A stretch of DNA of 64,000 bases from Halodesulfovibrio aestuarii DSM 17919 = ATCC 29578 (GTDB lineage Bacteria > Desulfobacterota > Desulfovibrionia > Desulfovibrionales > Desulfovibrionaceae), in contig NZ_ARQF01000021.1 of assembly GCF_000384815.1 (NCBI RefSeq), positions 682,001 through 746,000 of the forward strand. Direction: 5' to 3'. Below are positions 1 to 64,000 of this stretch, piece by piece. Both the position numbers and the translations under genes were made by a program. Numbering within the stretch: the stretch's first letter is position 1; the number at the start of each line of letters is the position of its first letter. The notes beneath the pieces are model-generated. The model was not told the origin of the DNA. It saw only the letters and a list, made by a program, of their open reading frames with translations, and ran no database searches.

Positions 1-1343
1 TGAAAGATAATTTTGATGCTCCATATCCTAAAAGAACCTCACAGGATGAGATTTGTGGATTAGTAAAACAGCTCATTGACGAACTCAAACGCGAAAAAGG
101 CGTACTTCTTGGCGTCATTAAGGGGTTGCCAGTTCCGTACCTTCTTGTTGATGTAGACGAAAAGGCGCTTTTTACTAACCAAGAATGCTTAGATATGCTT
201 GAAATAGATGGAGCTCCAGAAGCCCAGTATGGGAATACTCTTGGTGAAATCTTCTATAATGACAGAACTCGCGAGACCGCTGTTGGTCAGTCTATCAAAA
301 ACGGAAAAGTTTTTAAAAACCTTGAAGTGACAATTAATGGGCATAAGGGGGGGCAGTGTCATGTTCTCGCAAACGTATACCCATTGTATAATATTGATGG
401 AAGTTGCGTTGGTGGACTTTGTTTATACCTTGATATGACGCAGCTTAAAAAACATGAAGAAAGTTTGATGGCGCAGCATAAACTTATTGCTTCTTCAGCT
501 GAAAAAATCTCCGTTATTACGGAAAGGCTTACTGCCTCTTGCTCTGAAATTTCTTCACAAGTTGATGAGTCCCTTAAGCTTTCTGTAACACAACAGAATG
601 GAACGACCGATGTGGCGGCAGCTATGGAGCAAATGAATGCCTCGGTTGTGGATGTGGCTCGAAGCGCTAACGAAGCATCTGAATTGGCAGAGTCTACTCG
701 GGGAAGTGCTACTCAGGGCGTCGAAGTTGTCCAGCAGTCTCGCAAGGTTATCACTCGAGTGCATGAACATGCCGTTGAACTGAAAAGTGATATGCACGAA
801 CTGGGGGGCCATGCTGAATCAATTGGGGATATTATCAGCGTTATTAATGACATTGCCGACCAAACCAACTTGTTGGCATTAAATGCTGCTATTGAAGCCG
901 CCCGTGCTGGTGAAGCCGGTAGGGGCTTTGCTGTTGTTGCTGATGAAGTACGTAAACTTGCAGAAAAAACCATGCAGGCAACTACGGAAGTTAGCAGGAC
1001 GGTCGATGCTATTCAAGTTAGTGCAGAAAAATCAATTGCTTCAACAGATGCTGCATCTGACGCGATTGATGAGAATACAAAACTTTCTGCCGATTCTGCG
1101 GAAGTTCTCGATACAATTGTTACCATGGCGAATACTACCGCGGACAGAGTTCGAGACATTGCTGCAGCGGCCGGAGAACAGTCTGCTGCAAGTGATCAGA
1201 TTTCATCTGCCGCAACGCATATTAATGACCTTGCCAATGAAAATACCGCAGCCATGAACGAATCCGCAATAGCCGTAAACGATGTGGCGCGTCTTGCATC
1301 TGAATTAACAGTGCTTGTGGCTGAATTGCGCGACATTCGTTAG
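1..1343 (+). CDS. Methyl-accepting chemotaxis protein with PAS domain (5' end outside window)
   Basis: The reading frame (from base 3) is open to the left edge, so the N-terminus is missing; the TTG at 126 is an internal codon, not the start. The first visible part is a PAS-like sensor region (roughly 150 residues, with [15 protein letters not shown] near its start). It is followed by a long alanine-rich coiled coil with the MCP hairpin signature ([15 protein letters not shown], then [18 protein letters not shown]), which contacts CheA/CheW. No membrane segment is visible, but the missing end could hold one, so a cytoplasmic or a membrane receptor are both possible. It relays an unknown signal to the flagellar chemotaxis pathway. 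Family assignment is secure; the ligand is unknown. Confidence 0.93.
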
Positions 1344-1494
1344 AAAGAATGAATTTCACTACAGGTCAGGACTTGTAGAGTATGGATAAATCGTGGCTTG
1401 AGTGGATTCTCATGTACTGGTTTGTTGACCGATAATGATTCTCAAGGTATACACACAGTAGCTTAAAAGCTATTTTATACGACATGTAAGGAAC

Positions 1495-1520
1495 AGAGCT
1501 TATGGCAGAGCTCTTTTTTT
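1495..1520 (+). terminator. Short terminator-like hairpin upstream of dapL
   Basis: A 6-bp stem AGAGCT/AGCTCT (1495-1500 and 1509-1514) with loop TATGGCAG runs straight into a T tract ending at 1520. It lies 150 nt after the chemotaxis gene and 45 nt before dapL. It may end the receptor transcript or act in the dapL leader; the short stem makes either call tentative. Confidence 0.4.
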
Positions 1521-1564
1521 CCCGACCGGTAACGGGATATATACCCTAAGGAGAATGCAAAGCT

Positions 1565-2731
1565 ATGGCTGAGTTCAAGCTTGCTGACCGTTTGGCCGCA
1601 GTGCCACCGTATCTGTTCGCACAGATCGATAAAGTTAAGGCTGAAGTAGCCGCTCGTGGTGTTGATATTATTAGTCTCGGAATTGGCGATCCGGATACAC
1701 CTACACCACAGTTTGTTCTTGATGCCATGCGCACAGCGCTGGATGACGCGGCAAACCACCAGTACCCATCATACGTTGGCATGAGAGAGTATCGTACCGC
1801 AGTTTCAGACTGGTACAAAACTCGTTTCAATGTTGACCTTGATCCGGATAATGAAGTGGTAAGCCTTATTGGCTCTAAAGAAGGTATTGCACATTTCCCG
1901 CTTGCTTTCGTTAACCCGGGCGATCTCGTCCTCGTATGTACTCCTAACTATCCGGTATATGGAATTGCAACCGAGTTTGCAGGTGGTCAGGTTCAGTATG
2001 TACCGCTTTTGGAAGACAATTCCTTCCTTCCGGATCTCGATGCTATTGATGAAGCCACTTGGGAAAAAGCCAAGGCAATCTTCATTAACTATCCGAATAA
2101 CCCAACTGCAGCCACTGCAGATGAAGCGTTCTATAGAAAGCTGATTGATCTGGCGAAAGCATATAATGTCATTGTTATTGCTGACGCAGCGTACACTGAG
2201 ATTTACTTCGATGAGAGCAAGAAGCCTCTTTCTATTCTTGAAGTAGAGGGTGGTAGAGATGTTGCGATTGAGTTTAACTCCTTGTCCAAACCATACAACA
2301 TGACCGGTTGGCGTGTTGGTATGGCCTGCGGTAACGAACAGCTTGTTCGTGGCCTTGGTAAAATTAAAGAAAATGTGGACTCCGGTATTTTTCAGGCTGT
2401 ACAGATTGCAGGTATTGCCGCACTGCGTCAGGGGGAGCCTTTTGTTGCAGGTCTTCGTGACATGTACAAAGGTCGCCGTGATATCGTGGTCAATGCGCTT
2501 CATAAAGCAGGCATTAAGTGCAAAGTACCGGATGCAACCTTTTATGTTTGGTCTCATGTGCCAGACGGGTATACCTCATCTGAATTTGTTACCAAAGTTC
2601 TGGAAGAGACCGGCGTTGTTCTTACACCGGGTAATGGCTTCGGTGCTCCTGGCGAAGGGTACTTCCGTATTTCTCTTACAGTAAATGATGAGCGTCTCGA
2701 GGAGGCGGTATCACGCATTCAGAAACTGTAG
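1565..2731 (+). CDS. dapL: LL-diaminopimelate aminotransferase
   Basis: Converts tetrahydrodipicolinate directly to LL-2,6-diaminopimelate with glutamate as amino donor: the one-step route to lysine and peptidoglycan diaminopimelate. The 388-residue protein is a class I/II PLP aminotransferase. The N-terminal substrate region holds ISLGIGDPDTPTP, the PLP-binding lysine is K242 in SLSKPYNMTGWR, and a conserved arginine lies near the C-terminus in GYFRISL. Length fits the DapL family. The ATG at 1565 has a good ribosome site (AAGGAG, 1549-1554). folK begins inside or directly at its 3' end, so the two are probably co-transcribed. Other subgroup I aminotransferases are similar, but this N-terminus is typical of DapL in sulfate reducers. 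Confidence 0.88.
   Translation: MAEFKLADRLAAVPPYLFAQIDKVKAEVAARGVDIISLGIGDPDTPTPQFVLDAMRTALDDAANHQYPSYVGMREYRTAVSDWYKTRFNVDLDPDNEVVSLIGSKEGIAHFPLAFVNPGDLVLVCTPNYPVYGIATEFAGGQVQYVPLLEDNSFLPDLDAIDEATWEKAKAIFINYPNNPTAATADEAFYRKLIDLAKAYNVIVIADAAYTEIYFDESKKPLSILEVEGGRDVAIEFNSLSKPYNMTGWRVGMACGNEQLVRGLGKIKENVDSGIFQAVQIAGIAALRQGEPFVAGLRDMYKGRRDIVVNALHKAGIKCKVPDATFYVWSHVPDGYTSSEFVTKVLEETGVVLTPGNGFGAPGEGYFRISLTVNDERLEEAVSRIQKL
2699..2705 (+). promoter_or_regulatory. Shine-Dalgarno site that argues for a non-AUG folK start
   Basis: GAGGAGG, inside the last codons of dapL, is a near-perfect ribosome binding site. The only start-like codon at a suitable distance in the folK frame is ATC at 2710. The first ATG of that frame is at 2758, over 50 nt away with no ribosome site before it. 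Confidence 0.5.
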
Positions 2732-3216
2732 TTGCATTCGTCTGCCTTGGCTCAAACATGGGCGATACAGATGCAAACCTTGCAAACGCCATTGCTGCTA
2801 TTGATTCGCTTGAAGGTGTTTCAGTATCGGAAACTTCTTCAATTTTTCGTACTGAACCGCAGGAGAAAAAAGATCAGTCATGGTTTGCAAATCAGGTTGT
2901 CTCTGTTATCTGTTCAGAGTATGTAACTGCGTATAATCTTTTGAATAACCTGCTGAAAATTGAAAATACACTTGGCAGAGTACGTGATGAACGTTTCGGC
3001 CCGCGTGTAATTGATTTGGACGTACTGTTATTCGGCAATAACGTAATTGAATCGGAAGACCTTATTGTGCCGCATCCGCGAATGACGGAAAGGGCCTTTG
3101 TGCTTGTTCCGTTACAAGAGATCGCACCACAGTTACAGTTTCCAGATGGTAGAGGGCTTGAAGACGTTCTTGCTAATCTGGAGTACAGGGTAGACGCTGA
3201 TCAGATCTGGCAATAA
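2710..3216 (+). CDS. folK: 2-amino-4-hydroxy-6-hydroxymethyldihydropteridine pyrophosphokinase, probable ATC start
   Basis: Transfers pyrophosphate from ATP to 6-hydroxymethyl-7,8-dihydropterin in folate synthesis. HPPK hallmarks are present: LGSNMGD, FRTEPQ, GRVRDERFGPRVIDLD and PHPRMTERAFVLVP. The first strand (VAFVCLGSN) lies upstream of the first ATG (2758), so starting there would remove the core N-terminal strand. Between an in-frame TGA at 2689 and 2758 there is no ATG, GTG, TTG or CTG. The best-placed codon is ATC at 2710, five bases after GAGGAGG, giving 168 residues. The gene overlaps the end of dapL by 22 nt. Function is secure; the start is inferred. Confidence 0.85.
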   Translation: MTHSETVVAFVCLGSNMGDTDANLANAIAAIDSLEGVSVSETSSIFRTEPQEKKDQSWFANQVVSVICSEYVTAYNLLNNLLKIENTLGRVRDERFGPRVIDLDVLLFGNNVIESEDLIVPHPRMTERAFVLVPLQEIAPQLQFPDGRGLEDVLANLEYRVDADQIWQ

Positions 3217-3238
3217 TTTATCGTAAGGGAGAGCTCGT

Positions 3239-3538
3239 GTGATTAAATGGGTAGTTCTTTTAGTTTGTGGCTGGCTGCTTTTTAAACTTGTTACGAATGA
3301 CAGCAAGAAAAAATCAGATAAGAAACAGAAAGACATGGAAAAGAAAGTTGCAACTGGTGACATGGTAAAAGATCCAGTTTGTGGCGCATTTGTTTCGCTT
3401 GATCAGGATATTCGTATCCGTGACGGAGAAACTATCCATCGTTTTTGCAGCTACGAATGTAGAGACAAGTTTTTGGCCCGCCTTGAAGAATCAGGTCGAG
3501 CTATTTCTAAAGAACGTAAAGAAGAGCCAGCTGATTAG
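3239..3538 (+). CDS. Small membrane-anchored YHS-domain protein
   Basis: A 99-residue protein starting at GTG (ribosome site AAGGGAGAG just upstream). It has one N-terminal membrane helix (residues 2-19, IKWVVLLVCGWLLFKLV), a lysine-rich charged stretch, then a YHS/TRASH-type metal-binding module. In that module DPVCGAFV is followed by IHRFCSYECRDKFL, so three cysteines could bind a metal ion. The exact role is unknown; such modules occur in metal-handling proteins. It follows folK by 22 nt and is closed by a strong terminator, so it is probably the last gene of the dapL-folK unit. Confidence 0.75.
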   Translation: MIKWVVLLVCGWLLFKLVTNDSKKKSDKKQKDMEKKVATGDMVKDPVCGAFVSLDQDIRIRDGETIHRFCSYECRDKFLARLEESGRAISKERKEEPAD

Positions 3539-3562
3539 TTAGCTATAGAAATAAGAAAATGG

Positions 3563-3597
3563 AACGGAAGCCTTACTTAGAGGCTTCCGTTTTTTTT
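3563..3597 (+). terminator. Rho-independent terminator after the YHS-domain gene
   Basis: A perfect 10-bp stem AACGGAAGCC/GGCTTCCGTT (3563-3572 and 3582-3591) with a 9-nt loop is followed by a run of T to 3597. It lies 25 nt after the stop codon. Confidence 0.9.
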
Positions 3598-4050
3598 GTG
3601 GGTTAGCGAAGTGAGATGAGTAATTCGGATGATGGGCTGAAGAGCATAGCATTTTGAAAAATTAGATGAGAGATCAAAAACACGAATACATGTGAGACAG
3701 TTTTTAGGCAGAAAATGAATATACGGGGAGCGACGAAAAAGATTGCGTAAAATATTGGAGCGAAATGTTCGGGCAAGACGTTGTTATAAGGGAGGCTGGC
3801 ATTGAGTCTTTTCACACCTTTTTTTATGTCTCATAATGTATATTATGTTAACTTTAATAAAAAAAGAAACAATTATTATAGAATGTTAGCTCTCTGTGGA
3901 TAATTGTGAAACAATCGATAAATGCCCTTTTTAAAAAATGTCGCACAATGCCCTTTTTAAGGCTTGTTTATGAAAAATAGGGACATGGCTACGTCATTAA
4001 AAAAAAGACGCGTCTGACTGTGTTGCTGTGCTATTTTTTATCTCGAATAG
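3598..4050. other. Gene-free stretch between two converging terminators
   Basis: AT-rich intergenic DNA. It holds a weak 70-codon minus-strand frame (3603-3815, GTG start, hydrophobic, no family), a 14-bp direct repeat (3921 and 3947), and a 10-bp palindrome AGACGCGTCT (4007-4016). Nothing here supports a protein-coding gene with confidence; a small RNA cannot be excluded. Confidence 0.5.
3921..3960. repeat. 14-bp direct repeat pair
   Basis: AATGCCCTTTTTAA occurs exactly at 3921-3934 and again at 3947-3960, with starts 26 bp apart, in gene-free DNA. It could be a paired protein-binding site or chance duplication. Confidence 0.5.
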
Positions 4051-4091
4051 AAAAAGGAACTCCTTGAATTGTTAGTTCAAGGAGTTCCTTT
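4051..4091 (-). terminator. Terminator of the msbA-acyltransferase operon
   Basis: An exceptional perfect 16-bp stem (AAAGGAACTCCTTGAA, 4053-4068, with its complement at 4076-4091) and a 7-nt loop. On the minus strand the stem ends in five T (4055-4051). It lies about 90 nt beyond the stop of the last operon gene. Confidence 0.85.
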
Positions 4092-4177
4092 CTGTTGGTT
4101 GCTTACCCCCTGCAAATCTATTGTTTGTTGGGGAGCAGCGTTAGCATGAGGTCGGTGAGCTCGAAAACAAGGTGCTG

Positions 4178-5098
4178 TTATTGAGCACTGCTATCATTTC
4201 TTGGGAGGATAAAATCACCAGCCTTCGGCTGGGTTTTCCAGCGCTTATGCATCCAGAACCACTGCTCTGGGTATTTGCGCACGATTCGCTCTACAGCATC
4301 TGTGTAGAATCTCGTAATTTGCTGGATTTTTTCTTCACGTGTTCCTTGAAGGCTTTCTGTATCGAGAGGTTTTTCTAAAATAAATGTATATCCACCCTGT
4401 TCATTTCTGACGAGAAATGCTGGTAGAACAATGGCTTTTCCTCTAAGGGCTAAAAAAGCTGGGCCGGAGTTTACAGCAGCTGTTTCACCTAAGAAGTCTG
4501 TAAAGAGTGCTTCCTTTCGTTTGGTGTTATGATCGACCAAAAAGGCTGCGATTCCCTTTCTTTTGAGAGCTCTAAGTACTCCAAAGACTGCATTTCGGTG
4601 AGAAAGGACTACTGCCCCGCGTCCACCCCGGAGTTTGAAAATGAGCTCGTTAATGTTTTTGTTTTTATTGGTGCGAACGACAACTAATGGCTGCGCCCTG
4701 TGGGCTACAGAACCAATTTCACCTAAAAGACCTGCCATAATTTCCCAGGCGCCCATGTGGGCTGTGACAGCAATCATAGGAGAATTTGTTGCTACGCAGG
4801 TTGAAAATGCATTCTCTGGGTCTTGAACAACCAGTTCATTAATAAATTTCTGGTTTACCTTGGGAACAAGAAATAACTCTAAGAAAGACCGGCAGTTATG
4901 CATAAAACTTTTTTTGGCAATAACAACTGCTTCTTCATATTCAACATTTAAATGGCGTTGAATAGCTGTTATCGCAAGTTTTCTTCGTTTTGGTATGCTG
5001 TTCCACATTAGAGTGCCAAGGGCACACCCAAGCACCTTAGAACTGTGGACAGTCATTTTTGTACCCAAGGTATATATAGCTGAATATATTGGATTCAC
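4178..5098 (-). CDS. Lipid A biosynthesis acyltransferase, LpxL/HtrB family
   Basis: Member of the lysophospholipid acyltransferase family that adds secondary acyl chains to Kdo-lipid A at the inner membrane. The 306-residue length is typical. The catalytic HX4E-type motif is visible as HMGAWE, and the family's C-terminal WFWMHKRWKT is present. The N-terminus is mildly hydrophobic, fitting peripheral membrane attachment. It lies 9 nt after the DUF374 acyltransferase gene and is the last gene of the msbA operon, so lipid A acylation and export are encoded together. LpxL versus LpxM specificity cannot be told from sequence alone. A second LpxL-like gene (55383-56303) lies in the biosynthetic cluster. 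Confidence 0.85.
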   Translation of the reverse strand: MNPIYSAIYTLGTKMTVHSSKVLGCALGTLMWNSIPKRRKLAITAIQRHLNVEYEEAVVIAKKSFMHNCRSFLELFLVPKVNQKFINELVVQDPENAFSTCVATNSPMIAVTAHMGAWEIMAGLLGEIGSVAHRAQPLVVVRTNKNKNINELIFKLRGGRGAVVLSHRNAVFGVLRALKRKGIAAFLVDHNTKRKEALFTDFLGETAAVNSGPAFLALRGKAIVLPAFLVRNEQGGYTFILEKPLDTESLQGTREEKIQQITRFYTDAVERIVRKYPEQWFWMHKRWKTQPKAGDFILPRNDSSAQ

Positions 5099-5107
5099 AA
5101 TCTATCC

Positions 5108-5740
5108 TTAAAGTAAAGCTTTAAGTTTGTCTTCTAGGCGCTTACGCTCTTTCTCGAGATATTCATCGTTAAGGCTTCCTGCTTCTAGATCGTAAGGTTC
5201 ACCAAAAATGATTTTTACCTTGGAAAAGGGTAATGGCACTTGAAATTGATCCCATGCTTTTTTGAAGATATACGTTTTGGACATGGCTATCCGTACAGGA
5301 ACAATCTTAGCGTTGCTTCTGTGAGCAATAAAAACGGCACCTTCTTTAGCTACATGGCGTGGACCTCGTGGGCCATCGATCGTAATACAGCCTATATGAC
5401 CGGATGTTTTCATGGTTCTAGCTACTCGCAGCAATGCTTTTACCCCGCCACGCGAACTGGATCCTCTGCTGGTAAGAAGGCCAAGTTTTTCTAAAACTTG
5501 TGCAAGAATTTCTCCGTCTGAACTCTGACTTACAACAGCAATGATTTCAAGCTGTCTTCGTGCATGCATAAGCGGAAATAATTCATCATGCCACAGGCAG
5601 GTAACCATTGGTGTCTTTGTATCCCAGAGCTCGTCCAGTCTTTCACGCCCTACTTCTTCATAACGAAGTGTTTTGCACCAGATCTTGTACAGATGAAAAA
5701 GCGTTGAAGAGATAAAGGGAATTGGTAAAGGAATCTTCAC
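5108..5740 (-). CDS. DUF374 lysophospholipid acyltransferase-like protein
   Basis: A 210-residue protein of the DUF374 family, related to glycerolipid and lipid A acyltransferases. WHDELFPL corresponds to the HX4D/E region, and DGPRGPRHVAKEGAVF is the family signature. The start is GTG at 5740, whose G is also the last base of the msbA stop (TAGTG), so translation is coupled. Position between msbA and an LpxL-type gene implies a role in lipid A or outer-membrane lipid assembly. The exact acceptor is unknown. Confidence 0.82.
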   Translation of the reverse strand: MKIPLPIPFISSTLFHLYKIWCKTLRYEEVGRERLDELWDTKTPMVTCLWHDELFPLMHARRQLEIIAVVSQSSDGEILAQVLEKLGLLTSRGSSSRGGVKALLRVARTMKTSGHIGCITIDGPRGPRHVAKEGAVFIAHRSNAKIVPVRIAMSKTYIFKKAWDQFQVPLPFSKVKIIFGEPYDLEAGSLNDEYLEKERKRLEDKLKALL

Positions 5741-7506
5741 TAAGCGATCTCCTCATGCCTTTCAAATTGTAATGTGTAGAGTCGTTGATATAAAAGGCTA
5801 TTAGCTAGCAAGGATTCGTGAGTTCCCTCGTCTACGACCTGACCGTTTTTCATGACCAGTATTCTATCCGCAGAGATGATGGTGGAAAGACGGTGTGCAA
5901 TGACAAGGCTGGTTCGGTCTTTCATTAAGTTTTCCAGTGCTTGCTGGACTACTTTTTCGGACTCAGAATCAAGGGCGCTTGTTGCTTCATCAAGTATCAG
6001 CAACGGTGCATTCTTTAACAGAGCACGAGCGATGGTGAGGCGCTGTTTTTGTCCACCGGAAAGGCGAACTCCTCGTTCGCCGACAACGGTGTCGTACCCA
6101 TCAGGAAATTCAGTAATAAATTCGTGCGCAAATGCGGCACGAGCTGCCTCTTCAATAGCTTCTCTTGAACTTCCTTCTGAAGAATATGCAATGTTATCAG
6201 CGATTGAGGTGTCAAACAGAAACGCATCTTGAGAAACAATTGCAACATTTTTTCGTAATGACTTGAGTGTCAGAGTTCGGGAATCAATACCGTTAATAAG
6301 AATGCGCCCTTCCTGCTGCTCATAAAAACGCGGCACAAGGTTTACAAACGTCGTTTTACCGGCACCACTTGGGCCAACGATTGCAACTTTTTCGCCTTCT
6401 TTTATGTTAATATTAATATTTTTGAGCGCAGGCTGACCGTTTTCGTCATAGCTGAAAGTTACATTCTCAAAGGAAACTTCATGTACTCCTTCAAGTATTT
6501 GAGTGCCATCCTGCTCTACCGTAATATCTGGAGAATCAAGAATTTCAAAAACGCGTTCAGCGCCTGCAAGTGCTTTCTGTAATGAATTGTTCGCCGAAGT
6601 GAGCTCTTTTACCGGATCATACAGCATGACAAGTGCTGCAACGAAGGAGAAAAATGTGCCTGCGGTCTGTTCGCCTGTAATTACCTGTGAACCACCGTAC
6701 CAGATAACTAAACCTATACCGAGTGCACCAATTAGTTCCATAATCGGCGAAGACATTTGACCGACGATTGTCTGTTTAAGGGCAAGCTTAGCAATACGGC
6801 TGTTTTCAATACGGAAACCGGCTTTTTCACCCTCTTCATTTGCAAAGGCTTTAACTACACGAATCCCGCTAAACTTTTCTTGAAGGAATGTAGTCATGGC
6901 GGAGATAAGAACTTGGTTTTTCTTTCCGAGCTTACGGAGTTTTTTACCGAAATGGATAAACGGGAATAAGGCAAGCGGTAAAACAAGTACTGCCCAAGTT
7001 GCTAGGTAGGCATCCTGATAGAAAACAACAAAAAGCAAACCAACCATAGTCAAAAATTGACGTATTCCTTTTACAACAGCTGGAAGGCTGCCGCGAATTT
7101 CAGCCACGTCGTTAACAACGCGTGACATAAGCATGCCTACTTGTTGTTCTTCATAAAATTTGAGTGGAAGGCAGATAATTTTATCGAATAATTCGTTGCG
7201 TAGTTGTTCAAGCACCTTAAGGCCGCAGTAGGTCATAAAGTAATTCTGAGAATACCGCCCTGCCCCTTTTGCGAGGACAAGAAGGAAGTACAAAAAAGGA
7301 ATAAGTAACAAATACTCACTGTTTTTATTGATAAAAATGTCATCAAGTGCTGGTTTGATAAGGTATGCGGATGCCCCAGTTGTCGCGGCCACTACTGCCA
7401 TTGCAATAAGAGAGATAACTATTGATGCTTTGTAAGGAGCAAAGTATCGCAGTGTACGTTTAAGAAGTTTTGCGCTGTTTTTAGGCAGTTTTTTAAATTT
7501 TGCCAT
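5740..7506 (-). CDS. msbA: Lipid A export ABC transporter (permease-ATPase fusion)
   Basis: Flips core-lipid A across the inner membrane using ATP. The 588-residue protein has an N-terminal six-helix exporter domain (about residues 20-320) and a C-terminal nucleotide-binding domain. That domain shows Walker A GPSGAGKTT, signature LSGGQKQR, Walker B LLILDEATSALD and H-loop AHRLST. Length matches MsbA homodimers. It leads a three-gene operon with two acyltransferases and ends at the terminator at 4051-4091. Other homodimeric exporters look alike; the acyltransferase neighbours make MsbA the best call. Confidence 0.9.
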   Translation of the reverse strand: MAKFKKLPKNSAKLLKRTLRYFAPYKASIVISLIAMAVVAATTGASAYLIKPALDDIFINKNSEYLLLIPFLYFLLVLAKGAGRYSQNYFMTYCGLKVLEQLRNELFDKIICLPLKFYEEQQVGMLMSRVVNDVAEIRGSLPAVVKGIRQFLTMVGLLFVVFYQDAYLATWAVLVLPLALFPFIHFGKKLRKLGKKNQVLISAMTTFLQEKFSGIRVVKAFANEEGEKAGFRIENSRIAKLALKQTIVGQMSSPIMELIGALGIGLVIWYGGSQVITGEQTAGTFFSFVAALVMLYDPVKELTSANNSLQKALAGAERVFEILDSPDITVEQDGTQILEGVHEVSFENVTFSYDENGQPALKNININIKEGEKVAIVGPSGAGKTTFVNLVPRFYEQQEGRILINGIDSRTLTLKSLRKNVAIVSQDAFLFDTSIADNIAYSSEGSSREAIEEAARAAFAHEFITEFPDGYDTVVGERGVRLSGGQKQRLTIARALLKNAPLLILDEATSALDSESEKVVQQALENLMKDRTSLVIAHRLSTIISADRILVMKNGQVVDEGTHESLLANSLLYQRLYTLQFERHEEIA

Positions 7507-7627
7507 GGGTTAGTTTTCTCCACAAAAGGCTAGTATTTAAATATTCGATAGTTTTTTGAAACTATATTACTTTTTTCGATTTGACGGCTTGCATGACTGC
7601 GTATCTATTAGTAAGAGGAGGCTCGCA

Positions 7628-8230
7628 ATGAGTAATACTGAATTAAATTGTCTTTCTTTGTCCTGCCCGCAGCCTGTCATCCAGTGCAAAAATTTGATTG
7701 AACAAGAAGCTCCGTCTGTATTTACTGTATTAGTAGATAATGATGCAGCAAAAGATAACGTGGTACGGTTCCTTTCTTCAAAGGGATACTCTGCTAAATC
7801 CGACCAAATTGAAGGTGGTTGGCGAATTTTGGCCACAGCTTCAAATGTTGAAGCATGTGAAGTTCTCACTGACGACGAACTGGCTTCGGTCGACAGTAGT
7901 ATATGCGTTTTTATTTCTTCTGCCACTATTGGCAGAGGTGATGATGAACTTGGTGCTAAGTTGATGAAGAACTTCTTAGCTACGTTGCCAGAACTTGGCA
8001 AGTCTTTGTGGCGTATTGTAATGGTCAATGGTGCTGTTACCCTTGCGACTAAGGATAGTCATGTTTTGGAAGAATTAAAAGCCCTTGAAGCAGCTGGAGT
8101 AGATCTACTGGTTTGTGGAACATGTCTTGAACATTTTTCCATGCTGGATAAAAAAGCTGTGGGCGAAACCACAAATATGCTGGATATCGTAACCAGCATG
8201 CAGGTAGCTGCAAAAGTCATACGACCATAA
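7628..8230 (+). CDS. yedF: YedF-type sulfurtransferase-like selenium metabolism protein
   Basis: A two-domain protein of about 200 residues. The N-terminal TusA-like domain has the CPQP motif (SLSCPQPVIQCK), the site of persulfide or selenide transfer in the family. The C-terminal DsrE-like domain contains ISSATIGRGDDELG and CGTCLEHF. This fusion is the form associated with selenium metabolism, which fits the selenoprotein-rich physiology of sulfate reducers. The start is ATG 7628 after GAGGAGG (7616-7622); the longer open frame from 7556 has no ribosome site. rluB follows after 3 nt. The selenium link is family knowledge, not shown here. Confidence 0.85.
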   Translation: MSNTELNCLSLSCPQPVIQCKNLIEQEAPSVFTVLVDNDAAKDNVVRFLSSKGYSAKSDQIEGGWRILATASNVEACEVLTDDELASVDSSICVFISSATIGRGDDELGAKLMKNFLATLPELGKSLWRIVMVNGAVTLATKDSHVLEELKALEAAGVDLLVCGTCLEHFSMLDKKAVGETTNMLDIVTSMQVAAKVIRP

Positions 8231-8233
8231 TAT

Positions 8234-10117
8234 ATGTCAGAACAAAATAGAAAATTTTCGTCTCAAGAGACTGAAGACCGACGCGGACGTCGGACTGGCT
8301 TTGGTGATCGTTCCGAACGTAACCAATCAGGCAACAACGCAGATCGTCGTGACGACGAGCGCACTCCCAAAAAGCGTAACGAACGCTCTTACTTCGATAG
8401 CAAAGGCAAATATCAGGGCCGGCCTATCGATGATGGTGAGGGTGAAGGTAGACGTAATACCTATAACGACTTGCCGGGGCGTGCTCCATCTGGTGGAGGA
8501 AACCCTCGCCATGATGACAGCCGTGGTAGTCGCAATAATCGTGGACAGTTTGAATCTCGTGGCCGTGGTGATAACCGTGGACGTAACGAGTCTGGAAGTC
8601 GTAATGCCCGTGACGAACAGTCCGGTTCAGAGCGACGTCCACAGCGAGGCGGATATAAAGGCCATCCGGTAGAACGTGACGCAAGTTCGCGTAACGATTT
8701 TAGTCGCCCAGAGCGCTCTGACTCCCGCCGTACAGGCGGCGGAGATCGCCAGCGTGATAACCGTCGTGAAGATTCCCGTGGTGGCCGCGATAATCGTGGT
8801 CGTTTTGAATCTCGTGAACGTGTTGAGAAACGTGGTCGCAGTGAGTCCTGGAACCATAATGATCGTGGCGAACAGGCCGGTTCAGAGCGTCGTCCTCAGC
8901 GTGATGGCTTTAAGGGGCGTCCAGTTGAACGTGACGAGAATCGCCGTACTGGCTTTACTCGTTCCGATCGTTCTGATTCCCGTCGTCCAGACCGTGATTT
9001 TCGTGGCGGAGACCGCCAGCGTGATAACCGTCATGAAGATTCTCGTGGTGGTCGTGACAACCGTGGCCGTTTTGAATCTTCTGATCGCCGAGGTCCCAGT
9101 CGTCCTTTATCTGATAGACATGACCGACGTGATTCTGCCAAGCGTGGCTTTGAAAATCGTGGGCGAAGTGACCGTCCTAGCCGACCTCAGGAAGGTAAGC
9201 GTGATGGAAGCGAAGCTTTTGGCAAGCGCCCTATGCGTTATGACGCAAGTTCAGAAGGCACTCCTCGCAACAACCGGACAGAGTCTCCGGTTAAAAAGGC
9301 AGAGACTCGACCTCCACGGCCTGCGAAAAAGCCGTTTGTACCTGCAAAGCCAAGCGTACCCAATTTGAATGAGCCTTTGCGTATAAATAAAGCTTTAGCT
9401 TTTGCCGGCATTTGTTCACGTCGCGCTGCTGACGACTTGATTACTCAGGGCGTAGTGTTTGTTAACGGCGTAAAAGTTGAAGAGCCGGGATTGAAAATTA
9501 TCCCAACTTCAGATGTGCTGGAAGTAAACGCAGAACGTGTTATTTTTGATACCGAAAAAGTTGAACCTTTGTACGTTCTTCTTCATAAGCCAGTGCAGAC
9601 TGTATGTACGGCGAATGATCCAGAAGGCCGCCCTACTGTTCTGGATATCCTTCCAGAAGAGTTTAAAGAAAAGCGTATCTTCCCAGTGGGCCGACTCGAC
9701 TTCTTTTCTACCGGCTTATTGTTATTGACCAATGATGGTGAGTTAACTCATAGACTCACACATCCTAAGTGGCACCAGAATAAAGTATACCGTGTACGTG
9801 TGCGTGGCGATGTTCCGGAACAGGTTCTTGAAAAATTCCGTAGCGGTATGATACTGGAAGAAGGTGATAAGCTTGCTCCGGTTGAATGCAAAGTTCTTGC
9901 GCATGATGAAGGGAATACCCGTGTAGAGATGGTGCTAACTCAGGGGATTAATCGTCAGATTCGCCGCATGTTCCGTGATGTCGGGTTGACTATTCTTAAC
10001 CTGCACCGCGTGAAGATTGGGCCAATTCAGATTGGTGAACTTGAAAAAGGCGAAAGCCGCGAGTTGACCCAAGAAGAACTTGCTCAATTGTATGAGGCGA
10101 CTGGTCTTAGCAAATAG
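8234..10117 (+). CDS. rluB: rRNA pseudouridine synthase (RluB/RsuA family) with long RG-rich N-terminal extension
   Basis: Residues about 380-625 form a normal RsuA/RluB enzyme. An S4 RNA-binding domain (INKALAFAGICSRRAADDL) is followed by a catalytic domain with GRLDFFSTGLLLLTNDG, in which D is the catalytic aspartate, and by GINRQIRRMFRDVG. The enzyme isomerises a specific rRNA uridine. Unusually, residues 1-370 are low-complexity Arg/Asp/Gly/Ser-rich sequence with RGG-like boxes, including a repeated unit of about 85-89 residues. Total length is 627, over twice the usual. The extension probably adds non-specific RNA binding or condensate formation (inference). The gene starts 3 nt after yedF without its own clear ribosome site, so translation is likely coupled. 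Confidence 0.88.
   Translation: MSEQNRKFSSQETEDRRGRRTGFGDRSERNQSGNNADRRDDERTPKKRNERSYFDSKGKYQGRPIDDGEGEGRRNTYNDLPGRAPSGGGNPRHDDSRGSRNNRGQFESRGRGDNRGRNESGSRNARDEQSGSERRPQRGGYKGHPVERDASSRNDFSRPERSDSRRTGGGDRQRDNRREDSRGGRDNRGRFESRERVEKRGRSESWNHNDRGEQAGSERRPQRDGFKGRPVERDENRRTGFTRSDRSDSRRPDRDFRGGDRQRDNRHEDSRGGRDNRGRFESSDRRGPSRPLSDRHDRRDSAKRGFENRGRSDRPSRPQEGKRDGSEAFGKRPMRYDASSEGTPRNNRTESPVKKAETRPPRPAKKPFVPAKPSVPNLNEPLRINKALAFAGICSRRAADDLITQGVVFVNGVKVEEPGLKIIPTSDVLEVNAERVIFDTEKVEPLYVLLHKPVQTVCTANDPEGRPTVLDILPEEFKEKRIFPVGRLDFFSTGLLLLTNDGELTHRLTHPKWHQNKVYRVRVRGDVPEQVLEKFRSGMILEEGDKLAPVECKVLAHDEGNTRVEMVLTQGINRQIRRMFRDVGLTILNLHRVKIGPIQIGELEKGESRELTQEELAQLYEATGLSK
8516..9079 (+). repeat. In-frame tandem repeat in the RG-rich region of rluB
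   Basis: The motif DSRGGRDNRGRFES (first copy DSRGSRNNRGQFES) recurs starting at 8516, 8771 and 9038. Spacings are 255 and 267 nt, which keeps the reading frame. Linked stretches such as GSERRPQR recur with the same period (near 8626 and 8881). The copies have diverged at synonymous sites, so the duplication is not recent. Confidence 0.8.
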
Positions 10118-10137
10118 TTTAACTTAGTTAGTAAATG

Positions 10138-10170
10138 AAAAAGCGAGTGGAATTTCCACTCGCTTTTTTT
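10138..10170. terminator. Bidirectional terminator between rluB and lolA
   Basis: A 13-bp stem AAAAAGCGAGTGG/CCACTCGCTTTTT (10138-10150, 10156-10168) has T runs on the plus-strand side and A runs upstream that become T on the minus strand. It serves the convergent rluB and lolA transcripts; the lolA stop codon touches it. Confidence 0.85.
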
Positions 10171-10802
10171 TATTTTTTTGTATTGTCTTCAAGATCAACG
10201 CCGTTAGGCGGAGTAAAGTTGAAGACTAGATTATTAACGGGAGCATTTAATGTAACGTTTTTAAACGTGATGTCATTTATGTTTCCATAAAAATCGATAA
10301 TGCGAAGTCGTGTTATGATACCAGATGATTCATCGACCCAAATTTTTGCTTCGGTGAGGTTGGCTGTCGGTTCTTTAGGAAAAAGAAGATAATTACCTTT
10401 TTCTTCGCCATCTTCTACATAAAAGTCGTTGTCGACTTTCGCATCTCCAAGCAAAAAACGTAATGCGTTTTGGCTTTCATCTGCAAGTTCTCGTGGATAC
10501 TTGTACACGACCTCTTCATCTTTCAGATAATTCCAAACGGCATCTTTGTTTACGATAAGTAGTTCACTAAACGGTTTGTCTGTTACCCAGCGTACAAGTT
10601 GGGGGCGTTTGATAACAAAATTTCCAGTTCGAACGTCTTTTTCACCGCTGTCCTTATGAATAAGGGTTTGTACAAAGTCGGCCGCAACTGTTTGTGCTTT
10701 TCCGTAAGACTTTGTGAGACATTCGAGCCCCGCGTTTGCAATTCCTGCGGTGGTAAAAAAAAGACAAAAACTTAGCACAAATGTTATGAGACTACGATTC
10801 AT
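10170..10802 (-). CDS. lolA: Outer-membrane lipoprotein carrier protein LolA
   Basis: Periplasmic chaperone that carries lipoproteins from LolCDE to the outer membrane. The 210-residue precursor has a clear signal peptide (residues 1-24, ending AGIANA). The mature part has the LolA-type open beta-barrel pattern: TVAADFVQTL, then GNFVIKRPQLVRWV, where the conserved arginine and tryptophan are visible. It starts 14 nt after ftsK, an arrangement common in bacteria, so the two are co-transcribed. A second, divergent LolA-like protein (49338-49961) belongs to the biosynthetic cluster and is probably dedicated to its product; this copy is the housekeeping one. Confidence 0.88.
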   Translation of the reverse strand: MNRSLITFVLSFCLFFTTAGIANAGLECLTKSYGKAQTVAADFVQTLIHKDSGEKDVRTGNFVIKRPQLVRWVTDKPFSELLIVNKDAVWNYLKDEEVVYKYPRELADESQNALRFLLGDAKVDNDFYVEDGEEKGNYLLFPKEPTANLTEAKIWVDESSGIITRLRIIDFYGNINDITFKNVTLNAPVNNLVFNFTPPNGVDLEDNTKK

Positions 10803-10816
10803 ATAGCGTCCTATTT

Positions 10817-13189
10817 CTATCCTGTTGGTTGCTCTTTTTTGGCAAGCACTGTTCGTGGCTTGCTCCCGTCAGCTGGTCCAACGATCCCGTCTTGCTCCAT
10901 TTGTTCAACAAAACGGGCTGCTTTATTAAAGCCAATTCTGAATCGACGTTGGATAAGAGAAATAGATGCTTTGCCATTTTCAATAACAAAAGCAACACAT
11001 TCTCCGTATAATGGGTCATCCGCTGTACTGTTGTTACCGTTTTCCACACCATTCATTGAACCGGATGTATTACCGGTTCCTGCTGTTGCCCATTCTACAA
11101 AATCAACCTTGTATGAAGGTGGAAGCTGTTTTTTCCAATGGGCAACAACTGAGATTACGTCATCATCACTTACAAATGCTCCATGCATTCGGGTGAGTCT
11201 TCCCCCGCCAGGTTTGAATAGCATGTCACCTTTGCCCAGCAAGTGCTCCGCACCGACTGTATCAAGAATCGTCCGCGAGTCATGTTTGCCTGTAACTTGA
11301 AAAGATATTCGACATGGGAAGTTAGCTTTAATCAGACCCGTCACAACATCAACACTTGGACGCTGCGTTGCAAGGATAAGGTGAATACCTGCTGCTCGGG
11401 CAAGCTGAGCAAGTCGAACAATACTGGTTTCAACTTCTTTTGCTGCGGTTAGCATAAGGTCTGCAAGTTCATCGATGATGATAACTAAGTATGGTATTGG
11501 CTGTAGGTCTATCAGATTTTCCGGTCTGTCATCACCCAATTGCTTTAATTTAGCATTATAACTCAAAACGTTACGAACACCCATGCGGGACATGGCTTCG
11601 TAACGTTTGTCCATTTCATGTACTGCCCAGTCCAGCGCATTCTTAGCCTGAGACATATCAGTCACAACAGGGTGCACTAAGTGCGGTAAATCCGCATAAA
11701 CTGCAAGCTCAATACGTTTTGGGTCAATAAGCAGCAATTGAAGTGAGTCTGGTGTGGTTTTAAACAGTAAACTCATCAGCACTGAGTTGATAAAAACACT
11801 TTTACCCTGACCGGTTGCACCCGCAACAAGCAAGTGAGGCATTTTTGCCAAGTCTGATGTAAAGGGTATGCCGGAAATATCTTTACCGATAGCCAAAGTA
11901 AGCGGATCTTTTGAGTTGATAAACGTTTCTGACGCAAAAAGTTCTCGTAAAGAAACCAACTCTCTGATTTCATTTGGTATTTCGATACCGACTGTATCCT
12001 TTCCCGGAATCGGAGCTTGGATTCGTACAGAAACGGCACTCAATGCCATTGCTATATCGTTAGATAAATTTGCAATTTTGCTTACTTTAACTCCTGGTGC
12101 CGGTTTAACTTCAAACATGGTGACAACTGGGCCGGGAGTAATGCGTTGCAGTTCGCCTTGCACGTTGAAGTCTTCAAGGCACTCCATAACAAGACGCCCT
12201 TTCGTCTCCAATACTTCACGCGGAGTTTTTTCAATATCGTCATTACTGTTGGTGAAGAGGTCAAGCACGGGCAACGAAACTTTTTTGCTTTTCTTGGTAG
12301 TTCCCCTTTTTGCTTCGGGGAAATCAAGACCATCCTCAAAAGGATTACCCTCTCCAATTAATGATGTTTCTTCTTCGGTTGATTTTACAGGTTCATCAAT
12401 AATGACGGAGCTGAATTCATTGGAGATTGCGCCCGTTGAAGCTATTTCATCCCAAATTTCTGGTTCATTGTTTTTCGATGGGACACAAATAGATGACGAG
12501 GCTGCATCAGGGGCTTCAGTTTTTTTGCCAAAGAGAGAGCGCCGAGCTTTTTTCTCATTGCTAACTTCAGATGTTTTTTTAATCTTTGTTTTCTTTTTGG
12601 TTGTAATCGTTTTTTTGAGTGATGGCTTTTTAATATTACCACTAAGTTTTGTGAGCCATGCAAACAGGCCAGCCCACGTGCCACCCATGATGAGTTGCAC
12701 TGCACATAGTGTTATAAAAATCCAAAGTAATGTGCTGCCGATTGGCCGTAAATAATACCATGTAACACCAAACAGCACGTCACCCAGTAAACCTCCGCCT
12801 AGGATTTCTCCAATATTTAATGGTGCGGCAGAACTTAGTGAGCAAACACTGAGGCTGAATAAAAATAAGCCGAACCACCTCCACCACTCAATGCAAATTT
12901 TTGCAAAAAAACAGCGAATGCCGGATGCAAGAAATCCCAGAGCTAAAAGGTACGAGGTCAGCCCGAGCATATCGACCAGAAGTCCTGAAAGATATGCTCC
13001 AAAAAGACCAGCAGCGTTATGAATAGTTTTAGGCGAACTTACGATATGATTGAGGCTTGGGTCAGCCTGACTAAATGTCACGAGGCTGATAGTAAGTAAA
13101 ATGCCCCAGAATGTGATGAATAAAGAAAAAAGTTCGCGAGTTATACGTTGCGTATTCGTAATACCATCCTCCAGTAGGAGTGCTACCAA
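10817..13189 (-). CDS. ftsK: DNA translocase FtsK
   Basis: Septum-located motor that segregates chromosome termini. The 790-residue protein has N-terminal membrane helices (about residues 20-175), a lysine/acid-rich linker, and the RecA-like motor with Walker A GATGQGKS near residue 460 and LLLIDPKRIELAVY. The C-terminal winged-helix gamma domain is also seen (ISLIQRRFRIGFNKAARFVEQME). The start is unclear. The listed TTG (13189) has no ribosome site. A perfect GGAGG (13172-13168) instead points to ATT at 13162, while the ATG at 13167 is out of frame and stops after eight codons. Function is secure; the first nine residues are doubtful. Confidence 0.93.
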   Translation of the reverse strand: MVALLLEDGITNTQRITRELFSLFITFWGILLTISLVTFSQADPSLNHIVSSPKTIHNAAGLFGAYLSGLLVDMLGLTSYLLALGFLASGIRCFFAKICIEWWRWFGLFLFSLSVCSLSSAAPLNIGEILGGGLLGDVLFGVTWYYLRPIGSTLLWIFITLCAVQLIMGGTWAGLFAWLTKLSGNIKKPSLKKTITTKKKTKIKKTSEVSNEKKARRSLFGKKTEAPDAASSSICVPSKNNEPEIWDEIASTGAISNEFSSVIIDEPVKSTEEETSLIGEGNPFEDGLDFPEAKRGTTKKSKKVSLPVLDLFTNSNDDIEKTPREVLETKGRLVMECLEDFNVQGELQRITPGPVVTMFEVKPAPGVKVSKIANLSNDIAMALSAVSVRIQAPIPGKDTVGIEIPNEIRELVSLRELFASETFINSKDPLTLAIGKDISGIPFTSDLAKMPHLLVAGATGQGKSVFINSVLMSLLFKTTPDSLQLLLIDPKRIELAVYADLPHLVHPVVTDMSQAKNALDWAVHEMDKRYEAMSRMGVRNVLSYNAKLKQLGDDRPENLIDLQPIPYLVIIIDELADLMLTAAKEVETSIVRLAQLARAAGIHLILATQRPSVDVVTGLIKANFPCRISFQVTGKHDSRTILDTVGAEHLLGKGDMLFKPGGGRLTRMHGAFVSDDDVISVVAHWKKQLPPSYKVDFVEWATAGTGNTSGSMNGVENGNNSTADDPLYGECVAFVIENGKASISLIQRRFRIGFNKAARFVEQMEQDGIVGPADGSKPRTVLAKKEQPTG

Positions 13190-13351
13190 TTAATAACAGA
13201 AAATAATCAGATACAAATAGAAATGCTAACCAGTTAGTTCGCCACGAATCTGATAACCTTGGTGTACTGTAGTCATATTACGGAATGCAATCAACAGCAT
13301 ATTTTTCAATGTGTTTATATGAACAATATTTTGCATTTGTAAAATAGCATA

Positions 13352-13385
13352 AAAAAAACGCGTTTAAAATAAAACGCGTTTTTTT
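13352..13385 (-). terminator. Terminator after efp
   Basis: A perfect 14-bp stem with a CGCG core (13352-13365 and 13372-13385), loop of 6 nt and A/T flanks giving a U tract on the minus strand. It lies 22 nt past the efp stop. The symmetric flanks could allow it to work in both directions. Confidence 0.85.
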
Positions 13386-13406
13386 ATACAGTTCGGGTGC
13401 GTAAAC

Positions 13407-13970
13407 TTATGAGTTTTCGCGACCAAGGTACTCACGAGTACGAGTATCAATTTTGATTTTATCACCAATGTTGATGAACAGAGGAACGTTTACTTCCAGA
13501 CCTGTTTCAATGGTAGCTGGTTTTGTAACGTTGGAAACCGTGTCACCTTTTGCACCTGGTTCGGTGTGGGTTACTTCGAATACAAGAGCTGCAGGAAGTT
13601 CCAGAATAAGTGGTTCACCATTGTAGAGCATTACTTTTACTTCCTGACCGTCTTTAAGGAAGTTTTCTGCACCATCAGATTTTTCGGTGCTCATGTAGTG
13701 CTGTTCGTAAGAACCGAGGTCCATCAGAACAAGGTTGTCACCTTCCATGTAGAGGTACTGCATTGCAGCATGTTCAATATCCGGACGACCAACTTTTTCA
13801 CCGGAACGGAAGGTGTTATCAACTACGCGGCCTGTAAGAAGGTTGCGCAGCTTTGTGCGGATCATAGCACCGCCTTTGCCCGGTTTAAAGTGCTGAAATT
13901 CTACAATTTCGTATGGGGTGCCGTCTAAAAGGATTTTAAGACCACGTTTAAAATCAGTGGTTGAGAACAT
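13407..13970 (-). CDS. efp: Elongation factor P
   Basis: Rescues ribosomes stalled at polyproline stretches. It is 187 residues when started at ATG 13970, which has GGAGG six bases upstream; four extra codons open further upstream but lack a ribosome site. All three EF-P barrels are present. The tip of domain I reads KPGKGGAM with lysine K32, the position that is modified in many bacteria. Domains II/III carry the signature [30 protein letters not shown] (given here by its ends only: T-K-P to T-R-T). aroQ lies 44 nt upstream on the same strand, so they probably form one unit. Confidence 0.95.
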
Positions 13971-14014
13971 GTATTCCTCCAAGTAGTTCCGATGGGTAAC
14001 CGGAAAATTAAATT

Positions 14015-14470
14015 CTAATTTTCAAGGTGCTGAAACAGTGCCTGCACGGCAAGTGCGTAACTCATCATGCCGAAACCTGCAATAACACCAATGACATGTC
14101 GACCAATAAAACTTTTTTGCCGCGTTGGTTCGGAGCGAGCAAGTACATTGCTTAAATGTACCTCCACCACGGGCAATTCAATCCAGGCAAGACAATCTGC
14201 TAAAGCAAGGCTAGTGTGGGTGTAGGCACCAGCATTAAGCACTATGCCGTCAATCCCTTCTTCTCTTGCTTGTTCAATGCGATCAATCAGTTTGCCTTCT
14301 GAATTATTTTGATAAAATTCAAGGGAAACGCGTTGGCTATTTTTTCCAAGCACCTGCAATACCAGTTCGGGTAAAATATCCATGGTGCTGCTACCATAGA
14401 TTTCCGGCTGGCGTTTTCCTAGTGCTCCTAAGTTAGGACCATTAAGAACCAATATGTTGTAACCGGGCAT
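14015..14470 (-). CDS. aroQ: 3-dehydroquinate dehydratase, type II
   Basis: Third step of the shikimate pathway: trans-dehydration of 3-dehydroquinate. The 151-residue size is typical of the dodecameric type II enzyme. Motifs include [19 protein letters not shown] (active-site loop with R and Y), [21 protein letters not shown] and [11 protein letters not shown]-like [11 protein letters not shown] with the catalytic His in EVHLSN. The start is ATG 14470. It lies upstream of efp and divergent from engB. Confidence 0.95.
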
Positions 14471-14603
14471 GCGTACTCCCTTTGTCTTTACACATTGCTG
14501 TTATACCATTAGGAATGGTGGAAACAAACGGGTAATATTTTCCAAAGCGCTGCTTGTTGTCAAGCTTGGCGTTGCCTTTATTAACTATTACCAAAGGCCC
14601 CTC

Positions 14604-15335
14604 ATGCAACCAAATCTTATTTTAGAAGACACAATATATACGCTCGAACAACTTCAAGAAATTGAGGTTCCGCAAATTGCTCTTGCAGGACGCTCCAATG
14701 TTGGTAAGTCTTCTCTTATCAATGCGTTAGCAGGACGAAAAAATCTCGCCCGCATTAGTTCTACACCTGGCAAAACCCAATCAATCAACTTTTATAAAGT
14801 TGAACCTTGGCAATACTATCTTGTAGATCTTCCAGGCTACGGTTACGCGAAGGTTTCTAAAGCAGATCGCCAGAAATGGGCTGAGCTTATTAATCAGTAC
14901 CTCATTTCCACTCCGGGACTCAAAGCTCTCGCAGTTCTTATCGACAGTCGCGTTCCGCCACAGCAAATTGATATCGAGCTGACTAGCTATGCCCGGCAGA
15001 TTGATCTGCCACTTATCCCAATTCTCACGAAATGTGATAAGTGTAAGCAGCGTGAGCGCGATGCAAAACAAAATGAATGGGCAAAACTCCTTGGCGGAAT
15101 TAGACCCATTATGTCTTCAGCTTCATCCGGATTAGGCCTCGACAAGATCTGGCATGCATTTGCAGAACATGCGATGGATCCAGAAGAGTTTGCCCGAATT
15201 GATGCGGAAGTGAAAAAAGCCAGAGCTGAGAAAAAAGCACAACGCGTTGCTCGTGCTGAAAAACGTGAGAACGCTAGCCCTAAGGCAAAAACAAAAAAAG
15301 CTACTCCTTCTAATAAGAAAAAGAAGAAAAAGTAG
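14604..15335 (+). CDS. engB: Ribosome biogenesis GTP-binding protein EngB/YsxC
   Basis: Essential GTPase for large ribosomal subunit assembly. G1 is GRSNVGKSS, G3 is DLPGYG, G4 is TKCDK and G5 is SSASSGLG. ATG 14604 starts at the usual family N-terminus (MQPNLILEDTIYTLEQL); the frame is open for 45 codons further upstream, but this part has no family match. At 243 residues it exceeds the usual 200 because of a lysine-rich C-terminal tail (from about residue 200, ending in KKKKKK) likely to contact RNA. It is followed by a terminator at 15399. Confidence 0.92.
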   Translation: MQPNLILEDTIYTLEQLQEIEVPQIALAGRSNVGKSSLINALAGRKNLARISSTPGKTQSINFYKVEPWQYYLVDLPGYGYAKVSKADRQKWAELINQYLISTPGLKALAVLIDSRVPPQQIDIELTSYARQIDLPLIPILTKCDKCKQRERDAKQNEWAKLLGGIRPIMSSASSGLGLDKIWHAFAEHAMDPEEFARIDAEVKKARAEKKAQRVARAEKRENASPKAKTKKATPSNKKKKKK

Positions 15336-15398
15336 CGGCTGTAAAGGCTTTTCTTTAATTTTGGTACGTTGCTTTCCCTCGGAATGCAAGAAATATTC

Positions 15399-15432
15399 AA
15401 GTGAGTTCGCATATTGCGGGCTCACTTTTTTT
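15399..15432 (+). terminator. Terminator after engB
   Basis: Stem AAGTGAGTTCGCA (15399-15411) pairs with 15415-15427 with two G-U pairs, loop TAT, followed by a T run to 15432. Confidence 0.8.
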
Positions 15433-15490
15433 ATGACCGTATGGTGAGATTGCGGTTAGATAGAGCTTTTATCAGAACAGAGATAGTAAA

Positions 15491-15517
15491 GGGGACATAT
15501 GCTGTTGCATATGCCCC
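15491..15517 (-). terminator. Hairpin after the PEP-synthase-like gene
   Basis: GGGG plus CATATGC (with a bulged A) pairs with GCATATG plus CCCC around a TGTT loop, 30 nt past the stop of the minus-strand gene. The downstream U content is low, so termination is only possible. Confidence 0.4.
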
Positions 15518-15547
15518 CCACTACACTTTAGTTAACCAATTGTTACT

Positions 15548-18500
15548 CTACCATTTTTTCTTGCGCTGTGCTTCAAGAGCAACAGCTTGCTCTTCAAAGC
15601 TAGCGAAGCCGGCTTGGTGGAGAGCGTCAAGAACCGTCTGTTCCCAGTTCCAGCCTGCATAAATTACAGGTTTGTGGAACTTCGCACGGAATTGTTCCAG
15701 TTCCTGACGGTAGAATTTTTCTTTAGGAGTTTCGATAGATTCGCGAAGCTGCTCATGTAAACGAGCAATTTCACCTTCATACCAATCGAGGATGTCCTGA
15801 GCGTTTTTGTACTTCTTGAGAATATGTCCGTATCCATTTTCATTTAACAGAACACGAATTTTCTGAAGGTACTTGTCACCAAGCCACTGACCGAGCTGTT
15901 CGGTTTTAATGTTCTCCTGCTCTATCTCAGCCATGTCCATTTTTGTCTGGAAGTATGTGTCTGGTACTACTGACGCAGATACAATTCCAGCAATGGCAAC
16001 AAGACCACGAAGCACGGTGCTGTTTGAAACACCCTGACCGCAGAAGCCAACTTTTTTACCGTATTTCTGACCAGTGAAGATGGTACAAAGAATTGCCCAG
16101 ATAACAGCAGGATCTTCTTCATCGTAGATGTGGGAAAGACTTGCATTATCTCGGTCAGTTGCCAGAACCATCTGAGTCATATCGTTGGAGCCGATGGAGA
16201 ATCCGTCGAATTCCTGAATAAACTGTTTTGCAAGAATAGCGTTACTTGGGATCTCAGACATGAGGATGATTTTGAGACCATCTTCGCCACGCTTGAGTTT
16301 GTGCACCTGCTCGAGGTAGCGGCGCATTGCTCTACCTTCTTCAAGTGTACGGACAAATGGAAGCATAATCTGCAGATTGGTTCCGCCGTACACGCCACGA
16401 GCAAGTTTGAAAGCTTCGATTTCCCAATCGTGGATGTTACGGGAAACACCACGGTAGCCAAGCATTGGGTTATCTTCGAAGTGTTCAAACAAAGAACCGC
16501 CAAGCAAGTTGCGGTACTCATTGGATTTGAAGTCGGTGGTTCTGTAGATAATGTCTTTTCCATAGAATGCCATTGCGAACAGTGCGAGTCCCTGTGAGAG
16601 GGTCTGTACGTAATGTTCTTTACCAGAACGGTATCCGCGTGATTTAATAATGGTGCGGATATTTTCTGGAATACTGCGCATGTCACGGATTTCTTTTTCT
16701 AAGCCGGAAGTGAGAGCAACCTCTACACGAACCTGCTGTACTTTTTGGATTACGTCCATAACTACAGGATCTGTGGCTGCCTTGGCTGTAAGCGCTTTCA
16801 CTGATGCATCAATTTCAGCCTTGCGTCGAGTGCTTTCCGGATCTGTTCCGGTGAGCTTCATCAGTTCATCAGAGAAGCCCATAACAGCAGAAATGTGGTC
16901 TTCAAGGTTTTCAGAAGTCTTGAGGACATCAAATCGACGTGTTGCCGTTTCCATGTATGCATCAAGCTTATGATCAAGTTCACGCATGCGACGGTGTACT
17001 GCAAGTACTTCGTCGGTGCCGCGTGGCTGTTCATTTTCGGTAAGCTTTTCAATTTCTTCGGAAAGACCGGTTAGGTGACCTACGTACTCACGAAGGTTGA
17101 AGTCTACACCAACAATACCCAGAGCAAGCTGTTCACGAAGCACTTTTGTAAGCTGACTTTCCAACTCGTGCACTTTGCTAGCAACTACTCGTTCTAGTTC
17201 TCCGGAATCGTAAGCTTCAAGTGCTTTCGGGTGGATGGATATGTTGCCGAGCATGAACTCTGCACGGAGCAGACCAACCTCGAAATCGGTTACATTTCTA
17301 AGTCTGGAAAGGAAAAGAGATTGACCTACGTCGGCGAGAATAAGGCCAACTTTGGTCTTGGTTTCAGGCAGCTTTGCAAGATTCATTTCGCCGCCAACCT
17401 CTTTTAGAGGAAGTAGACCGCGATATACTTTGCCACGAGTACCATCAACTGTAATCTCTTCGCCATCAAGGTTGCGAAGAACTTCAAGACGCTGGATACC
17501 AATGATTGCCGGAATACCAAGTTCTCGAGAGGTGATAGCAGCGTGACTGGTGTCACCACCGACGTCTGCAAGAATAGAAGAAGCAATACGCATGCCCGGA
17601 ACCATGTCAGGGTCGGTACGTTCTGCTGCCAGAATATCACCTTTAATAATTTTGTTCAGTTCAAGTGCTGAACGGAGATATTTTACACGTCCTTGTCCTG
17701 CACCGCGAGATGCACCGTTACCTTCTAAGATAACTTCTGCATTTGCTGCTGCTTTTTCATCCACCTCAAGACGGCGCATGAAAATAGTATCTGGATGAAG
17801 TTCAAATTCTTCATTCCAGCGGGTTTCTGGACGAGCCTGAACAAACCAGAGTCTATCAGCGTCATCAATACAAAATTCTGTATCCATGATCATGCCGCCG
17901 TAAGCAATTGAAATGCCACGAACGCCACGCGCTACTTCTTCTGCCTGTGCAAGTGAAAGTGACCAACGGAATGCTTCGAGGTCAGGAACATCCACCATTT
18001 TGGTGCCACCCTTTGCTTCGTAGACAATTTTTTTGTCTTTGCAACCCATCTGACGAATAACAACTTCTTGTTTATCGTCGCGCTGGAACACGTAGAATTT
18101 ATCAGGGGTTACCATACCGCCAACTACTGCCTCGCCGAGACCGTAACTAGCATCAATGGAAACAAGGTCTTTTCTGTCTGTGCCGCGACAACCTGTTGCA
18201 GTATCTGCGGAGAATGCAGTACCGGATATAACAGGGTTAATCATGCGCATAATACAAACAGAAAGTGATGTATTTTCAATGGCCCATTCTTCTTTTGCTT
18301 TAATCGCAATCGAATTGTCGCCGGTTGCTTCTGCACGCGCCATTGCATCCAGAATGGCTTCACGACGGTAGGTCATTGAGCGAAGGTTATACGCAGACGC
18401 GCAATCCCAATGGTACGCTTCAACACATCTGTTTTCGCTAACGATGTTCAGGTACGTATCCTGAAGACCTGCAAATGCTTTTTTGCGAGAATCTTCGCCA

Positions 18501-19123
18501 GCCGCGGATGATCGGACTGCTACAGGAACGTCTTCAAGCCCCGCTTCTTTGCAGATTGCGTTGTACGCATCTCGTACGCAACCGGTTACACTGTCAGGCA
18601 ACACTACAGAGAGGATGCCGGCCTGAACCAGTACTGAACGTTTGCGAAGCTGGTCAATTCCTTCTGGAGAAGTAGCAAAACCCTCAACAACGTTGTTTAC
18701 AAAGGTTCTAGTCTTAAGGGTGTTCTGAGTGCCTTCAGCTTCAGCTTCAGCGCGAATTTCTTTAGCGATGTTTCGTACAAACTTCTGCAAGAACTCAGGG
18801 TCTTTGTTAATTTCAGGGTCATTCCAGTCAATTCGGTTGTACTCTTTGTCAACCATGGAGCGAACAAGTGAAGCGTTCACTTTCGTTTCATCCATGAGCT
18901 GGTGGAAGGCTATGGAAGAGATTGCACGAAATTGCGGAGCCCGAATACCGTCAACCTGACTAATAATAGCGGTGTTGTAGTTTTTACCACCAACAAGAAG
19001 CTCTGCTTCTTCGCCAATGGCTACAATATCTGCACCTGTAAGAACTAATTTTTTTTGAAGTTCTACAATCTTAGTCGCTTGTGCTTTAACACTCTTGGAA
19101 TCGTCAGCCTTTTTCTTGGCCAT
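15548..19123 (-). CDS. PEP synthase-like enzyme (PEP/pyruvate-binding dikinase), enlarged form
   Basis: Related to pyruvate,water dikinase, which makes PEP from pyruvate and ATP for gluconeogenesis. Domains in order are: an N-terminal extension; an ATP-grasp PPDK domain (PVAVRSSAAGEDSRKKAFAG near residue 210); a swivelling phosphohistidine domain (GGDTSHAAITSRELGIPAI, His near 525); and a TIM-barrel PEP domain (SIGSNDMTQMVLATDRDN and GFCGQGVSN, Cys near 1027). The catalytic residues are kept, but at 1191 residues it is about 400 longer than E. coli PpsA, with extra N-terminal and central sequence (about 680-850). It lies just downstream of pyruvate carboxylase, behind a hairpin and its own palindromic site. 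Clean ribosome site AGGAGG. Substrate use is inferred. Confidence 0.82.
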   Translation of the reverse strand: MAKKKADDSKSVKAQATKIVELQKKLVLTGADIVAIGEEAELLVGGKNYNTAIISQVDGIRAPQFRAISSIAFHQLMDETKVNASLVRSMVDKEYNRIDWNDPEINKDPEFLQKFVRNIAKEIRAEAEAEGTQNTLKTRTFVNNVVEGFATSPEGIDQLRKRSVLVQAGILSVVLPDSVTGCVRDAYNAICKEAGLEDVPVAVRSSAAGEDSRKKAFAGLQDTYLNIVSENRCVEAYHWDCASAYNLRSMTYRREAILDAMARAEATGDNSIAIKAKEEWAIENTSLSVCIMRMINPVISGTAFSADTATGCRGTDRKDLVSIDASYGLGEAVVGGMVTPDKFYVFQRDDKQEVVIRQMGCKDKKIVYEAKGGTKMVDVPDLEAFRWSLSLAQAEEVARGVRGISIAYGGMIMDTEFCIDDADRLWFVQARPETRWNEEFELHPDTIFMRRLEVDEKAAANAEVILEGNGASRGAGQGRVKYLRSALELNKIIKGDILAAERTDPDMVPGMRIASSILADVGGDTSHAAITSRELGIPAIIGIQRLEVLRNLDGEEITVDGTRGKVYRGLLPLKEVGGEMNLAKLPETKTKVGLILADVGQSLFLSRLRNVTDFEVGLLRAEFMLGNISIHPKALEAYDSGELERVVASKVHELESQLTKVLREQLALGIVGVDFNLREYVGHLTGLSEEIEKLTENEQPRGTDEVLAVHRRMRELDHKLDAYMETATRRFDVLKTSENLEDHISAVMGFSDELMKLTGTDPESTRRKAEIDASVKALTAKAATDPVVMDVIQKVQQVRVEVALTSGLEKEIRDMRSIPENIRTIIKSRGYRSGKEHYVQTLSQGLALFAMAFYGKDIIYRTTDFKSNEYRNLLGGSLFEHFEDNPMLGYRGVSRNIHDWEIEAFKLARGVYGGTNLQIMLPFVRTLEEGRAMRRYLEQVHKLKRGEDGLKIILMSEIPSNAILAKQFIQEFDGFSIGSNDMTQMVLATDRDNASLSHIYDEEDPAVIWAILCTIFTGQKYGKKVGFCGQGVSNSTVLRGLVAIAGIVSASVVPDTYFQTKMDMAEIEQENIKTEQLGQWLGDKYLQKIRVLLNENGYGHILKKYKNAQDILDWYEGEIARLHEQLRESIETPKEKFYRQELEQFRAKFHKPVIYAGWNWEQTVLDALHQAGFASFEEQAVALEAQRKKKW

Positions 19124-19178
19124 CAGTCTTTCCTCCTGGAAGGACTTATCACTTTAAAAAACCGGAAACTATAACTTA

Positions 19179-19194
19179 TAGAGTAAATACTCTA
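19179..19194. promoter_or_regulatory. Perfect palindrome upstream of the PEP-synthase-like gene
   Basis: TAGAGTA-AA-TACTCTA is a perfect 7+2+7 palindrome, 55 nt upstream of the start of the minus-strand dikinase gene and after the pyc hairpin. Its position suits an operator for a dimeric repressor or activator. Confidence 0.45.
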
Positions 19195-19264
19195 CGCCCA
19201 TCGTTAGAATTAGATTTTGATAAACAACTTTTTTTATAGGCAATACCTACACGGTGGTTATTTA

Positions 19265-19292
19265 ATGGAGAGTCCCACTCGGGACTCTCCAT
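19265..19292 (-). terminator. Hairpin after pyruvate carboxylase
   Basis: A perfect 12-bp stem ATGGAGAGTCCC/GGGACTCTCCAT with a 4-nt loop, 40 nt past the pyc stop. The minus-strand tail (TTAAATAA) is only partly U-rich. Probably a terminator separating pyc from the dikinase gene, possibly leaky. Confidence 0.6.
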
Positions 19293-19331
19293 ATTCTCTA
19301 ATCCTTACTCATGCCGAAACATGAGACCCAT

Positions 19332-22300
19332 CTACGCTTCCAGTTTTTCACCACAGAAGGGGCAGAATGCCATGCCTTCCATGGAGAGAGGCTTCTGGCA
19401 AGCCTCGTTGCTGCATCGGCGTGGGATTGGACCAAGCTCAATAAGCAGGTCGCCCTCTTTAACCGGAACCATCATTTTGGTATCTTTGTAGTCAGCAGTT
19501 TTGAGTACACGTTTAACCATAGCATCTGCTGGGCTTACGACTGCTTTTTCCTGTTTCATAATGGAAACGTTGAAGAGTTCTTCACCCTTTTTAACTACAT
19601 CACCCGGATTAACATACATTATCCAGAGATCGCCATTTGATGGCGCAGCTATATGAAGAGGATTGTTTGGATCAGCTTTTTCGCTTCCAGCATGTTCCTC
19701 TTCTTGTGGTGTTGCCACCTGAACGTCGTAACTCATAATATCCGAGTCAAGAACATACCGCACAACGCACTTTCCGTTGTTAGCTGGTGCAGAAATGTGC
19801 AGAATGGTCATTGAATGCGGCTTTGCGTTATCATCAACAAAGTGCAGTTCTCTACCGGTTTCAAGCCCTTCAAACCAGACATCAAGCGGAATGTTGTTCG
19901 GGTTGCCAAAGTCTCGTTTAAATCGGACAGTCTTGAGAGCGTCAGCCGGATGGTTGAGGAACATAATAAATTCCTCGTCTGTTGGCTTACGACGGATCTG
20001 ACTAATGAAATCTGTTTCCTCAGCCGCAAGGTTAAGGTCTTCCAACGTTGTTAATGGAGACGCTTCAGTGCGGGTTGCAATGGCATGTTTCCACTCTGCT
20101 GATCCAAAAGCACTCTGGTATACCCAGTCTGCAGGGAAGCCTAGTGGTAGTTTACCAAATTTACCAAGGAGCAGATCCCGGAATGCATCATTACTATCTT
20201 GATAGATAGCAAGACGCGCTTCTTTCATTTCGTCACTCAATTCACGTTCTTCGAACTTGGTAACGTATTCAAGCACTTCTAACAAGTAGCGAACTTCTTC
20301 TTCGCCACCGCGTTTATATGCGTTGGTTACAGCAAGGAAAGCGGTGTTCCATGTAATTTGGGAACCAGGTGTTACATCATGGTAACGTACAACTTTCCGG
20401 GTTCCGGCAAGGAATTTAAGCATGTAGGGAAGAAGGTGAATATATCCCTGCTTTAATGCGCCTTCCTGTGAAGAGGAAGTTGCACCACCAGGCATCGCAT
20501 GATGTACAACATCATGATCAATTCCCTGAAAGAATGGTGCAGTATATTTGTCGTAATATGGCATGATCTGTTTGAGTGCGAAATTACACTCACGGATCAT
20601 ATCTTTATTAAGATTGGTCTTGAGTCCAAGCTCTTCCTCAATGTATGCCGCAGTGGAAAGCACTTCGCCCTGTCCATACCAGCGAACTGCAGCACCAATG
20701 CCAGTATCGACAATATGTGCGCCAGCTTTAGCAGCTGCGCCCACAGTCGGCACGAAAAGGCCGTCAGTGCAGTGTCTGTGGTAATGGGTAACAAGGGAAG
20801 GCCATTGCTTACGAATTGCAGTAATAAGCTCAGTCACAAAGCGTGGTGGGCATACACCCGCCATATCTTTAAGGCCGAGGATAATCATTTCGGAAGCTCT
20901 TCGTATGCTAACACCCGCTACGTCTGCAACCATTGAAAGAATTGCTTCTGTTACCAACAGGTAGTGCTTAACATCAAAGCCTTTCGCCCATGAAAGAGAT
21001 ATAGCTGGTTCAAAGACTACTTCGTTACGATTCAAAGCTACTTCTGCAAACGGACGCATGTTTTCTACATGGTTCAGGAAGTCGAAGCAGCGAATAACAT
21101 CGTAATGATCACAAATCATCTCACCGGTTGCCCGCATAAGGTTCTGTGGCTGTGGTTTGTAGCCAAGAACGTTTGTTGAGCGGATAAGGATTTGTTTAAG
21201 AGTCTTAGGAGCAAACTGGTTCCACTCTTTTGCTTCGGTGAACGGGTACGTCATGTTGGCAAGCATTGCTACATGGAAATGTGCCCCACCACCGTTTTCG
21301 ATAGAGAAGAATCCACAGTTATCAAGGTATGGGCCAATAATTCTGTCCTCTGCAAGACGGAATCGGTTGCCACTGTTAGACTGCGTGATATCGCGCGGAG
21401 TAGTGTCGCAGAAATGTACGTAGTCTGAGTCTCGTACAAAATCTAACAACGCGGTGCGGTCACCGCGAGGATAAGCAGGCGCAGCCTTTAATACAGGGAG
21501 CTTAATTTTTGGTAATACAGGTTTGAACTCACCGATACGTGGTGTATCCTTCGAACGGTATTCACCAAGCTGCACATGAGGGTTAAAACCCTTTGCAGAA
21601 ATTCCTGCAATCAGTTTGGAGAGGCGTTCAGCTTCAGGAGCCAGATCTGTGTAACAGAGCAGTTCAGGTGTGTTACCAATAAAGTTGGTAGTAAAATCAC
21701 CCTCTCTAAATTTAGGATGACGAATCACCTGCTTAAAGAACGGGATGGTTGTTTTAACACCACCAATGGAGTACTCGTTAAGAGCACGTTCCATAGTTCC
21801 CAGAACTTTTTTCCAACCACGGCCATGAGAGATGAGCAGTGCACCCGCAGAGTCGTAGTTAGACGGGAAGTCGTAGCCGGCAGATAAGTTGGAATCAATA
21901 CGGATGCCAGGTCCACCAGGAGAAATGTATCGAGATATCACACCACAGTTAGGTGCAAAATCATCCTGAGGATCTTCGCAGTTGATACGTAATTGCATCG
22001 CCATCTGGGACGGTGGGAATTCTTCTTCATTAAGACGGAGTTCAGCACCGAATGCAACCGCAATTTGCTCTTCTACAAGGTCGATTCCGTAACGCACTTC
22101 AGTAATACCATGTTCAACCTGCAGACGAGTGTTGACCTCAATAAGATACGGTTCGCCGTTAGGAGTTACAAGGAATTCAACTGTAGCAAGAGAATCGTAT
22201 CCAACAGCCTTAATAAGACTGCGTGAATATTCTTTGAGTCGAGCACGTAGTTCTGGAGTAATAAGTTCAGAAGGAGATGGAGTAATCTCTACCAGCTTCT

Positions 22301-23039
22301 GGTGGTTACGTTGAATACTGCAATCACGTTCGTCAAATGCAAATACGTTTCCGTGTTTGTCGCTGATTACCTGAATTTCGATATGGCGCGCGGATGCAAG
22401 GAATTTTTCGATATACAGACGTGGGTTACCGAAAGATGCTTGCGCCATTGTAGACGCTTTAACAAAAGCACTTTCAAGTTCATCTTGAGTCTGAATTAAG
22501 AAAATACCACGGCCTCCACCGCCACCTTCTGCTTTGAGCATAATCGGGAAGCCGATTTCATCGCAGAATTTACGTGCGGTTGGAATATCCACAGAACCTT
22601 CGGAACCCGGTACAACAGGTACACCAAGTTTTTGTGCAAGAGAACGAACCTGTACTTTGTTACCAAGCAGGTTCATTGACTCCGCTGTGGAACCAATAAA
22701 GATGATGCCTTCTTCGGCACATCTTGTCGGGAATTTGTGATCTTCAGAGGCAAAGCCCCAACCCGGGTGAATAGCAACTACGCCGCGTTTTTTTGCCAGA
22801 CTAATAATTCTGTCAATATCAAGGTACGCTCGAGGGTCAGAACCAAGTAAAAGAAGTTCTTGAGCGGCTGATGCGGCAGGAGACGTTTTATCAATATCTG
22901 TAGCCGTCATTATAGCTACAGCATCAAAACGCTCGCGAATTGAGCGACAAATACGACGGGCAGGAATGCCCCTGTTAGCAACCAAAATTGGTTTGCCTTT
23001 CACTTCTTCCAAAATCTGTTTAAACGTCTTAATCGCCAT
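19332..23039 (-). CDS. pyc: Pyruvate carboxylase with C-terminal zinc-ribbon tail
   Basis: Carboxylates pyruvate to oxaloacetate with biotin and ATP. The 1235-residue single chain holds biotin carboxylase (GGGGGRGIF glycine loop, EVNTRLQVEHG), carboxyltransferase (FCDTTPRDITQS, HYHRHCTDG) and a biotinyl domain. The biotin site is K1162 in SIMKQE, not the usual AMKM. Unusually, after the biotinyl domain the chain continues with four cysteines (about 1209, 1214, 1226 and 1229; RRCSNEACQK and FCPFCGEKL) that look like a rubredoxin-type zinc ribbon. The biotin ligase gene lies 62 nt upstream on the same strand, and the PEP-synthase-like gene downstream: an anaplerotic/gluconeogenic set. Confidence 0.93.
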   Translation of the reverse strand: MAIKTFKQILEEVKGKPILVANRGIPARRICRSIRERFDAVAIMTATDIDKTSPAASAAQELLLLGSDPRAYLDIDRIISLAKKRGVVAIHPGWGFASEDHKFPTRCAEEGIIFIGSTAESMNLLGNKVQVRSLAQKLGVPVVPGSEGSVDIPTARKFCDEIGFPIMLKAEGGGGGRGIFLIQTQDELESAFVKASTMAQASFGNPRLYIEKFLASARHIEIQVISDKHGNVFAFDERDCSIQRNHQKLVEITPSPSELITPELRARLKEYSRSLIKAVGYDSLATVEFLVTPNGEPYLIEVNTRLQVEHGITEVRYGIDLVEEQIAVAFGAELRLNEEEFPPSQMAMQLRINCEDPQDDFAPNCGVISRYISPGGPGIRIDSNLSAGYDFPSNYDSAGALLISHGRGWKKVLGTMERALNEYSIGGVKTTIPFFKQVIRHPKFREGDFTTNFIGNTPELLCYTDLAPEAERLSKLIAGISAKGFNPHVQLGEYRSKDTPRIGEFKPVLPKIKLPVLKAAPAYPRGDRTALLDFVRDSDYVHFCDTTPRDITQSNSGNRFRLAEDRIIGPYLDNCGFFSIENGGGAHFHVAMLANMTYPFTEAKEWNQFAPKTLKQILIRSTNVLGYKPQPQNLMRATGEMICDHYDVIRCFDFLNHVENMRPFAEVALNRNEVVFEPAISLSWAKGFDVKHYLLVTEAILSMVADVAGVSIRRASEMIILGLKDMAGVCPPRFVTELITAIRKQWPSLVTHYHRHCTDGLFVPTVGAAAKAGAHIVDTGIGAAVRWYGQGEVLSTAAYIEEELGLKTNLNKDMIRECNFALKQIMPYYDKYTAPFFQGIDHDVVHHAMPGGATSSSQEGALKQGYIHLLPYMLKFLAGTRKVVRYHDVTPGSQITWNTAFLAVTNAYKRGGEEEVRYLLEVLEYVTKFEERELSDEMKEARLAIYQDSNDAFRDLLLGKFGKLPLGFPADWVYQSAFGSAEWKHAIATRTEASPLTTLEDLNLAAEETDFISQIRRKPTDEEFIMFLNHPADALKTVRFKRDFGNPNNIPLDVWFEGLETGRELHFVDDNAKPHSMTILHISAPANNGKCVVRYVLDSDIMSYDVQVATPQEEEHAGSEKADPNNPLHIAAPSNGDLWIMYVNPGDVVKKGEELFNVSIMKQEKAVVSPADAMVKRVLKTADYKDTKMMVPVKEGDLLIELGPIPRRCSNEACQKPLSMEGMAFCPFCGEKLEA

Positions 23040-23101
23040 TCAATCCTCGTTATGCAGCGTCGGTGACATTTTGCAAATAAATAACCCATCGGGTGAACTA
23101 A

Positions 23102-23992
23102 TCACGGGTGGAGGGAAATACTACCGGAATGGATGATCTTCTCGCCGTTTTTTTGACGGATCCGAAGACCACCATCTTGAGAAATACCCATTATCCTGCC
23201 CGACCGATTGATTAGATCACTTCCATGGATCCATACATTTCGCCCCAGCCAAGCAAGTTGTTTTTCAACACTCGAAATTAATTTCGCGGTAGTATACTGA
23301 ACAACCAGTGAGTTGTAGCAAAAATGCATGTAGTCTACAAGTGTCTGCCACAGCTGTAATACCGGCACTGGTTGTTCTTTTTTGCACAAACAGTCTGCAG
23401 GAACAGCCCATTCGTTCCGCAAACGTTCTGTTGGAGGGTGTGAATGGACGTTCAGCCCAATCCCGGCCACTAATACACCTGACCTCTCTTCCAACAGAAT
23501 ACCGCCAATTTTTTTATCATCTACTAAAATATCATTAGGCCACTTTATATGTGCATTATAATCTAATTTTTGCAATGCACTTGCTAACAGCAATCCAATA
23601 ACCAATGAACCAAGCTCATTAGCGAAAAAACCTGTCGCGGGTAGCCGCATTGCAGCATAAATATTACCTTCCGGTGAATCCCACGCGCGCCGCAATTGTC
23701 CACGGCCACTCTGCTGCCGTAGTGCTAAAACGGAATCCCATTCTTCAAGTAGCTCTTTTTCATGTAAAATACGTGCCACATCTAATGCTGAACTGCATTC
23801 TCCACATAAATATATGTTTGCTGGGAAATATGGCAAGATGGAGCTGTGCATGGACAGGTTGCCAAAGCAAGATTTTTCCCACGATTGTTTTTTTAAGGAC
23901 TCCCAGCAGATATGGGAATTCGCCATTTCTTCGGGGGTGATTCCGGAAACAACATCAGGAATTTCATTATGTAAAACAAAGCAGGTGTGCAT
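23102..23992 (-). CDS. birA: Biotin--protein ligase
   Basis: Activates biotin as biotinyl-5'-AMP and attaches it to acceptor lysines. Motifs are LRQQSGRGQLRRAW (biotinyl-AMP loop), LKWPND-type IKWPNDILVDDKKIGGILLE and GIGLNVHSHP. The N-terminal 90 residues lack a helix-turn-helix, so this is a ligase without the BirA repressor function. It lies directly upstream of pyc, its likely main substrate, and is divergent from cca. 296 residues. Confidence 0.9.
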   Translation of the reverse strand: MHTCFVLHNEIPDVVSGITPEEMANSHICWESLKKQSWEKSCFGNLSMHSSILPYFPANIYLCGECSSALDVARILHEKELLEEWDSVLALRQQSGRGQLRRAWDSPEGNIYAAMRLPATGFFANELGSLVIGLLLASALQKLDYNAHIKWPNDILVDDKKIGGILLEERSGVLVAGIGLNVHSHPPTERLRNEWAVPADCLCKKEQPVPVLQLWQTLVDYMHFCYNSLVVQYTTAKLISSVEKQLAWLGRNVWIHGSDLINRSGRIMGISQDGGLRIRQKNGEKIIHSGSISLHP

Positions 23993-24064
23993 AGATTGTC
24001 CGTACGTTCAATAACCGGATAGGTTTTTCTTGGAAACTTTCTTTGCATGCAGTATGACAAAGAG

Positions 24065-25171
24065 ATGAAATTTTATTTAGTTGGTGGCGCTGTGCGAGAT
24101 ATGTTGCTTGGTATCTCTCCTAAAGAATATGACTTTGTATTCTCAGGAACCGTTAATGATTTTATAAGCTGCAATCCCACAGCGCGCAAGGCTGGAAATG
24201 ATTTTGGCATCTGCATTCTTCACGGTATCGAGTACGCCCCCATACGAGGTAAAACAATTGAAGAAGATCTTACCTTTCGAGATCTTACGATCAATGCCTT
24301 AGCGTTGGATGATGCTGCGCGCCTCTACTCTTTGCCACAAACGTTGCATGATCTTGAAAAAAAAATACTTCGCCATGCATCAGAAACTGCATTTATTCAA
24401 GATCCGCTTCGTGTTTTTCGTGTAGCGCGCTTTGCAGCAGATTTACCAGATTTTACTGTGCACCCCGGTACTCTTGCACGGATGAGGTATGTGGCTGAAC
24501 TGGGATTGTTAGAGCATTTAACTCCGGAACGTGTAGGTGCAGAACTTTTAAAAGCTCTGTCTTCCATTCAACCGGGGAGATTTTTACACATTTTGGATGA
24601 AGCAAAATGTCTAACTCCATGGTTTTCAGAGTTGAGCTGTATGTCTTCAGTACCTGCCGGACCTATACCCTACCATCATGGCGACTGCCTTGCACATATT
24701 GTGAACACCGTTAATTATTGCAAAAATGATGTAACTGCACGTTATATGGCGCTTTGTCATGATTTAGGAAAACAGGAAACTAAAAAAGAAATTCTTCCAC
24801 GTCACATTGGCCATGAAAAAAGTGGTGAACAACTGGCGGTATGTTTAGGAAAACGTCTTAAGCTTTCGGCGCATCTAATTAGAGCAGGTGCAGTAGCGGC
24901 ACGACAGCACATGAAGGGAGCTCGGTATTCCGTACTTCGGCCTGGTACGAAGGTTGACCTACTTTATTCGCTTCATAACCAGCGTATTTTTAAATCATTT
25001 TTTATGATGGTTGAGGCCGACTCTGGTGTAAATTACCTGCCTCAAGCACAGGAAGAGCTCAAAGTTTTACTTTCAGTTTCTTTACCTCCTGAACAGCAGA
25101 ATTTAGGAGCCGAGTCTGGCAGGCGTTTGCGAGAGCTCCGGTGCATGGCATTGAGTTCAATGCAGCCTTAA
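24065..25171 (+). CDS. cca: CCA tRNA nucleotidyltransferase with HD domain
   Basis: Adds or repairs the 3' CCA end of tRNAs. The class II nucleotidyltransferase head has YLVGGAVRDMLLG, the catalytic pair in EYDFVFSG, and RDLTINALALDD with the RRD-like nucleotide site. The C-terminal half has an HD phosphohydrolase motif (MALCHDLGKQETKKE), as in gamma-proteobacterial Cca. ATG 24065 matches the usual MKxYLVGGAVRD start; ATG 24047 would add six residues and cannot be excluded. The later ERVGAELLKAL is the conserved tRNA-binding region. Confidence 0.92.
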   Translation: MKFYLVGGAVRDMLLGISPKEYDFVFSGTVNDFISCNPTARKAGNDFGICILHGIEYAPIRGKTIEEDLTFRDLTINALALDDAARLYSLPQTLHDLEKKILRHASETAFIQDPLRVFRVARFAADLPDFTVHPGTLARMRYVAELGLLEHLTPERVGAELLKALSSIQPGRFLHILDEAKCLTPWFSELSCMSSVPAGPIPYHHGDCLAHIVNTVNYCKNDVTARYMALCHDLGKQETKKEILPRHIGHEKSGEQLAVCLGKRLKLSAHLIRAGAVAARQHMKGARYSVLRPGTKVDLLYSLHNQRIFKSFFMMVEADSGVNYLPQAQEELKVLLSVSLPPEQQNLGAESGRRLRELRCMALSSMQP

Positions 25172-25200
25172 ATGTTTTTCCTTACTTCTAGGTTTATTCA

Positions 25201-25236
25201 AATAAAAAGCCCCGAAGAGTTACTCTTCGGGGCTTT
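25201..25236 (-). terminator. Terminator after ppaC
   Basis: A perfect 14-bp stem AAAGCCCCGAAGAG (25206-25219) with its complement (25223-25236) and a TTA loop. On the minus strand it is followed by TTATT. It ends the long rpoN-to-ppaC unit and may also stop cca readthrough. Confidence 0.85.
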
Positions 25237-25257
25237 GAAATCAAGGAAAGTTACCTA

Positions 25258-26172
25258 CTATTTGAAAGCTTTTTCAAAGTTAGGAACAACCTGTTTTTTA
25301 CGGCTCATTACGCCGTCAAGCCATACGGATTCGCTACCAGCTACACCGAAAGCTTTTTCAACTACGGAAGCATCATCAGAGCAGATGAGCATTTCGGAGC
25401 CTTCTTTCATGATGTCTGTGAGAAGAAGGAATACGGAATGACGACCGTCTGCTTTAACTTTAGCAATTTCTTCTTTAAGACCAGCTTTTACGCTGTCGAG
25501 AAGAGAAAGATCAACAACTTCGAGCTGGCCGATGCCAACTTTGTTGCCGTTCATGTCAAAGTCTTTGTAATCACGGAAAACAAGTTCTTCCATGGTTGCG
25601 CCATCTACTGCAGACTTAACTTTGAACATTTCCATACCGAGAGCTGTTGTGTCGGCAACGCCAGCCATTTTAGCGAGAGCTTCTACAGCCACTTTATCAG
25701 CTTCGGTGCAAGTTACAGACTTGAACATTACAGTATCAGAAAGAATAGCGCAAAGCATGCCGCCTGCAATGCCAGCAGGGATTTCAAGGCCGTAGTGGTC
25801 GTAGAAACCTTTGATTGCGGTACAACCACAACCTACAGGCCATACCCACATTTCAAGTGGATTTGAGGTGGTGATGTCACCCAGTTTGTGGTGATCAATT
25901 ACGCCACAGATTTCTGCTTCGTCGATATCTGCTGGAAGCTGCGCTTTATCAGAGGTATCTACGAGCCATACTTGCTGACCTGCAACAGAAGTTACAACTT
26001 CTGGAGCGGTAAGGCCAAATTTTTCTAAAACAAAAGCAGATTCAGGGGTAACTTCGCCCTGCGCTACTGCTTTAGCTTCGATGCCACGTTTATTGAGTGC
26101 ATCCGCAACAGCGATTGCAGAAATAATAGAGTCGGTGTCCGGGTTCATATGTCCCATTACGAGTACTGCCAT
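25258..26172 (-). CDS. ppaC: Manganese-dependent inorganic pyrophosphatase (family II)
   Basis: Hydrolyses pyrophosphate, which dissimilatory sulfate activation makes in large amounts, so it pulls sulfate reduction forward. The DHH-family motifs are intact: GHMNPDTDSI, VDTSD and DHHKLGD. The C-terminal DHHA2 domain ends in VWLDGVMSRKKQVVPNFEKAF. ATG 26172 (304 residues) has CTGGAGGAA upstream; the frame stays open beyond it without a ribosome site. It is the last gene downstream of the PTS set. Confidence 0.95.
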   Translation of the reverse strand: MAVLVMGHMNPDTDSIISAIAVADALNKRGIEAKAVAQGEVTPESAFVLEKFGLTAPEVVTSVAGQQVWLVDTSDKAQLPADIDEAEICGVIDHHKLGDITTSNPLEMWVWPVGCGCTAIKGFYDHYGLEIPAGIAGGMLCAILSDTVMFKSVTCTEADKVAVEALAKMAGVADTTALGMEMFKVKSAVDGATMEELVFRDYKDFDMNGNKVGIGQLEVVDLSLLDSVKAGLKEEIAKVKADGRHSVFLLLTDIMKEGSEMLICSDDASVVEKAFGVAGSESVWLDGVMSRKKQVVPNFEKAFK

Positions 26173-26309
26173 GGTAATTTCCTCCAGAAATTGTTGTAAC
26201 GCGTTGTTCACGCTTATTTCCAAACTGAGTTTGTGACAGATAGCACAAAGCAAATCCGCTGCCAAGTAGTACTGTGTGACTTAGTGCATTTTTTTTCTTA
26301 CGTGGAATC

Positions 26310-27021
26310 TTACAAATTGGTAATAACTACCACGCTAAAGAGGAAAAAAAAGAAGGAATAATAGGCGCGCCGAACTCTGAGAGAAAGTACCCCACCAAGA
26401 GTTGCAAAGAACCATAAATAGCTCCATGAAAGACCTGAACATTCAATGATGGAGCCGTGGACGTCGTATGCGACGGAGATCGTGCCAATTAGCACAAGCA
26501 GGTAGATAAAGAAGAAAACAAAATTGATACTGACCGTTTGAAGCAAGGCTTTGCTTATAATTTTATGCAAAAAAAGTTCTTCATCAACGTCGAATTCTGT
26601 TTTTTTAAGTGCAAGCAGCTTATTATGATGCTTATTATGTCGTTGGCGAAGAGCCTGATCCAGATGTGGGCTGATCAAGGCGGCTGGCATGGACAGTACC
26701 ATGGGAATTACGAGCTGAGATGGGAATTGCAAAGAAAAAAAGCTGGCTGTGGCTAGGGTTGCAACTAGTGATGCAGTTCCATTAGGTGGGATATATGTTC
26801 CAACTGGAAAAAGATCGAGCCAAAAAAGCTCGAAGAAAATAGCTGCAGGGAGCGCTAACTCCCATTCTCCTGTTATGATCGCCCAGAAAAAGCCGATAGC
26901 TAACGGGCGCTCAACAAAACCTAAATTAACATTGGTTCGCAGCAGAGCCAGAATGGCAAAAAAAAAGCGTAGCCACTAAGCCAAGGAATTGAGGAAGATT
27001 GAATAACAGGAAAAACAACAT
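26310..27021 (-). pseudogene. Mannose-family PTS IIC membrane component, frameshifted at an A9 tract
   Basis: The frame from ATG 27021 (MLFFLLFNLPQFLGLVATLF) matches the N-terminus of a EIIC-Man protein but leaves frame at nine A (26958-26966). Removing one base joins it to a long second part in frame (AILALLRTNVNLGFVERPLA, FFELFWLDLFPVGTYIPPNG, then the region ending VVVITNL at 26310), giving 236 residues with several membrane helices and the family's conserved acidic/PNG region. It starts a few bases after the IIB gene. The single-base change may be real inactivation, slippage-corrected expression, or a homopolymer sequencing error. An ATG four bases upstream (27025) opens a third frame that stops quickly. 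Confidence 0.85.
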
Positions 27022-27027
27022 CCATTA

Positions 27028-27483
27028 CTATAACCCCTTAATCTGTAATGGTTGGTTTGGCACGCAGCGAAAATCGAGAATAATCTCGTGATTAGCAAAA
27101 AATTTCAGACACTCTTGGTCGTGATCTGAAACTGCTATGTGGTCGCAGAGTTGTTTTTTACCCGGCGCATAGTGCAAATTTCCTATGTTAATTGAGTCAA
27201 AGGAAAAACCTTGATCATGGATACGCTTTGCATCGTCACAATCTGCGACGATGATAAGTGTGTCCTGAAGGTTGTTGCTTTGAGCGTAGCCCATAATTTC
27301 TGTAATATGGATGAAATCTACAGAAATTCGATCTGGAATCGCGAGTGTTGCAATTTGTTGACGCAATGCATCATCTGCAAAGTCATCGTTCACGACAAGC
27401 AGATTTTTGGCATTGGTATATGGAATCCAAGTTTCAATTACCTGCCCATGGATCAAACGGTTATCAATGCGAATCCAAGCCAT
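27028..27483 (-). CDS. PTS mannose/fructose/sorbose-family IIB component
   Basis: Cytoplasmic phosphocarrier that takes phosphate from IIA. The 151-residue protein has RIDNRLIHGQV, with phospho-accepting H12, and the typical VVNDDFADD and MGYAQSN regions. It lies 3 nt after IIA and just before the frameshifted IIC. Sulfate reducers of this group rarely grow on sugars, so it may work in regulation rather than sugar uptake (inference). Confidence 0.9.
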   Translation of the reverse strand: MAWIRIDNRLIHGQVIETWIPYTNAKNLLVVNDDFADDALRQQIATLAIPDRISVDFIHITEIMGYAQSNNLQDTLIIVADCDDAKRIHDQGFSFDSINIGNLHYAPGKKQLCDHIAVSDHDQECLKFFANHEIILDFRCVPNQPLQIKGL

Positions 27484-27486
27484 AAT

Positions 27487-27921
27487 TTACTCGTTAACCT
27501 TGCTTCGCAGGATTTCTCCGGCCATGACAATACCTTTACCACCAGCATCTTTTGCTTCAATAGCAAGACGGTCAAGAGCCATGCTCCGACAACCAAATAC
27601 CTTGAGCAGCATAGGTAGGTTTACACCCGTCAGTACTTCTAAATGTCTGGTTCCGAGTAGTGACAGACTCAAGTTTGTCGGGGTTCCACCAAACATGTCT
27701 GTAAGAATGAGCACTCCGCGTCCTTGGTCTACGCTTTCAACCATTGCTTTAATAGTTGTGACAGTTTCTGAAACATCTTTTTCGCTATCAACGCTTACGG
27801 TTTCGCAGGAAGGTTGTTTGCCCATAATAACTTCAGCCGCACTTAACAGTGCCGCGCCGTAGTTTGTGTGGGTAACAATAACTACACCAATATTTGTTTC
27901 TTCAGGAAATGTGGTAGACAT
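27487..27921 (-). CDS. PTS mannose-family IIA component
   Basis: EIIA-Man fold phosphocarrier, 144 residues. The phospho-histidine is H18 in IVTHTNYG, and the family loop TDMFGGTPTNLS is intact. It follows rapZ by 32 nt. No gene for enzyme I, HPr or IID is present in the window, so phosphate must come from elsewhere. Its place in a unit with rpoN, ptsN and rapZ suggests a regulatory PTS. Confidence 0.9.
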   Translation of the reverse strand: MSTTFPEETNIGVVIVTHTNYGAALLSAAEVIMGKQPSCETVSVDSEKDVSETVTTIKAMVESVDQGRGVLILTDMFGGTPTNLSLSLLGTRHLEVLTGVNLPMLLKVFGCRSMALDRLAIEAKDAGGKGIVMAGEILRSKVNE

Positions 27922-27953
27922 GAGATTATATGTATTGATTGTTATCTTAGGTG

Positions 27954-28844
27954 TTATGCCAAGTTGATATGACGATGCTCTTTTGAAACAGCAAAGTCAG
28001 ATTTTTTCAAAAATTCGAATATGGCCTCAGTTACCGCAACAGAGCGATGTCGTCCACCAGTACAGCCGAAGCCAATGGTGATGCGGTAGCGCCCTTCTTT
28101 TTCCATTTGCAGAAGCGTGAAGTGTAATAAGTCTTCAAGCTTTCGTAAATAGGTCTGTCCCACACTGTTCTTAAGCACGTAGGAAACAACGGGGGCATCC
28201 TGTCCGCTGTATGGGCGTAGCTCTGGATCATGATGTGGATTTGGTAAAAAACGTAAGTCAAAAATCATGTCTGCTTCAGAAGGGGTATTATGCTTAAACC
28301 CAAAGCTCATAAGGTGAACTTTAAGGCCCTTCATATCATTTTCTTCTGACTGCCATCTGCGTTGCAGTACACGACGCAAATCATGAATAGAATACTCTGA
28401 AGTGTCAAAAATAAAATCTGCTTCTGCTCGTGCTGGTGCCATCAGAGCACGTTCGTTTGTCATTGCCTGTTCAAGGCCAATACCATTACCCTCGAAAGGA
28501 TGCGGACGCCTGGTCTCTTTATAACGTCGAAGAATAACATCGGCGCGTGATTCGAGAAAAATGACAGTTGGTGAATATCCGTCTGCAACTAATTTATTAA
28601 TTGCTGTTGTCCATTCACTTTTGAATGAGCATTGCCGGACATCTACTCCGAGAACAATCCCCTTATAGCTTTCAAGGCCACATTCTGTAAGAACATCCAT
28701 GAATTCTGATGTCATGGACATCGGGAGTCCATCAATTGTGTAGTATGCCATGTCTTCAAAGACTTTTAGCGCACTACTTTTTCCGGCTCCAGAGAGTCCC
28801 GCGATGATGATTACAGGGATCACGTGTTGAGATGCAGAAATCAT
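27954..28844 (-). CDS. rapZ: RNase adapter protein / nucleotide-binding protein RapZ
   Basis: P-loop protein which in enterobacteria controls glucosamine-6-phosphate synthase through small RNAs and RNase E. Walker A is GLSGAGKSS; the C-terminal RapZ domain has DLRFLPNPHHDPELRPYSG and FGCTGGRHRSVAV. The 296-residue length is typical. It lies 12 nt after ptsN in the classic rpoN-hpf-ptsN-rapZ order. Whether it binds RNA here is unknown. Confidence 0.93.
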   Translation of the reverse strand: MISASQHVIPVIIIAGLSGAGKSSALKVFEDMAYYTIDGLPMSMTSEFMDVLTECGLESYKGIVLGVDVRQCSFKSEWTTAINKLVADGYSPTVIFLESRADVILRRYKETRRPHPFEGNGIGLEQAMTNERALMAPARAEADFIFDTSEYSIHDLRRVLQRRWQSEENDMKGLKVHLMSFGFKHNTPSEADMIFDLRFLPNPHHDPELRPYSGQDAPVVSYVLKNSVGQTYLRKLEDLLHFTLLQMEKEGRYRITIGFGCTGGRHRSVAVTEAIFEFLKKSDFAVSKEHRHINLA

Positions 28845-28856
28845 TGGATACTCATT

Positions 28857-29306
28857 TTACGCAGCAGCTAAAAGGTTCCATAAAGCGTCCTGAGTGTCAG
28901 ATTCCATAAAGAGTTTTTTGAAATCCTCGTCTTTCAGGAGTCGTGAAATTTGAGCTAGGATGCGTAAATGTGTTCCTGCAACGTTTTCGGGTGCAAGTAC
29001 CATAAAGAAAATTTTACATGGTTTTTGATCGAGAGCATCAAAGTCCAGACCGTCTAAGCTTCGCCCTGCAACTACGACTATTTTATCGAGTGAGGGGAGT
29101 TTTCCATGAGGAATGGCAATGCCATTACCAATGCCTGTGGTTCCGAGACTTTCTCGTTCCATAAGCACGTTAAAAATTTCTTCAGCATCAAGAGATGGAT
29201 TTTTCTCAACAACAGGAGCCAAGAGCTCCGCCAGCGCCTCTTGCTTGGTGCTGGCGGTAAGCTCCGGCAGTACAAGTTCTTTTTCTAGGTATTCACCCAG
29301 CTTCAT
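28857..29306 (-). CDS. ptsN: PTS nitrogen regulatory IIA component
   Basis: EIIA-Ntr, the output protein of the nitrogen PTS. 149 residues. The phosphorylated H67 is in GNGIAIPHGK. The usual MERESLGTTGIG precedes it. Located between hpf and rapZ, 8 nt from hpf. It likely senses nitrogen or energy state and links the PTS phosphorelay to sigma-54 functions and potassium or phosphate signalling, as known in other Proteobacteria. Confidence 0.93.
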   Translation of the reverse strand: MKLGEYLEKELVLPELTASTKQEALAELLAPVVEKNPSLDAEEIFNVLMERESLGTTGIGNGIAIPHGKLPSLDKIVVVAGRSLDGLDFDALDQKPCKIFFMVLAPENVAGTHLRILAQISRLLKDEDFKKLFMESDTQDALWNLLAAA

Positions 29307-29314
29307 TACATTTC

Positions 29315-29851
29315 CTAGTAAACGGGATCGATCAAACCGAAGTTTTCATCTTTACGGCGGTAGATCACATTAACCCGTTCGGTTTCAGCATTAAGAAAAA
29401 CAAGAAAATCATAATCCAGTGCATCAAGCTGCATAGCGGCTTCGTCAAGATCCATAGGTTTTGGTACAAAGTTGTCCATACCAATAATGGTTCGTTCAGA
29501 ATCTACTACTTCTTCCGGAGGCAAAGTACCTTCGAGTACAAACTTTTCTGCACCCTTGCGTTTCGTTTGTAGTTTTTCCGTACGACGTATGATCTGTGCT
29601 TTGAGTTTATCACGAACAAGATCAACGGTTGCATACATGTCTTCAGATTCTTCTGTAGCGGATAGAGTTAAGTTGTCCGATACAAGTGAAATTTCTGCTT
29701 TGTGGCGGAAATTGTCAACAGAAAGTGAGACTTGCATTTCCAAGTGTTCAGGGTTCGGCAAGAATCTGCCAAGCTTGTTAAAGCGTCGTTTGGCATATGC
29801 TTTTAGGTGATTGGAAGGCTCAAAATTCTTGAATGTGAAAGCGATGTTCAT
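29315..29851 (-). CDS. hpf: Ribosome hibernation promoting factor, long form
   Basis: Binds idle ribosomes in stationary phase. The N-terminal S30AE domain (FKNFEPSNHLKAYAKRRFNKL) is followed by a flexible linker and the C-terminal dimerisation domain (DYDFLVFLNAETERVNVIYR, with GLIDPVY at the end). 178 residues marks the long form that makes 100S dimers without RMF. It is the second gene of the rpoN unit, 51 nt after rpoN. Confidence 0.93.
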   Translation of the reverse strand: MNIAFTFKNFEPSNHLKAYAKRRFNKLGRFLPNPEHLEMQVSLSVDNFRHKAEISLVSDNLTLSATEESEDMYATVDLVRDKLKAQIIRRTEKLQTKRKGAEKFVLEGTLPPEEVVDSERTIIGMDNFVPKPMDLDEAAMQLDALDYDFLVFLNAETERVNVIYRRKDENFGLIDPVY

Positions 29852-29902
29852 GGTGCCTCCTAATTGGATACTTTTGAAACCCTGTGGGAGTTGGTTTCGC
29901 TT

Positions 29903-31330
29903 CTAGAATACCACCTTTCTCTTGGATGATGAAGGGATATTCATTGCGGTACGGTATTTAGCCACAGTCCTTCGTGCAATGTTAACCTGAAGTTTTTCCT
30001 TTAAAATCTCTCCGATTTTCTCATCACTTAACGGTTTCTTTGTATTTTCTTCACTAATAAGTTTTTTAATGAGAGCCTTTACGCTCTCAGACCCGACCAT
30101 ACTACCATCATCAAGGCCAATCGCACTGTTGAAGAAAAATTTTAATTCAAAAATGCCATGCGGGGTCGAAATATACTTATTTGTGGTGATACGGCTTACC
30201 GTTGATTCGTGCATGTCGATATCATCAGCAATATCTTTCAAAATAAGTGGCTTTAACGATGTGACACCGTTAATAAAGAATTCTTTTTGATATTTAACAA
30301 TACTCTCAACTACTTTATACAAAGTTCGTTGTCGTTGGTACAGACTTTTAATGAGCCAGGATGCAGATCGCATCTTCTCCTGATAATAGTCTTTTTCTTT
30401 GGCATTAGATGTTTTCGGGAGTTGTTCTGTTAATTCGCTTAGCTGTAATTGTGGCAAACCGTCTTCATTAAGGACGATGATGAAGTCCCCTTCGTATTCA
30501 TAGATGTAAACGTCTGGAGAAACATAGTGTGCTTCCCCACCGCTAAACCGTGCCCCCGGCATTGGGTCAAGGCTTTGAATGACATCAAGGTACTCTCTGA
30601 GATCTTCAAGAGAAATTTTATATTTGCGGGCAAGTGGTTTGTAGCGACGCTTTTCCAGGTCCTCAAGATGATTAGTAACAATATCTACAAGAATTGGATC
30701 CCGGTCATAGTTAAGGGCTTTAATTTGAACAAGCAGGCATTCCTGTGGCGTGCGTGCTGCAACCCCTATAGGATCAAATTGTTGAATAAGGGTAATCACC
30801 TGTTCGACAGTTTCTATGTCGCTTTGAGCAACTTCGGCAAGTTCTTCTGAAGATACGTGCAAATATCCATTAGAACTGATGCTGCCAATAATAATTTCTC
30901 CGACACGAATTTGTTCTTCGGTAAGTGGAGAAAGCATGAGTTGCCAGTTTAGGTGTCCATCGAGAGTTGGAGCCGGAGCAAGACGAGCCTCGAAAGAGCT
31001 CATTTCTTCTAGTGCTTCAGATTCCCGCATTGAAACCTGTTTGGTGGTGCTTGAAAAGTCACCCAGATAGTCTTCCCAGTCAGCGTTGTTGGAAAGCTCT
31101 TTATCATAAGCTTCCTGGTCATCTTTTCGTTGATCTGCGGTAGACGGTTTGTCTGGATTAGCACTTTCTTCCAAAGACTCTTCCAAGAAAGGGTTCTCCA
31201 GCAGTTCTTGTTGAACTGTTTCAGCAAGTTCCACGCGAGAAAGTTGCAGCAGTTTGATTGCCTGCTGCAATTGTGGTGTCATTACAAGCTGCTGGGTAAG
31301 CTTTAATTGTTGGCGAAGTTCAAGAGCCAT
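29903..31330 (-). CDS. rpoN: RNA polymerase sigma-54 factor
   Basis: Sigma factor for activator-dependent promoters. The 475-residue protein has the glutamine-rich region I (LRQQLKLTQQLVMTPQLQQA), an acidic region II, the core-binding domain, and the diagnostic RpoN box ARRTVAKYR near the C-terminus. It begins the unit rpoN-hpf-ptsN-rapZ-PTS-ppaC. A terminator at 31461-31491 separates it from lptB upstream, so it should have its own promoter in the 130 nt between; no clear promoter was recognised. Confidence 0.96.
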   Translation of the reverse strand: MALELRQQLKLTQQLVMTPQLQQAIKLLQLSRVELAETVQQELLENPFLEESLEESANPDKPSTADQRKDDQEAYDKELSNNADWEDYLGDFSSTTKQVSMRESEALEEMSSFEARLAPAPTLDGHLNWQLMLSPLTEEQIRVGEIIIGSISSNGYLHVSSEELAEVAQSDIETVEQVITLIQQFDPIGVAARTPQECLLVQIKALNYDRDPILVDIVTNHLEDLEKRRYKPLARKYKISLEDLREYLDVIQSLDPMPGARFSGGEAHYVSPDVYIYEYEGDFIIVLNEDGLPQLQLSELTEQLPKTSNAKEKDYYQEKMRSASWLIKSLYQRQRTLYKVVESIVKYQKEFFINGVTSLKPLILKDIADDIDMHESTVSRITTNKYISTPHGIFELKFFFNSAIGLDDGSMVGSESVKALIKKLISEENTKKPLSDEKIGEILKEKLQVNIARRTVAKYRTAMNIPSSSKRKVVF

Positions 31331-31460
31331 ATATAAGAATGTCCTATGTGGTTCGACTAGCTAAAAAGCTGAAATATAATGTGTGAATACTGCCTATCAA
31401 AAAACATTCCAAATTCGATAACTGAACTCTTTTTTGCCACATAGAAAAGTTATATGCAAC

Positions 31461-31491
31461 CAAGAAAAAAGCCCGTAGAACGGGCTTTTTT
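31461..31491 (-). terminator. Terminator after lptB
   Basis: A perfect 12-bp stem AAAAAAGCCCGT/ACGGGCTTTTTT (31465-31476, 31480-31491) with a 3-nt loop. T runs exist on both strands. It lies 40 nt past the lptB stop and upstream of rpoN. Confidence 0.88.
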
Positions 31492-31530
31492 TTATTACAC
31501 ATTTGCAGATTATATTTTTTTATCGATGTG

Positions 31531-32253
31531 CTAGAGGCTAAAATCTTCTCCAAGGTAGACACTGCGCGCCTTAGGGTTGTCTACAATTTCTTGCGGTGTG
31601 CCGGAAAGAATGATCTGCCCTTCATAAACAAGATTTGCTCTGTCACAAATTTTTAATGTTTCTCTAACATTATGGTCGGAAATGAGCACTCCCATTCCTT
31701 TATCACGCAATTTACGGATGATGTCCTGAATGTCGTCTACAGCAAGTGGATCGATGCCTGCAAATGGCTCATCAAGAAGGATAAATTTTGGATCCCGGAT
31801 TAATGCGCGGGCTATCTCGAGACGGCGACGTTCACCACCAGAAATGTGCATAGCGTGAGTGTCTCGAATGTGTGCGATACCAAATTCTTCCATTAACTCT
31901 TCAGCCCGTTTTTTCTGGTCATTACGGGAGAGTTCTGTTTGTTCCAGAATAATCTGTAAGTTTTGCAAGACAGTTAATTTCTTGAAAACTGAACTTTCTT
32001 GTGGAAGATAGCTTAAACCTATTCGCGCACGTTCATGCAAGGGCCAGTCTGTCACTTCCATGTCATCTACACGCACGACGCCTGCATTGGGTTTGATAAT
32101 GCCAATGAGCATGTAGAACGTGGTTGTTTTACCGGCACCATTCGGCCCGAGAAGTCCAACAATTTCCCCCTGCTCCATTCGCAGGTTAATATCACGAACA
32201 ACCTCGCGCTTACCGTAAATCTTGCAAAGCCCTTCAGCTTGAATAACTGACAT
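31531..32253 (-). CDS. lptB: LPS export ABC transporter ATP-binding protein
   Basis: ATPase that powers LPS extraction with LptFG. 240 residues. Walker A is GPNGAGKTTTFY, signature HISGGERRRLEIARAL, Walker B FILLDEPFAGIDPLAV, and the H-loop is in VLISDHNVRETL. It abuts lptA and is last in the kdsA-kdsC-lptC-lptA-lptB unit. Very close to LptB from other Proteobacteria in motif pattern. Confidence 0.95.
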   Translation of the reverse strand: MSVIQAEGLCKIYGKREVVRDINLRMEQGEIVGLLGPNGAGKTTTFYMLIGIIKPNAGVVRVDDMEVTDWPLHERARIGLSYLPQESSVFKKLTVLQNLQIILEQTELSRNDQKKRAEELMEEFGIAHIRDTHAMHISGGERRRLEIARALIRDPKFILLDEPFAGIDPLAVDDIQDIIRKLRDKGMGVLISDHNVRETLKICDRANLVYEGQIILSGTPQEIVDNPKARSVYLGEDFSL

Positions 32254-32781
32254 CTATTTTTTCGCCTTGCTTGGTGCTGAGAAAATTGCTTCAACAGGTT
32301 GGTTTGTAGAGCCGAGTACTTCGCTGCGGTTCTCTTTTACCCAAAATTTAATAATATTGCCGGCGATAGTATTTTTGCCTTCACTTAACTTTGGAGACCC
32401 AGTCATAACAAGCAGCTCATCATTAAGCGTGTATGTCGCTGTATCACAGGTGCCTCGTCTGCCCTTTTCCATTTTAATACGGACATTACCTTGGGCAACA
32501 ATTCTTTCAATTTTACCTGGATTCATGCCTCCAACATTTTCAGACTTTGGAGCATTTTTATCATCCTGCAAATATACGGTAACTTTGTTGGCCCAGATAT
32601 CTGCTTGCGGGTGTTTTACCACAACGTTCTTAATAAATACGACTGTTTGACCATCCGCACTGTATGTCATTTTTTCAGAAGTAACTTTTACGTCATCTTT
32701 AGCTGGGGCTGCAATAGCAACCGTACCAATTAACGTAATGAGACAAGAAGATAACACAAGAATTCGAAAAAGCGCTTTCAT
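32254..32781 (-). CDS. lptA: LPS transport periplasmic protein LptA
   Basis: OstA-family protein that forms the periplasmic bridge for LPS. The 175-residue precursor has a signal peptide (residues 1-25, ending VAIAA). The beta-jellyroll pattern includes SEKMTYSADGQTVVFIKNV and GNVRIKMEKGRRGTCDTATY. It overlaps the lptC stop by one base and is followed directly by lptB. Identification rests on family pattern plus operon position. Confidence 0.88.
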   Translation of the reverse strand: MKALFRILVLSSCLITLIGTVAIAAPAKDDVKVTSEKMTYSADGQTVVFIKNVVVKHPQADIWANKVTVYLQDDKNAPKSENVGGMNPGKIERIVAQGNVRIKMEKGRRGTCDTATYTLNDELLVMTGSPKLSEGKNTIAGNIIKFWVKENRSEVLGSTNQPVEAIFSAPSKAKK

Positions 32782-33368
32782 TATTTTTCTCCACCAGTCG
32801 CGTCGTCCAGCTTTTCAGCACGGAAGTTAACAACCACATTGCCGGTTGCTGTAATTAAATTGTCTTTTAAATTCCAATTTGCATTGTCGGAAGAACCATT
32901 AAAGCCATCGCCTGTAAAAATAACATTACCTGTCATAATGAGCAGTTTCTTTTTATCTTCAAAAGTAAGTTCACTGCTTGTTATGGTGCCCTTCTGATTA
33001 ACTACTGTCACATCACCCCATAAACGGGCAACGCCCGTATTCTGGTTGATGGTACCGTTAGGCGCAACAATATGCACTTTATCACGGTTCGGTTGGACAA
33101 AATACATAATGTCCGGCTCAGCAAGATCAATAATGCTCTCATCTTTTTGATACCAACCGTTAGTAGCTTTCAGCGTCCACAGCTCTTTACCGGCTTCACC
33201 CTGCTTCAGCTCTATTCCTTTTAAAGAAAGGTCCACATTTGTTTTAGCATTATTGCCAATGGCTTCACTTACTTTGTCTGCAATCTGTTCTTCTACTGAA
33301 CTGTGCAAGTAGTATATTCCACCACCGAGTAAAGCTAACAATGCTCCCCAAATCAGCCACTTTCTCAT
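32781..33368 (-). CDS. lptC: LPS export system protein LptC
   Basis: Bitopic inner-membrane protein that hands LPS to LptA. The 195-residue protein has one N-terminal membrane helix (residues 4-22, WLIWGALLALLGGGIYYL). A periplasmic beta-jellyroll domain follows (LKGIELKQGEAGKELWTLKA and ITSSELTFEDKKKLLIMTGN). It sits between kdsC and lptA with no spacing. LptC sequences are divergent; context makes the call firm. Confidence 0.88.
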   Translation of the reverse strand: MRKWLIWGALLALLGGGIYYLHSSVEEQIADKVSEAIGNNAKTNVDLSLKGIELKQGEAGKELWTLKATNGWYQKDESIIDLAEPDIMYFVQPNRDKVHIVAPNGTINQNTGVARLWGDVTVVNQKGTITSSELTFEDKKKLLIMTGNVIFTGDGFNGSSDNANWNLKDNLITATGNVVVNFRAEKLDDATGGEK

Positions 33369-34802
<1,434 letters not shown>

Positions 34803-34903
34803 AAATCAATATAAACCCGCATATTGCGGTGCAAAGGTGAAAAATCCAACCACCATTATACATAGAGAGTTTGATTTTTCTGCGCGATACAATGCTGCGA
34901 ACG

Positions 34904-36538
34904 TTATTTTTTATTCGTTATTGATGCTTTGATAAATTCGCGGAAAAGAGGATGCGGATTCATCGGGGTGGATTTGAACTCTGGATGGAATTGACAAGCG
35001 AGGAACCATGGATGTTCTTTTACTTCTACAATTTCAACGAGGGTTTCATCCGGAGAAACCCCGGAGAAGCTCATTCCTGCTTCTTCAAGGCGTGTATAGT
35101 ACGCATTGTTAAATTCGTAACGATGACGGTGACGTTCAGAGATCATTTCCTCGCCATAGGCAACCTGAGCTTTGGTTTTAGGGCGAATTTTGCATGGATA
35201 TGCGCCAAGACGGAGAGTGCCGCCCTTGTCCGTGTCTTCGTTACGCTTTTCAACGGCTTCTTTACGGAAATCGTACCATTCAGTCATGAGATAGATGATA
35301 GGCTCTTTTGCATTCTCATCAAATTCAACGGAAGTTGCTTCTTTGATGCCAACTACGTTGCGGGCGTATTCGATAACAGCAAGTTGCATACCGAGACAGA
35401 TACCGAAGAAAGGTACTTTCTTTTCACGCGCATAGTGAATGGCAAGCATTTTGCCTTCAACACCTCGGTGTCCAAAGCCACCCGGAACAAGAATGCCATC
35501 CAGACCCTTGAGCTTGGAAGCTACGTTTTTAGCGTTAACTTCTTCGGAGTTAACGTATACGAAATCAACGGTAACACGGTTAGCAAGGCCGCCGTGCACC
35601 AATGCTTCATGAAGGCTTTTGTATGCTTCCTTAAGGTCAACGTATTTACCGACAATACCGATCGTCACGCTGCCTTTAGGGTTATTCATGTTATGAATCA
35701 GGTTTTGCCAAGGGGCAAGGTCTGCGTTTTTCGCTGGGAGGCGAAGCATAATTGCAATTTTCTGATCGAGCCCTTCGTCATAAAATGCGAGAGGAACTTC
35801 GTAAATATTTTTAACGTCTGCGCAAGAAAATACTGCGTCACGGTCTACGTTACAGAAAAGGGCAATTTTGTGTTTGAGGTGATCATCGATTGGTTTTTCA
35901 CAACGACAGATGATCATATCTGGCTGGATACCGATAGAACGGAGTTCTTTAACGCTGTGCTGTGTTGGCTTGGTTTTATGTTCGCCAGCAGCTTTAAGAT
36001 ACGGAACCAGCGTCAGGTGGATGTACATGCATTGTTCACGACCAAGGTCTGTGCGCAGCTGGCGGATAGCTTCAAGGAAAGGAAGACCTTCAATATCGCC
36101 AACGGTACCGCCGATTTCGATGATTGCAACATCAAGATCATCACTGGCAAGGCTGAGAACGCATTTTTTAATTTCATCAGTAATATGCGGAATAACCTGT
36201 ACGGTACCACCAAGGTAGTCTCCACGGCGTTCTTTTGTGATTACTGTATTGTAAATAGAACCGGAGGTGTAGTTGTTTTTCTGAGAAAGAGGAACGTTGA
36301 GGTAACGCTCGTAATGACCAAGGTCGAGGTCAGTTTCAGCACCGTCATCCGTTACATACACCTCACCATGCTGAAACGGGTTCATGGTGCCCGGATCAAC
36401 GTTGATATAAGGGTCGAGTTTCTGAATGGTTACATTTAAACCTCTAGCTTTAAGAAGGACTCCAATGGATGCAGCTGAAAGGCCCTTCCCTAAAGAAGAT
36501 AAAACCCCACCAGTAACGAATATAAACTTAGTTTTCAT
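34904..36538 (-). CDS. pyrG: CTP synthase
   Basis: Aminates UTP to CTP with glutamine. The 544-residue protein has the N-terminal synthetase domain ([34 protein letters not shown]) and a C-terminal class I glutamine amidotransferase domain with nucleophilic Cys in [12 protein letters not shown] and the His/Glu pair in FHPEFKS. It lies upstream of kdsA; CTP is needed for CMP-Kdo, so the neighbourhood is functionally sensible. Confidence 0.97.
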
Positions 36539-36729
36539 TCTTTCTCGCCTACAACAAGTTATTAAAAATTAGTTAATGACCAAAGTTACGTATATTTGTT
36601 TCGAACGTATCTCGTCCGTATACACTTTTTTTGAAGTTACGTCAGCCGTTGACTGTTATCTCCGACGCAACTATAACTATCAGTCCCGAATTATTAAAAC
36701 GGTGACTTTTTTTGCTTTCAAAAACCGTG

Positions 36730-36770
36730 AGTCACTACCCGAACTGATCGGGTAAGTAAAGCGACTTTTT
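36730..36770 (+). promoter_or_regulatory. Terminator-like hairpin in the purQ leader
   Basis: TACCCGA/TCGGGTA (36736-36742 and 36748-36754) forms a 7-bp stem, and AGTC (36730-36733) can pair with GACT (36763-36766), followed by five T. It is 43 nt before purQ. ACGGT near 36701 can also pair with ACCGT near 36723, so alternative folds exist. A purine-responsive attenuator is possible but unproven. Confidence 0.35.
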
Positions 36771-36812
36771 GTAAAGCCCCGTGTTAATCTTTTTTTAGGA
36801 GAAACTTGAGCA

Positions 36813-37622
36813 ATGACCCAGGTTAATACTCTGGTAATTACCGGCTATGGGACGAACTGCGAGGTTGAATGCGCGCACGCTGCAAAGATTTCTGGAGCTG
36901 ATCGTGTTGAAATTAAGCATTTTTCAGACCTCATTTCCGGTGACACTAGCTTAACAGATTTCAATTTTTTGATTCTGCCGGGTGGTTTTCTTGATGGCGA
37001 CGATCTGGGTGCTGCTCAAGCTGCCGCAAACCGCTGGCGGCATGCAAAGACAGAGCAAGGCGAACCCCTTCTCGATCAACTTAAAACATTTTTTACCAAT
37101 GGCGGCATTATATTCGGTATTTGTAACGGCTTCCAGCTGCTTGTAAAGCTTGGATTACTCCCTGCAATTGACGGATTATACTTTGAACGTCAGGTTTCCT
37201 TATCACATAACGATTCTGCCCGATATGAAGATAGATGGGTGCATCTTGCAGCTAATGCAAATAGCCCGTGTGTTTTTACAAAGGGTGTAAAAACGTTGTA
37301 TATTCCTGTGCGTCACGGCGAAGGAAAAATTATCGCTAAAGATGAAGCAACTCTTACAGCTCTGCAAGAAAATAATTTGATAGCCTTGCAATATATTGAT
37401 CCAGAATCTGGTGAAGTTACGCAGGAATACCCAATGAACCCGAATGGTTCTCCTCTGGGTATTGCAGGCTTGACCGACCCTTCCGGACGTATTTTAGGCA
37501 TGATGCCGCATCCGGAAGCATACAACCACCCTACTAACCATCCGGGCTGGACTGCTGGTAAAACGGCGGAGCTCGGTACCGTGTTAATCAAAAACGGCAT
37601 AGACTACTTAAAGAGTCTCTAG
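36813..37622 (+). CDS. purQ: Phosphoribosylformylglycinamidine synthase, glutaminase subunit
   Basis: Supplies ammonia to PurL in the fourth step of purine synthesis. It is a class I amidotransferase with nucleophile C104 in FGICNGFQLLVKLG and the His/Glu pair in MMPHPEAYNH. At 269 residues it is slightly longer than many PurQ proteins. A good ribosome site (TAGGAGA) precedes ATG 36813. It stands alone: no purL or purS lies beside it, and it is followed by its own terminator. Confidence 0.88.
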   Translation: MTQVNTLVITGYGTNCEVECAHAAKISGADRVEIKHFSDLISGDTSLTDFNFLILPGGFLDGDDLGAAQAAANRWRHAKTEQGEPLLDQLKTFFTNGGIIFGICNGFQLLVKLGLLPAIDGLYFERQVSLSHNDSARYEDRWVHLAANANSPCVFTKGVKTLYIPVRHGEGKIIAKDEATLTALQENNLIALQYIDPESGEVTQEYPMNPNGSPLGIAGLTDPSGRILGMMPHPEAYNHPTNHPGWTAGKTAELGTVLIKNGIDYLKSL

Positions 37623-37645
37623 CAGCTTTGTGATATAATATCAGT

Positions 37646-37680
37646 TGGCTCCGACTCTGGTCGGAGCCACTATTTTATTT
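37646..37680 (+). terminator. Terminator after purQ
   Basis: A perfect 10-bp stem TGGCTCCGAC/GTCGGAGCCA (37646-37655, 37660-37669) with loop TCTG, followed by CTATTTTATTTTT. Confidence 0.85.
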
Positions 37681-37693
37681 TTCAGGAGTGGAA

Positions 37694-38149
37694 ATGATTC
37701 CTTGTTTTATTTGTAAAAAAGATTCTATTGGGGGCTTTACATATGGCCTCCCTACCACTCCTTTAACACAGCATGTCGGGTTATGCCCTGAACATAACAC
37801 GCTGGAAAATAAAAAAGCAGCACTGCTACATTGGATTGAAACAACGCAAGCCAGTGTCAATGCATTTAATGAAGCTAACTTTGCGCGGTATGCAGATCCT
37901 GTAGAGTACGCCTTGACCGTATATTATCTTGCCGGTGGATCTGCCTCGTTCCGGTGCACGAAATGGAATGTTCCTGACAAAGCTACATTACAAATTTTGG
38001 GCATCGATGGGCGTAGTACATTTATTCCTCTCACCCATATTGAGCTTTTTGAAGTTGTTCCTGTTAACGATCCAAACAAATTTACTCCAACGACCTCTGC
38101 GAACGAGCGATACTCAATCGAAGACGGAGTGCCTACCTTACAACGGTAA
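37694..38149 (+). CDS. Hypothetical protein with N-terminal zinc-finger-like motif
   Basis: A 151-residue protein of unrecognised family. ATG 37694 has CAGGAG upstream. The N-terminus has CFICKK and then GLCPEH about 20 residues later, a CxxC...CxxH pattern that could bind zinc. No signal peptide or membrane helix is visible. The rest is mixed alpha/beta with no motif I recognise. It starts 25 nt after the purQ terminator stem and stands apart from the MBL gene that converges on it. Expression as a real gene is likely from codon pattern and ribosome site. Confidence 0.7.
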   Translation: MIPCFICKKDSIGGFTYGLPTTPLTQHVGLCPEHNTLENKKAALLHWIETTQASVNAFNEANFARYADPVEYALTVYYLAGGSASFRCTKWNVPDKATLQILGIDGRSTFIPLTHIELFEVVPVNDPNKFTPTTSANERYSIEDGVPTLQR

Positions 38150-38299
38150 TCATATTTGTGTGGTAGTATACGATAGCAGACGATTACGAAGTACAAGGAA
38201 CGCTCATTGATGCAGATATATTTTCCTAAGAAATTAATCACAATTGTTAACTGCATTCCTTCGGAATGTTAGCTTCTATTGAGATCGTATATTCTCCAG

Positions 38300-39136
38300 T
38301 TATTGAAATTGGAGAACATCACCGGTTGTAATTCGTTTGTTATTTGGCAGCCAAAGTTTTCCCCATTTCCCTGTACAGTGACAGGCATAGGATTCCTGTA
38401 TTCCGACGCGTTGGAAAAAATTTCGAACTTCATACACATGGCCGATACTTGCGGCTCTCAGGTGTAGTCCGCCAACAATTGCAGCAATTTTTTTTTCGCC
38501 TGTAACGTCTTGTGCTCTTTCGACAATGTTACATATTCCTGAATGACTGCAGCCTGTTATGATTACCAGCCCCTCCTTACCTTTCCACACAATTCCTGTA
38601 TCGTCGTAAAGGAAATCGTCGATATAGTTTTCACCCTGTTTGACTATACCGAATGCTCCGCCACCCTTGAATGATGGCTTTCTTGGGATTTCACCTAAGA
38701 ATAGAAATTTTGAGCCAATATGTTGTGGTTCTTTGGAGTCACACATTACAAAATTAGCGCGTACGGTTGCTTCATCCAGTCCCGCATCGAGCTTTTTTAT
38801 TAGAACAGGACGCCCACCAGTGAGCTTTCCAGAATAACGTTCAATAAAGCAGTCCGGATGGCAGGTGAGTGTCGGGCGTTGAGCACTGTTAGCAAACAAA
38901 TCACAAAGCGCCGGAATACCCCCTGCATGGTCAAAATGGCCGTGTGAGAGTGCTACATGCTCAATATTTTCAAGCGGGATACCCAGTGTTTCGGCATTTT
39001 TCAAAAATGCCCCATCAGTTCCGGTATCAAAGAGTACCCTCTCGTCACCGTCTTCCAAAAGAATAGAAAGTCCTTTTGTAGAAAGTAGATCATCTCTATA
39101 TGATGTATTTTCAATAAGGATAGTTAATGTAAGCAT
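38300..39136 (-). CDS. MBL-fold metallo-hydrolase
   Basis: A 278-residue metallo-beta-lactamase-fold protein. The metal motif is SHGHFDHAGG; more metal ligands lie in ITGCSHSGICN and VGGLHL. The pattern (LLSTKGLSILLEDGDERVLFDTG at the start) resembles the group annotated as 7,8-dihydropterin-6-yl-methyl-4-(beta-D-ribofuranosyl)aminobenzene-5'-phosphate synthase, but many members have unknown substrates. Cytoplasmic, no signal peptide. It has no operon partner here. Confidence 0.8.
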   Translation of the reverse strand: MLTLTILIENTSYRDDLLSTKGLSILLEDGDERVLFDTGTDGAFLKNAETLGIPLENIEHVALSHGHFDHAGGIPALCDLFANSAQRPTLTCHPDCFIERYSGKLTGGRPVLIKKLDAGLDEATVRANFVMCDSKEPQHIGSKFLFLGEIPRKPSFKGGGAFGIVKQGENYIDDFLYDDTGIVWKGKEGLVIITGCSHSGICNIVERAQDVTGEKKIAAIVGGLHLRAASIGHVYEVRNFFQRVGIQESYACHCTGKWGKLWLPNNKRITTGDVLQFQ

Positions 39137-39390
39137 GTGTATTGTCCTTTAGATACGCAGATCCTAACGGGCGCTTTGAGGATTCTAAATATTATTGCTA
39201 GCTGCTGTATCTTTCATTTTGTAGCTAGAAGTTTTCTTGATAATAAAAAACTAAGAATAACAAAAGCCCTGCCTAATTTTTTTTGTTTCAGAGGTATCGC
39301 TGCACATTCGTAAACTTCCCTTGCAGGAAATGAACTTCTTCTGTATCCCATAGAAGAAATTAATATTTTTCACACAGGGGAAGTTTTTGT

Positions 39391-39603
39391 ATGAAGGGTA
39401 ATAGAATATACCTTATTTTTACTGCAGCCTGTATTGCAGGTGGCGTATATATGTTCCACCCAGAGTTTATAAGAAAATATTTAGATACAGTCGTAGTTGT
39501 TTTTGCTGCTCTGATGTATTTTTTATTTGTTCGTCCTTGGCTTAAGCAAAAGTTGGCAGTGAATAAAAAAGATGACGCGACTGAAGATAAAAAAAGCGAG
39601 TAG
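39391..39603 (+). CDS. Small two-helix membrane protein
   Basis: A 70-residue protein with two predicted membrane helices (residues 5-22, IYLIFTAACIAGGVYMF, and 32-49, DTVVVVFAALMYFLFVRP) and a charged C-terminal tail. AGGGGAAG lies before ATG 39391, and the stop codon is built into the stem of a strong terminator, which supports a real, monocistronic gene. No family recognised. Confidence 0.65.
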   Translation: MKGNRIYLIFTAACIAGGVYMFHPEFIRKYLDTVVVVFAALMYFLFVRPWLKQKLAVNKKDDATEDKKSE

Positions 39604-39628
39604 TGCTTCAGCACTACTCGCTTTTTTT
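39589..39628 (+). terminator. Terminator overlapping the end of the small membrane protein gene
   Basis: A perfect 16-bp stem (AAAAAGCGAGTAGTGC, 39591-39606; complement 39611-39626) with a TTCA loop and a T run to 39628. The upstream stop TAG (39601-39603) is inside the stem. The flanks would also allow use on the minus strand for the facing gene. Confidence 0.9.
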
Positions 39629-39654
39629 ATCTGACTGAGATTAGAAGGTAAATG

Positions 39655-40752
39655 CTACTTCGCTTGCCCGGTCACATCTTTATATTCTGGTTTTGAATTC
39701 CACATCGGGATAGTCAAAATTTGTTTCCCGTCATGTGGTAGTTTATCTAAATGTACTACGCGTACATCTTGATTGTCGTATGTCTTAAAATAGCATCTGC
39801 GACGTGTTAGATCGTATACTGCCGTCCATTGTGTATAATCAATGGACGGTTTTTTATCGTGCTGAATTGTTTTTACCAGACCTTTTGCAATGGATATATT
39901 ACTGATAAGCATGAAGCTTTGATTTATGGCTTCGTCTGCAGTGCTTACAGGATCTGTTGCATTACTCAGTAAGGCAGCACGTACAAATCGCGAAGGTGGC
40001 GTAAAGTCACCTGGGAGGCCTAGCATACCAGATCCTTGACCAATTGATGTTGCTGTATAGCTATGAATTTTTTTTGGTTTGCAACTATTTGATGTCAGAT
40101 TCATATAGTTTGATAGATTTTGCAGGTGCCATGAAAATTGTGGCGCATTTGTGAAAACACCTACTGGGTTTTCTGTAATGACAATCTCTCCGCTAATAGG
40201 CTCAATAACAAGGGCTTTTCCTGATTTGTCCATTGCATACCAGTGCAAAGGAGGTACCATGCCAAGTTTTGTATTGATAACACCGACAAGTTTTATTTGT
40301 GCAATTTTATTTCGCACATCATCCAGCGTGGCACATGTGCCAAGAAGTAACGCAGTGAATATACTTGGGGCAACAACCTTTGTTATTTCATCTTTGGTTG
40401 CTTCCTGATATTTAGCTAGTTTTGGGAACCAAAACGCTCCAATATATAGTCCTTTTTCATTTATTCCACCAAGAAGTAGCGGTTCATTCAATCCGTTTGG
40501 TCCAAGGAATGCATACTTGTTTTCCCATGTCATTCCTTTTTTTCCGTCAGGTGTCGGACTTGTCCATTGTTGTCTTCGAGGCGTAAAGAGTAGATTCGAT
40601 TTAAGCGAGGTCGTAAATTCTAATGTTCGGGCAAATGTTACTGCTCCGTCTGTTGATTGAACTCTTACTCCTGTGCAAGCTTGCGCTATTGCAGTGTTTA
40701 GCAAGCAGATGGCACAACAGGTTACTATGAAAAAATGTGTAATCTTTTGCAT
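39655..40752 (-). CDS. Choloylglycine hydrolase / penicillin V acylase family protein, exported
   Basis: A 365-residue N-terminal nucleophile amidohydrolase. The signal peptide (residues 1-25, ending AIAQA) would be cleaved just before C26, exposing the catalytic cysteine in CTGVRVQSTDG. ARTLEF then carries the family arginine. Periplasmic relatives cleave linear amides such as bile salts, penicillin V or acyl-homoserine lactones; the substrate here is unknown. In a marine organism, signal quenching or amide scavenging is more plausible than bile-salt use (inference). Confidence 0.82.
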   Translation of the reverse strand: MQKITHFFIVTCCAICLLNTAIAQACTGVRVQSTDGAVTFARTLEFTTSLKSNLLFTPRRQQWTSPTPDGKKGMTWENKYAFLGPNGLNEPLLLGGINEKGLYIGAFWFPKLAKYQEATKDEITKVVAPSIFTALLLGTCATLDDVRNKIAQIKLVGVINTKLGMVPPLHWYAMDKSGKALVIEPISGEIVITENPVGVFTNAPQFSWHLQNLSNYMNLTSNSCKPKKIHSYTATSIGQGSGMLGLPGDFTPPSRFVRAALLSNATDPVSTADEAINQSFMLISNISIAKGLVKTIQHDKKPSIDYTQWTAVYDLTRRRCYFKTYDNQDVRVVHLDKLPHDGKQILTIPMWNSKPEYKDVTGQAK

Positions 40753-40832
40753 ATGTTCTCACCTTTATTATTCTGGAATTGAATATGGTGAAGGGAGCAT
40801 AGCATAAAGCGTAGTTTAGACCGATGAGTAAC

Positions 40833-40859
40833 AAAAAAGGCAGCACAAAGTGCTGCCTT
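40833..40859 (-). terminator. Terminator after yhhQ
   Basis: A perfect 10-bp stem AAGGCAGCAC/GTGCTGCCTT (40837-40846, 40850-40859) with an AAA loop. On the minus strand it is followed by a T run (complement of 40833-40838). Confidence 0.85.
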
Positions 40860-40883
40860 GAGTGAGTAACAACTTAAATTTTT

Positions 40884-41522
40884 TTATGATGCTATGGCGT
40901 CTGCTGTGTGAATTTGTCTTTTTAGTCCATAGCACAGCATGTATACAATTGGAGTATCAATAACTGCAATTGCCAGTTTTACCAGCCATTGACCAAGAAT
41001 GACTTCACCAACAGGTAAAATTCCCCAGAAGGCTATGGTCACAAATATTGTGGAATCAATGAGCTGGGAAATTACAGTTGATGCGTTATTACGCAACCAC
41101 AGATGTTTTCCGTTCGTTCTTTTTTTTAGTAAATGGAAAAGCCAGATATCGTGTTTTTGACTGACAAGATAGGCAACCAGTGAGGCTGCAACAATACGCG
41201 GGGTGCTGCCGATAACAGCTGAAAAGCTCTCCTGCCCGTTCCAGAATGGTGCTGCAGGCCATGCAACAGCAATCCATGCAAGTGCTGATGTCATAACAAG
41301 TGTGATGAAGCCGCACTGTACAATGTCGTTTGCGCAGTCTTTTCCCCATACTTCACTTACAACGTCTGAAACGATAAAGGTCAGAGAATATGCCAGCACT
41401 CCGGCTGGTACTGCAAAACCAGCGACCATAATAATTTTGCTTGCAATAAGCGCTGCAACAACAAGCCCGCCAATAAACAGGCTGAACAGCAAAGCAAATG
41501 CCTTGCGATTAAAAGAATCCAT
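40884..41522 (-). CDS. yhhQ: Queuosine precursor transporter, YhhQ/VUT family
   Basis: A 212-residue membrane protein with about six helices, of the YhhQ family that imports 7-cyano-7-deazaguanine or 7-aminomethyl-7-deazaguanine. Motifs are FIVSDVVSEVWGK near the first helices, then QLIDSTIFVTIAFWG. It is divergent from queF across a 158-nt region rich in secondary structure, so salvage and reduction of the queuosine precursor are encoded together. Confidence 0.87.
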   Translation of the reverse strand: MDSFNRKAFALLFSLFIGGLVVAALIASKIIMVAGFAVPAGVLAYSLTFIVSDVVSEVWGKDCANDIVQCGFITLVMTSALAWIAVAWPAAPFWNGQESFSAVIGSTPRIVAASLVAYLVSQKHDIWLFHLLKKRTNGKHLWLRNNASTVISQLIDSTIFVTIAFWGILPVGEVILGQWLVKLAIAVIDTPIVYMLCYGLKRQIHTADAIAS

Positions 41523-41555
41523 ACATTAACTCCATGGGATCAACAGTCCTAAGAT

Positions 41556-41598
41556 GGGCATAACGCCCTTCGCGGTCGGGAAAACAGTCCCGGGCGAA
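41556..41598. promoter_or_regulatory. Structured intergenic element between yhhQ and queF
   Basis: Two adjacent hairpins: GGGC/GCCC around ATAAC (41556-41568), then TTCGC/GCGAA (41569-41573, 41594-41598) enclosing CGGGA/TCCCG (41577-41581, 41588-41592) with loop AAACAG. It lies in the shared upstream region of two queuosine genes. The known preQ1-I consensus was not seen on either strand. Confidence 0.4.
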
Positions 41599-41680
41599 TA
41601 ATTTATTAGCCATCCCTTGCCATTTGTGTTTTAGGAAGTCAAACTAACGTTGGTTACGTATATTACAAGGAGAATTTACT

Positions 41681-42184
41681 ATGACTACAACTAAAAGTCA
41701 GGATAAAACTGACCACCTCCAAGCCCTCGGCAAAGGTGGTGAGACTACATATCAGTTAGAAGGTCCTCATTCCGGAATTCTTGAAACATTTCCGAACAAC
41801 TATCCTAATCGTCCATATATTGTAAGCGTGGAGTTTCCCGAATACACTTCTCTTTGCCCAATGACTGGACAGCCAGATTTTGGAGTTATTGTTGTGGAGT
41901 ACATTCCTAAGGAACGTATTGTAGAGTCCAAAAGTATCAAGTTGTACTTCTTTGCATATCGTAATCATCAGTCTTTTATGGAAACCATTGCGAACACAAT
42001 GCTTGAAGATTTTGTAGAAGCGCTTGACCCTCTCTGGTGTCGTGTGAAGGGGCTTTTCAGCCCGCGTGGTGCTACTACTCTACACGTTTTTGCAGAACAT
42101 TTTGATACTGAAGCTGAAAATATCGAAGAAGTTAAAACTATTGTTTCTGAATGGAAACAAGAAGCCAGCCGTCATTCTTCATAA
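41681..42184 (+). CDS. queF: NADPH-dependent 7-cyano-7-deazaguanine reductase
   Basis: Reduces the nitrile preQ0 to preQ1 for queuosine tRNA modification. 167 residues, unimodular form. The catalytic C59 is in TSLCPMTGQPDFG, and the QueF NADPH motif region ESKSIKLYFF follows. Ribosome site AAGGAG lies nine bases before ATG 41681. Transcribed away from the precursor transporter yhhQ. Confidence 0.93.
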   Translation: MTTTKSQDKTDHLQALGKGGETTYQLEGPHSGILETFPNNYPNRPYIVSVEFPEYTSLCPMTGQPDFGVIVVEYIPKERIVESKSIKLYFFAYRNHQSFMETIANTMLEDFVEALDPLWCRVKGLFSPRGATTLHVFAEHFDTEAENIEEVKTIVSEWKQEASRHSS

Positions 42185-42534
42185 CTAATTTGCATGGGGT
42201 AAATCATTACCAGCGCGGCATTCTATGATTCTGTTATTGGTAACGCTTGTAACGTGCCTGTAAGTTTTGTGAGTGCTATCGTTAATTCAGGCAAAGCGAC
42301 TTCATAATTCTTTGTCCGGAACAAGTCGTGTGTGTTATCTTGCTTTGATAACTGATGATTGAAATTCAGCAAGTGGTGAACGGAATTTATTCAGTGCTGC
42401 CTGCGGATAATGCATAGTTAGATGCAATGACATGAATTTATTGTTATAAATTTGCTTATAGCAATAGATATGGTGGCAAACAGAAATACATTTCTTCAAC
42501 TTGTACCATTGCTCTATGGTTATGTTTATTTCCT

Positions 42535-42570
42535 AAAAAAGCTCTTGCATAATATGCTGGAGCTTTTTTT
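42535..42570 (+). terminator. Terminator in the gene-free region after queF
   Basis: Stem AAAAAAGCTC/GAGCTTTTTT (42535-42544, 42560-42569), inner stem GCAT/ATGC with loop AAT, then T run. It is 350 nt past queF, so it closes a long queF trailer or an unannotated small RNA. Confidence 0.75.
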
Positions 42571-43133
42571 ATTTGTAATAGTAGAATTTTTACCTACGTA
42601 AAAATATGTATACTCTGTGTTAACAATATATTTCTTTTTTAAACAACATTAAATAGTGTACGAAACAAAAGACCCTTTCTCCTGTTATGAATACAGGATG
42701 TTTTGTTTACTTTTCTTAGAAAACCCATTCGAGATCTTTACATTATCGCTACTTTTTCATAGACAATTCCTGCTAGTTTTTTGGGAGTTCAATAATGTTT
42801 CCAGTAAAAAATAGAATCTTACATCTATAGTGAGCATTTTTGTATTACCTTTTTATTCGAATTGTTATGATGTTATATGCGGAAAATTTGGCGAAAGCTA
42901 AACGTGGATTGCTATGATTCTTGCTTTAGCTTTTTTCTTACTGAATTTTCGTTGTCTTTTGCTGAGGATGGTTAGCGGTATTTGGTTTCGCGTCTCCTCA
43001 CGTTATTTCAGCTTTAAAAGACCCAATCTAGACTTTCTGGAAGAACCTATTTGGTCGACACAGATTTCTTTCGATACAAAAACAACGCCGTATCTATTAG
43101 GTAGACGCACTTTTTTTATATTTAAATAGCTAT

Positions 43134-43180
43134 AGTATAGCCTGCAATGTCGCAGGCTATACTCATCTTTTTAGTTTTTT
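43134..43180 (+). terminator. Terminator-like hairpin just before the biosynthetic cluster (possible attenuator)
   Basis: A perfect 12-bp stem AGTATAGCCTGC/GCAGGCTATACT (43134-43145, 43152-43163), loop AATGTC, followed by CATCTTTTTAGTTTTTT. Only 35 nt separate the stem from the first start codon, too little for a separate promoter plus ribosome site, so cluster transcription probably passes through it. Confidence 0.75.
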
Positions 43181-43198
43181 CGGAGGGCAGGAAAGAAT

Positions 43199-43930
43199 AT
43201 GAGTAGTCCACGATTATCTGCGCTTATTACCGGAGCCAGTAAAGGCATTGGAGCTGCAATTGCGGTACAGCTCGCACAGGATGGATTTGATATTTTTCTT
43301 AACTACCGAAGTGACCATACTCAGGCAAAAAAAGTTGCTGAGCAGATAGAAGCTGCGGGCGTATCTTGTACGTTGCTTCCTTTTGACGTTGCTGATGGTG
43401 ATGCGGTTGAAAAGCAACTTGCCCTCCTCCTTGATGCTCCTCCGTTTGTTCTTGTTAATAATGCAGGCTTTGCTGCGGATTCCCTGTTCGGTATGATGGA
43501 TGATAATAGCTGGAAAAGTGTTATTGATGTTCATTTAAACGGATTTTTTAATGTTACTCGCACCCTTCTCCCCCGCATGATGCGCAAAAGAAAAGGTCGC
43601 ATTGTTAACATTGCCTCCACAGCCGGGCAAACTGGTAACCCCGGGCAGGCTAATTACTCAGCCGCAAAGGCGGGGCTTATTGGTGCAACCCGATCATTGG
43701 CTGTTGAAGTGGCGAAGCGTAATATTCTTGTAAACGCCGTGGCTCCCGGTTTTATCGAAACAGAAATGCTCGATGGACTTCCTGTTGATGAAATTAAAAA
43801 ACGAGTTCCACTTGGCAGATTTGGACGTCCCGAAGAAGTTGCCTACATGGTCTCTTTCCTATGCTCCGATAAAGCGCAGTATATTACCGGTCAGACGTTC
43901 TCTGTGAACGGAGGAATCTACGCGTCATGA
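43199..43930 (+). CDS. 3-oxoacyl-ACP reductase (FabG-like ketoreductase), cluster gene 1
   Basis: Short-chain dehydrogenase that reduces beta-ketoacyl-ACP with NADPH. 243 residues. The nucleotide loop is TGASKGIG, the Asn is in NNAG, and the catalytic Tyr/Lys are in YSAAKAG. C-terminal ITGQTFSVNGG is typical of FabG. ATG 43199 has AGGA six bases upstream. It overlaps the next ketosynthase by four bases (ATGA) and is the only ketoreductase of the cluster, so it would have to serve every elongation cycle. Confidence 0.9.
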   Translation: MSSPRLSALITGASKGIGAAIAVQLAQDGFDIFLNYRSDHTQAKKVAEQIEAAGVSCTLLPFDVADGDAVEKQLALLLDAPPFVLVNNAGFAADSLFGMMDDNSWKSVIDVHLNGFFNVTRTLLPRMMRKRKGRIVNIASTAGQTGNPGQANYSAAKAGLIGATRSLAVEVAKRNILVNAVAPGFIETEMLDGLPVDEIKKRVPLGRFGRPEEVAYMVSFLCSDKAQYITGQTFSVNGGIYAS

Positions 43931-45156
43931 TGCATAGAGTTGCAATTACCGGCATCGGCATTGTGTCTTGTCTGGGTCTTGATTCGGACAGTGTGCAGGA
44001 GAGCTTACGTCTTGGTATAAGTGGTATCCAAGTCGTACCTAAGCGGGAAGAAATGGGATTTTTTAGTCCACTTTCCGGTGTTATTGAAGGCTTTGATTAT
44101 GCAGGGTGCGGCCTTACGCGCCGTCAGCGTAAAACAATGCCTAATTTTACCATTCAAGCTTACTCTGCTGTGACTCAGGCTCTCGAAAAAGCCGGTTTGC
44201 AGTCTGACGATATTCAAAATGCCCGTACCGGGCTTATTTTCGGGAATGATTCAACTGCCAGAGCGCAAGCTGAACAGGCTAAGCTTACAGAGCAGGATGG
44301 TTCAACTGCTGGAATTAGTTCGGGCTACTGTTTTAAGGCAATGAACTCCACTATTACGCTTAACCTGAATGTACTGCTGGGGGTTCGCGGTGCTTCGTGG
44401 AGTATCAGTTCAGCATGTTCAAGCGGTGGCCATGCCATTGGTCAGGCTGCGGACTTAATCGCGTACGGTCGGCAAGATCGAGTCATTTGTGGTGGCGCTC
44501 AGGAAATTAACTGGGAATCATTATGCAGCTTTGATGCTCTTGAAGCATTTTCCCGTCGGGTCGACTCTCCGGCACAGGCCAGTCGTCCATTTGATGCAAA
44601 ACGCGATGGATTGGTTCCATCCGGCGGTGCGGCAGCAGTTGTTCTTGAAAGGTATGACCTTGCTGTTGCACGAGGTGCAACGATTCTCGGTGAGATAGAA
44701 GCATACGGATTTTCTTCTGACGGGCACGATTTGTGCCGCCCAAATGGTTTAGGTTTACAGGCTGCGATGGAAGATGCATTGCAGCGAGCTAATCTTGCTC
44801 CGAAGGACATCGATTTAGTTAGTGCACATGCAACGTCTACCCCTGTGGGAGATAATGCTGAAGCCTTTGCCATCGGTAATTTATTTGGTGACAATCAAGT
44901 GCGTGTTACGGCTTTAAAGTCTATGACAGGACATGAATTGTGGATGTCCGGTGCGTCACAGGTCGTATATACTCTTTTGCAGGCACAGGGCGGTTTTACT
45001 GCACGGACAATAAATTTTGAAACTGCTGATGAAATGAGCTCCAAATTACGCATTGTTCTTGATAATAACTCTACCCCTCCGGGGCGTGTCATGCTTAACT
45101 CTGCTGGTTTTGGAGGTACAAACGCCTGCCTGATCGTGAATACGGTAGAACCTTAG
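43927..45156 (+). CDS. Beta-ketoacyl-ACP synthase, cluster KS1
   Basis: FabF/KAS II-type condensing enzyme, 409 residues. The nucleophile is C164 in SSACSSGG; the two histidines are in AHATSTPVGD and MTGHELWMSG, so the Cys-His-His triad is complete. Sequence around the active site departs from housekeeping FabF (SSACSSG instead of TACATG-like), in keeping with a dedicated polyene-type ketosynthase. It overlaps gene 1 by 4 nt and is one base from the FAD oxidoreductase gene. Confidence 0.9.
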   Translation: MMHRVAITGIGIVSCLGLDSDSVQESLRLGISGIQVVPKREEMGFFSPLSGVIEGFDYAGCGLTRRQRKTMPNFTIQAYSAVTQALEKAGLQSDDIQNARTGLIFGNDSTARAQAEQAKLTEQDGSTAGISSGYCFKAMNSTITLNLNVLLGVRGASWSISSACSSGGHAIGQAADLIAYGRQDRVICGGAQEINWESLCSFDALEAFSRRVDSPAQASRPFDAKRDGLVPSGGAAAVVLERYDLAVARGATILGEIEAYGFSSDGHDLCRPNGLGLQAAMEDALQRANLAPKDIDLVSAHATSTPVGDNAEAFAIGNLFGDNQVRVTALKSMTGHELWMSGASQVVYTLLQAQGGFTARTINFETADEMSSKLRIVLDNNSTPPGRVMLNSAGFGGTNACLIVNTVEP

Positions 45157-45157
45157 T

Positions 45158-46627
45158 ATGCAGTGTGTAATTATCGGATCGGGCTGCGCTGGATTGACAT
45201 GCGCTCTTATTATGGCAAGACATGGTTACAACGTAACTGTTGTTGAAAAGAGTGTACGCCCTGCCCCGCTGCTGCAAGGTTTTGAGCGCAAAGGGTTCTA
45301 TTTTGATACTGGAGTCCACTGTCTGAGCGGTATGGATGAAGGTGGTCCGTTACGGTCCTTGCTTGAGTACCTTAATGTATATCCTTTGCTTACGTACATG
45401 CCTTTCGAAAAGGACAACAGTTTTACCGTATATTTTCCTAACGGACTCGTTTGGCAGATGCCTCAAGGGTATGAGGCATTGGAGGCTTCTCTGATTGCTC
45501 TTTTTCCTATGGAAGAAAAAGGTATTCAGGGGTTTTTGAGCGAAGTTCGTGCCATAAGTCATGCCTTCCAGTATAACGCGGATTTTCAGGTGATTGAGAC
45601 ACATCCTCTGGCAAATAAGTCGTTTCAAGAGGTCATCGATCAGTATATTTTTGAACCACAGGCGAAAATTTGTCTCGGATTTTTGAGTAACCTGTTTTGC
45701 GGACTGCTTGCTTCTGAGATCTCTTTTCCTTTTTTCGCCAGTAGTGTTGGAACATATTTCCAAAGTAGTGGCACCCTCAAAGGTGGAGGCAAAGCTCTGT
45801 TCGAGGCCATGCAGACCGAACTTTCAAATTTTGGTGGGCGGATTATTTATAACAATGGTGTCGCTGAAGTGAACGTCAATGAGAATCGACAAGCAACAGG
45901 GGTTGTTTTGGAAGATGGATCATTCTTGCCAAGCGATAAACTAATTGCAACATGTCATCCTTCCTGCTTGACGGACATTGTTTCAGGAAAATCTCTGCGG
46001 AAAACCCGAAAAGCATACTATCGCGAGTTAGAGTCCACCACATCGCTCATTGGTGTTTATGGGTATATCACAAAGCCTATCGAAAAACTTTTGCAAAGCA
46101 ATGCCGTAATTGTTTCTGATAGCTCTTGCACTGATAGCACTGTAAGCGCTGATATCCCGCTAGCCAAGCGCCAGATGCTTATTACAAGCAGCCACGCTGC
46201 GGAACATGGCACCAGTGTTTCTTTGCTTGTCCCTGCTACGTATGCAGAGTGGGAGCGATTTGTAGGGAAGAAACCACACCAGCGAATTAAAGGATATGTT
46301 GAGGAAAAGCATGCAGCTGCTAAAGAAGTTATTGCGGCTGCAATGAAATTTCTTCCTGAATTGGAAGATAACTTTTCCATGGTCAGCGTAAGCACTCCTC
46401 TTACTCTTAAAGATTATTGCTACGCTCCTCGTGGCACGGCCTATGGCGTGAAACGTTCTTTAAAACAGCTTACACCTACGGCGGCTCTTCCAATAAAAAA
46501 TATGCTGTTATCAGGACAGGCAGTTGTTGGTCCCGGGATTTTGGGTGCTATGACTGCGGGGTTTGTAACCTGCGGAGAAATTTTAGGTCATACCCATCTT
46601 CAAAGTGAGATGAAAAAATGCAGTTGA
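45158..46627 (+). CDS. FAD-dependent oxidoreductase, phytoene desaturase/CrtISO-like
   Basis: A 489-residue flavoprotein. The N-terminal dinucleotide fold is VIIGSGCAGLTCALIM, with acidic VVEK closing it. GFYFDTGVHCLSG follows, and the C-terminal FAD motif region is LLSGQAVVGPGILGAMTAG. This is the layout of carotenoid desaturases, carotene isomerases and retinol saturases. It may isomerise, reduce or desaturate the polyene chain. Such an enzyme is not part of the usual aryl-polyene gene set, so it is a distinguishing feature here. Overlaps KS2 by 10 nt. Confidence 0.85.
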   Translation: MQCVIIGSGCAGLTCALIMARHGYNVTVVEKSVRPAPLLQGFERKGFYFDTGVHCLSGMDEGGPLRSLLEYLNVYPLLTYMPFEKDNSFTVYFPNGLVWQMPQGYEALEASLIALFPMEEKGIQGFLSEVRAISHAFQYNADFQVIETHPLANKSFQEVIDQYIFEPQAKICLGFLSNLFCGLLASEISFPFFASSVGTYFQSSGTLKGGGKALFEAMQTELSNFGGRIIYNNGVAEVNVNENRQATGVVLEDGSFLPSDKLIATCHPSCLTDIVSGKSLRKTRKAYYRELESTTSLIGVYGYITKPIEKLLQSNAVIVSDSSCTDSTVSADIPLAKRQMLITSSHAAEHGTSVSLLVPATYAEWERFVGKKPHQRIKGYVEEKHAAAKEVIAAAMKFLPELEDNFSMVSVSTPLTLKDYCYAPRGTAYGVKRSLKQLTPTAALPIKNMLLSGQAVVGPGILGAMTAGFVTCGEILGHTHLQSEMKKCS

Positions 46628-47844
46628 ATAGAGTTGTTGTTACCGGAATGGGTGCAGTCTCACCCTTTGGCGAAGGGGTCGACTCTTTGCATGCGGGCAT
46701 TGCTGAAATGCGCAGTGCGATTACACATATGGAGCGGGCACAGGAAGTGCAGGATATGCGCTCTCATGTGGCCGGACTTGTTCCAGAGCTTGATATGAAG
46801 GCGATTCCCCGTAAAGATCGACGCACTATGACTGACATGGGAGTGTTTGCGCTTTTGTCTGCCAAAGAAGCCCTTTCAATGGCAGGAATTACAGAAGACC
46901 AGCTGACTTCCGGACGTTTAGGCATGGCTTTATCCTGCACAACAAACTGTGGAGAACTTATTGAAGAGTTCTTTACCCATTACCTTCCAGAAAAGACGCT
47001 CGATCATTGCAAGTCAACGACATTTTTCAAATTTATGGGACATGCTGCGGTTTCTTCTGTAGCCCAGACGCTCGGTGTTACAGGCCGCATTCTTGCTCCG
47101 GCAGCCGCATGCGCTACAAGCACCCAGTCGATCGGGCTTGGGTATGAGGCTATTTTGTTGGGGCAGCAAGATATGATGATTTGTGGTGGTACCGAGGAAA
47201 TTCATCCCTTAAGTATCGCTTCATTTGATTTTATCAACGCAGCATCTACAAAATTTAACAATGCCCCTCAGGATACTCCACGTCCGTTTGATGTGGAACG
47301 TGATGGTGTTGTCTGTGCAGAGGGTGCAGGGCTGCTGCTTTTGGAATCGTATGATCACGCAATAAAACGCGGTGCAAAAATTCTTGCTGAAATTGTCGGG
47401 TTTTCAACGCTCTCTTCCCCTAAAAACCCTGCAAACCCAGATAGCCATGCGATTAAGCTTTGCATGGAAGAAGCTCTGCGGCAAGCAGGCCTTCTTCCCG
47501 AAGATATTGATTATTTGAACGCACATGCCACAGGTACGAGTGCAGGTGACATCGCAGAGTCAAAAGCCATCGAAGAACTTTTTGATACAAATTTACCGGT
47601 TTCCAGTTTTAAAGGCCACCTTGGGCATACTCTTGCAGCAAGTGGCGCACTGGAAACTATTGCTACTATTTCAGGACTACAGAACGATATGTTGTATCCG
47701 ACAAGGAATTTAGAACAGATTGATCCCGAATGCGGTTCAATTAATCTGCTCACAAAAACTTGTAAGGCTTCTGTGACCTATTTTTTGAAAAATAGTTTTG
47801 CCCTTGGCGGCATAAATGCTTCTCTCATTTTAAGGAGATTATAA
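46618..47844 (+). CDS. Beta-ketoacyl-ACP synthase, cluster KS2
   Basis: 408-residue condensing enzyme with an intact triad: C165 in PAAACATST, His in NAHATGTSAGD and His in GHLGHTLAASGALE. It resembles FabF/KAS II and ladderane/aryl-polyene ketosynthases more than FabB by the GHTLAASG region. Begins inside the end of the FAD enzyme gene and is followed after 2 nt by ACP1, its likely partner. Confidence 0.9.
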   Translation: MQLNRVVVTGMGAVSPFGEGVDSLHAGIAEMRSAITHMERAQEVQDMRSHVAGLVPELDMKAIPRKDRRTMTDMGVFALLSAKEALSMAGITEDQLTSGRLGMALSCTTNCGELIEEFFTHYLPEKTLDHCKSTTFFKFMGHAAVSSVAQTLGVTGRILAPAAACATSTQSIGLGYEAILLGQQDMMICGGTEEIHPLSIASFDFINAASTKFNNAPQDTPRPFDVERDGVVCAEGAGLLLLESYDHAIKRGAKILAEIVGFSTLSSPKNPANPDSHAIKLCMEEALRQAGLLPEDIDYLNAHATGTSAGDIAESKAIEELFDTNLPVSSFKGHLGHTLAASGALETIATISGLQNDMLYPTRNLEQIDPECGSINLLTKTCKASVTYFLKNSFALGGINASLILRRL

Positions 47845-47846
47845 CT

Positions 47847-48116
47847 GTGACTCTCGCCACTATGACTAAAGAAGAAATTATTGAGATCACCAATAACGCT
47901 ATCAGTGATGAATTTGAATTTGATCTGGAGCAGATGGTTCCAACTGCGCACTTATATAAAGATCTTGGTCTGGATAGTCTTGATGCTGTCGACCTTGTGT
48001 TGTTACTGGAAAAATCTTTTGGTGTAAAATTACGTAACCAGCCGGAAGTAAAAGAAGTGCGTACGCTTGAAGATATTTACAAGCTGATTATGCAATTGCA
48101 GCAGGATGCTGCATAA
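47847..48116 (+). CDS. Acyl carrier protein, cluster ACP1
   Basis: 89-residue acidic carrier protein. The phosphopantetheine serine is S44 in LGLDSLDAVDLV. The start is GTG 47847, nine bases after AAGGAG. The spread of acidic residues and four-helix pattern fit type II systems. No phosphopantetheinyl transferase is present in the window, so activation must use a host enzyme. Confidence 0.93.
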   Translation: MTLATMTKEEIIEITNNAISDEFEFDLEQMVPTAHLYKDLGLDSLDAVDLVLLLEKSFGVKLRNQPEVKEVRTLEDIYKLIMQLQQDAA

Positions 48117-48121
48117 TAATA

Positions 48122-48913
48122 GTGACTATGAGCACAAGTAGAAAAAAGTCATCGCCGAAATTGTATACAGTGCTGTTGCTTTGCTTTTTATTGCTGCACA
48201 CACTGGTGACCTCTCTGGCTGCGTTTATTGCCTCGCCCTACTATCTTTTTGTTAAGAAGATGCCGCTCGATAAAATGATTCGTTATTTTATCTGGCTGTA
48301 TGGGAAGGGGTATGTGCGATGTACTCGCTTTTTCATACCTGCATCACTTAGTTGGGAAGGCGAAAATCCCTTTCCTTTGCAGGCACCGTCGATTGTTGTC
48401 ATGAACCACTACTCTATCCTGGATTTGTATTACCTTGGGGTACTACTCCATGATGGTGATATTGTTTTTGTGACACAGCGAAGACCCTTTTTAATAAAGC
48501 TCTACGCTCCGTTCATGTCTATGGCGAAATATATTGATATGCGCACTGGAGATTTTTCTAGCTGTCTTGAGCAATGCAGAGAGCATCTCAATAATGGAAG
48601 CAAAATTCTCTTTTTTCCAGAGGCGGGGCGTAGTCGGGATGGTACGTTGCAGCCATTTAAAAGTGCCCCTTTTCTGGTTGCCACAGAATGCAATGTTCCT
48701 GTTATTCCGTTTTGCATTTCCGGTACAGAAATATTGCTCCCTGCCGGAGCAAAATACATTACACCTACAAATATTTCTTTACGTATATTGCAGCCGCTAT
48801 ATCCAGAACAGTATTCAGGCGACTTTCCGCACAGGGTGCTTAAAAAAATGGTGCACAAGCAAATGAAACGCGCCTTGGAAACACAAAAAAGAGTTTTAAG
48901 AGAGGCACAGTAA
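48122..48913 (+). CDS. PlsC-type acyltransferase with N-terminal membrane helix
   Basis: 263-residue 1-acylglycerol-3-phosphate acyltransferase-like protein. The N-terminal membrane helix is at about residues 15-40. The catalytic NHX4D motif is MNHYSILDLYYL and the acyl-acceptor motif is FPEAGRSRDG (usual FPEGTRS). In aryl-polyene-type clusters such a protein is thought to move the finished chain to a lipid acceptor. GTG 48122 and ATG 48128 are both possible starts; the ribosome site is weak. Ends one base into the dehydratase gene. Confidence 0.83.
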   Translation: MTMSTSRKKSSPKLYTVLLLCFLLLHTLVTSLAAFIASPYYLFVKKMPLDKMIRYFIWLYGKGYVRCTRFFIPASLSWEGENPFPLQAPSIVVMNHYSILDLYYLGVLLHDGDIVFVTQRRPFLIKLYAPFMSMAKYIDMRTGDFSSCLEQCREHLNNGSKILFFPEAGRSRDGTLQPFKSAPFLVATECNVPVIPFCISGTEILLPAGAKYITPTNISLRILQPLYPEQYSGDFPHRVLKKMVHKQMKRALETQKRVLREAQ

Positions 48914-49338
48914 TGAGAGAACCGGCGTCACTCTATGTTCCGCATTCTGGCTCTATGTTATTAGTTGATACGATCATCGATCATCATGACGACAACGGCG
49001 TCGTTGAAACTACTTTTACTGCCGGAAGTATGTTTGCTGATAGTAATGGTATTTTGCAGCCATTAGTATTTATTGAACTGCTTGCTCAAGGGTTTGCCTC
49101 ATTGAATGGATACACTAACCATTTGAAAGATGCAGAAAAGCAAAAAGGCTTTCTTGTCGGTGTCAAGAATATACGATTTTACGATACTACTGCAGTTACA
49201 GTTGGCATGACCCTGACGGCAAAATTACAAGTAGATATTCGCTTTGATGATTTTACCATGGTTCATGGCTCTCTTTTGCACGAGAGTACGCTGCTTATGG
49301 ATGGGACACTAAAACTATTTATTCCGGAAACAACGTAA
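48913..49338 (+). CDS. Hot-dog-fold 3-hydroxyacyl-ACP dehydratase-like protein (ApeP-type)
   Basis: 141 residues. PHSGSMLLVDTI near the N-terminus and QPLVFIELLAQGFAS match the hot-dog dehydratases of aryl-polyene clusters (FabZ-like His in the HSGSM region, acidic residue on the long helix). It would remove water from 3-hydroxyacyl-ACP and so leave the double bonds that build a polyene. Coupled to its neighbours by single-base overlaps at both ends. Confidence 0.78.
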   Translation: MREPASLYVPHSGSMLLVDTIIDHHDDNGVVETTFTAGSMFADSNGILQPLVFIELLAQGFASLNGYTNHLKDAEKQKGFLVGVKNIRFYDTTAVTVGMTLTAKLQVDIRFDDFTMVHGSLLHESTLLMDGTLKLFIPETT

Positions 49339-49961
49339 TGCGTACAATTTTTATGAGTTTTTTAATGCTGGTATGCTTAGCAGTACCTGCTACTTCTTTT
49401 AGTAAAGAGGCATCTCTTTTTGACCGTATTAAACTGGCCAACGCGAATGTTTCAGTTGTTAAAGCAGCCTTTGAGCAATCGTCCAAGTTGGCATTGTTTA
49501 ACGATCCCTTAGTGGTTACGGGCGAGCTTGTTTTGCAAAAACCTCAAAATTTGCGATGGGAATACACTTCCCCCTCTGCATCAGGTTTTATTTTAAATAA
49601 AAATGGTGGGCTACAGTGGTGTAGCACAGGCAAGAACTGCTCTGTTGTTCGCTCTGAGTTGTCCCCTTCGTTGCGCGTAATGGCCAATCAAATGTTGTTG
49701 TGGGTAAATATTGATGAGGAAACTCTTACTGAAGATTTTCATATAAAGATTACTGAATCAAAAAATCCGACAATTTTGTTACAGCCTAAGGATGAAGATA
49801 TGGCAAAGTTTATTAGAAGCATTGCTATTGAGCTACCTGAGTCCTTGCGTGGAGTTAAAGATATAACGGTAACAGAAGCAAATGACAGCGTAATTACGTT
49901 GAAATTTGGAAAGACACTCATCAACCCTGAGATTGCGCCTACTACTTTCAAAATGCCATGA
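49338..49961 (+). CDS. LolA-like periplasmic carrier, cluster-specific
   Basis: 207-residue protein with a signal peptide (residues 1-22, ending PATSFS) and LolA-type elements (VKAAFEQSSKLALF, then LVLQKPQNLRWEYTSP). It differs strongly from the housekeeping LolA at 10170. Adjacent to an MMPL exporter and a lipoprotein, it probably ferries a lipid product rather than lipoproteins across the periplasm (inference from aryl-polyene clusters). Overlaps the MMPL gene by 4 nt. Confidence 0.85.
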   Translation: MRTIFMSFLMLVCLAVPATSFSKEASLFDRIKLANANVSVVKAAFEQSSKLALFNDPLVVTGELVLQKPQNLRWEYTSPSASGFILNKNGGLQWCSTGKNCSVVRSELSPSLRVMANQMLLWVNIDEETLTEDFHIKITESKNPTILLQPKDEDMAKFIRSIAIELPESLRGVKDITVTEANDSVITLKFGKTLINPEIAPTTFKMP

Positions 49962-52420
49962 TCCGTTTCGTCTCAAATGCGTATATCTATCTTGCCCAGC
50001 GCAAGTGGCTTCTCCTGCTCGTCATGGGTGGCATGATGCTTTGCTGCGTCCTGTCTCTTTCCTCTATGAAGCTGGAAGAACGTATTTCGTATTTGTTGCC
50101 GGACGATAAAAGTGTCCTCAGTAATGACTTAGATCTTATACAGTCAGCTCCGTTGCAGCATCGGATTCTTATTACACTGCATGCTGTTAATGATGATCTG
50201 GTGGGTGCCCCCCTTGCAAAGCTGACAGATCAGCTTACACGAACTATGCAGTCCAGTTTTTTTACAAAAGTTGCATGCAAACCGGACTCACTTAACCCCA
50301 ACTTTTTTATCGGGCTTCGGGACTTGGTTCCCAGTTTGTTTTCTAATGGTGTGCAAAACGCAGTGTCTCAGGCAATAACAGCTGACAATATTGCAAAGGC
50401 ACTTACATCACAAAAACATACACTTGGGACTATGGAAGGTGTTCTCAAAGCCTCCACGATTGCTGCTGATCCGCTTAATCTGCATCGAACAGCATTGCAA
50501 AAGATTGCCTCTCTTGCATACATGAAAAATCTTCGCATATTGCATGGCGTGTATATGACTGAGGACGGCAAACATAGCTTGATTATGGCGACAACTCCGG
50601 TGATGACCACAGATTCAAGGGCTTCCGTCGCTCTTGAACAAGAGTTGGAAAGAATTTCAAATACGTTGCCGAAAGGTGTCACTTGGACAGTGCTTGGGGC
50701 CCAGCGCTATACTGCCGCCAACGCGTTGACCATTAAAAATGACATTAAAACCACCTCAGTTATTGCTTGCATCGCCTTACTTGGTATCGTGGTCTGCTTT
50801 TTGCGCACGAAGCAGGTATTTTTTTTATTACTGCTTCCACTGTTGTCCTATTGTGCGGGAGCAGCGGCTGTTGCTATAGGGTGGAAGCCCGCCTCGGCTA
50901 TGACGTTCGGATTCGGTCCTATACTAGTTGGTATGACTATCGATTTCGGGCTGCATCTTTACTATGTACTTGGTTCCAACACTGCTCCTAAACGTGATTT
51001 GCTTCAAAAAGCGTCAGTGCCAATCGTCATTAGCGGTTTGACTACAATTGCCGCATTTGCACTGCTAATGTTTTCTCCGGTTCCAGGGCTGCGACAACTT
51101 TCTGTATTTATTACTATAGGTCTTTTGACGGCGGTAGTTCTAACGCTGTTCATTTTACCGCATGTCATTTCCGGGCATACGGGACATATCGCATCAAAAC
51201 CTTTGCCGCAATTTTCTCACAATCATCGGGCAGCTGTATTAACGGTTACGGCTGTTGTTTTTATCCTCGGGTGTGTCGGCAGCAGCCAATTACATTTTCA
51301 AGATCATATTAGAGCTATGGGTGTACGCCCCGCAGCGTTGCTTCAGGCCGAAAAGGATATTCGTAACATATGGGGAATTAAGGGAGAAGAGGCTTTGCTT
51401 TTTGCTTCCGGCACATCAATTGATGAGATCGTACGCAACACTTCTGATAGCATTGCCTTGCTTAGTCCTGAAGATAAAAAGTCTGTTGTCAGCCTGACTC
51501 CACTTCTTCCTTCTCGACAGAGACAACAGGAGAACTGGCAGCATTGGAGAAAATTTTGGGAGGCTCATCCGTCTGTTGCTTCTACCGTTCAAGCAAAAGG
51601 TGTAGCTCTTGGCTTTTCTAAGCATGCTTTCACGCCGTTCTATGATTTTATCCACGCGTCACCTCAGGCTGTTACTGTAGGAAGTTTGCGCAATCTAGGT
51701 ATTGGCTCATTGCTTGACTCTCTACTTGTTGAGCGTTCTGTGTCTCCGCAGACTGAAATTGATGTCGAAGGCACGTCCGGCCTACCCATGGCTGCCACCT
51801 CAACCGTAGGGTATTCAAATTTTTCTGGTGTGTTGGATACCTCTAATTTTTACACATTGATTTCGTATCTTCCTGATACCCACACGATCAATTCGGTATT
51901 TACGCCGGAAATTGAAAAAAAGTATGACGTGCGGCTTATCTCCGGTTCACGATTGGGTAAAGAGCTCGCGTCTGTGCTTACAGGCACTTTTGTTCGTTTT
52001 ATAGCGTATGCTTTCGCTATTATTGTGGTTATCATTTTGCTTGTGCATCGTGTGGTGAAGCAGTGCATATGCGCCCTGCTTCCTGCTTGTTTTGGTTTAT
52101 TAATGATGGGGGGGGTACTGGGATTGCTTAATAAACCATTAAGTATTTTCAGTGTTGCCGGAGCATTACTGGTTCTTGGCCATGGTGTGGATTATGGTGT
52201 TTATGCAACCCATGCCATTAAGAAAAATAGTCTTGGCACATCGCAGGCTATTTTCGTTTCCGGCTTGACCAGTCTTGCAGGTTTCGGCTCGCTTCTTTTT
52301 GCTGACCATCCGGCTTTGTTTGATATGGGACTGAGCGTGTTTTCAGGGTTGCTTGCTGCAATGCCTTGCGCGCTTCTTGTACTTCCAGCCCTCTTTTCAA
52401 AGGATACAATTAGCTCATGA
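49958..52420 (+). CDS. MMPL-family RND exporter
   Basis: 820-residue inner-membrane transporter. One N-terminal helix (about 16-35), a periplasmic domain, a bundle of helices (about 265-415, with GMTIDFGLHLYYVLG), a second periplasmic domain, and a second bundle (about 680-815, with GHGVDYGVYATHA). The two acidic DF/DY membrane motifs are the proton-relay positions of MMPL/RND proteins. It would extract the product from the inner membrane for the LolA-like carrier. Overlaps both neighbours by ATGA. Confidence 0.9.
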   Translation: MIRFVSNAYIYLAQRKWLLLLVMGGMMLCCVLSLSSMKLEERISYLLPDDKSVLSNDLDLIQSAPLQHRILITLHAVNDDLVGAPLAKLTDQLTRTMQSSFFTKVACKPDSLNPNFFIGLRDLVPSLFSNGVQNAVSQAITADNIAKALTSQKHTLGTMEGVLKASTIAADPLNLHRTALQKIASLAYMKNLRILHGVYMTEDGKHSLIMATTPVMTTDSRASVALEQELERISNTLPKGVTWTVLGAQRYTAANALTIKNDIKTTSVIACIALLGIVVCFLRTKQVFFLLLLPLLSYCAGAAAVAIGWKPASAMTFGFGPILVGMTIDFGLHLYYVLGSNTAPKRDLLQKASVPIVISGLTTIAAFALLMFSPVPGLRQLSVFITIGLLTAVVLTLFILPHVISGHTGHIASKPLPQFSHNHRAAVLTVTAVVFILGCVGSSQLHFQDHIRAMGVRPAALLQAEKDIRNIWGIKGEEALLFASGTSIDEIVRNTSDSIALLSPEDKKSVVSLTPLLPSRQRQQENWQHWRKFWEAHPSVASTVQAKGVALGFSKHAFTPFYDFIHASPQAVTVGSLRNLGIGSLLDSLLVERSVSPQTEIDVEGTSGLPMAATSTVGYSNFSGVLDTSNFYTLISYLPDTHTINSVFTPEIEKKYDVRLISGSRLGKELASVLTGTFVRFIAYAFAIIVVIILLVHRVVKQCICALLPACFGLLMMGGVLGLLNKPLSIFSVAGALLVLGHGVDYGVYATHAIKKNSLGTSQAIFVSGLTSLAGFGSLLFADHPALFDMGLSVFSGLLAAMPCALLVLPALFSKDTISS

Positions 52421-53091
52421 AACATTTTTTGTGCATACTCATTATTCTGTTAACAGGATGTGCTAAACAACTCCCTCCGCCGATGCCCGTACTGCCAGAC
52501 ATGCAAGCAGAATTGCTTCAGCAGAACTGGCCTGTAGAAGAGGCTGCGTTTCGAGTAAGCGGGTCGTTATGTCTTTACTCCATCACTATTCCTGTTCAGG
52601 GTATAGTTTCCATGGAAAAAGGTGGAAATGTTGTTTCAATCGCATTCTTAACACAGATGGGGACTTCCATTTTTGAAGCCAGACTTACTCAGGACAGCTA
52701 CAAAATGTTTACAGTATCCCCAATGATAAAAGAGCATCCGCAACTGGAGCCTATCCTTATCCGCATGGCGCGAGCTCTTTATCTTCCAGAGCCGGTATCT
52801 ACTCTGTGCACATCCGAAGGAAAAGCCCATATAGCGCAGCTTCGTTGTCCTGAACAAAATATTTTGTACAGTTACTCTGTAGTGCCCCAGCGTTCGGATG
52901 TAATTCAACTTCGTCGTCGTATCAATGTTGAAAATGAAACTACTGTATATTTGAAAAATTGGCAGGATGACCATGGGACGTCCTACCCGACACGTCTTTT
53001 TTATAAAGATGACGGGTGCGGGTTTATTGGTAGGCTGACACAAAAGCCGTTGTCCTGTCCTCATAGTATTACAGCTGAGAAAGCCTCATGA
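52417..53091 (+). CDS. Outer-membrane-type lipoprotein of the export set (DUF3261-like)
   Basis: 224 residues with a lipoprotein signal (LTGC; mature Cys at residue 15, followed by AKQ rather than Asp, so outer-membrane sorting is expected). The mature part is beta-rich with several cysteines. It resembles the lipoproteins that follow MMPL exporters in aryl-polyene clusters; family match is by pattern and position only. Probably receives the lipid at the outer membrane. Confidence 0.75.
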   Translation: MKHFLCILIILLTGCAKQLPPPMPVLPDMQAELLQQNWPVEEAAFRVSGSLCLYSITIPVQGIVSMEKGGNVVSIAFLTQMGTSIFEARLTQDSYKMFTVSPMIKEHPQLEPILIRMARALYLPEPVSTLCTSEGKAHIAQLRCPEQNILYSYSVVPQRSDVIQLRRRINVENETTVYLKNWQDDHGTSYPTRLFYKDDGCGFIGRLTQKPLSCPHSITAEKAS

Positions 53092-53477
53092 CCCCTATTG
53101 AACAAAGTCTAATGAATGCGCTTGTAGGAACTATTACCTGCACCGGTGAAAGCGCTGAAGCTTGCTATCATTTGCCTGAAGATTTTGAAGGCTTTAACGG
53201 GCACTTCCCCGGTCATCCTATCCTTCCTGCTATTTTGCAGTTTATGCTTGGCAGGCTGGTATGCAGCGCCCTTGCCGGAGAGTCGTTACGTGTTACTTCC
53301 ATAAGCCGTGCAAAGTTCTCACATGAAATTCAGCCTGAAGTGGATATTTATGTGCAGGCAGTACGCAAAGATATATCTGCTGAAAATATCCATCGGTTTT
53401 CTGTGACATTAACAGTTGGCACTGCGCAAGCTTCTACCTTCTCACTTTTCTGTGTTGCAGAGCAGGAACATGCGTAA
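53088..53477 (+). CDS. FabA/FabZ-like hot-dog dehydratase
   Basis: 129 residues. The FabZ-type signature is GHFPGHPILPAILQFML, with active-site His in GHFPG. The usual catalytic acid on the central helix (E in FabZ, D in FabA) is not clear: the helix reads AILQFMLGRLV, with Q at this place. It may therefore be a second dehydratase with altered chemistry or a structural partner of the first one at 48913. Overlaps the thioesterase by 8 nt. Confidence 0.78.
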   Translation: MTPIEQSLMNALVGTITCTGESAEACYHLPEDFEGFNGHFPGHPILPAILQFMLGRLVCSALAGESLRVTSISRAKFSHEIQPEVDIYVQAVRKDISAENIHRFSVTLTVGTAQASTFSLFCVAEQEHA

Positions 53478-53937
53478 AGAATATTTTAAAATTGACCCAG
53501 GTGCTCCTGCGCCGTTGACTGTTGAAGTAAAGCGTGATGTGCGCTTTCAGGAAGTAGATCTGCTTGGCATTGTATGGCACGGGCATTATGCAAGTTATTT
53601 TGAAGATGCTAGAATGGCTTTAAGCCAAAAGTACGGAATATCTTATGACGATTTTTATCGTGAAAATATTTCTGCTCCGATTCGTAAATTGCATGCTGAC
53701 TATTTTCGTCCGCTATCTTTAGGTAATGAATACAGCATTAAAGCTCGATTGCATTACGCTGATGCGGCAAAGATTAATTATGACTTCTTTATTTATGACA
53801 ATGCAGGAGAACTTTGTACCTCCGGTTACTCTGTTCAGATGTTTGTGTGCACAGAAAGCCATGAGTTATTACTTGCCCCACCTCCTTTTTTTCAAGATTT
53901 TCTTGATAACTGGCGTGATGGGAACCTGTTAAAATGA
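53470..53937 (+). CDS. 4-hydroxybenzoyl-CoA thioesterase-family protein
   Basis: 155 residues, hot-dog acyl thioesterase of the YbgC/FadM type. The signature VRFQEVDLLGIVWHGHYASYF (shown by its ends: V-R-F to S-Y-F, 21 residues) carries the conserved D-x-x-G-x-V-x-H/N pattern with Asp and the following WHGHY. The frame is open 18 codons upstream, but ATG 53470 has CAGGA and matches the family. It may release or proofread ACP-bound chains. Last gene of the first cluster block; a 249-nt gap follows. Confidence 0.87.
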   Translation: MRKEYFKIDPGAPAPLTVEVKRDVRFQEVDLLGIVWHGHYASYFEDARMALSQKYGISYDDFYRENISAPIRKLHADYFRPLSLGNEYSIKARLHYADAAKINYDFFIYDNAGELCTSGYSVQMFVCTESHELLLAPPPFFQDFLDNWRDGNLLK

Positions 53938-54186
53938 CAACGATGCTGTAGTTCTTTAAACGCATTTTTATGGTTGCCTGTGTTGTAAAGCCCGACTACC
54001 AATGTTCTGCGCCTGTTGAAGGCATAAAACTTAAAGTATTACTTTAGGTTTGTTCCGTAGAAGAAATAACACAATTTTTCCGCATCATAAGTTGAGAAAT
54101 GAATAAGACACCTCGTAGCATAGGACATCCTGAATTCTTTGAGGCTAAGCTGTTCGCAATTTTTAAAGGGTGTCAGGAATGTTTTT
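53938..54186 (+). other. Internal gap of the cluster
   Basis: 249 nt without a gene between the two blocks of otherwise overlapping genes. It has a weak imperfect hairpin (CTTAAAGTATTACTTTAGG, near 54030) but no convincing terminator. It may hold a second, internal promoter. Confidence 0.4.
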
Positions 54187-55386
54187 ATGTCGATAGAGGT
54201 TGTGATGTCTAATTTCGTCCGTCCACTTATTGTTATTCCTGTCTTCAATCACCGGGAAGAGCTCTCCCGCGTTGCTATAGAGGCACTTGAACATGGGGAC
54301 GTTCTGATTGTTGATGATGGTTCAACTGATGGCGTAAGCGCAGATATTGCCTCCCTTGCTGTACAGTGTATCCGGCATAGTAAGAACAGGGGCAAAGGCG
54401 CTGCTATTCTTACAGCAGCAGCTTATGCAAGAGAGCACGGCTACACGCATATTGTAACTATTGATGCAGACGGTCAGCACCTTACTGCTGACCTTCCAAA
54501 ATTTTTTGTGGCTATAGAGGCAAATCCAGACTCTGTTGCTGTTGGTGTACGCGATTTTTCAAATGCAAAAAATCGTAATATCCCCGGTTCTGCTACTTTT
54601 GGGCGGGCATTTTCAAATTTTTGGTTCCGCGTGCAAACCGGTGAAAAAGGTTTAGACACTCAAAGTGGCTTTAGAGCGTATCCGGTTGGGCTATTGCAGG
54701 AACTTTCTTTTAGTGAATCCCGTTACTCATTCGAGATAGAAGTGCTTGTAAAAGCAGTTTGGGCAGGATTGTCCATCCAATGGCTTCCTATCCATGTTCA
54801 TTATCCAGAACCGGAAAAGCGTGTGAGTCATTTGCATCGGGTGAAAGATAATATTTTGATCTCATGGTTGAATACGCGCCTTACCATGCGCGCTGTGTTG
54901 CCTATTCCGCATCGCAAACTTGTTCGTGTGGAACAAAGTGTTGAAAACGCTTCAGAGCAATTTTATCTTACGCGTCCTGTAGATTCATTGCGTGATATGG
55001 TGCGGCAAGGTGCAAGTCCGGAGTATGTTGGATTTTCTGCTGGTCTTGGTGTGTTACTTGGTACATGGCCGCTTTTTGGTATTCACACTGTTGCGACACT
55101 GTTCGCTGCAAGTTTTTTACGACTGTCAAAAGTAATTTCCGTAGGAACCAGTCAATTCTGTATGCCTCCATTTGTGCCAGCCCTATGTATTGAAGTTGGC
55201 TATTTTATCCGGAACGGTGAATGGCTTACAGACGTTTCGTGGCAGACTCTTGGTGTAGAGTTTTTAGACAGGGCTTGGGAATGGATTCTGGGATCGTTAG
55301 TCTTAGCACCGATTTTGGCCGGTGTAACAGGACTCGTTTTCTACTTGGTGACCCGTTCAATTTATAAATTGAGACAAGAGATATGA
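54187..55386 (+). CDS. GT2 glycosyltransferase fused to DUF2062 membrane domain
   Basis: About 399 residues. The N-terminal GT-A domain resembles dolichol-phosphate mannosyltransferase-like GT2 enzymes: VIPVFNH, IVDDGSTDG and TIDADGQH with the DxD-like metal site. The C-terminal part (about residues 280-390) is DUF2062 with hydrophobic helices (GVLLGTWPLFGIHTVA). ATG 54187 (AGGA upstream) and ATG 54205 (AGAGG upstream) are both good starts. Similar proteins sit in aryl-polyene clusters and may glycosylate the lipid head group. Overlaps the next acyltransferase by 4 nt. Confidence 0.85.
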   Translation: MSIEVVMSNFVRPLIVIPVFNHREELSRVAIEALEHGDVLIVDDGSTDGVSADIASLAVQCIRHSKNRGKGAAILTAAAYAREHGYTHIVTIDADGQHLTADLPKFFVAIEANPDSVAVGVRDFSNAKNRNIPGSATFGRAFSNFWFRVQTGEKGLDTQSGFRAYPVGLLQELSFSESRYSFEIEVLVKAVWAGLSIQWLPIHVHYPEPEKRVSHLHRVKDNILISWLNTRLTMRAVLPIPHRKLVRVEQSVENASEQFYLTRPVDSLRDMVRQGASPEYVGFSAGLGVLLGTWPLFGIHTVATLFAASFLRLSKVISVGTSQFCMPPFVPALCIEVGYFIRNGEWLTDVSWQTLGVEFLDRAWEWILGSLVLAPILAGVTGLVFYLVTRSIYKLRQEI

Positions 55387-56303
55387 CCCGAAAGTCAAAA
55401 TGTAACAGGTCGGAAAAATCTTGGAGCGGTAAAAGCCTTGCAGGCCGTTGGCAGCACGAATTTTTTTTCATACTTATTAAATATTGCGGTCGATGGCCTG
55501 CGTATATTTTTTCATGTTTTGTTGTTTTCTTTTATGTCCTTTTTGTGCCGGAAGTTCATAAGCGTTCTTCTTTTTACATTGCAAAACGTTTTCCGAAGGC
55601 TTCGAAATGTGCACGTTGGTATCATACTTGGCGTCTTTGCCAGAACCTTGCGTTTTCTCTCATAGATAAAGCGGCGGTCGGTATCAGAGGCACACAAGAA
55701 TTTTCATATTCCCGGAATGGCATTGAACAGTTGCAGGAACTGCAAGAGCAAGGCAATGGTCTTATTTTGCTTACAGTCCATGTAGGTCCTTGGCAGGCGA
55801 TGTTAGGCCCCCTTGATGAATTGAATACACCTGTGCATCTTATGGTGTACCGTGATTCCGGTGATGTAGATTTACAGTATTTTGACTTCAATCACTGTAA
55901 AAATATTAAGTTAGTGCATGCAGAGGACACAATGGGAAGTGTTATTGCAATGACTGCGGCACTGCGAAAAAATGAAATTATATCCATCATGGGGGACAGA
56001 ATTGTTCCATCTACATCATATACTGCAAGTGTTGATTTTTTAGGTGGAAAAGCTTTGTTTCCTACCTCTGTGTACAAATTTGCTAAAGGCACGCAATCTC
56101 CTGTTGCTCTGCTCGTGACACGTAAAGTGGGTATTTCGCATATGGAACTTTCTGTAGCACATGTTCTCACTGTTCCTAAAGCAACGGGTAATGACTTTAC
56201 GCCTTTTGCACAGGAGATAGCGTTCGCGCTGGAAAAATACGTACAAGAAACTCCGTATCAATTTTATAACTTCTTCGATCTCTGGAGAACAACGAATGAG
56301 TAA
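55383..56303 (+). CDS. LpxL/HtrB-like acyltransferase, cluster copy
   Basis: 306-residue lysophospholipid/lipid A acyltransferase-family protein. The catalytic motif is HVGPWQ in LLTVHVGPWQAML (HX4Q/D instead of the usual HX4E/D), MGDRIV and FLGGKALFPTSVYKF match the later family blocks. It is the second acyltransferase of the cluster and distinct from the lipid A gene at 4178. It may transfer the ACP-bound product to a glycolipid. Overlaps ACP2 by 8 nt. The Gln at the acid position is worth noting: activity should not be assumed. Confidence 0.82.
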   Translation: MTRKSKCNRSEKSWSGKSLAGRWQHEFFFILIKYCGRWPAYIFSCFVVFFYVLFVPEVHKRSSFYIAKRFPKASKCARWYHTWRLCQNLAFSLIDKAAVGIRGTQEFSYSRNGIEQLQELQEQGNGLILLTVHVGPWQAMLGPLDELNTPVHLMVYRDSGDVDLQYFDFNHCKNIKLVHAEDTMGSVIAMTAALRKNEIISIMGDRIVPSTSYTASVDFLGGKALFPTSVYKFAKGTQSPVALLVTRKVGISHMELSVAHVLTVPKATGNDFTPFAQEIAFALEKYVQETPYQFYNFFDLWRTTNE

Positions 56304-56556
56304 TATGCATCAAAAATTAAAAGAACTCTTCATTGCAGAATTAAACCTTGAAGATATTTCTCTTGAAGAGTGGGAAAATGATATGCCGCTTTTCGGAGAT
56401 GGACTTGGTCTTGATTCTCTCGATGCAGTTGAAATCGTAGTTTTTATTGAAAAGCATTACGGTGTTGTCATCGCGAATTTTGATGAAGACAAAAAAGCTA
56501 TGCGTTCTATCAACACTCTTGTTGAATTTATTAAGGAAAAACAGGCTAATGACTAG
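56296..56556 (+). CDS. Acyl carrier protein, cluster ACP2
   Basis: 86 residues. Phosphopantetheine serine S41 in LGLDSLDAVEIV. It is close in motif to ACP1 but has a different N-terminus. It overlaps the preceding acyltransferase and the following KS3 gene by 8 nt each, so the three are translated as a group. Two ACPs per cluster is usual for aryl-polyene-type systems. Confidence 0.92.
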   Translation: MSNMHQKLKELFIAELNLEDISLEEWENDMPLFGDGLGLDSLDAVEIVVFIEKHYGVVIANFDEDKKAMRSINTLVEFIKEKQAND

Positions 56557-57739
56557 CGTTTTCATTACCGGAACAGGTTGTATTACTGGTTCCGGTAGCA
56601 CCCCGCAAAGTACGCTTGCCGCCATGTACGAAGGTACTGCGGATCCTTCCCCTTTTGTACGCCATAGGATGGACTGGGGCAAAGAGGCTCTGGTGTTTGC
56701 CGTTGATGATGCGCTGTTAGAAAGAGCATCGGGACGAACGGAACAGTACGGACTTACGGCCAGGCTAGGCCTTGGCGCAGCGTTTCAGGCCTTGGAAGAT
56801 GCCGGAATTTCTCCTGCTGACTTGAAAGGTAAGCGTGTAGGCGTTGTGATGGGGACAACTGTAGGTTGCTCCATGAACCATATCGTTTTTTATGGTGAGT
56901 ACCGAGATCCTGACATTGCGTTGCCATCTATGGAGCATATCCGATGTGTTTTGCGGAGTAATCCAGCAGAAGCCATTGCCCGGGAACTTGCGGTAGTCGG
57001 CCCTGCTCAGACTGTCGTCACCGCATGTGCTTCCGGCACAGATGCTATTGGAGTCGGGTTACAGTGGATTCAGTCCGGTATGTGCGACATGGTTATTGCG
57101 GGCGGCTGTGATGGTCTTTCTAGAGTGACCCTTAATGGATTTCATTCACTTATGGTGATGGACAGTGAACGTAGTAAGCCGTTTGATGTGGATCGCAAGG
57201 GCTTAAATCTTGGGGAAGGTTCCGGTGTACTGGTTCTTGAGTCTGAGCAGTCTGTGACACAACGTAACGTAACGCCGAAAGCACGCCTTGCCGGTTACGC
57301 AACTGCGTGTGATGCGTATCATCTCACGGCACCGCATCCGCAAGGGCGTGGACTCATTCGCGCTATAAAGCAACTTTTTGCCCACATAGAGTGCACTCCT
57401 GCAGACATCAGCTTTGTGAATGTCCATGGTACTGGTACCAAGGATAATGACAATGTTGAAGGGTATGTAATGAACGAGTTGTTGCCCCATGTTCCATTTT
57501 TTTCTTCCAAGGGCGCTACAGGGCATACTCTTGGCGCTGCGGGTGGTATTGAGGCTGCCTTATGCGTGCATTGTCTGAATCAGGGACGCATTCCACCCAC
57601 AACAGGCTTAACAACGCCTGACCCGACTATTCCAGCTTCTCCGGTGCTTGAAGCTACTAACGTAACTGGCACAATTGCACTTTCGACCTCATTGGCCTTT
57701 GGTGGAATAGCCTCTGTGCTTGCTGTTTCTCACATTTAA
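56549..57739 (+). CDS. Beta-ketoacyl-ACP synthase, cluster KS3
   Basis: 396 residues from ATG 56549 (overlapping the ACP2 stop as ATGACTAG). The frame continues upstream inside ACP2 but this start fits the family N-terminus (SVFITGTGCITG). The triad is complete: C160 in VTACASGTDAIG, His in NVHGTGTKDND and His in GATGHTLGAAGG. The conserved FDVDRKGLNLGEGSG follows the active site. It probably acts with ACP2 and perhaps pairs with the Cys-less KS4. Confidence 0.9.
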   Translation: MTSVFITGTGCITGSGSTPQSTLAAMYEGTADPSPFVRHRMDWGKEALVFAVDDALLERASGRTEQYGLTARLGLGAAFQALEDAGISPADLKGKRVGVVMGTTVGCSMNHIVFYGEYRDPDIALPSMEHIRCVLRSNPAEAIARELAVVGPAQTVVTACASGTDAIGVGLQWIQSGMCDMVIAGGCDGLSRVTLNGFHSLMVMDSERSKPFDVDRKGLNLGEGSGVLVLESEQSVTQRNVTPKARLAGYATACDAYHLTAPHPQGRGLIRAIKQLFAHIECTPADISFVNVHGTGTKDNDNVEGYVMNELLPHVPFFSSKGATGHTLGAAGGIEAALCVHCLNQGRIPPTTGLTTPDPTIPASPVLEATNVTGTIALSTSLAFGGIASVLAVSHI

Positions 57740-57760
57740 GACACACAACAGGCAACGCTA

Positions 57761-58846
57761 ATGGATTGTAACAAAAACTCTTTTTCAAAGCCGGATGTTA
57801 TTCCTGTGCTCGATTTTGAGCTTTCGGAAATTATGCAGGCTCGTGATAAGGGTAATATTTTATCGCTTGATTTAGAAATTACCGAGGCATGCAACTGTGC
57901 ATGTGTATACTGCTACCGGTATGAGAGTGAAGGAGCACAGCCCCCTGCTGCTGACGAACTCACAGCACAGGAGATTATTGAGCTTCTGACTGAAGCGAAA
58001 GAAAAGCATGATTTGCGCCGTATTTGCATCCTTGGTGGCGAGCCACTTATCCCTGTAATTCGTGAGAAGTACATCGCAACACTTGAATGTTGTAACAGAC
58101 TTGGCATTGAGCATGTAACTTTTTCCAACGGTGTGGCGCTGGATAAAGAAACCGCGCAATTACTGTACGATTTAAATGCCTCTGTCTGTCTTAAATTAAA
58201 TGGGATGAATGCGCAGACTCATGATGCTCTGGTCGCACGGGCAGGTGCTTTCGACAAAAGCATGTCCGCGTTTAATCATCTCATTGAATTAGGGTTTGGG
58301 AACAAGCGAAGCCTTTCATTTGAAACAGTTGTTACCAAAACTAACTACAATCAAATTACTGACATGTGGCGATGGGCGCGTGAGCGCAATATTGTGCCGT
58401 ATGTAGAGACATTGACAGTGCAGGGGCGGAGTCAAGCTCATCCCAATGATCTTGTTGTTTCCAACGAAAAACTACATGCCCTATTTGTCCGGCTGAATGA
58501 AATTGATCATGCGGAATACGGTCTGGAATGGGAAATTTTACCGCCGATTGCTGGCGGTCATCGCTGCCTGCGCTACTACATGAGCATGTATGTCCGTGCT
58601 AACGGCATAGTTTGCCCATGTGTTGGCGTCGACCTTCAAATGGGATCACTGCGGACAGACTCGATTAAAGAGATTCTTAGTTCTGAAGTTGCTTGTCAAA
58701 CACGCTACATTAATGAGCATATTACTGGAAAATGTAAAACCTGTGATCTTGCTAAGTCGTGTTACGGGTGCCGAGGTGCCGCGTATCAGCAAGGCGATCT
58801 TTTTGGTGAAGACCCTGTTTGCTGGCGTGAACAGAGTAACAGGTGA
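57761..58846 (+). CDS. Radical SAM enzyme with SPASM-like C-terminal domain
   Basis: 361 residues. The radical SAM cluster site is C44-x3-C48-x2-C51 (EACNCACVYCYR), followed by the GGEP SAM-binding motif (CILGGEPL). The C-terminal part has further cysteines (VCPCVG, then GKCKTCDLAKSCYGCRG and VCW) fitting a SPASM domain with auxiliary Fe-S clusters. SPASM enzymes often modify peptides, but some act on small molecules or sugars. No precursor peptide gene was seen nearby. In this cluster it may tailor or cyclise the acyl chain or make the starter unit. Unusual for aryl-polyene clusters. Confidence 0.88.
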   Translation: MDCNKNSFSKPDVIPVLDFELSEIMQARDKGNILSLDLEITEACNCACVYCYRYESEGAQPPAADELTAQEIIELLTEAKEKHDLRRICILGGEPLIPVIREKYIATLECCNRLGIEHVTFSNGVALDKETAQLLYDLNASVCLKLNGMNAQTHDALVARAGAFDKSMSAFNHLIELGFGNKRSLSFETVVTKTNYNQITDMWRWARERNIVPYVETLTVQGRSQAHPNDLVVSNEKLHALFVRLNEIDHAEYGLEWEILPPIAGGHRCLRYYMSMYVRANGIVCPCVGVDLQMGSLRTDSIKEILSSEVACQTRYINEHITGKCKTCDLAKSCYGCRGAAYQQGDLFGEDPVCWREQSNR

Positions 58847-58853
58847 CATTTGT

Positions 58854-60053
58854 ATGCAGCCTATTCTTTCTATAGATGATATCAGCAGAATTCTCCTGAG
58901 TATCTGCCGCTCGGCAGTGCAGGAACATACTTCTATGCCTTTGCATAAACTTGAAGAGGATTCGAGCCGGTCTATTGTTTCCCTACTGGAAGGCACTACT
59001 ATTTTACCGATGGCTATCGCAGCGCATGTTTCAACCATGTTTCAATGCCCTGCTCTTGCCGAAGTCCTTTGCGGTGATGACAGTATTGAGCATTGGGCGG
59101 GTGCTATTTATCACGAATGGTCACAGGATCCTGCTATAATTACATTTATAACATCAGGGTCAACAGGAAAGCCAACACAGCAGAAACTTGAATCTGTGTT
59201 ATTATGGCAGGAGGCGCAGGAACTGCAACGCACCCTTCTTCATGAAAGAAAGCGCATTGTATCAACCGTTCCATGTCACCATGTCTATGGATTTTTATTC
59301 ACCGTACTACTCCCCAAAGTTGCGGAAATTCCGTGTCTAATACCGGTTCCATTCCCTTCACGAGCTTTTATTGAAGAGTTGAAGGAAGGAGACTTTATAG
59401 TTTCTTTCCCACTCTTTTGGAACGGGTTGATTAAGCTCGGCATACCATTTCCTGCAAACATTCATGGTTCCACTTCTACTGCGCCGTGCTCACCTGAGAC
59501 AATGCACCAACTGCTTTCTTTAGGGCTTGCACGCATCAGCAATATTTATGGCAGTTCTGAAACGGGTGGACTTGGTTTTCAGCACCACCCTGATGCACCG
59601 CTGACGTTATTTAATTTTTGGCAACGCGTTCGTTGCGATGATATTGAAAATTCGTGGATTGAACGTGTTCATCCTCTTGATATCCCTCAACCCCCTGTTG
59701 CTATCCCTGACTTTGTTGAATGGTTCTCTCACGAGTTATTTGCAGTGAGGGGACGTAAAGATAAAATCGTTCAGGTTGGTGGTATTAACGTTTCTTTACT
59801 GAAAACAGCTGCCTGTATAAAACAACACCCTGATGTTTTGGACTGTGCTGTGCGTTTAATGCGACCGGATGAAGGAAATCGTTTGAAGGCATTTATTCTC
59901 CCAAGAAGTTTTGAGCCGGATACGATCGCGTTGCGAGCAGAGTTATATCAGTGGTGCCGTAATCGTTTACGGCCTGCTGAACGTCCAAAAAAAATTACAT
60001 TTGGAAATCAATTCCCAGTCAATGCAATGGGTAAAGCCAAGGATTGGAACTAG
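58854..60053 (+). CDS. AMP-binding acyl/aryl ligase
   Basis: 399 residues from ATG 58854 (AGGTGA upstream); the open frame extends back over the radical SAM gene but that part is a shadow. Motifs: phosphate loop FITSGSTGKPTQQ, YGSSETGG, RGRKDKIVQVGG hinge and catalytic lysine near the end in NAMGKAKDW. Shorter than 4-coumarate:CoA ligases (about 540), like compact ligases of aryl-polyene clusters. It would activate a carboxylic starter and load it on an ACP; the starter is unknown. Confidence 0.86.
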   Translation: MQPILSIDDISRILLSICRSAVQEHTSMPLHKLEEDSSRSIVSLLEGTTILPMAIAAHVSTMFQCPALAEVLCGDDSIEHWAGAIYHEWSQDPAIITFITSGSTGKPTQQKLESVLLWQEAQELQRTLLHERKRIVSTVPCHHVYGFLFTVLLPKVAEIPCLIPVPFPSRAFIEELKEGDFIVSFPLFWNGLIKLGIPFPANIHGSTSTAPCSPETMHQLLSLGLARISNIYGSSETGGLGFQHHPDAPLTLFNFWQRVRCDDIENSWIERVHPLDIPQPPVAIPDFVEWFSHELFAVRGRKDKIVQVGGINVSLLKTAACIKQHPDVLDCAVRLMRPDEGNRLKAFILPRSFEPDTIALRAELYQWCRNRLRPAERPKKITFGNQFPVNAMGKAKDWN

Positions 60054-60055
60054 TC

Positions 60056-61015
60056 ATGTCACAACATCGCGAAATATATATTCTTGGTACAGGAATAGTG
60101 ACACCGCATGGTGAGCAGCAGAATGCTCTGCCTGTGGATTTGGTCGCTTCCAGTATTACTGATTCCAGCCAGCGGACTGATACTTCCGGATTGACAAAGT
60201 TTATTCCCAAACGTGCCCTTAGACGTATTGATCATTTTTCCCGTCTGGCACTTTATGCTTCTTTTCTTGCTCTTGAAGATGCCGGTTTGTTAGAAACGGA
60301 CCATGAAAATATGGGAGTGGCATTAGCCAGTGGCTATGGTGCTGCGCAGACTTCATTTAGTTTTCTTGACTCTTTTTTTAATGACGGAGACAGGCTTGCG
60401 TCCCCTACCTACTTCTCAAGCGGGTTACATAATGCGGCATCCGCATACATTGCTATGCAGACTAAAGCCCAAGGACCAAACATTTGTACAAGTAATATCG
60501 GGCTTGGTCCTGCGTACTCACTCGCCACTGCCGTGCATTGGTTAAAAACCGGTATAGTGGATTACGTCCTTGTTGGTGGAGTGGATGAACATTGTCAGGT
60601 ATTGGAACATTGCGTTAACCGTTTTCAGTCTGCTGAAGAAGGGGCATGCTTGCTTCCGGATGTCGTTGCAGGAGAAGGCGCCGCTTTTCTTGTTTTAGGA
60701 ACCAAACCTGAAAGAACAACTTCCTGTGTACTTACAGACATCAAGATTGAACCATACTCTAAACAGACGCTTCAACACATGTGTCCGGTGTTTGTTGCTC
60801 CGCTGGGGTTAACTGATCAGCAGAGTATTGTTGCACGTATTACCGCCGGAGAGAACGTCACAAATATTTTGCCTGTGTTAGGAAGCCACCCTTCTGCGTT
60901 AGCTTTTTCCTCTGTGCAGGCAGTACAGAGTATCCTTTCCGGTGCCGTATCAGAAGCTCAGGCCTTTGCTTTAGACGGAGCAAGGAACAGCGCGGTTATT
61001 TCGTTCAGCAAGTAG
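60056..61015 (+). CDS. Cys-less ketosynthase-like protein (chain-length-factor type), cluster KS4
   Basis: 319 residues from ATG 60056. The thiolase fold is recognisable (YILGTGIVTPHG, ALASGYGAAQTS, GVDEHC), but the nucleophile region reads TSNIGLGPAYSLATA, so the position of the catalytic Cys is Ile by alignment to KS3. It is about 80 residues shorter, and the second catalytic-His region appears as GSHPSALAFS. It likely pairs with KS1-KS3 as a chain-length factor rather than a condensing enzyme. Last gene of the cluster, 2 nt after the ligase, followed by a terminator. Confidence 0.8.
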   Translation: MSQHREIYILGTGIVTPHGEQQNALPVDLVASSITDSSQRTDTSGLTKFIPKRALRRIDHFSRLALYASFLALEDAGLLETDHENMGVALASGYGAAQTSFSFLDSFFNDGDRLASPTYFSSGLHNAASAYIAMQTKAQGPNICTSNIGLGPAYSLATAVHWLKTGIVDYVLVGGVDEHCQVLEHCVNRFQSAEEGACLLPDVVAGEGAAFLVLGTKPERTTSCVLTDIKIEPYSKQTLQHMCPVFVAPLGLTDQQSIVARITAGENVTNILPVLGSHPSALAFSSVQAVQSILSGAVSEAQAFALDGARNSAVISFSK

Positions 61016-61042
61016 CTTACCGAAATATTTTTTAGTTAAAGC

Positions 61043-61084
61043 AAAAGCGCGATGCCATCACATAAATGGTATCGCGCTTTTTTT
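61043..61084 (+). terminator. Terminator at the end of the biosynthetic cluster
   Basis: A 16-bp stem (61043-61058 with 61066-61081, one G-U pair) with a 7-nt loop and seven T to 61084, 28 nt past the last cluster gene. Confidence 0.92.
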
Positions 61085-61190
61085 ATACTACCCTGCAATA
61101 TAAGGAATAATAACAAAAAAACGTAATATATCCTCAGTATACTCTATTAATTGCAGTACGTTCATAGAGCATCCGCATTAAGGAGAGCTT

Positions 61191-62201
61191 ATGGTACGCA
61201 GGATATGTTATGTTTTCGGTATGCTGTTCTGGATTACGCAAATCACATCGTGCAGCAGCTTTGTTCCCATTCAGCGATATTTGGCACAACCCGTAGAATG
61301 CACACCAATAGTACATGATAGTTCAGATGGATTGTTGCTGGATAATAGCCTGATGTGTTCATCTGCATCAATTCCATGTGCTTTTCCTGTTACAACCCGT
61401 TCTATTCCTAACTTAGAATACCCATTGTTTACCGTTGAACGTAGAAATATCGGTTTAGACAACCCAGTCTCTTTCTGGCGTAGCGGTTGTGCGGGGCTGT
61501 ATCAAGTTTCATCCGCACCAGCAAAACTCGTTGTTGTGTATATCAACGGGTACAATGGTAGGCCAACGGGGTGGAAACCAATTTATAATGAGTTGCAGGG
61601 ACTCCCTGTTACGCATATTTTTTTCAACTACCCCACGGGAGATTCGCTAGAAACCACGGCGATGGTGCTTTCAAGCCTGTTGTGCAGTAATGTCCGGCAA
61701 CTGCGAGACAAGTATATTGTCCTTCTCGGTCACTCTCAAGGTGGCTTTATCGCAGTGCGTACTGCCCAGATACTGAGCCAACATTCTTTTTCTCCTGCGA
61801 TACGCCAGATTGTTACCCTTGTTACACCTTGGGATGGTTGCAAATTGGCCAGATATGCAAAACTGGTAAATCCTGTCAGTCCTAAGGTCTTTGATGATAT
61901 CGATACGGACAGTAAGTTTATCCATACAGTAAAATCATCTCCCCTTCCTCCTGAAACGGCTTATACCTTAATTTACGGTGCAACAGCAGAATCCAGTAAG
62001 ACTGCTAATCCCAATGATGAGCTTTTTACTACGGAAAATCAGCTTGCTACTGGAAAAAACATCAAACCGACATCGACACATAATGTTCTAACTAGCCATG
62101 CTGAATCGTTACGGGACAACGAAGTGGTTATGTTGATCAAAGGATGCGTGGAGCAATGTCTGATGAATTTTAAAACTTCTTCATATACAAATCAGAGGTA
62201 A
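61191..62201 (+). CDS. Alpha/beta-hydrolase lipoprotein
   Basis: 336 residues. The lipoprotein signal peptide ends ITSC (Cys at residue 21). The mature protein has an alpha/beta-hydrolase core with nucleophile elbow GHSQGG and an oxyanion-type VVVYINGYNG; the acidic and His residues are likely in the C-terminal half (D in TPWDGCKL region, H in STHNVLTSHAES). Probably an outer-membrane esterase or lipase. It follows the cluster terminator, so it is transcribed separately. A link with the cluster product, such as hydrolysis or remodelling, is only speculation. Confidence 0.78.
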   Translation: MVRRICYVFGMLFWITQITSCSSFVPIQRYLAQPVECTPIVHDSSDGLLLDNSLMCSSASIPCAFPVTTRSIPNLEYPLFTVERRNIGLDNPVSFWRSGCAGLYQVSSAPAKLVVVYINGYNGRPTGWKPIYNELQGLPVTHIFFNYPTGDSLETTAMVLSSLLCSNVRQLRDKYIVLLGHSQGGFIAVRTAQILSQHSFSPAIRQIVTLVTPWDGCKLARYAKLVNPVSPKVFDDIDTDSKFIHTVKSSPLPPETAYTLIYGATAESSKTANPNDELFTTENQLATGKNIKPTSTHNVLTSHAESLRDNEVVMLIKGCVEQCLMNFKTSSYTNQR

Positions 62202-62345
62202 GCAGGCACTGGGTATAGAACTCTAATATTTACCAAGCCAATAGGTTGTTCTTGTTTGTATTATTTTTTTCAATTTGATTTTATCTTGTATAATTAGATA
62301 GTATTATATTTTATTATTATGATTCCTAACAACAAGGATTGCCGG

Positions 62346-63176
62346 ATGAAAATCAGTCACAAATTTTTTGCACTTCTATTCATAGCAACGTTCTGTTTTT
62401 ACACTCCTGCTTACGCCTCTGGTTTGGATGCTTTTGCAAACAAGTCTGGCACAATTGCCATTGCAGGAGGCACAGCGCATATACCTGTTATGAAAGCCGC
62501 TGCAAAACGTATTATGATGAAGAACCCTGATATTCGCATTACCATCGCAGGTGGTGGTTCCGGTGTGGGTATCCAGAAAGTCGGCGAAGGGCTCGTCGAT
62601 ATTGGTAATGCAGGTCGCGCTACCAGTGAAAAAGAAAAAGCCAAATATAATCTCACCTCCTTTCCATTTGCTATTGATGGTGTAGCCACCGTTCTTTCTG
62701 CTCAAAATCCTGTAAATGCGCTTACTACAAAGCAGATTCAGGATGTTTTTGCCGGAAAGATTACAAACTGGAAAGAATTAGGTGGTGCGGATGCCGCTAT
62801 CCACATCTACACTCGTGATGAAGCAAGTGGAACCAGAAGCGTTTACTGGAAAAAGTTGCTTAAAAAGGGAAAAATTGTTGATTCCGCAAATGTTGTAGCA
62901 TCTAATGGCGCGATGAAAGTAGCTATCGCTCAGGATCCTGACGGAATCGGCTTTATTGGCATCGGTACACTGGATAGTACTGTAAAAGCCCCTACTCTGG
63001 ATGGCGTTAGTGTATCACAGGAAACAGCTAAGAATGGTACATACAAAATCGTTCGTAAGCTCTACATGAATACGAACGGTACACCTTCCGGTATTGTAAA
63101 ATCATTTATTGACTATATTCTTTCAAATGAATGCACGGATATTATCGTTTCCAGTGGATATTTACCATTAGACTAG
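62346..63176 (+). CDS. pstS: Phosphate ABC transporter substrate-binding protein
   Basis: 276 residues from ATG 62346 (AAGGA upstream; the frame opens earlier without a ribosome site). Signal peptide at residues 1-25 (ending PAYAS). The phosphate-binding loops are IAGGTAHIP, GGGSGVGIQKVGEG and RDEASGTRSVYW. Short PstS of the type common in anaerobes. pstC follows within 10 nt. No clear Pho box was recognised in the 144 nt upstream; a TATAAT lies near 62288. Confidence 0.9.
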   Translation: MKISHKFFALLFIATFCFYTPAYASGLDAFANKSGTIAIAGGTAHIPVMKAAAKRIMMKNPDIRITIAGGGSGVGIQKVGEGLVDIGNAGRATSEKEKAKYNLTSFPFAIDGVATVLSAQNPVNALTTKQIQDVFAGKITNWKELGGADAAIHIYTRDEASGTRSVYWKKLLKKGKIVDSANVVASNGAMKVAIAQDPDGIGFIGIGTLDSTVKAPTLDGVSVSQETAKNGTYKIVRKLYMNTNGTPSGIVKSFIDYILSNECTDIIVSSGYLPLD

Positions 63177-63185
63177 GGACGTGCC

Positions 63186-64000
63186 TTGCATAACGTCAGA
63201 ACAAGTCGTTTAATAACTAGCGTTCTTTTTGTAGCAACCACTGCCTCTTGTATTGCAGTGGTTGCTATTTTCTGTTTCCTTCTCTACTTTTCCTTCCCTC
63301 TTTTTTCATTAACTAAACTACAGCATGTTTTTGCATGGTCATGGCAACCGTTTGAAGGTAATTTCGGCATATTGCCTATGGTTATGGGGAGTCTCCTGTT
63401 GTCGCTATTCGCCTTAGCGTTGAGCTATCCCCTAAGCTTAGGCCTCTGTTGCTATATTCACGGTTCCAGCCATTCTACACTGCGTAAGGCTATGCTGGTA
63501 CTGGTGCAGTTTATGACGAGCATTCCGACGGTCATTTATGGTTTTGTCGCAGTGTTCTTGCTGGTGCCGTTTTTGCGTTCTTTTTTCCAACATGGCACAG
63601 GATTTTCCATACTCGCGGCTGGACTCATTTTGAGTCTGCTCATTTTACCGACTATCGTACTCATTTTGCATAGCCAGTTTTCACAGATTGAACCAAAAAT
63701 TCGTCTGACAGCTAAAGCGTTAGGCATGTCAGAAGCTCAAAAATTTATATACATTGTGTTTCCGAATGCAAAGACAAGTTTACTGACAGCAGCTGTTCTC
63801 GGGTTTGGCCGAGCCGTTGGAGATACTCTTATTCCACTGATGCTTGCAGGGAATGCAGTAAGCCAGCCGGAATCTATTCTGGACTCTATCCGGACTCTAA
63901 CGTCGCACATTGCTCTTGTCGTGGCGACGGATAGTCAGAGTGATGCGTACCTGTCGCTTTTCGCATGTGGTATGGTGCTGTTTTCTTCTACGGTAGCTGT
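63186..64000 (+). CDS. pstC: Phosphate ABC transporter permease PstC (3' end outside window)
   Basis: Open frame from TTG 63186 to the right edge, at least 271 residues. An in-frame TAG (the pstS stop) just upstream leaves TTG as the only early start. A first membrane helix (VLFVATTASCIAVVAIFCFL) is followed by the permease fold; the EAA loop AKALGMSEAQKFIYIVFPNA contacts the ATPase, and GRAVGDTLIPLMLAGN is the PstC-type family block. It starts 9 nt after pstS, so they form one operon; pstA and pstB are expected beyond the window. Confidence 0.88.
   Translation, partial: MHNVRTSRLITSVLFVATTASCIAVVAIFCFLLYFSFPLFSLTKLQHVFAWSWQPFEGNFGILPMVMGSLLLSLFALALSYPLSLGLCCYIHGSSHSTLRKAMLVLVQFMTSIPTVIYGFVAVFLLVPFLRSFFQHGTGFSILAAGLILSLLILPTIVLILHSQFSQIEPKIRLTAKALGMSEAQKFIYIVFPNAKTSLLTAAVLGFGRAVGDTLIPLMLAGNAVSQPESILDSIRTLTSHIALVVATDSQSDAYLSLFACGMVLFSSTVA

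Follow-up and report, generated by a model that had tools for sequence, protein, structure and literature searches.

What lipid would be made by a gene cluster that shares features both with aryl-polyene (APE) clusters and with the clusters proposed for ladderane lipids is the question raised by a locus of the salt-loving sulfate reducer Halodesulfovibrio aestuarii. Clusters of this kind were described in 2009 from Kuenenia and Desulfotalea (PMC2649909), antiSMASH surveys report unexplained 'ladderane' clusters across many phyla (PMC9902471), and both ladderane formation and the products of ladderane-like clusters outside anammox bacteria are unsolved (PMC4790861, PMC2649909, PMC9902471). An earlier sequence-only reading had proposed a 'new' lipid; while the whole kind of cluster is thus familiar, the loss of a B12/radical SAM pair and a divergent, relocated radical SAM enzyme, both missed by that reading, are unusual.

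The stretch of DNA analysed (the window, 64,000 nucleotides of one contig) holds, at positions 43199-61015, a cluster of 19 genes (g01-g19) on the + strand that looks like a single operon (Table 1). The sequence-only reading had counted 17 genes, although its own inventory totals 19; every protein type that it listed is present on this strand and within this interval, and its description of the spacing, overlaps or gaps under 22 nt except one, was correct, with junctions that overlap or span at most 21 nt and 53938-54204 as the sole exception. One rightward transcription unit for g01-g19 is plausible, since hairpin/T-tract signals flank g01 and g19, in a scan that gave 22 terminator-like sites overall against 19.8 +/- 4.8 in shuffles and hence no excess. 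Rfam gave no match above its thresholds between 38000 and 64000. The next gene, g20 (alpha/beta hydrolase, 61191-62201), is excluded from the cluster because it lies beyond the terminator-like hairpin; it is also found 3' of the cluster in H. spirochaetisodalis JC271 and in another Halodesulfovibrio congener (G199).

Table 1. Features of the cluster and its flanks, in window coordinates.
Feature	Position	Strand	Evidence
Terminator-like hairpin, 5' of operon, directly upstream of g01	43134..43163	+	hairpin/T-tract scan
g01 FabG/ApeQ-like ketoreductase	43199..43930	+	PF13561 202 bits, PF00106 178 bits; 43.5% to E. coli ApeQ
g02 FabB/ApeR-like ketosynthase	43927..45156	+	Cys-His-His intact
g03 CrtI/CRTISO-like flavoprotein	45158..46627	+	PF01593; no APE counterpart
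g04 ApeR-type ketosynthase	46618..47844	+	37.6% to E. coli ApeR; Cys-His-His kept
g05 acyl carrier protein, ApeF-like	47847..48116	+	PF00550; 42% to ApeF
g06 PlsC-type acyltransferase, ApeD-like	48122..48913	+	PF01553; profile 6e-28 to ApeD
g07 hot-dog dehydratase, ApeP-like	48913..49338	+	PF22817 below cut-off; profile 2.6e-21 to ApeP
g08 LolA-like chaperone, ApeL	49338..49961	+	PF03548; match to E. coli ApeL
g09 MMPL/RND exporter, ApeM	49958..52420	+	Pfam below cut-off; profile 2e-58 to ApeM
g10 lipoprotein, DUF3261/LolB-like, ApeN (weak)	52417..53091	+	5-row profile 7.7e-6 to ApeN; lipobox by eye
g11 FabA-like dehydratase, ApeI	53088..53477	+	PF07977 below cut-off; profile 5.3e-14 to ApeI
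g12 4HBT thioesterase, ApeK	53470..53937	+	PF13279; profile 7e-32 to ApeK
Decayed TIGR04072 B12/radical SAM C-terminus	53940..54212	+	3 internal stop codons, 2 within aligned part
g13 GT2-DUF2062 glycosyltransferase, ApeJ N-terminal half	54205..55386 (start 54205 or 54187)	+	PF00535, PF09835
g14 LpxL-type acyltransferase, ApeJ C-terminal part	55383..56303	+	PF03279; profile 5.7e-39 to ApeJ
g15 acyl carrier protein, ApeE-like	56296..56556	+	PF00550; 39% to ApeE
g16 ApeO-type ketosynthase	56549..57739	+	Cys-His-His intact; 33.6% to ApeO by blastp
g17 radical SAM/SPASM enzyme, divergent Halodesulfovibrio type	57761..58846	+	PF04055, PF13186
g18 AMP-ligase, ApeH/4-coumarate ligase-like	58854..60053 (start inferred)	+	PF00501, PF13193; TIGR02372 below cut-off
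g19 KS-like chain-length-factor protein without active Cys/His, 323 aa	60044..61015	+	PF00109, PF13723
Terminator-like hairpin, directly downstream of g19	61043..61081	+	16 pairs; hairpin/T-tract scan

In gene content most of this operon resembles the APE type: by blastp or profile, 17 of the 19 genes have a match in the E. coli APE cluster, with g03 and g17 as the two exceptions. Blastp identities run from 22 to 44%, and some matches are weak (g06-g09, g11, g14 and g18 at 22-27%; g10 by profile only); for the ketosynthases (KSs), direct blastp is preferred to profiles, which may include paralogues (best match per locus) and for g16 score ApeR over ApeO. Shared with the cluster of E. coli CFT073 (c1186-c1204) are the ketoreductase, the pair of KS and chain-length factor (CLF), an ApeR-type KS, two acyl carrier proteins, the ApeI/ApeP dehydratases and the ligase, together with homologues of PlsC, GT2 plus acyltransferase, thioesterase, LolA, MMPL and DUF3261 proteins. 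Here the ApeO/ApeC pair and the ApeR-type KS correspond to g16, g19 and g04, the ketoreductase and dehydratases to g01, g11 and g07 in an operon without an enoyl reductase, and the outer-membrane transfer set (ApeD, J, K, L, M, N) is present, the match to ApeN being weak. This gene content supports the earlier assignment to type II polyene or acyl lipid clusters equipped for outer-membrane transport. In contrast to the E. coli cluster, the window has the CrtI-like g03, the radical SAM/SPASM g17 and an additional FabB-like KS, carries ApeJ as two separate genes (g13 and g14), and lacks operon counterparts of ApeA, ApeB and ApeG, an ApeA-like gene (X0) being found in relatives. The protein earlier called a lipoprotein, g10, has no match in Pfam or NCBIfam, nor to ApeN by blastp, and its designation goes back to a lipobox read by eye.

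Further, the four KSs of the sequence-only reading become three with an intact catalytic triad (g02, g04 and g16) and one, g19, that is CLF-like; the match of g19 to the E. coli CLF is weak (profile 1.8e-6), and its role is assigned from the absent catalytic residues. The nearest solved relatives of g04 are of ApeR type (4ewg, 274 bits; 7f27, 273 bits). For g16, the top sequence match in the PDB is entry 9s5h and ApeO is among the best solved relatives, while its model (pLDDT 77) lies nearest the ishigamide KS 6kxd (Z 49.5, rmsd 3.7, 385 aligned) with FabF structures within 1 Z unit, a tie by which the fold comparison alone is no proof of polyene specificity. The model of g03 (pLDDT 89) has the fold of a carotenoid desaturase, matching the gamma-carotenoid desaturase 4rep (Z 36.7, 444 aligned, rmsd 2.8); its top NCBIfam match is a carotenoid isomerase, at 79 bits far under the cut-off of that model. 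The prediction for the substrate of g18 leans towards an aryl acid starter, because its best model is a 4-coumarate-CoA ligase (TIGR02372; 223 bits, cut-off 335).

As regards the starter, the sequence-only reading took the missing ammonia-lyase to set the cluster apart. The absence is real, for PF00221 is unmatched throughout the genome (99.99% complete by score), as are chorismate lyases of the UbiC (PF04345) and Rv2949c (PF01947) types, and a copy of either enzyme elsewhere in the genome was accordingly rejected. It is not diagnostic, because the E. coli APE cluster has no ammonia-lyase either, both in its published gene table and in its RefSeq annotation; there, 4-hydroxybenzoate is reportedly supplied by UbiC (PMC8253772). 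The cluster radical SAM gene is found in 20 genomes of the order; 4 of them have ammonia-lyase matches, which lie on a different contig or no closer than 69 kb to that gene. An ordinary APE cluster, in which the role of g03 and g17 would be confined to redox trimming or to providing the aryl starter of a standard APE lipid, would account for the 17 matching genes and the 4-coumarate-ligase/ApeH-like g18, and may fit the aromatic residues F118 and F202 of AbApeR that g04 retains (Y135 being Phe; by eye). We nevertheless hold it to be unlikely, given that APE clusters offer no counterpart of g03 or g17, yet a g03 homologue occurs in 17 of 19 regions of the order, that the genome lacks both ammonia-lyase and chorismate lyase, and that the operon has no ApeB-type methyltransferase.

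Similar gene orders occur in genomes of Desulfobacterota, Nitrospirota, Omnitrophota and PVC bacteria; the contig scan covered the best 80 of 357 relatives, and distribution counts are therefore lower bounds. Of 19 regions around g17 homologues from the same order, 18 carry a homologous cluster, and 17 of these the CrtI-like g03; one locus (L022) is a short contig beginning inside the cluster, and another (L035) has no cluster genes on one flank and is truncated on the other by a contig end. Such conservation among relatives exceeds chance. Many of these clusters also contain a B12/radical SAM enzyme of the family TIGR04072 ('rSAM_ladder_B12'), often with a second one, and we know of no reaction assigned to TIGR04072. 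It fails to exceed the cut-off in 6 of the 20 genomes with the cluster radical SAM gene, the window genome included.

The ladderane-like mix of a CrtI-like oxidoreductase and a radical SAM/SPASM enzyme noticed earlier is borne out by g03, which stands beside FabF-type KSs (between g02 and g04), and by the divergent g17, whereas the ladderane-class marker TIGR04072 is absent as an intact gene and survives only as a remnant. Compared by description with the proposed ladderane clusters (Kuenenia kuste3335-3352 and others, Desulfotalea, antiSMASH 'ladderane'; PMC2649909, PMC4790861), the operon shares the CrtI-like protein, a radical SAM enzyme, several KSs, a ligase, a glycosyltransferase and a membrane protein with a lipid-transport domain; it differs in lacking the TIGR04072 gene and the second B12/radical SAM gene, in a ligase of 4-coumarate rather than PaaK type, and in that no SAM methyltransferase was found in it. 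It is very improbable that the product is a true ladderane or other cyclised non-aromatic fatty acid, for which g03 would make a polyene and g17 start a radical ring closure. The CrtI-like protein, radical SAM enzyme, divergent KSs, ligase and membrane protein do recall the Kuenenia candidates (PMC2649909), and close relatives carry TIGR04072; but the window is without TIGR04072, and its operon without X6, a ligase of PaaK/FlxY type that many relatives have. Moreover, Desulfotalea, whose cluster is syntenic, reportedly did not produce ladderanes under the tested conditions (PMC2649909), and the Kuenenia genes yielded none in E. coli (PMC4790861). As for flexirubins, X6 of a relative (L023) scores 468 bits against the FlxY model NF053551 (cut-off 520), and g18, the sole AMP-ligase of the operon, is TIGR02372-like. 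Among the papers listed in searches of a limited literature collection, none names TIGR04072 or, for these cluster names, Halodesulfovibrio, and no paper was found on flexirubin with radical SAM.

The sole long gap, 53938-54204 between g12 and g13, is the decayed tail of a TIGR04072 gene. JC271 (G145; loci L021, L077 and L171) has the same order of g01-g19 at the same chromosomal site but, between g12 and g13, two open B12/radical SAM genes, namely TIGR04072 (552 bits in L021, cut-off 360) and a second gene, X2; both also occur there in G199. The gap can be aligned with the C-terminal ~80 residues of the JC271 protein (score 58) and with the corresponding stretch of the G199 protein (score 50), each with 0/300 shuffles, and its tail, DRGCDV-stop, overlaps the g13 start as in JC271. 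A scan of 1,497 stretches with the JC271 protein ranks it first, yet at 8.6 bits (E 0.3 over all scanned frames); the family-wide profile built from 25 TIGR04072 genes fails to pick it up (-1.8 bits), and the DNA itself matches JC271 (0/300 shuffles) but not G199 (297/300). X2 has left no trace in the gap detectable by alignment or scan. Relocation of the pair within the genome was rejected, the best TIGR04072 score being 33 bits (cut-off 360) and X2 being unmatched at 1e-5.

The sister of the window genome, G200, likewise has the cluster without both genes; its gap ends in a similar RGCD-x-stop (by eye) and gave no significant alignment (13/300 and 36/300 shuffles reach the best scores). A 31% relative of X2 in G200, ~58 kb from the cluster, is taken as a paralogue. 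A tree of 17 joined genes (g01 and g10, missing from the G199 data, omitted) groups the window with G200 at 100/100 support, and most likely their common ancestor lost both genes. Two separate losses are possible, because the G200 gap lacks a significant alignment and the tree of g17 alone (101 loci less five duplicates and one without a match; G199 g17 absent) places JC271, not G200, beside the window with support of 82. That the whole operon is decaying, with no product since the loss broke the pathway, would fit the pseudogene remnant within it, and seems extremely unlikely: all 19 frames are open in the window and stop-free in G200 (g19 cut by a contig end), dN/dS between the two is 0.03-0.15 (dS 0.7-2.4, near saturation), and TIGR04072 stays below the cut-off in the same 6 of 20 genomes. 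All 19 genes are under purifying selection.

We consider it quite likely, from the gene complement, that the operon specifies a pathway of APE type, with simplified tailoring, to a pigment-like outer-membrane polyene lipid, in which the polyene is probably an aryl-polyene; we infer the chemistry, the order of steps, the starter and the location. In such a type II polyketide pathway, g18 would load a carboxylic acid, probably aryl, onto an acyl carrier protein, and the g16/g19 pair, assisted by g04 and g02, would extend it with malonyl units, with reduction by g01 and dehydration by g07 and g11; with no evident enoyl reductase among the operon genes, the double bonds would be retained. The conjugated acyl chain might then be desaturated or isomerised by g03 and modified by radical chemistry through g17, transferred by g12, g06, g13 and g14 to a glycosylated or acylated lipid anchor in the outer membrane, and exported by g09, g08 and g10. 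The ancestral Halodesulfovibrio pathway would have had, in addition, the two B12/radical SAM enzymes at the g12-g13 position, and the window lineage probably makes a simpler version of the H. spirochaetisodalis product, since the pair was lost while the remaining genes stayed under selection. One genus thus presents both states, with the pair present in JC271 and G199, absent from the window and G200, and the other operon genes conserved, so that a lipid comparison across them could reveal the role of the pair with no need for a genetic system. By matching APE in 17 of 19 genes, the operon also ties together two cluster classes that surveys keep separate.

A bolder and rather doubtful extension of this APE-type pathway is that, in this Halodesulfovibrio lineage, it gained ladderane-class radical tailoring, the SPASM enzyme, which is divergent, relocated and strongly conserved in the genus, having acquired a new activity before the window lineage dropped the two B12 enzymes. 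If so, the product, a polyene lipid modified by radical chemistry, would represent a new class of carbon skeleton, and the ladderane-family B12 radical step would be exactly what separates the window strain from JC271. In sequence, g17 is 37% identical to its relatives, which share 61% among themselves (16 of 19 regions, pairs at least 85% alike set aside), and no closer source was found in 395 genomes of the phylum, the best reaching 40%. It is, in addition, relocated. Its cysteines are invariant in 17 aligned rows, comprising the window and 16 of 19 other loci (L003, L009, which has an in-frame stop, and L017 excluded).

The nineteen genes g01 to g19 would constitute an aryl polyene (APE)-type operon for a polyene lipid, with tailoring of the ladderane class that is simplified by one step, the chemistry being predicted throughout. 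What is new here is a variant, of an otherwise known kind of cluster, that lacks a pair of B12/radical SAM genes. The sequence-only reading had counted seventeen genes, a miscount, as its own list sums to 19, while the tight same-strand packing that it described is borne out: every junction is an overlap or a gap of at most 21 nt, apart from the gap 5' of g13. Most of the functions it assigned agree with Pfam, with g07, g09 and g11 falling under the Pfam cut-offs and g10 having no Pfam match. Its four KS-family proteins reduce to three that retain Cys-His-His (g02, g04 and g16), and g19, lacking the catalytic Cys and His, is by its residues chain-length-factor-like. A terminator scan placed T-rich-tailed hairpins directly 5' of g01 and 3' of g19; terminator-like sites across the region are no commoner than in shuffles.

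Coordinates of the operon and of associated features (window positions unless a locus is named)
Feature	Location	Strand	Remark
Operon g01-g19	43199-61015	+	19 genes
Gap between g12 and g13	53938-54204		
g20	61191-62201	+	lipoprotein-like alpha/beta hydrolase, past the terminator-like hairpin
Choloylglycine hydrolase family gene	39655-40752	-	PF02275, 252 bits
rpoN neighbourhood, ordinary	27957-34791	-	RapZ-like, S30EA-type protein, sigma-54, ABC ATPase, DAHP synthetase family protein
JC271 pair	L021 8147-9553 and 9556-10818		
X0	L024 9333-9743		
G200 cluster	L172 769-11984 (G200:C14)		

The APE cluster of E. coli CFT073 offers matches for 17 of the 19 genes: g01 (ApeQ), g02 and g04 (ApeR), g05 (ApeF), g06 (ApeD), g07 (ApeP), g08 (ApeL), g09 (ApeM), g11 (ApeI), g12 (ApeK), g13 and g14 (two parts of ApeJ), g15 (ApeE), g16 (ApeO), g18 (ApeH), a weak, profile-only match of g10 to ApeN, and a KS/CLF match for g19. 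The last is equated with the CLF ApeC because its catalytic residues are missing and not by best score, since ApeR and ApeO score higher. Among solved structures (PDB), g04 is closest to 4ewg and 7f27, which PMC8358021 calls PpApeR and AbApeR. The CrtI-like flavoprotein g03 and the radical SAM/SPASM enzyme g17 have no counterpart in the E. coli cluster; the predicted model of g03 (pLDDT 89) has as its best fold match a gamma-carotenoid desaturase (Z 36.7, 444 aligned, rmsd 2.8; next Z 32.4 and 30.2).

Counting the window's own, 20 of the order's 199 genomes have a g17 homologue at 1e-30. Among the 19 regions around the others a homologous cluster is present in 18 and g03 in 17, the exceptions being a short contig (L022) and a region with no cluster gene on its sole readable side (L035). 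The recurring order in the fetched regions is g01-g06, the radical SAM gene, then g07-g12. By record titles, the best 80 of 357 relatives in a named-genome scan include Desulfobacterota members, Nitrospirae, Omnitrophota, Kiritimatiellae, Geobacter and others. Among these best 80, tblastn on the 32 loci with 10 kb on both sides detected g03 in 24 and the full core set (g01, g04, g07, g08, g09) in 14, all 14 of which carry g03; a gene like TIGR04072 (rSAM_ladder_B12) is found in 16/32 (own profile, >300 bits). Rattray et al. (2009; PMC2649909) reported clusters of this type from Kuenenia and Desulfotalea, mentioning Geobacter and Pelobacter, and a Cariaco study reported expressed 'ladderane' clusters of unknown function across many phyla (PMC9902471). 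From gene content as these sources present it, we infer that the published 'ladderane' or Kuenenia-type clusters are the same as those found here; the kind is already known. Beside the radical SAM gene, L024 and 10 other regions encode a small protein, X0, 40% identical to E. coli ApeA, of which the window operon has no counterpart. Two other Halodesulfovibrio genomes (G174, L029; G131, L031) carry a very different version within one genus, with g04 51-52% identical to the window's; in the g17 tree this version falls together with a Pelobacter MAG, a placement that suggests intergeneric transfer.

In H. spirochaetisodalis JC271, two genes with B12-binding and radical SAM domains fill the exact position of the window gap, and the one adjoining g13 is TIGR04072, scoring 552 bits where the cut-off is 360. 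That cut-off is passed in 27 of the order's 199 genomes, 14 of which are among the 20 with g17. A search of the window genome found neither gene. Read in a single frame with stops as X, the gap can be aligned with the C-terminal ~80 residues encoded by the JC271 gene (score 58, 0/300 shuffles) and with the corresponding part of the gene in the related genome G199 (score 50, 0/300). With the JC271 protein as query it ranks first among 1,497 stretches (995 from the window, 500 shuffles) at 8.6 bits, the next reaching 4.3, a match with E 0.3 over all frames. Two results speak against a remnant: a family-wide TIGR04072 profile of 25 genes leaves the gap unscored (-1.8 bits), and at the DNA level JC271 matches (0/300 shuffles) but G199 does not (297/300). 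It is the exact junction that persuades: the gap ends DRGCDV-stop where JC271 has DRGCNG-stop, the stop overlapping the g13 start alike in both. The gap thus appears to be the scar of a decayed TIGR04072 gene.

Four of ten Halodesulfovibrio genomes searched carry the window-type cluster (window, G200, JC271, G199); G131 and G174 have the other type and four lack a g04 match at 1e-90. The pair is retained in G199 and JC271 and absent from the window and G200, which group together in a joined tree of seventeen genes and 5,413 columns (support 100/100), and a single loss is therefore simplest; a g17-only tree prefers JC271 beside the window (support 82). The G200 gap gives no significant alignment, and by eye ends RGCD-x-stop. 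Between the window and G200, the 19 genes show dN/dS of 0.03-0.15 (dS 0.7-2.4) and the G200 genes are free of stops, with g19 cut short by the contig end. Hence either the operon was kept without the pair, or two losses were separate and later; we favour the former.

The radical enzyme g17 has an intact CX3CX2C motif and SPASM cysteines in the alignment. Its identity to relatives of the order is 36.9%, against 60.6% among those relatives, a deficit of 23.7 points compared with -1.9 to 12.0 for the other 16 genes measured (g01-g16). A quick-method tree with 96 rows separates the proteins of the window, G200 and JC271 from the rest by a branch of 2.46, and a search of 395 genomes from the phylum gave 40% at best and no closer relative. 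The window gene sits between g16 and g18, whereas 17 regions have theirs between g06 and g07. This divergent type predates the loss of the pair, since it is present also in JC271 and in G199, whose g17 is 71% identical to that of the window. Either a change of function or displacement by a distantly related gene could account for the divergence.

No PF00221, PF04345 or PF01947 protein was found in a whole-genome Pfam search of the 3.55 Mb window genome (completeness score 99.99%), which extends genome-wide the ammonia-lyase (PF00221) absence first remarked for the cluster. Contrary to what was supposed, that absence is not telling: the annotated E. coli APE cluster likewise lacks the enzyme, and PMC8253772 states that it draws 4-hydroxybenzoate from UbiC. 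PF00221 occurs in 13 of 198 genomes of the order, four of them (G010, G130, G163, G196) among the 20 with g17. The top model for the AMP-ligase g18 is 4-coumarate-CoA ligase TIGR02372 (223 bits, cut-off 335), as for three relatives' ligases (232-246 bits), with E. coli ApeH weaker at 75 bits. The starter would be an aryl acid obtained by some other route. An aryl acetate is one candidate, by analogy with what has been shown for the celluxanthenes that other anaerobes make with a type I system (PMC12144888). A PaaK/FlxY-like (flexirubin) ligase, X6, is present in L022, L023, L039 and many named loci, FlxY-like scoring having been done on L023; by sequence class, 4-coumarate-type and FlxY/PaaK-type ligases alternate among otherwise similar clusters.

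The cluster of JC271 has the same flanks as the window's, with QueF, a Vut_1-type transporter and a choloylglycine-hydrolase-family gene to the left and g20 to the right; g20 also lies 3' of the cluster in G199. The JC271 choloylglycine-hydrolase-family protein is 55% identical to the window's, and three neighbouring genes 81-87%. The G200 cluster occupies another chromosomal site, its opposite-strand neighbours, named by eye, being RND exporter-, thioesterase- and receptor-like genes.
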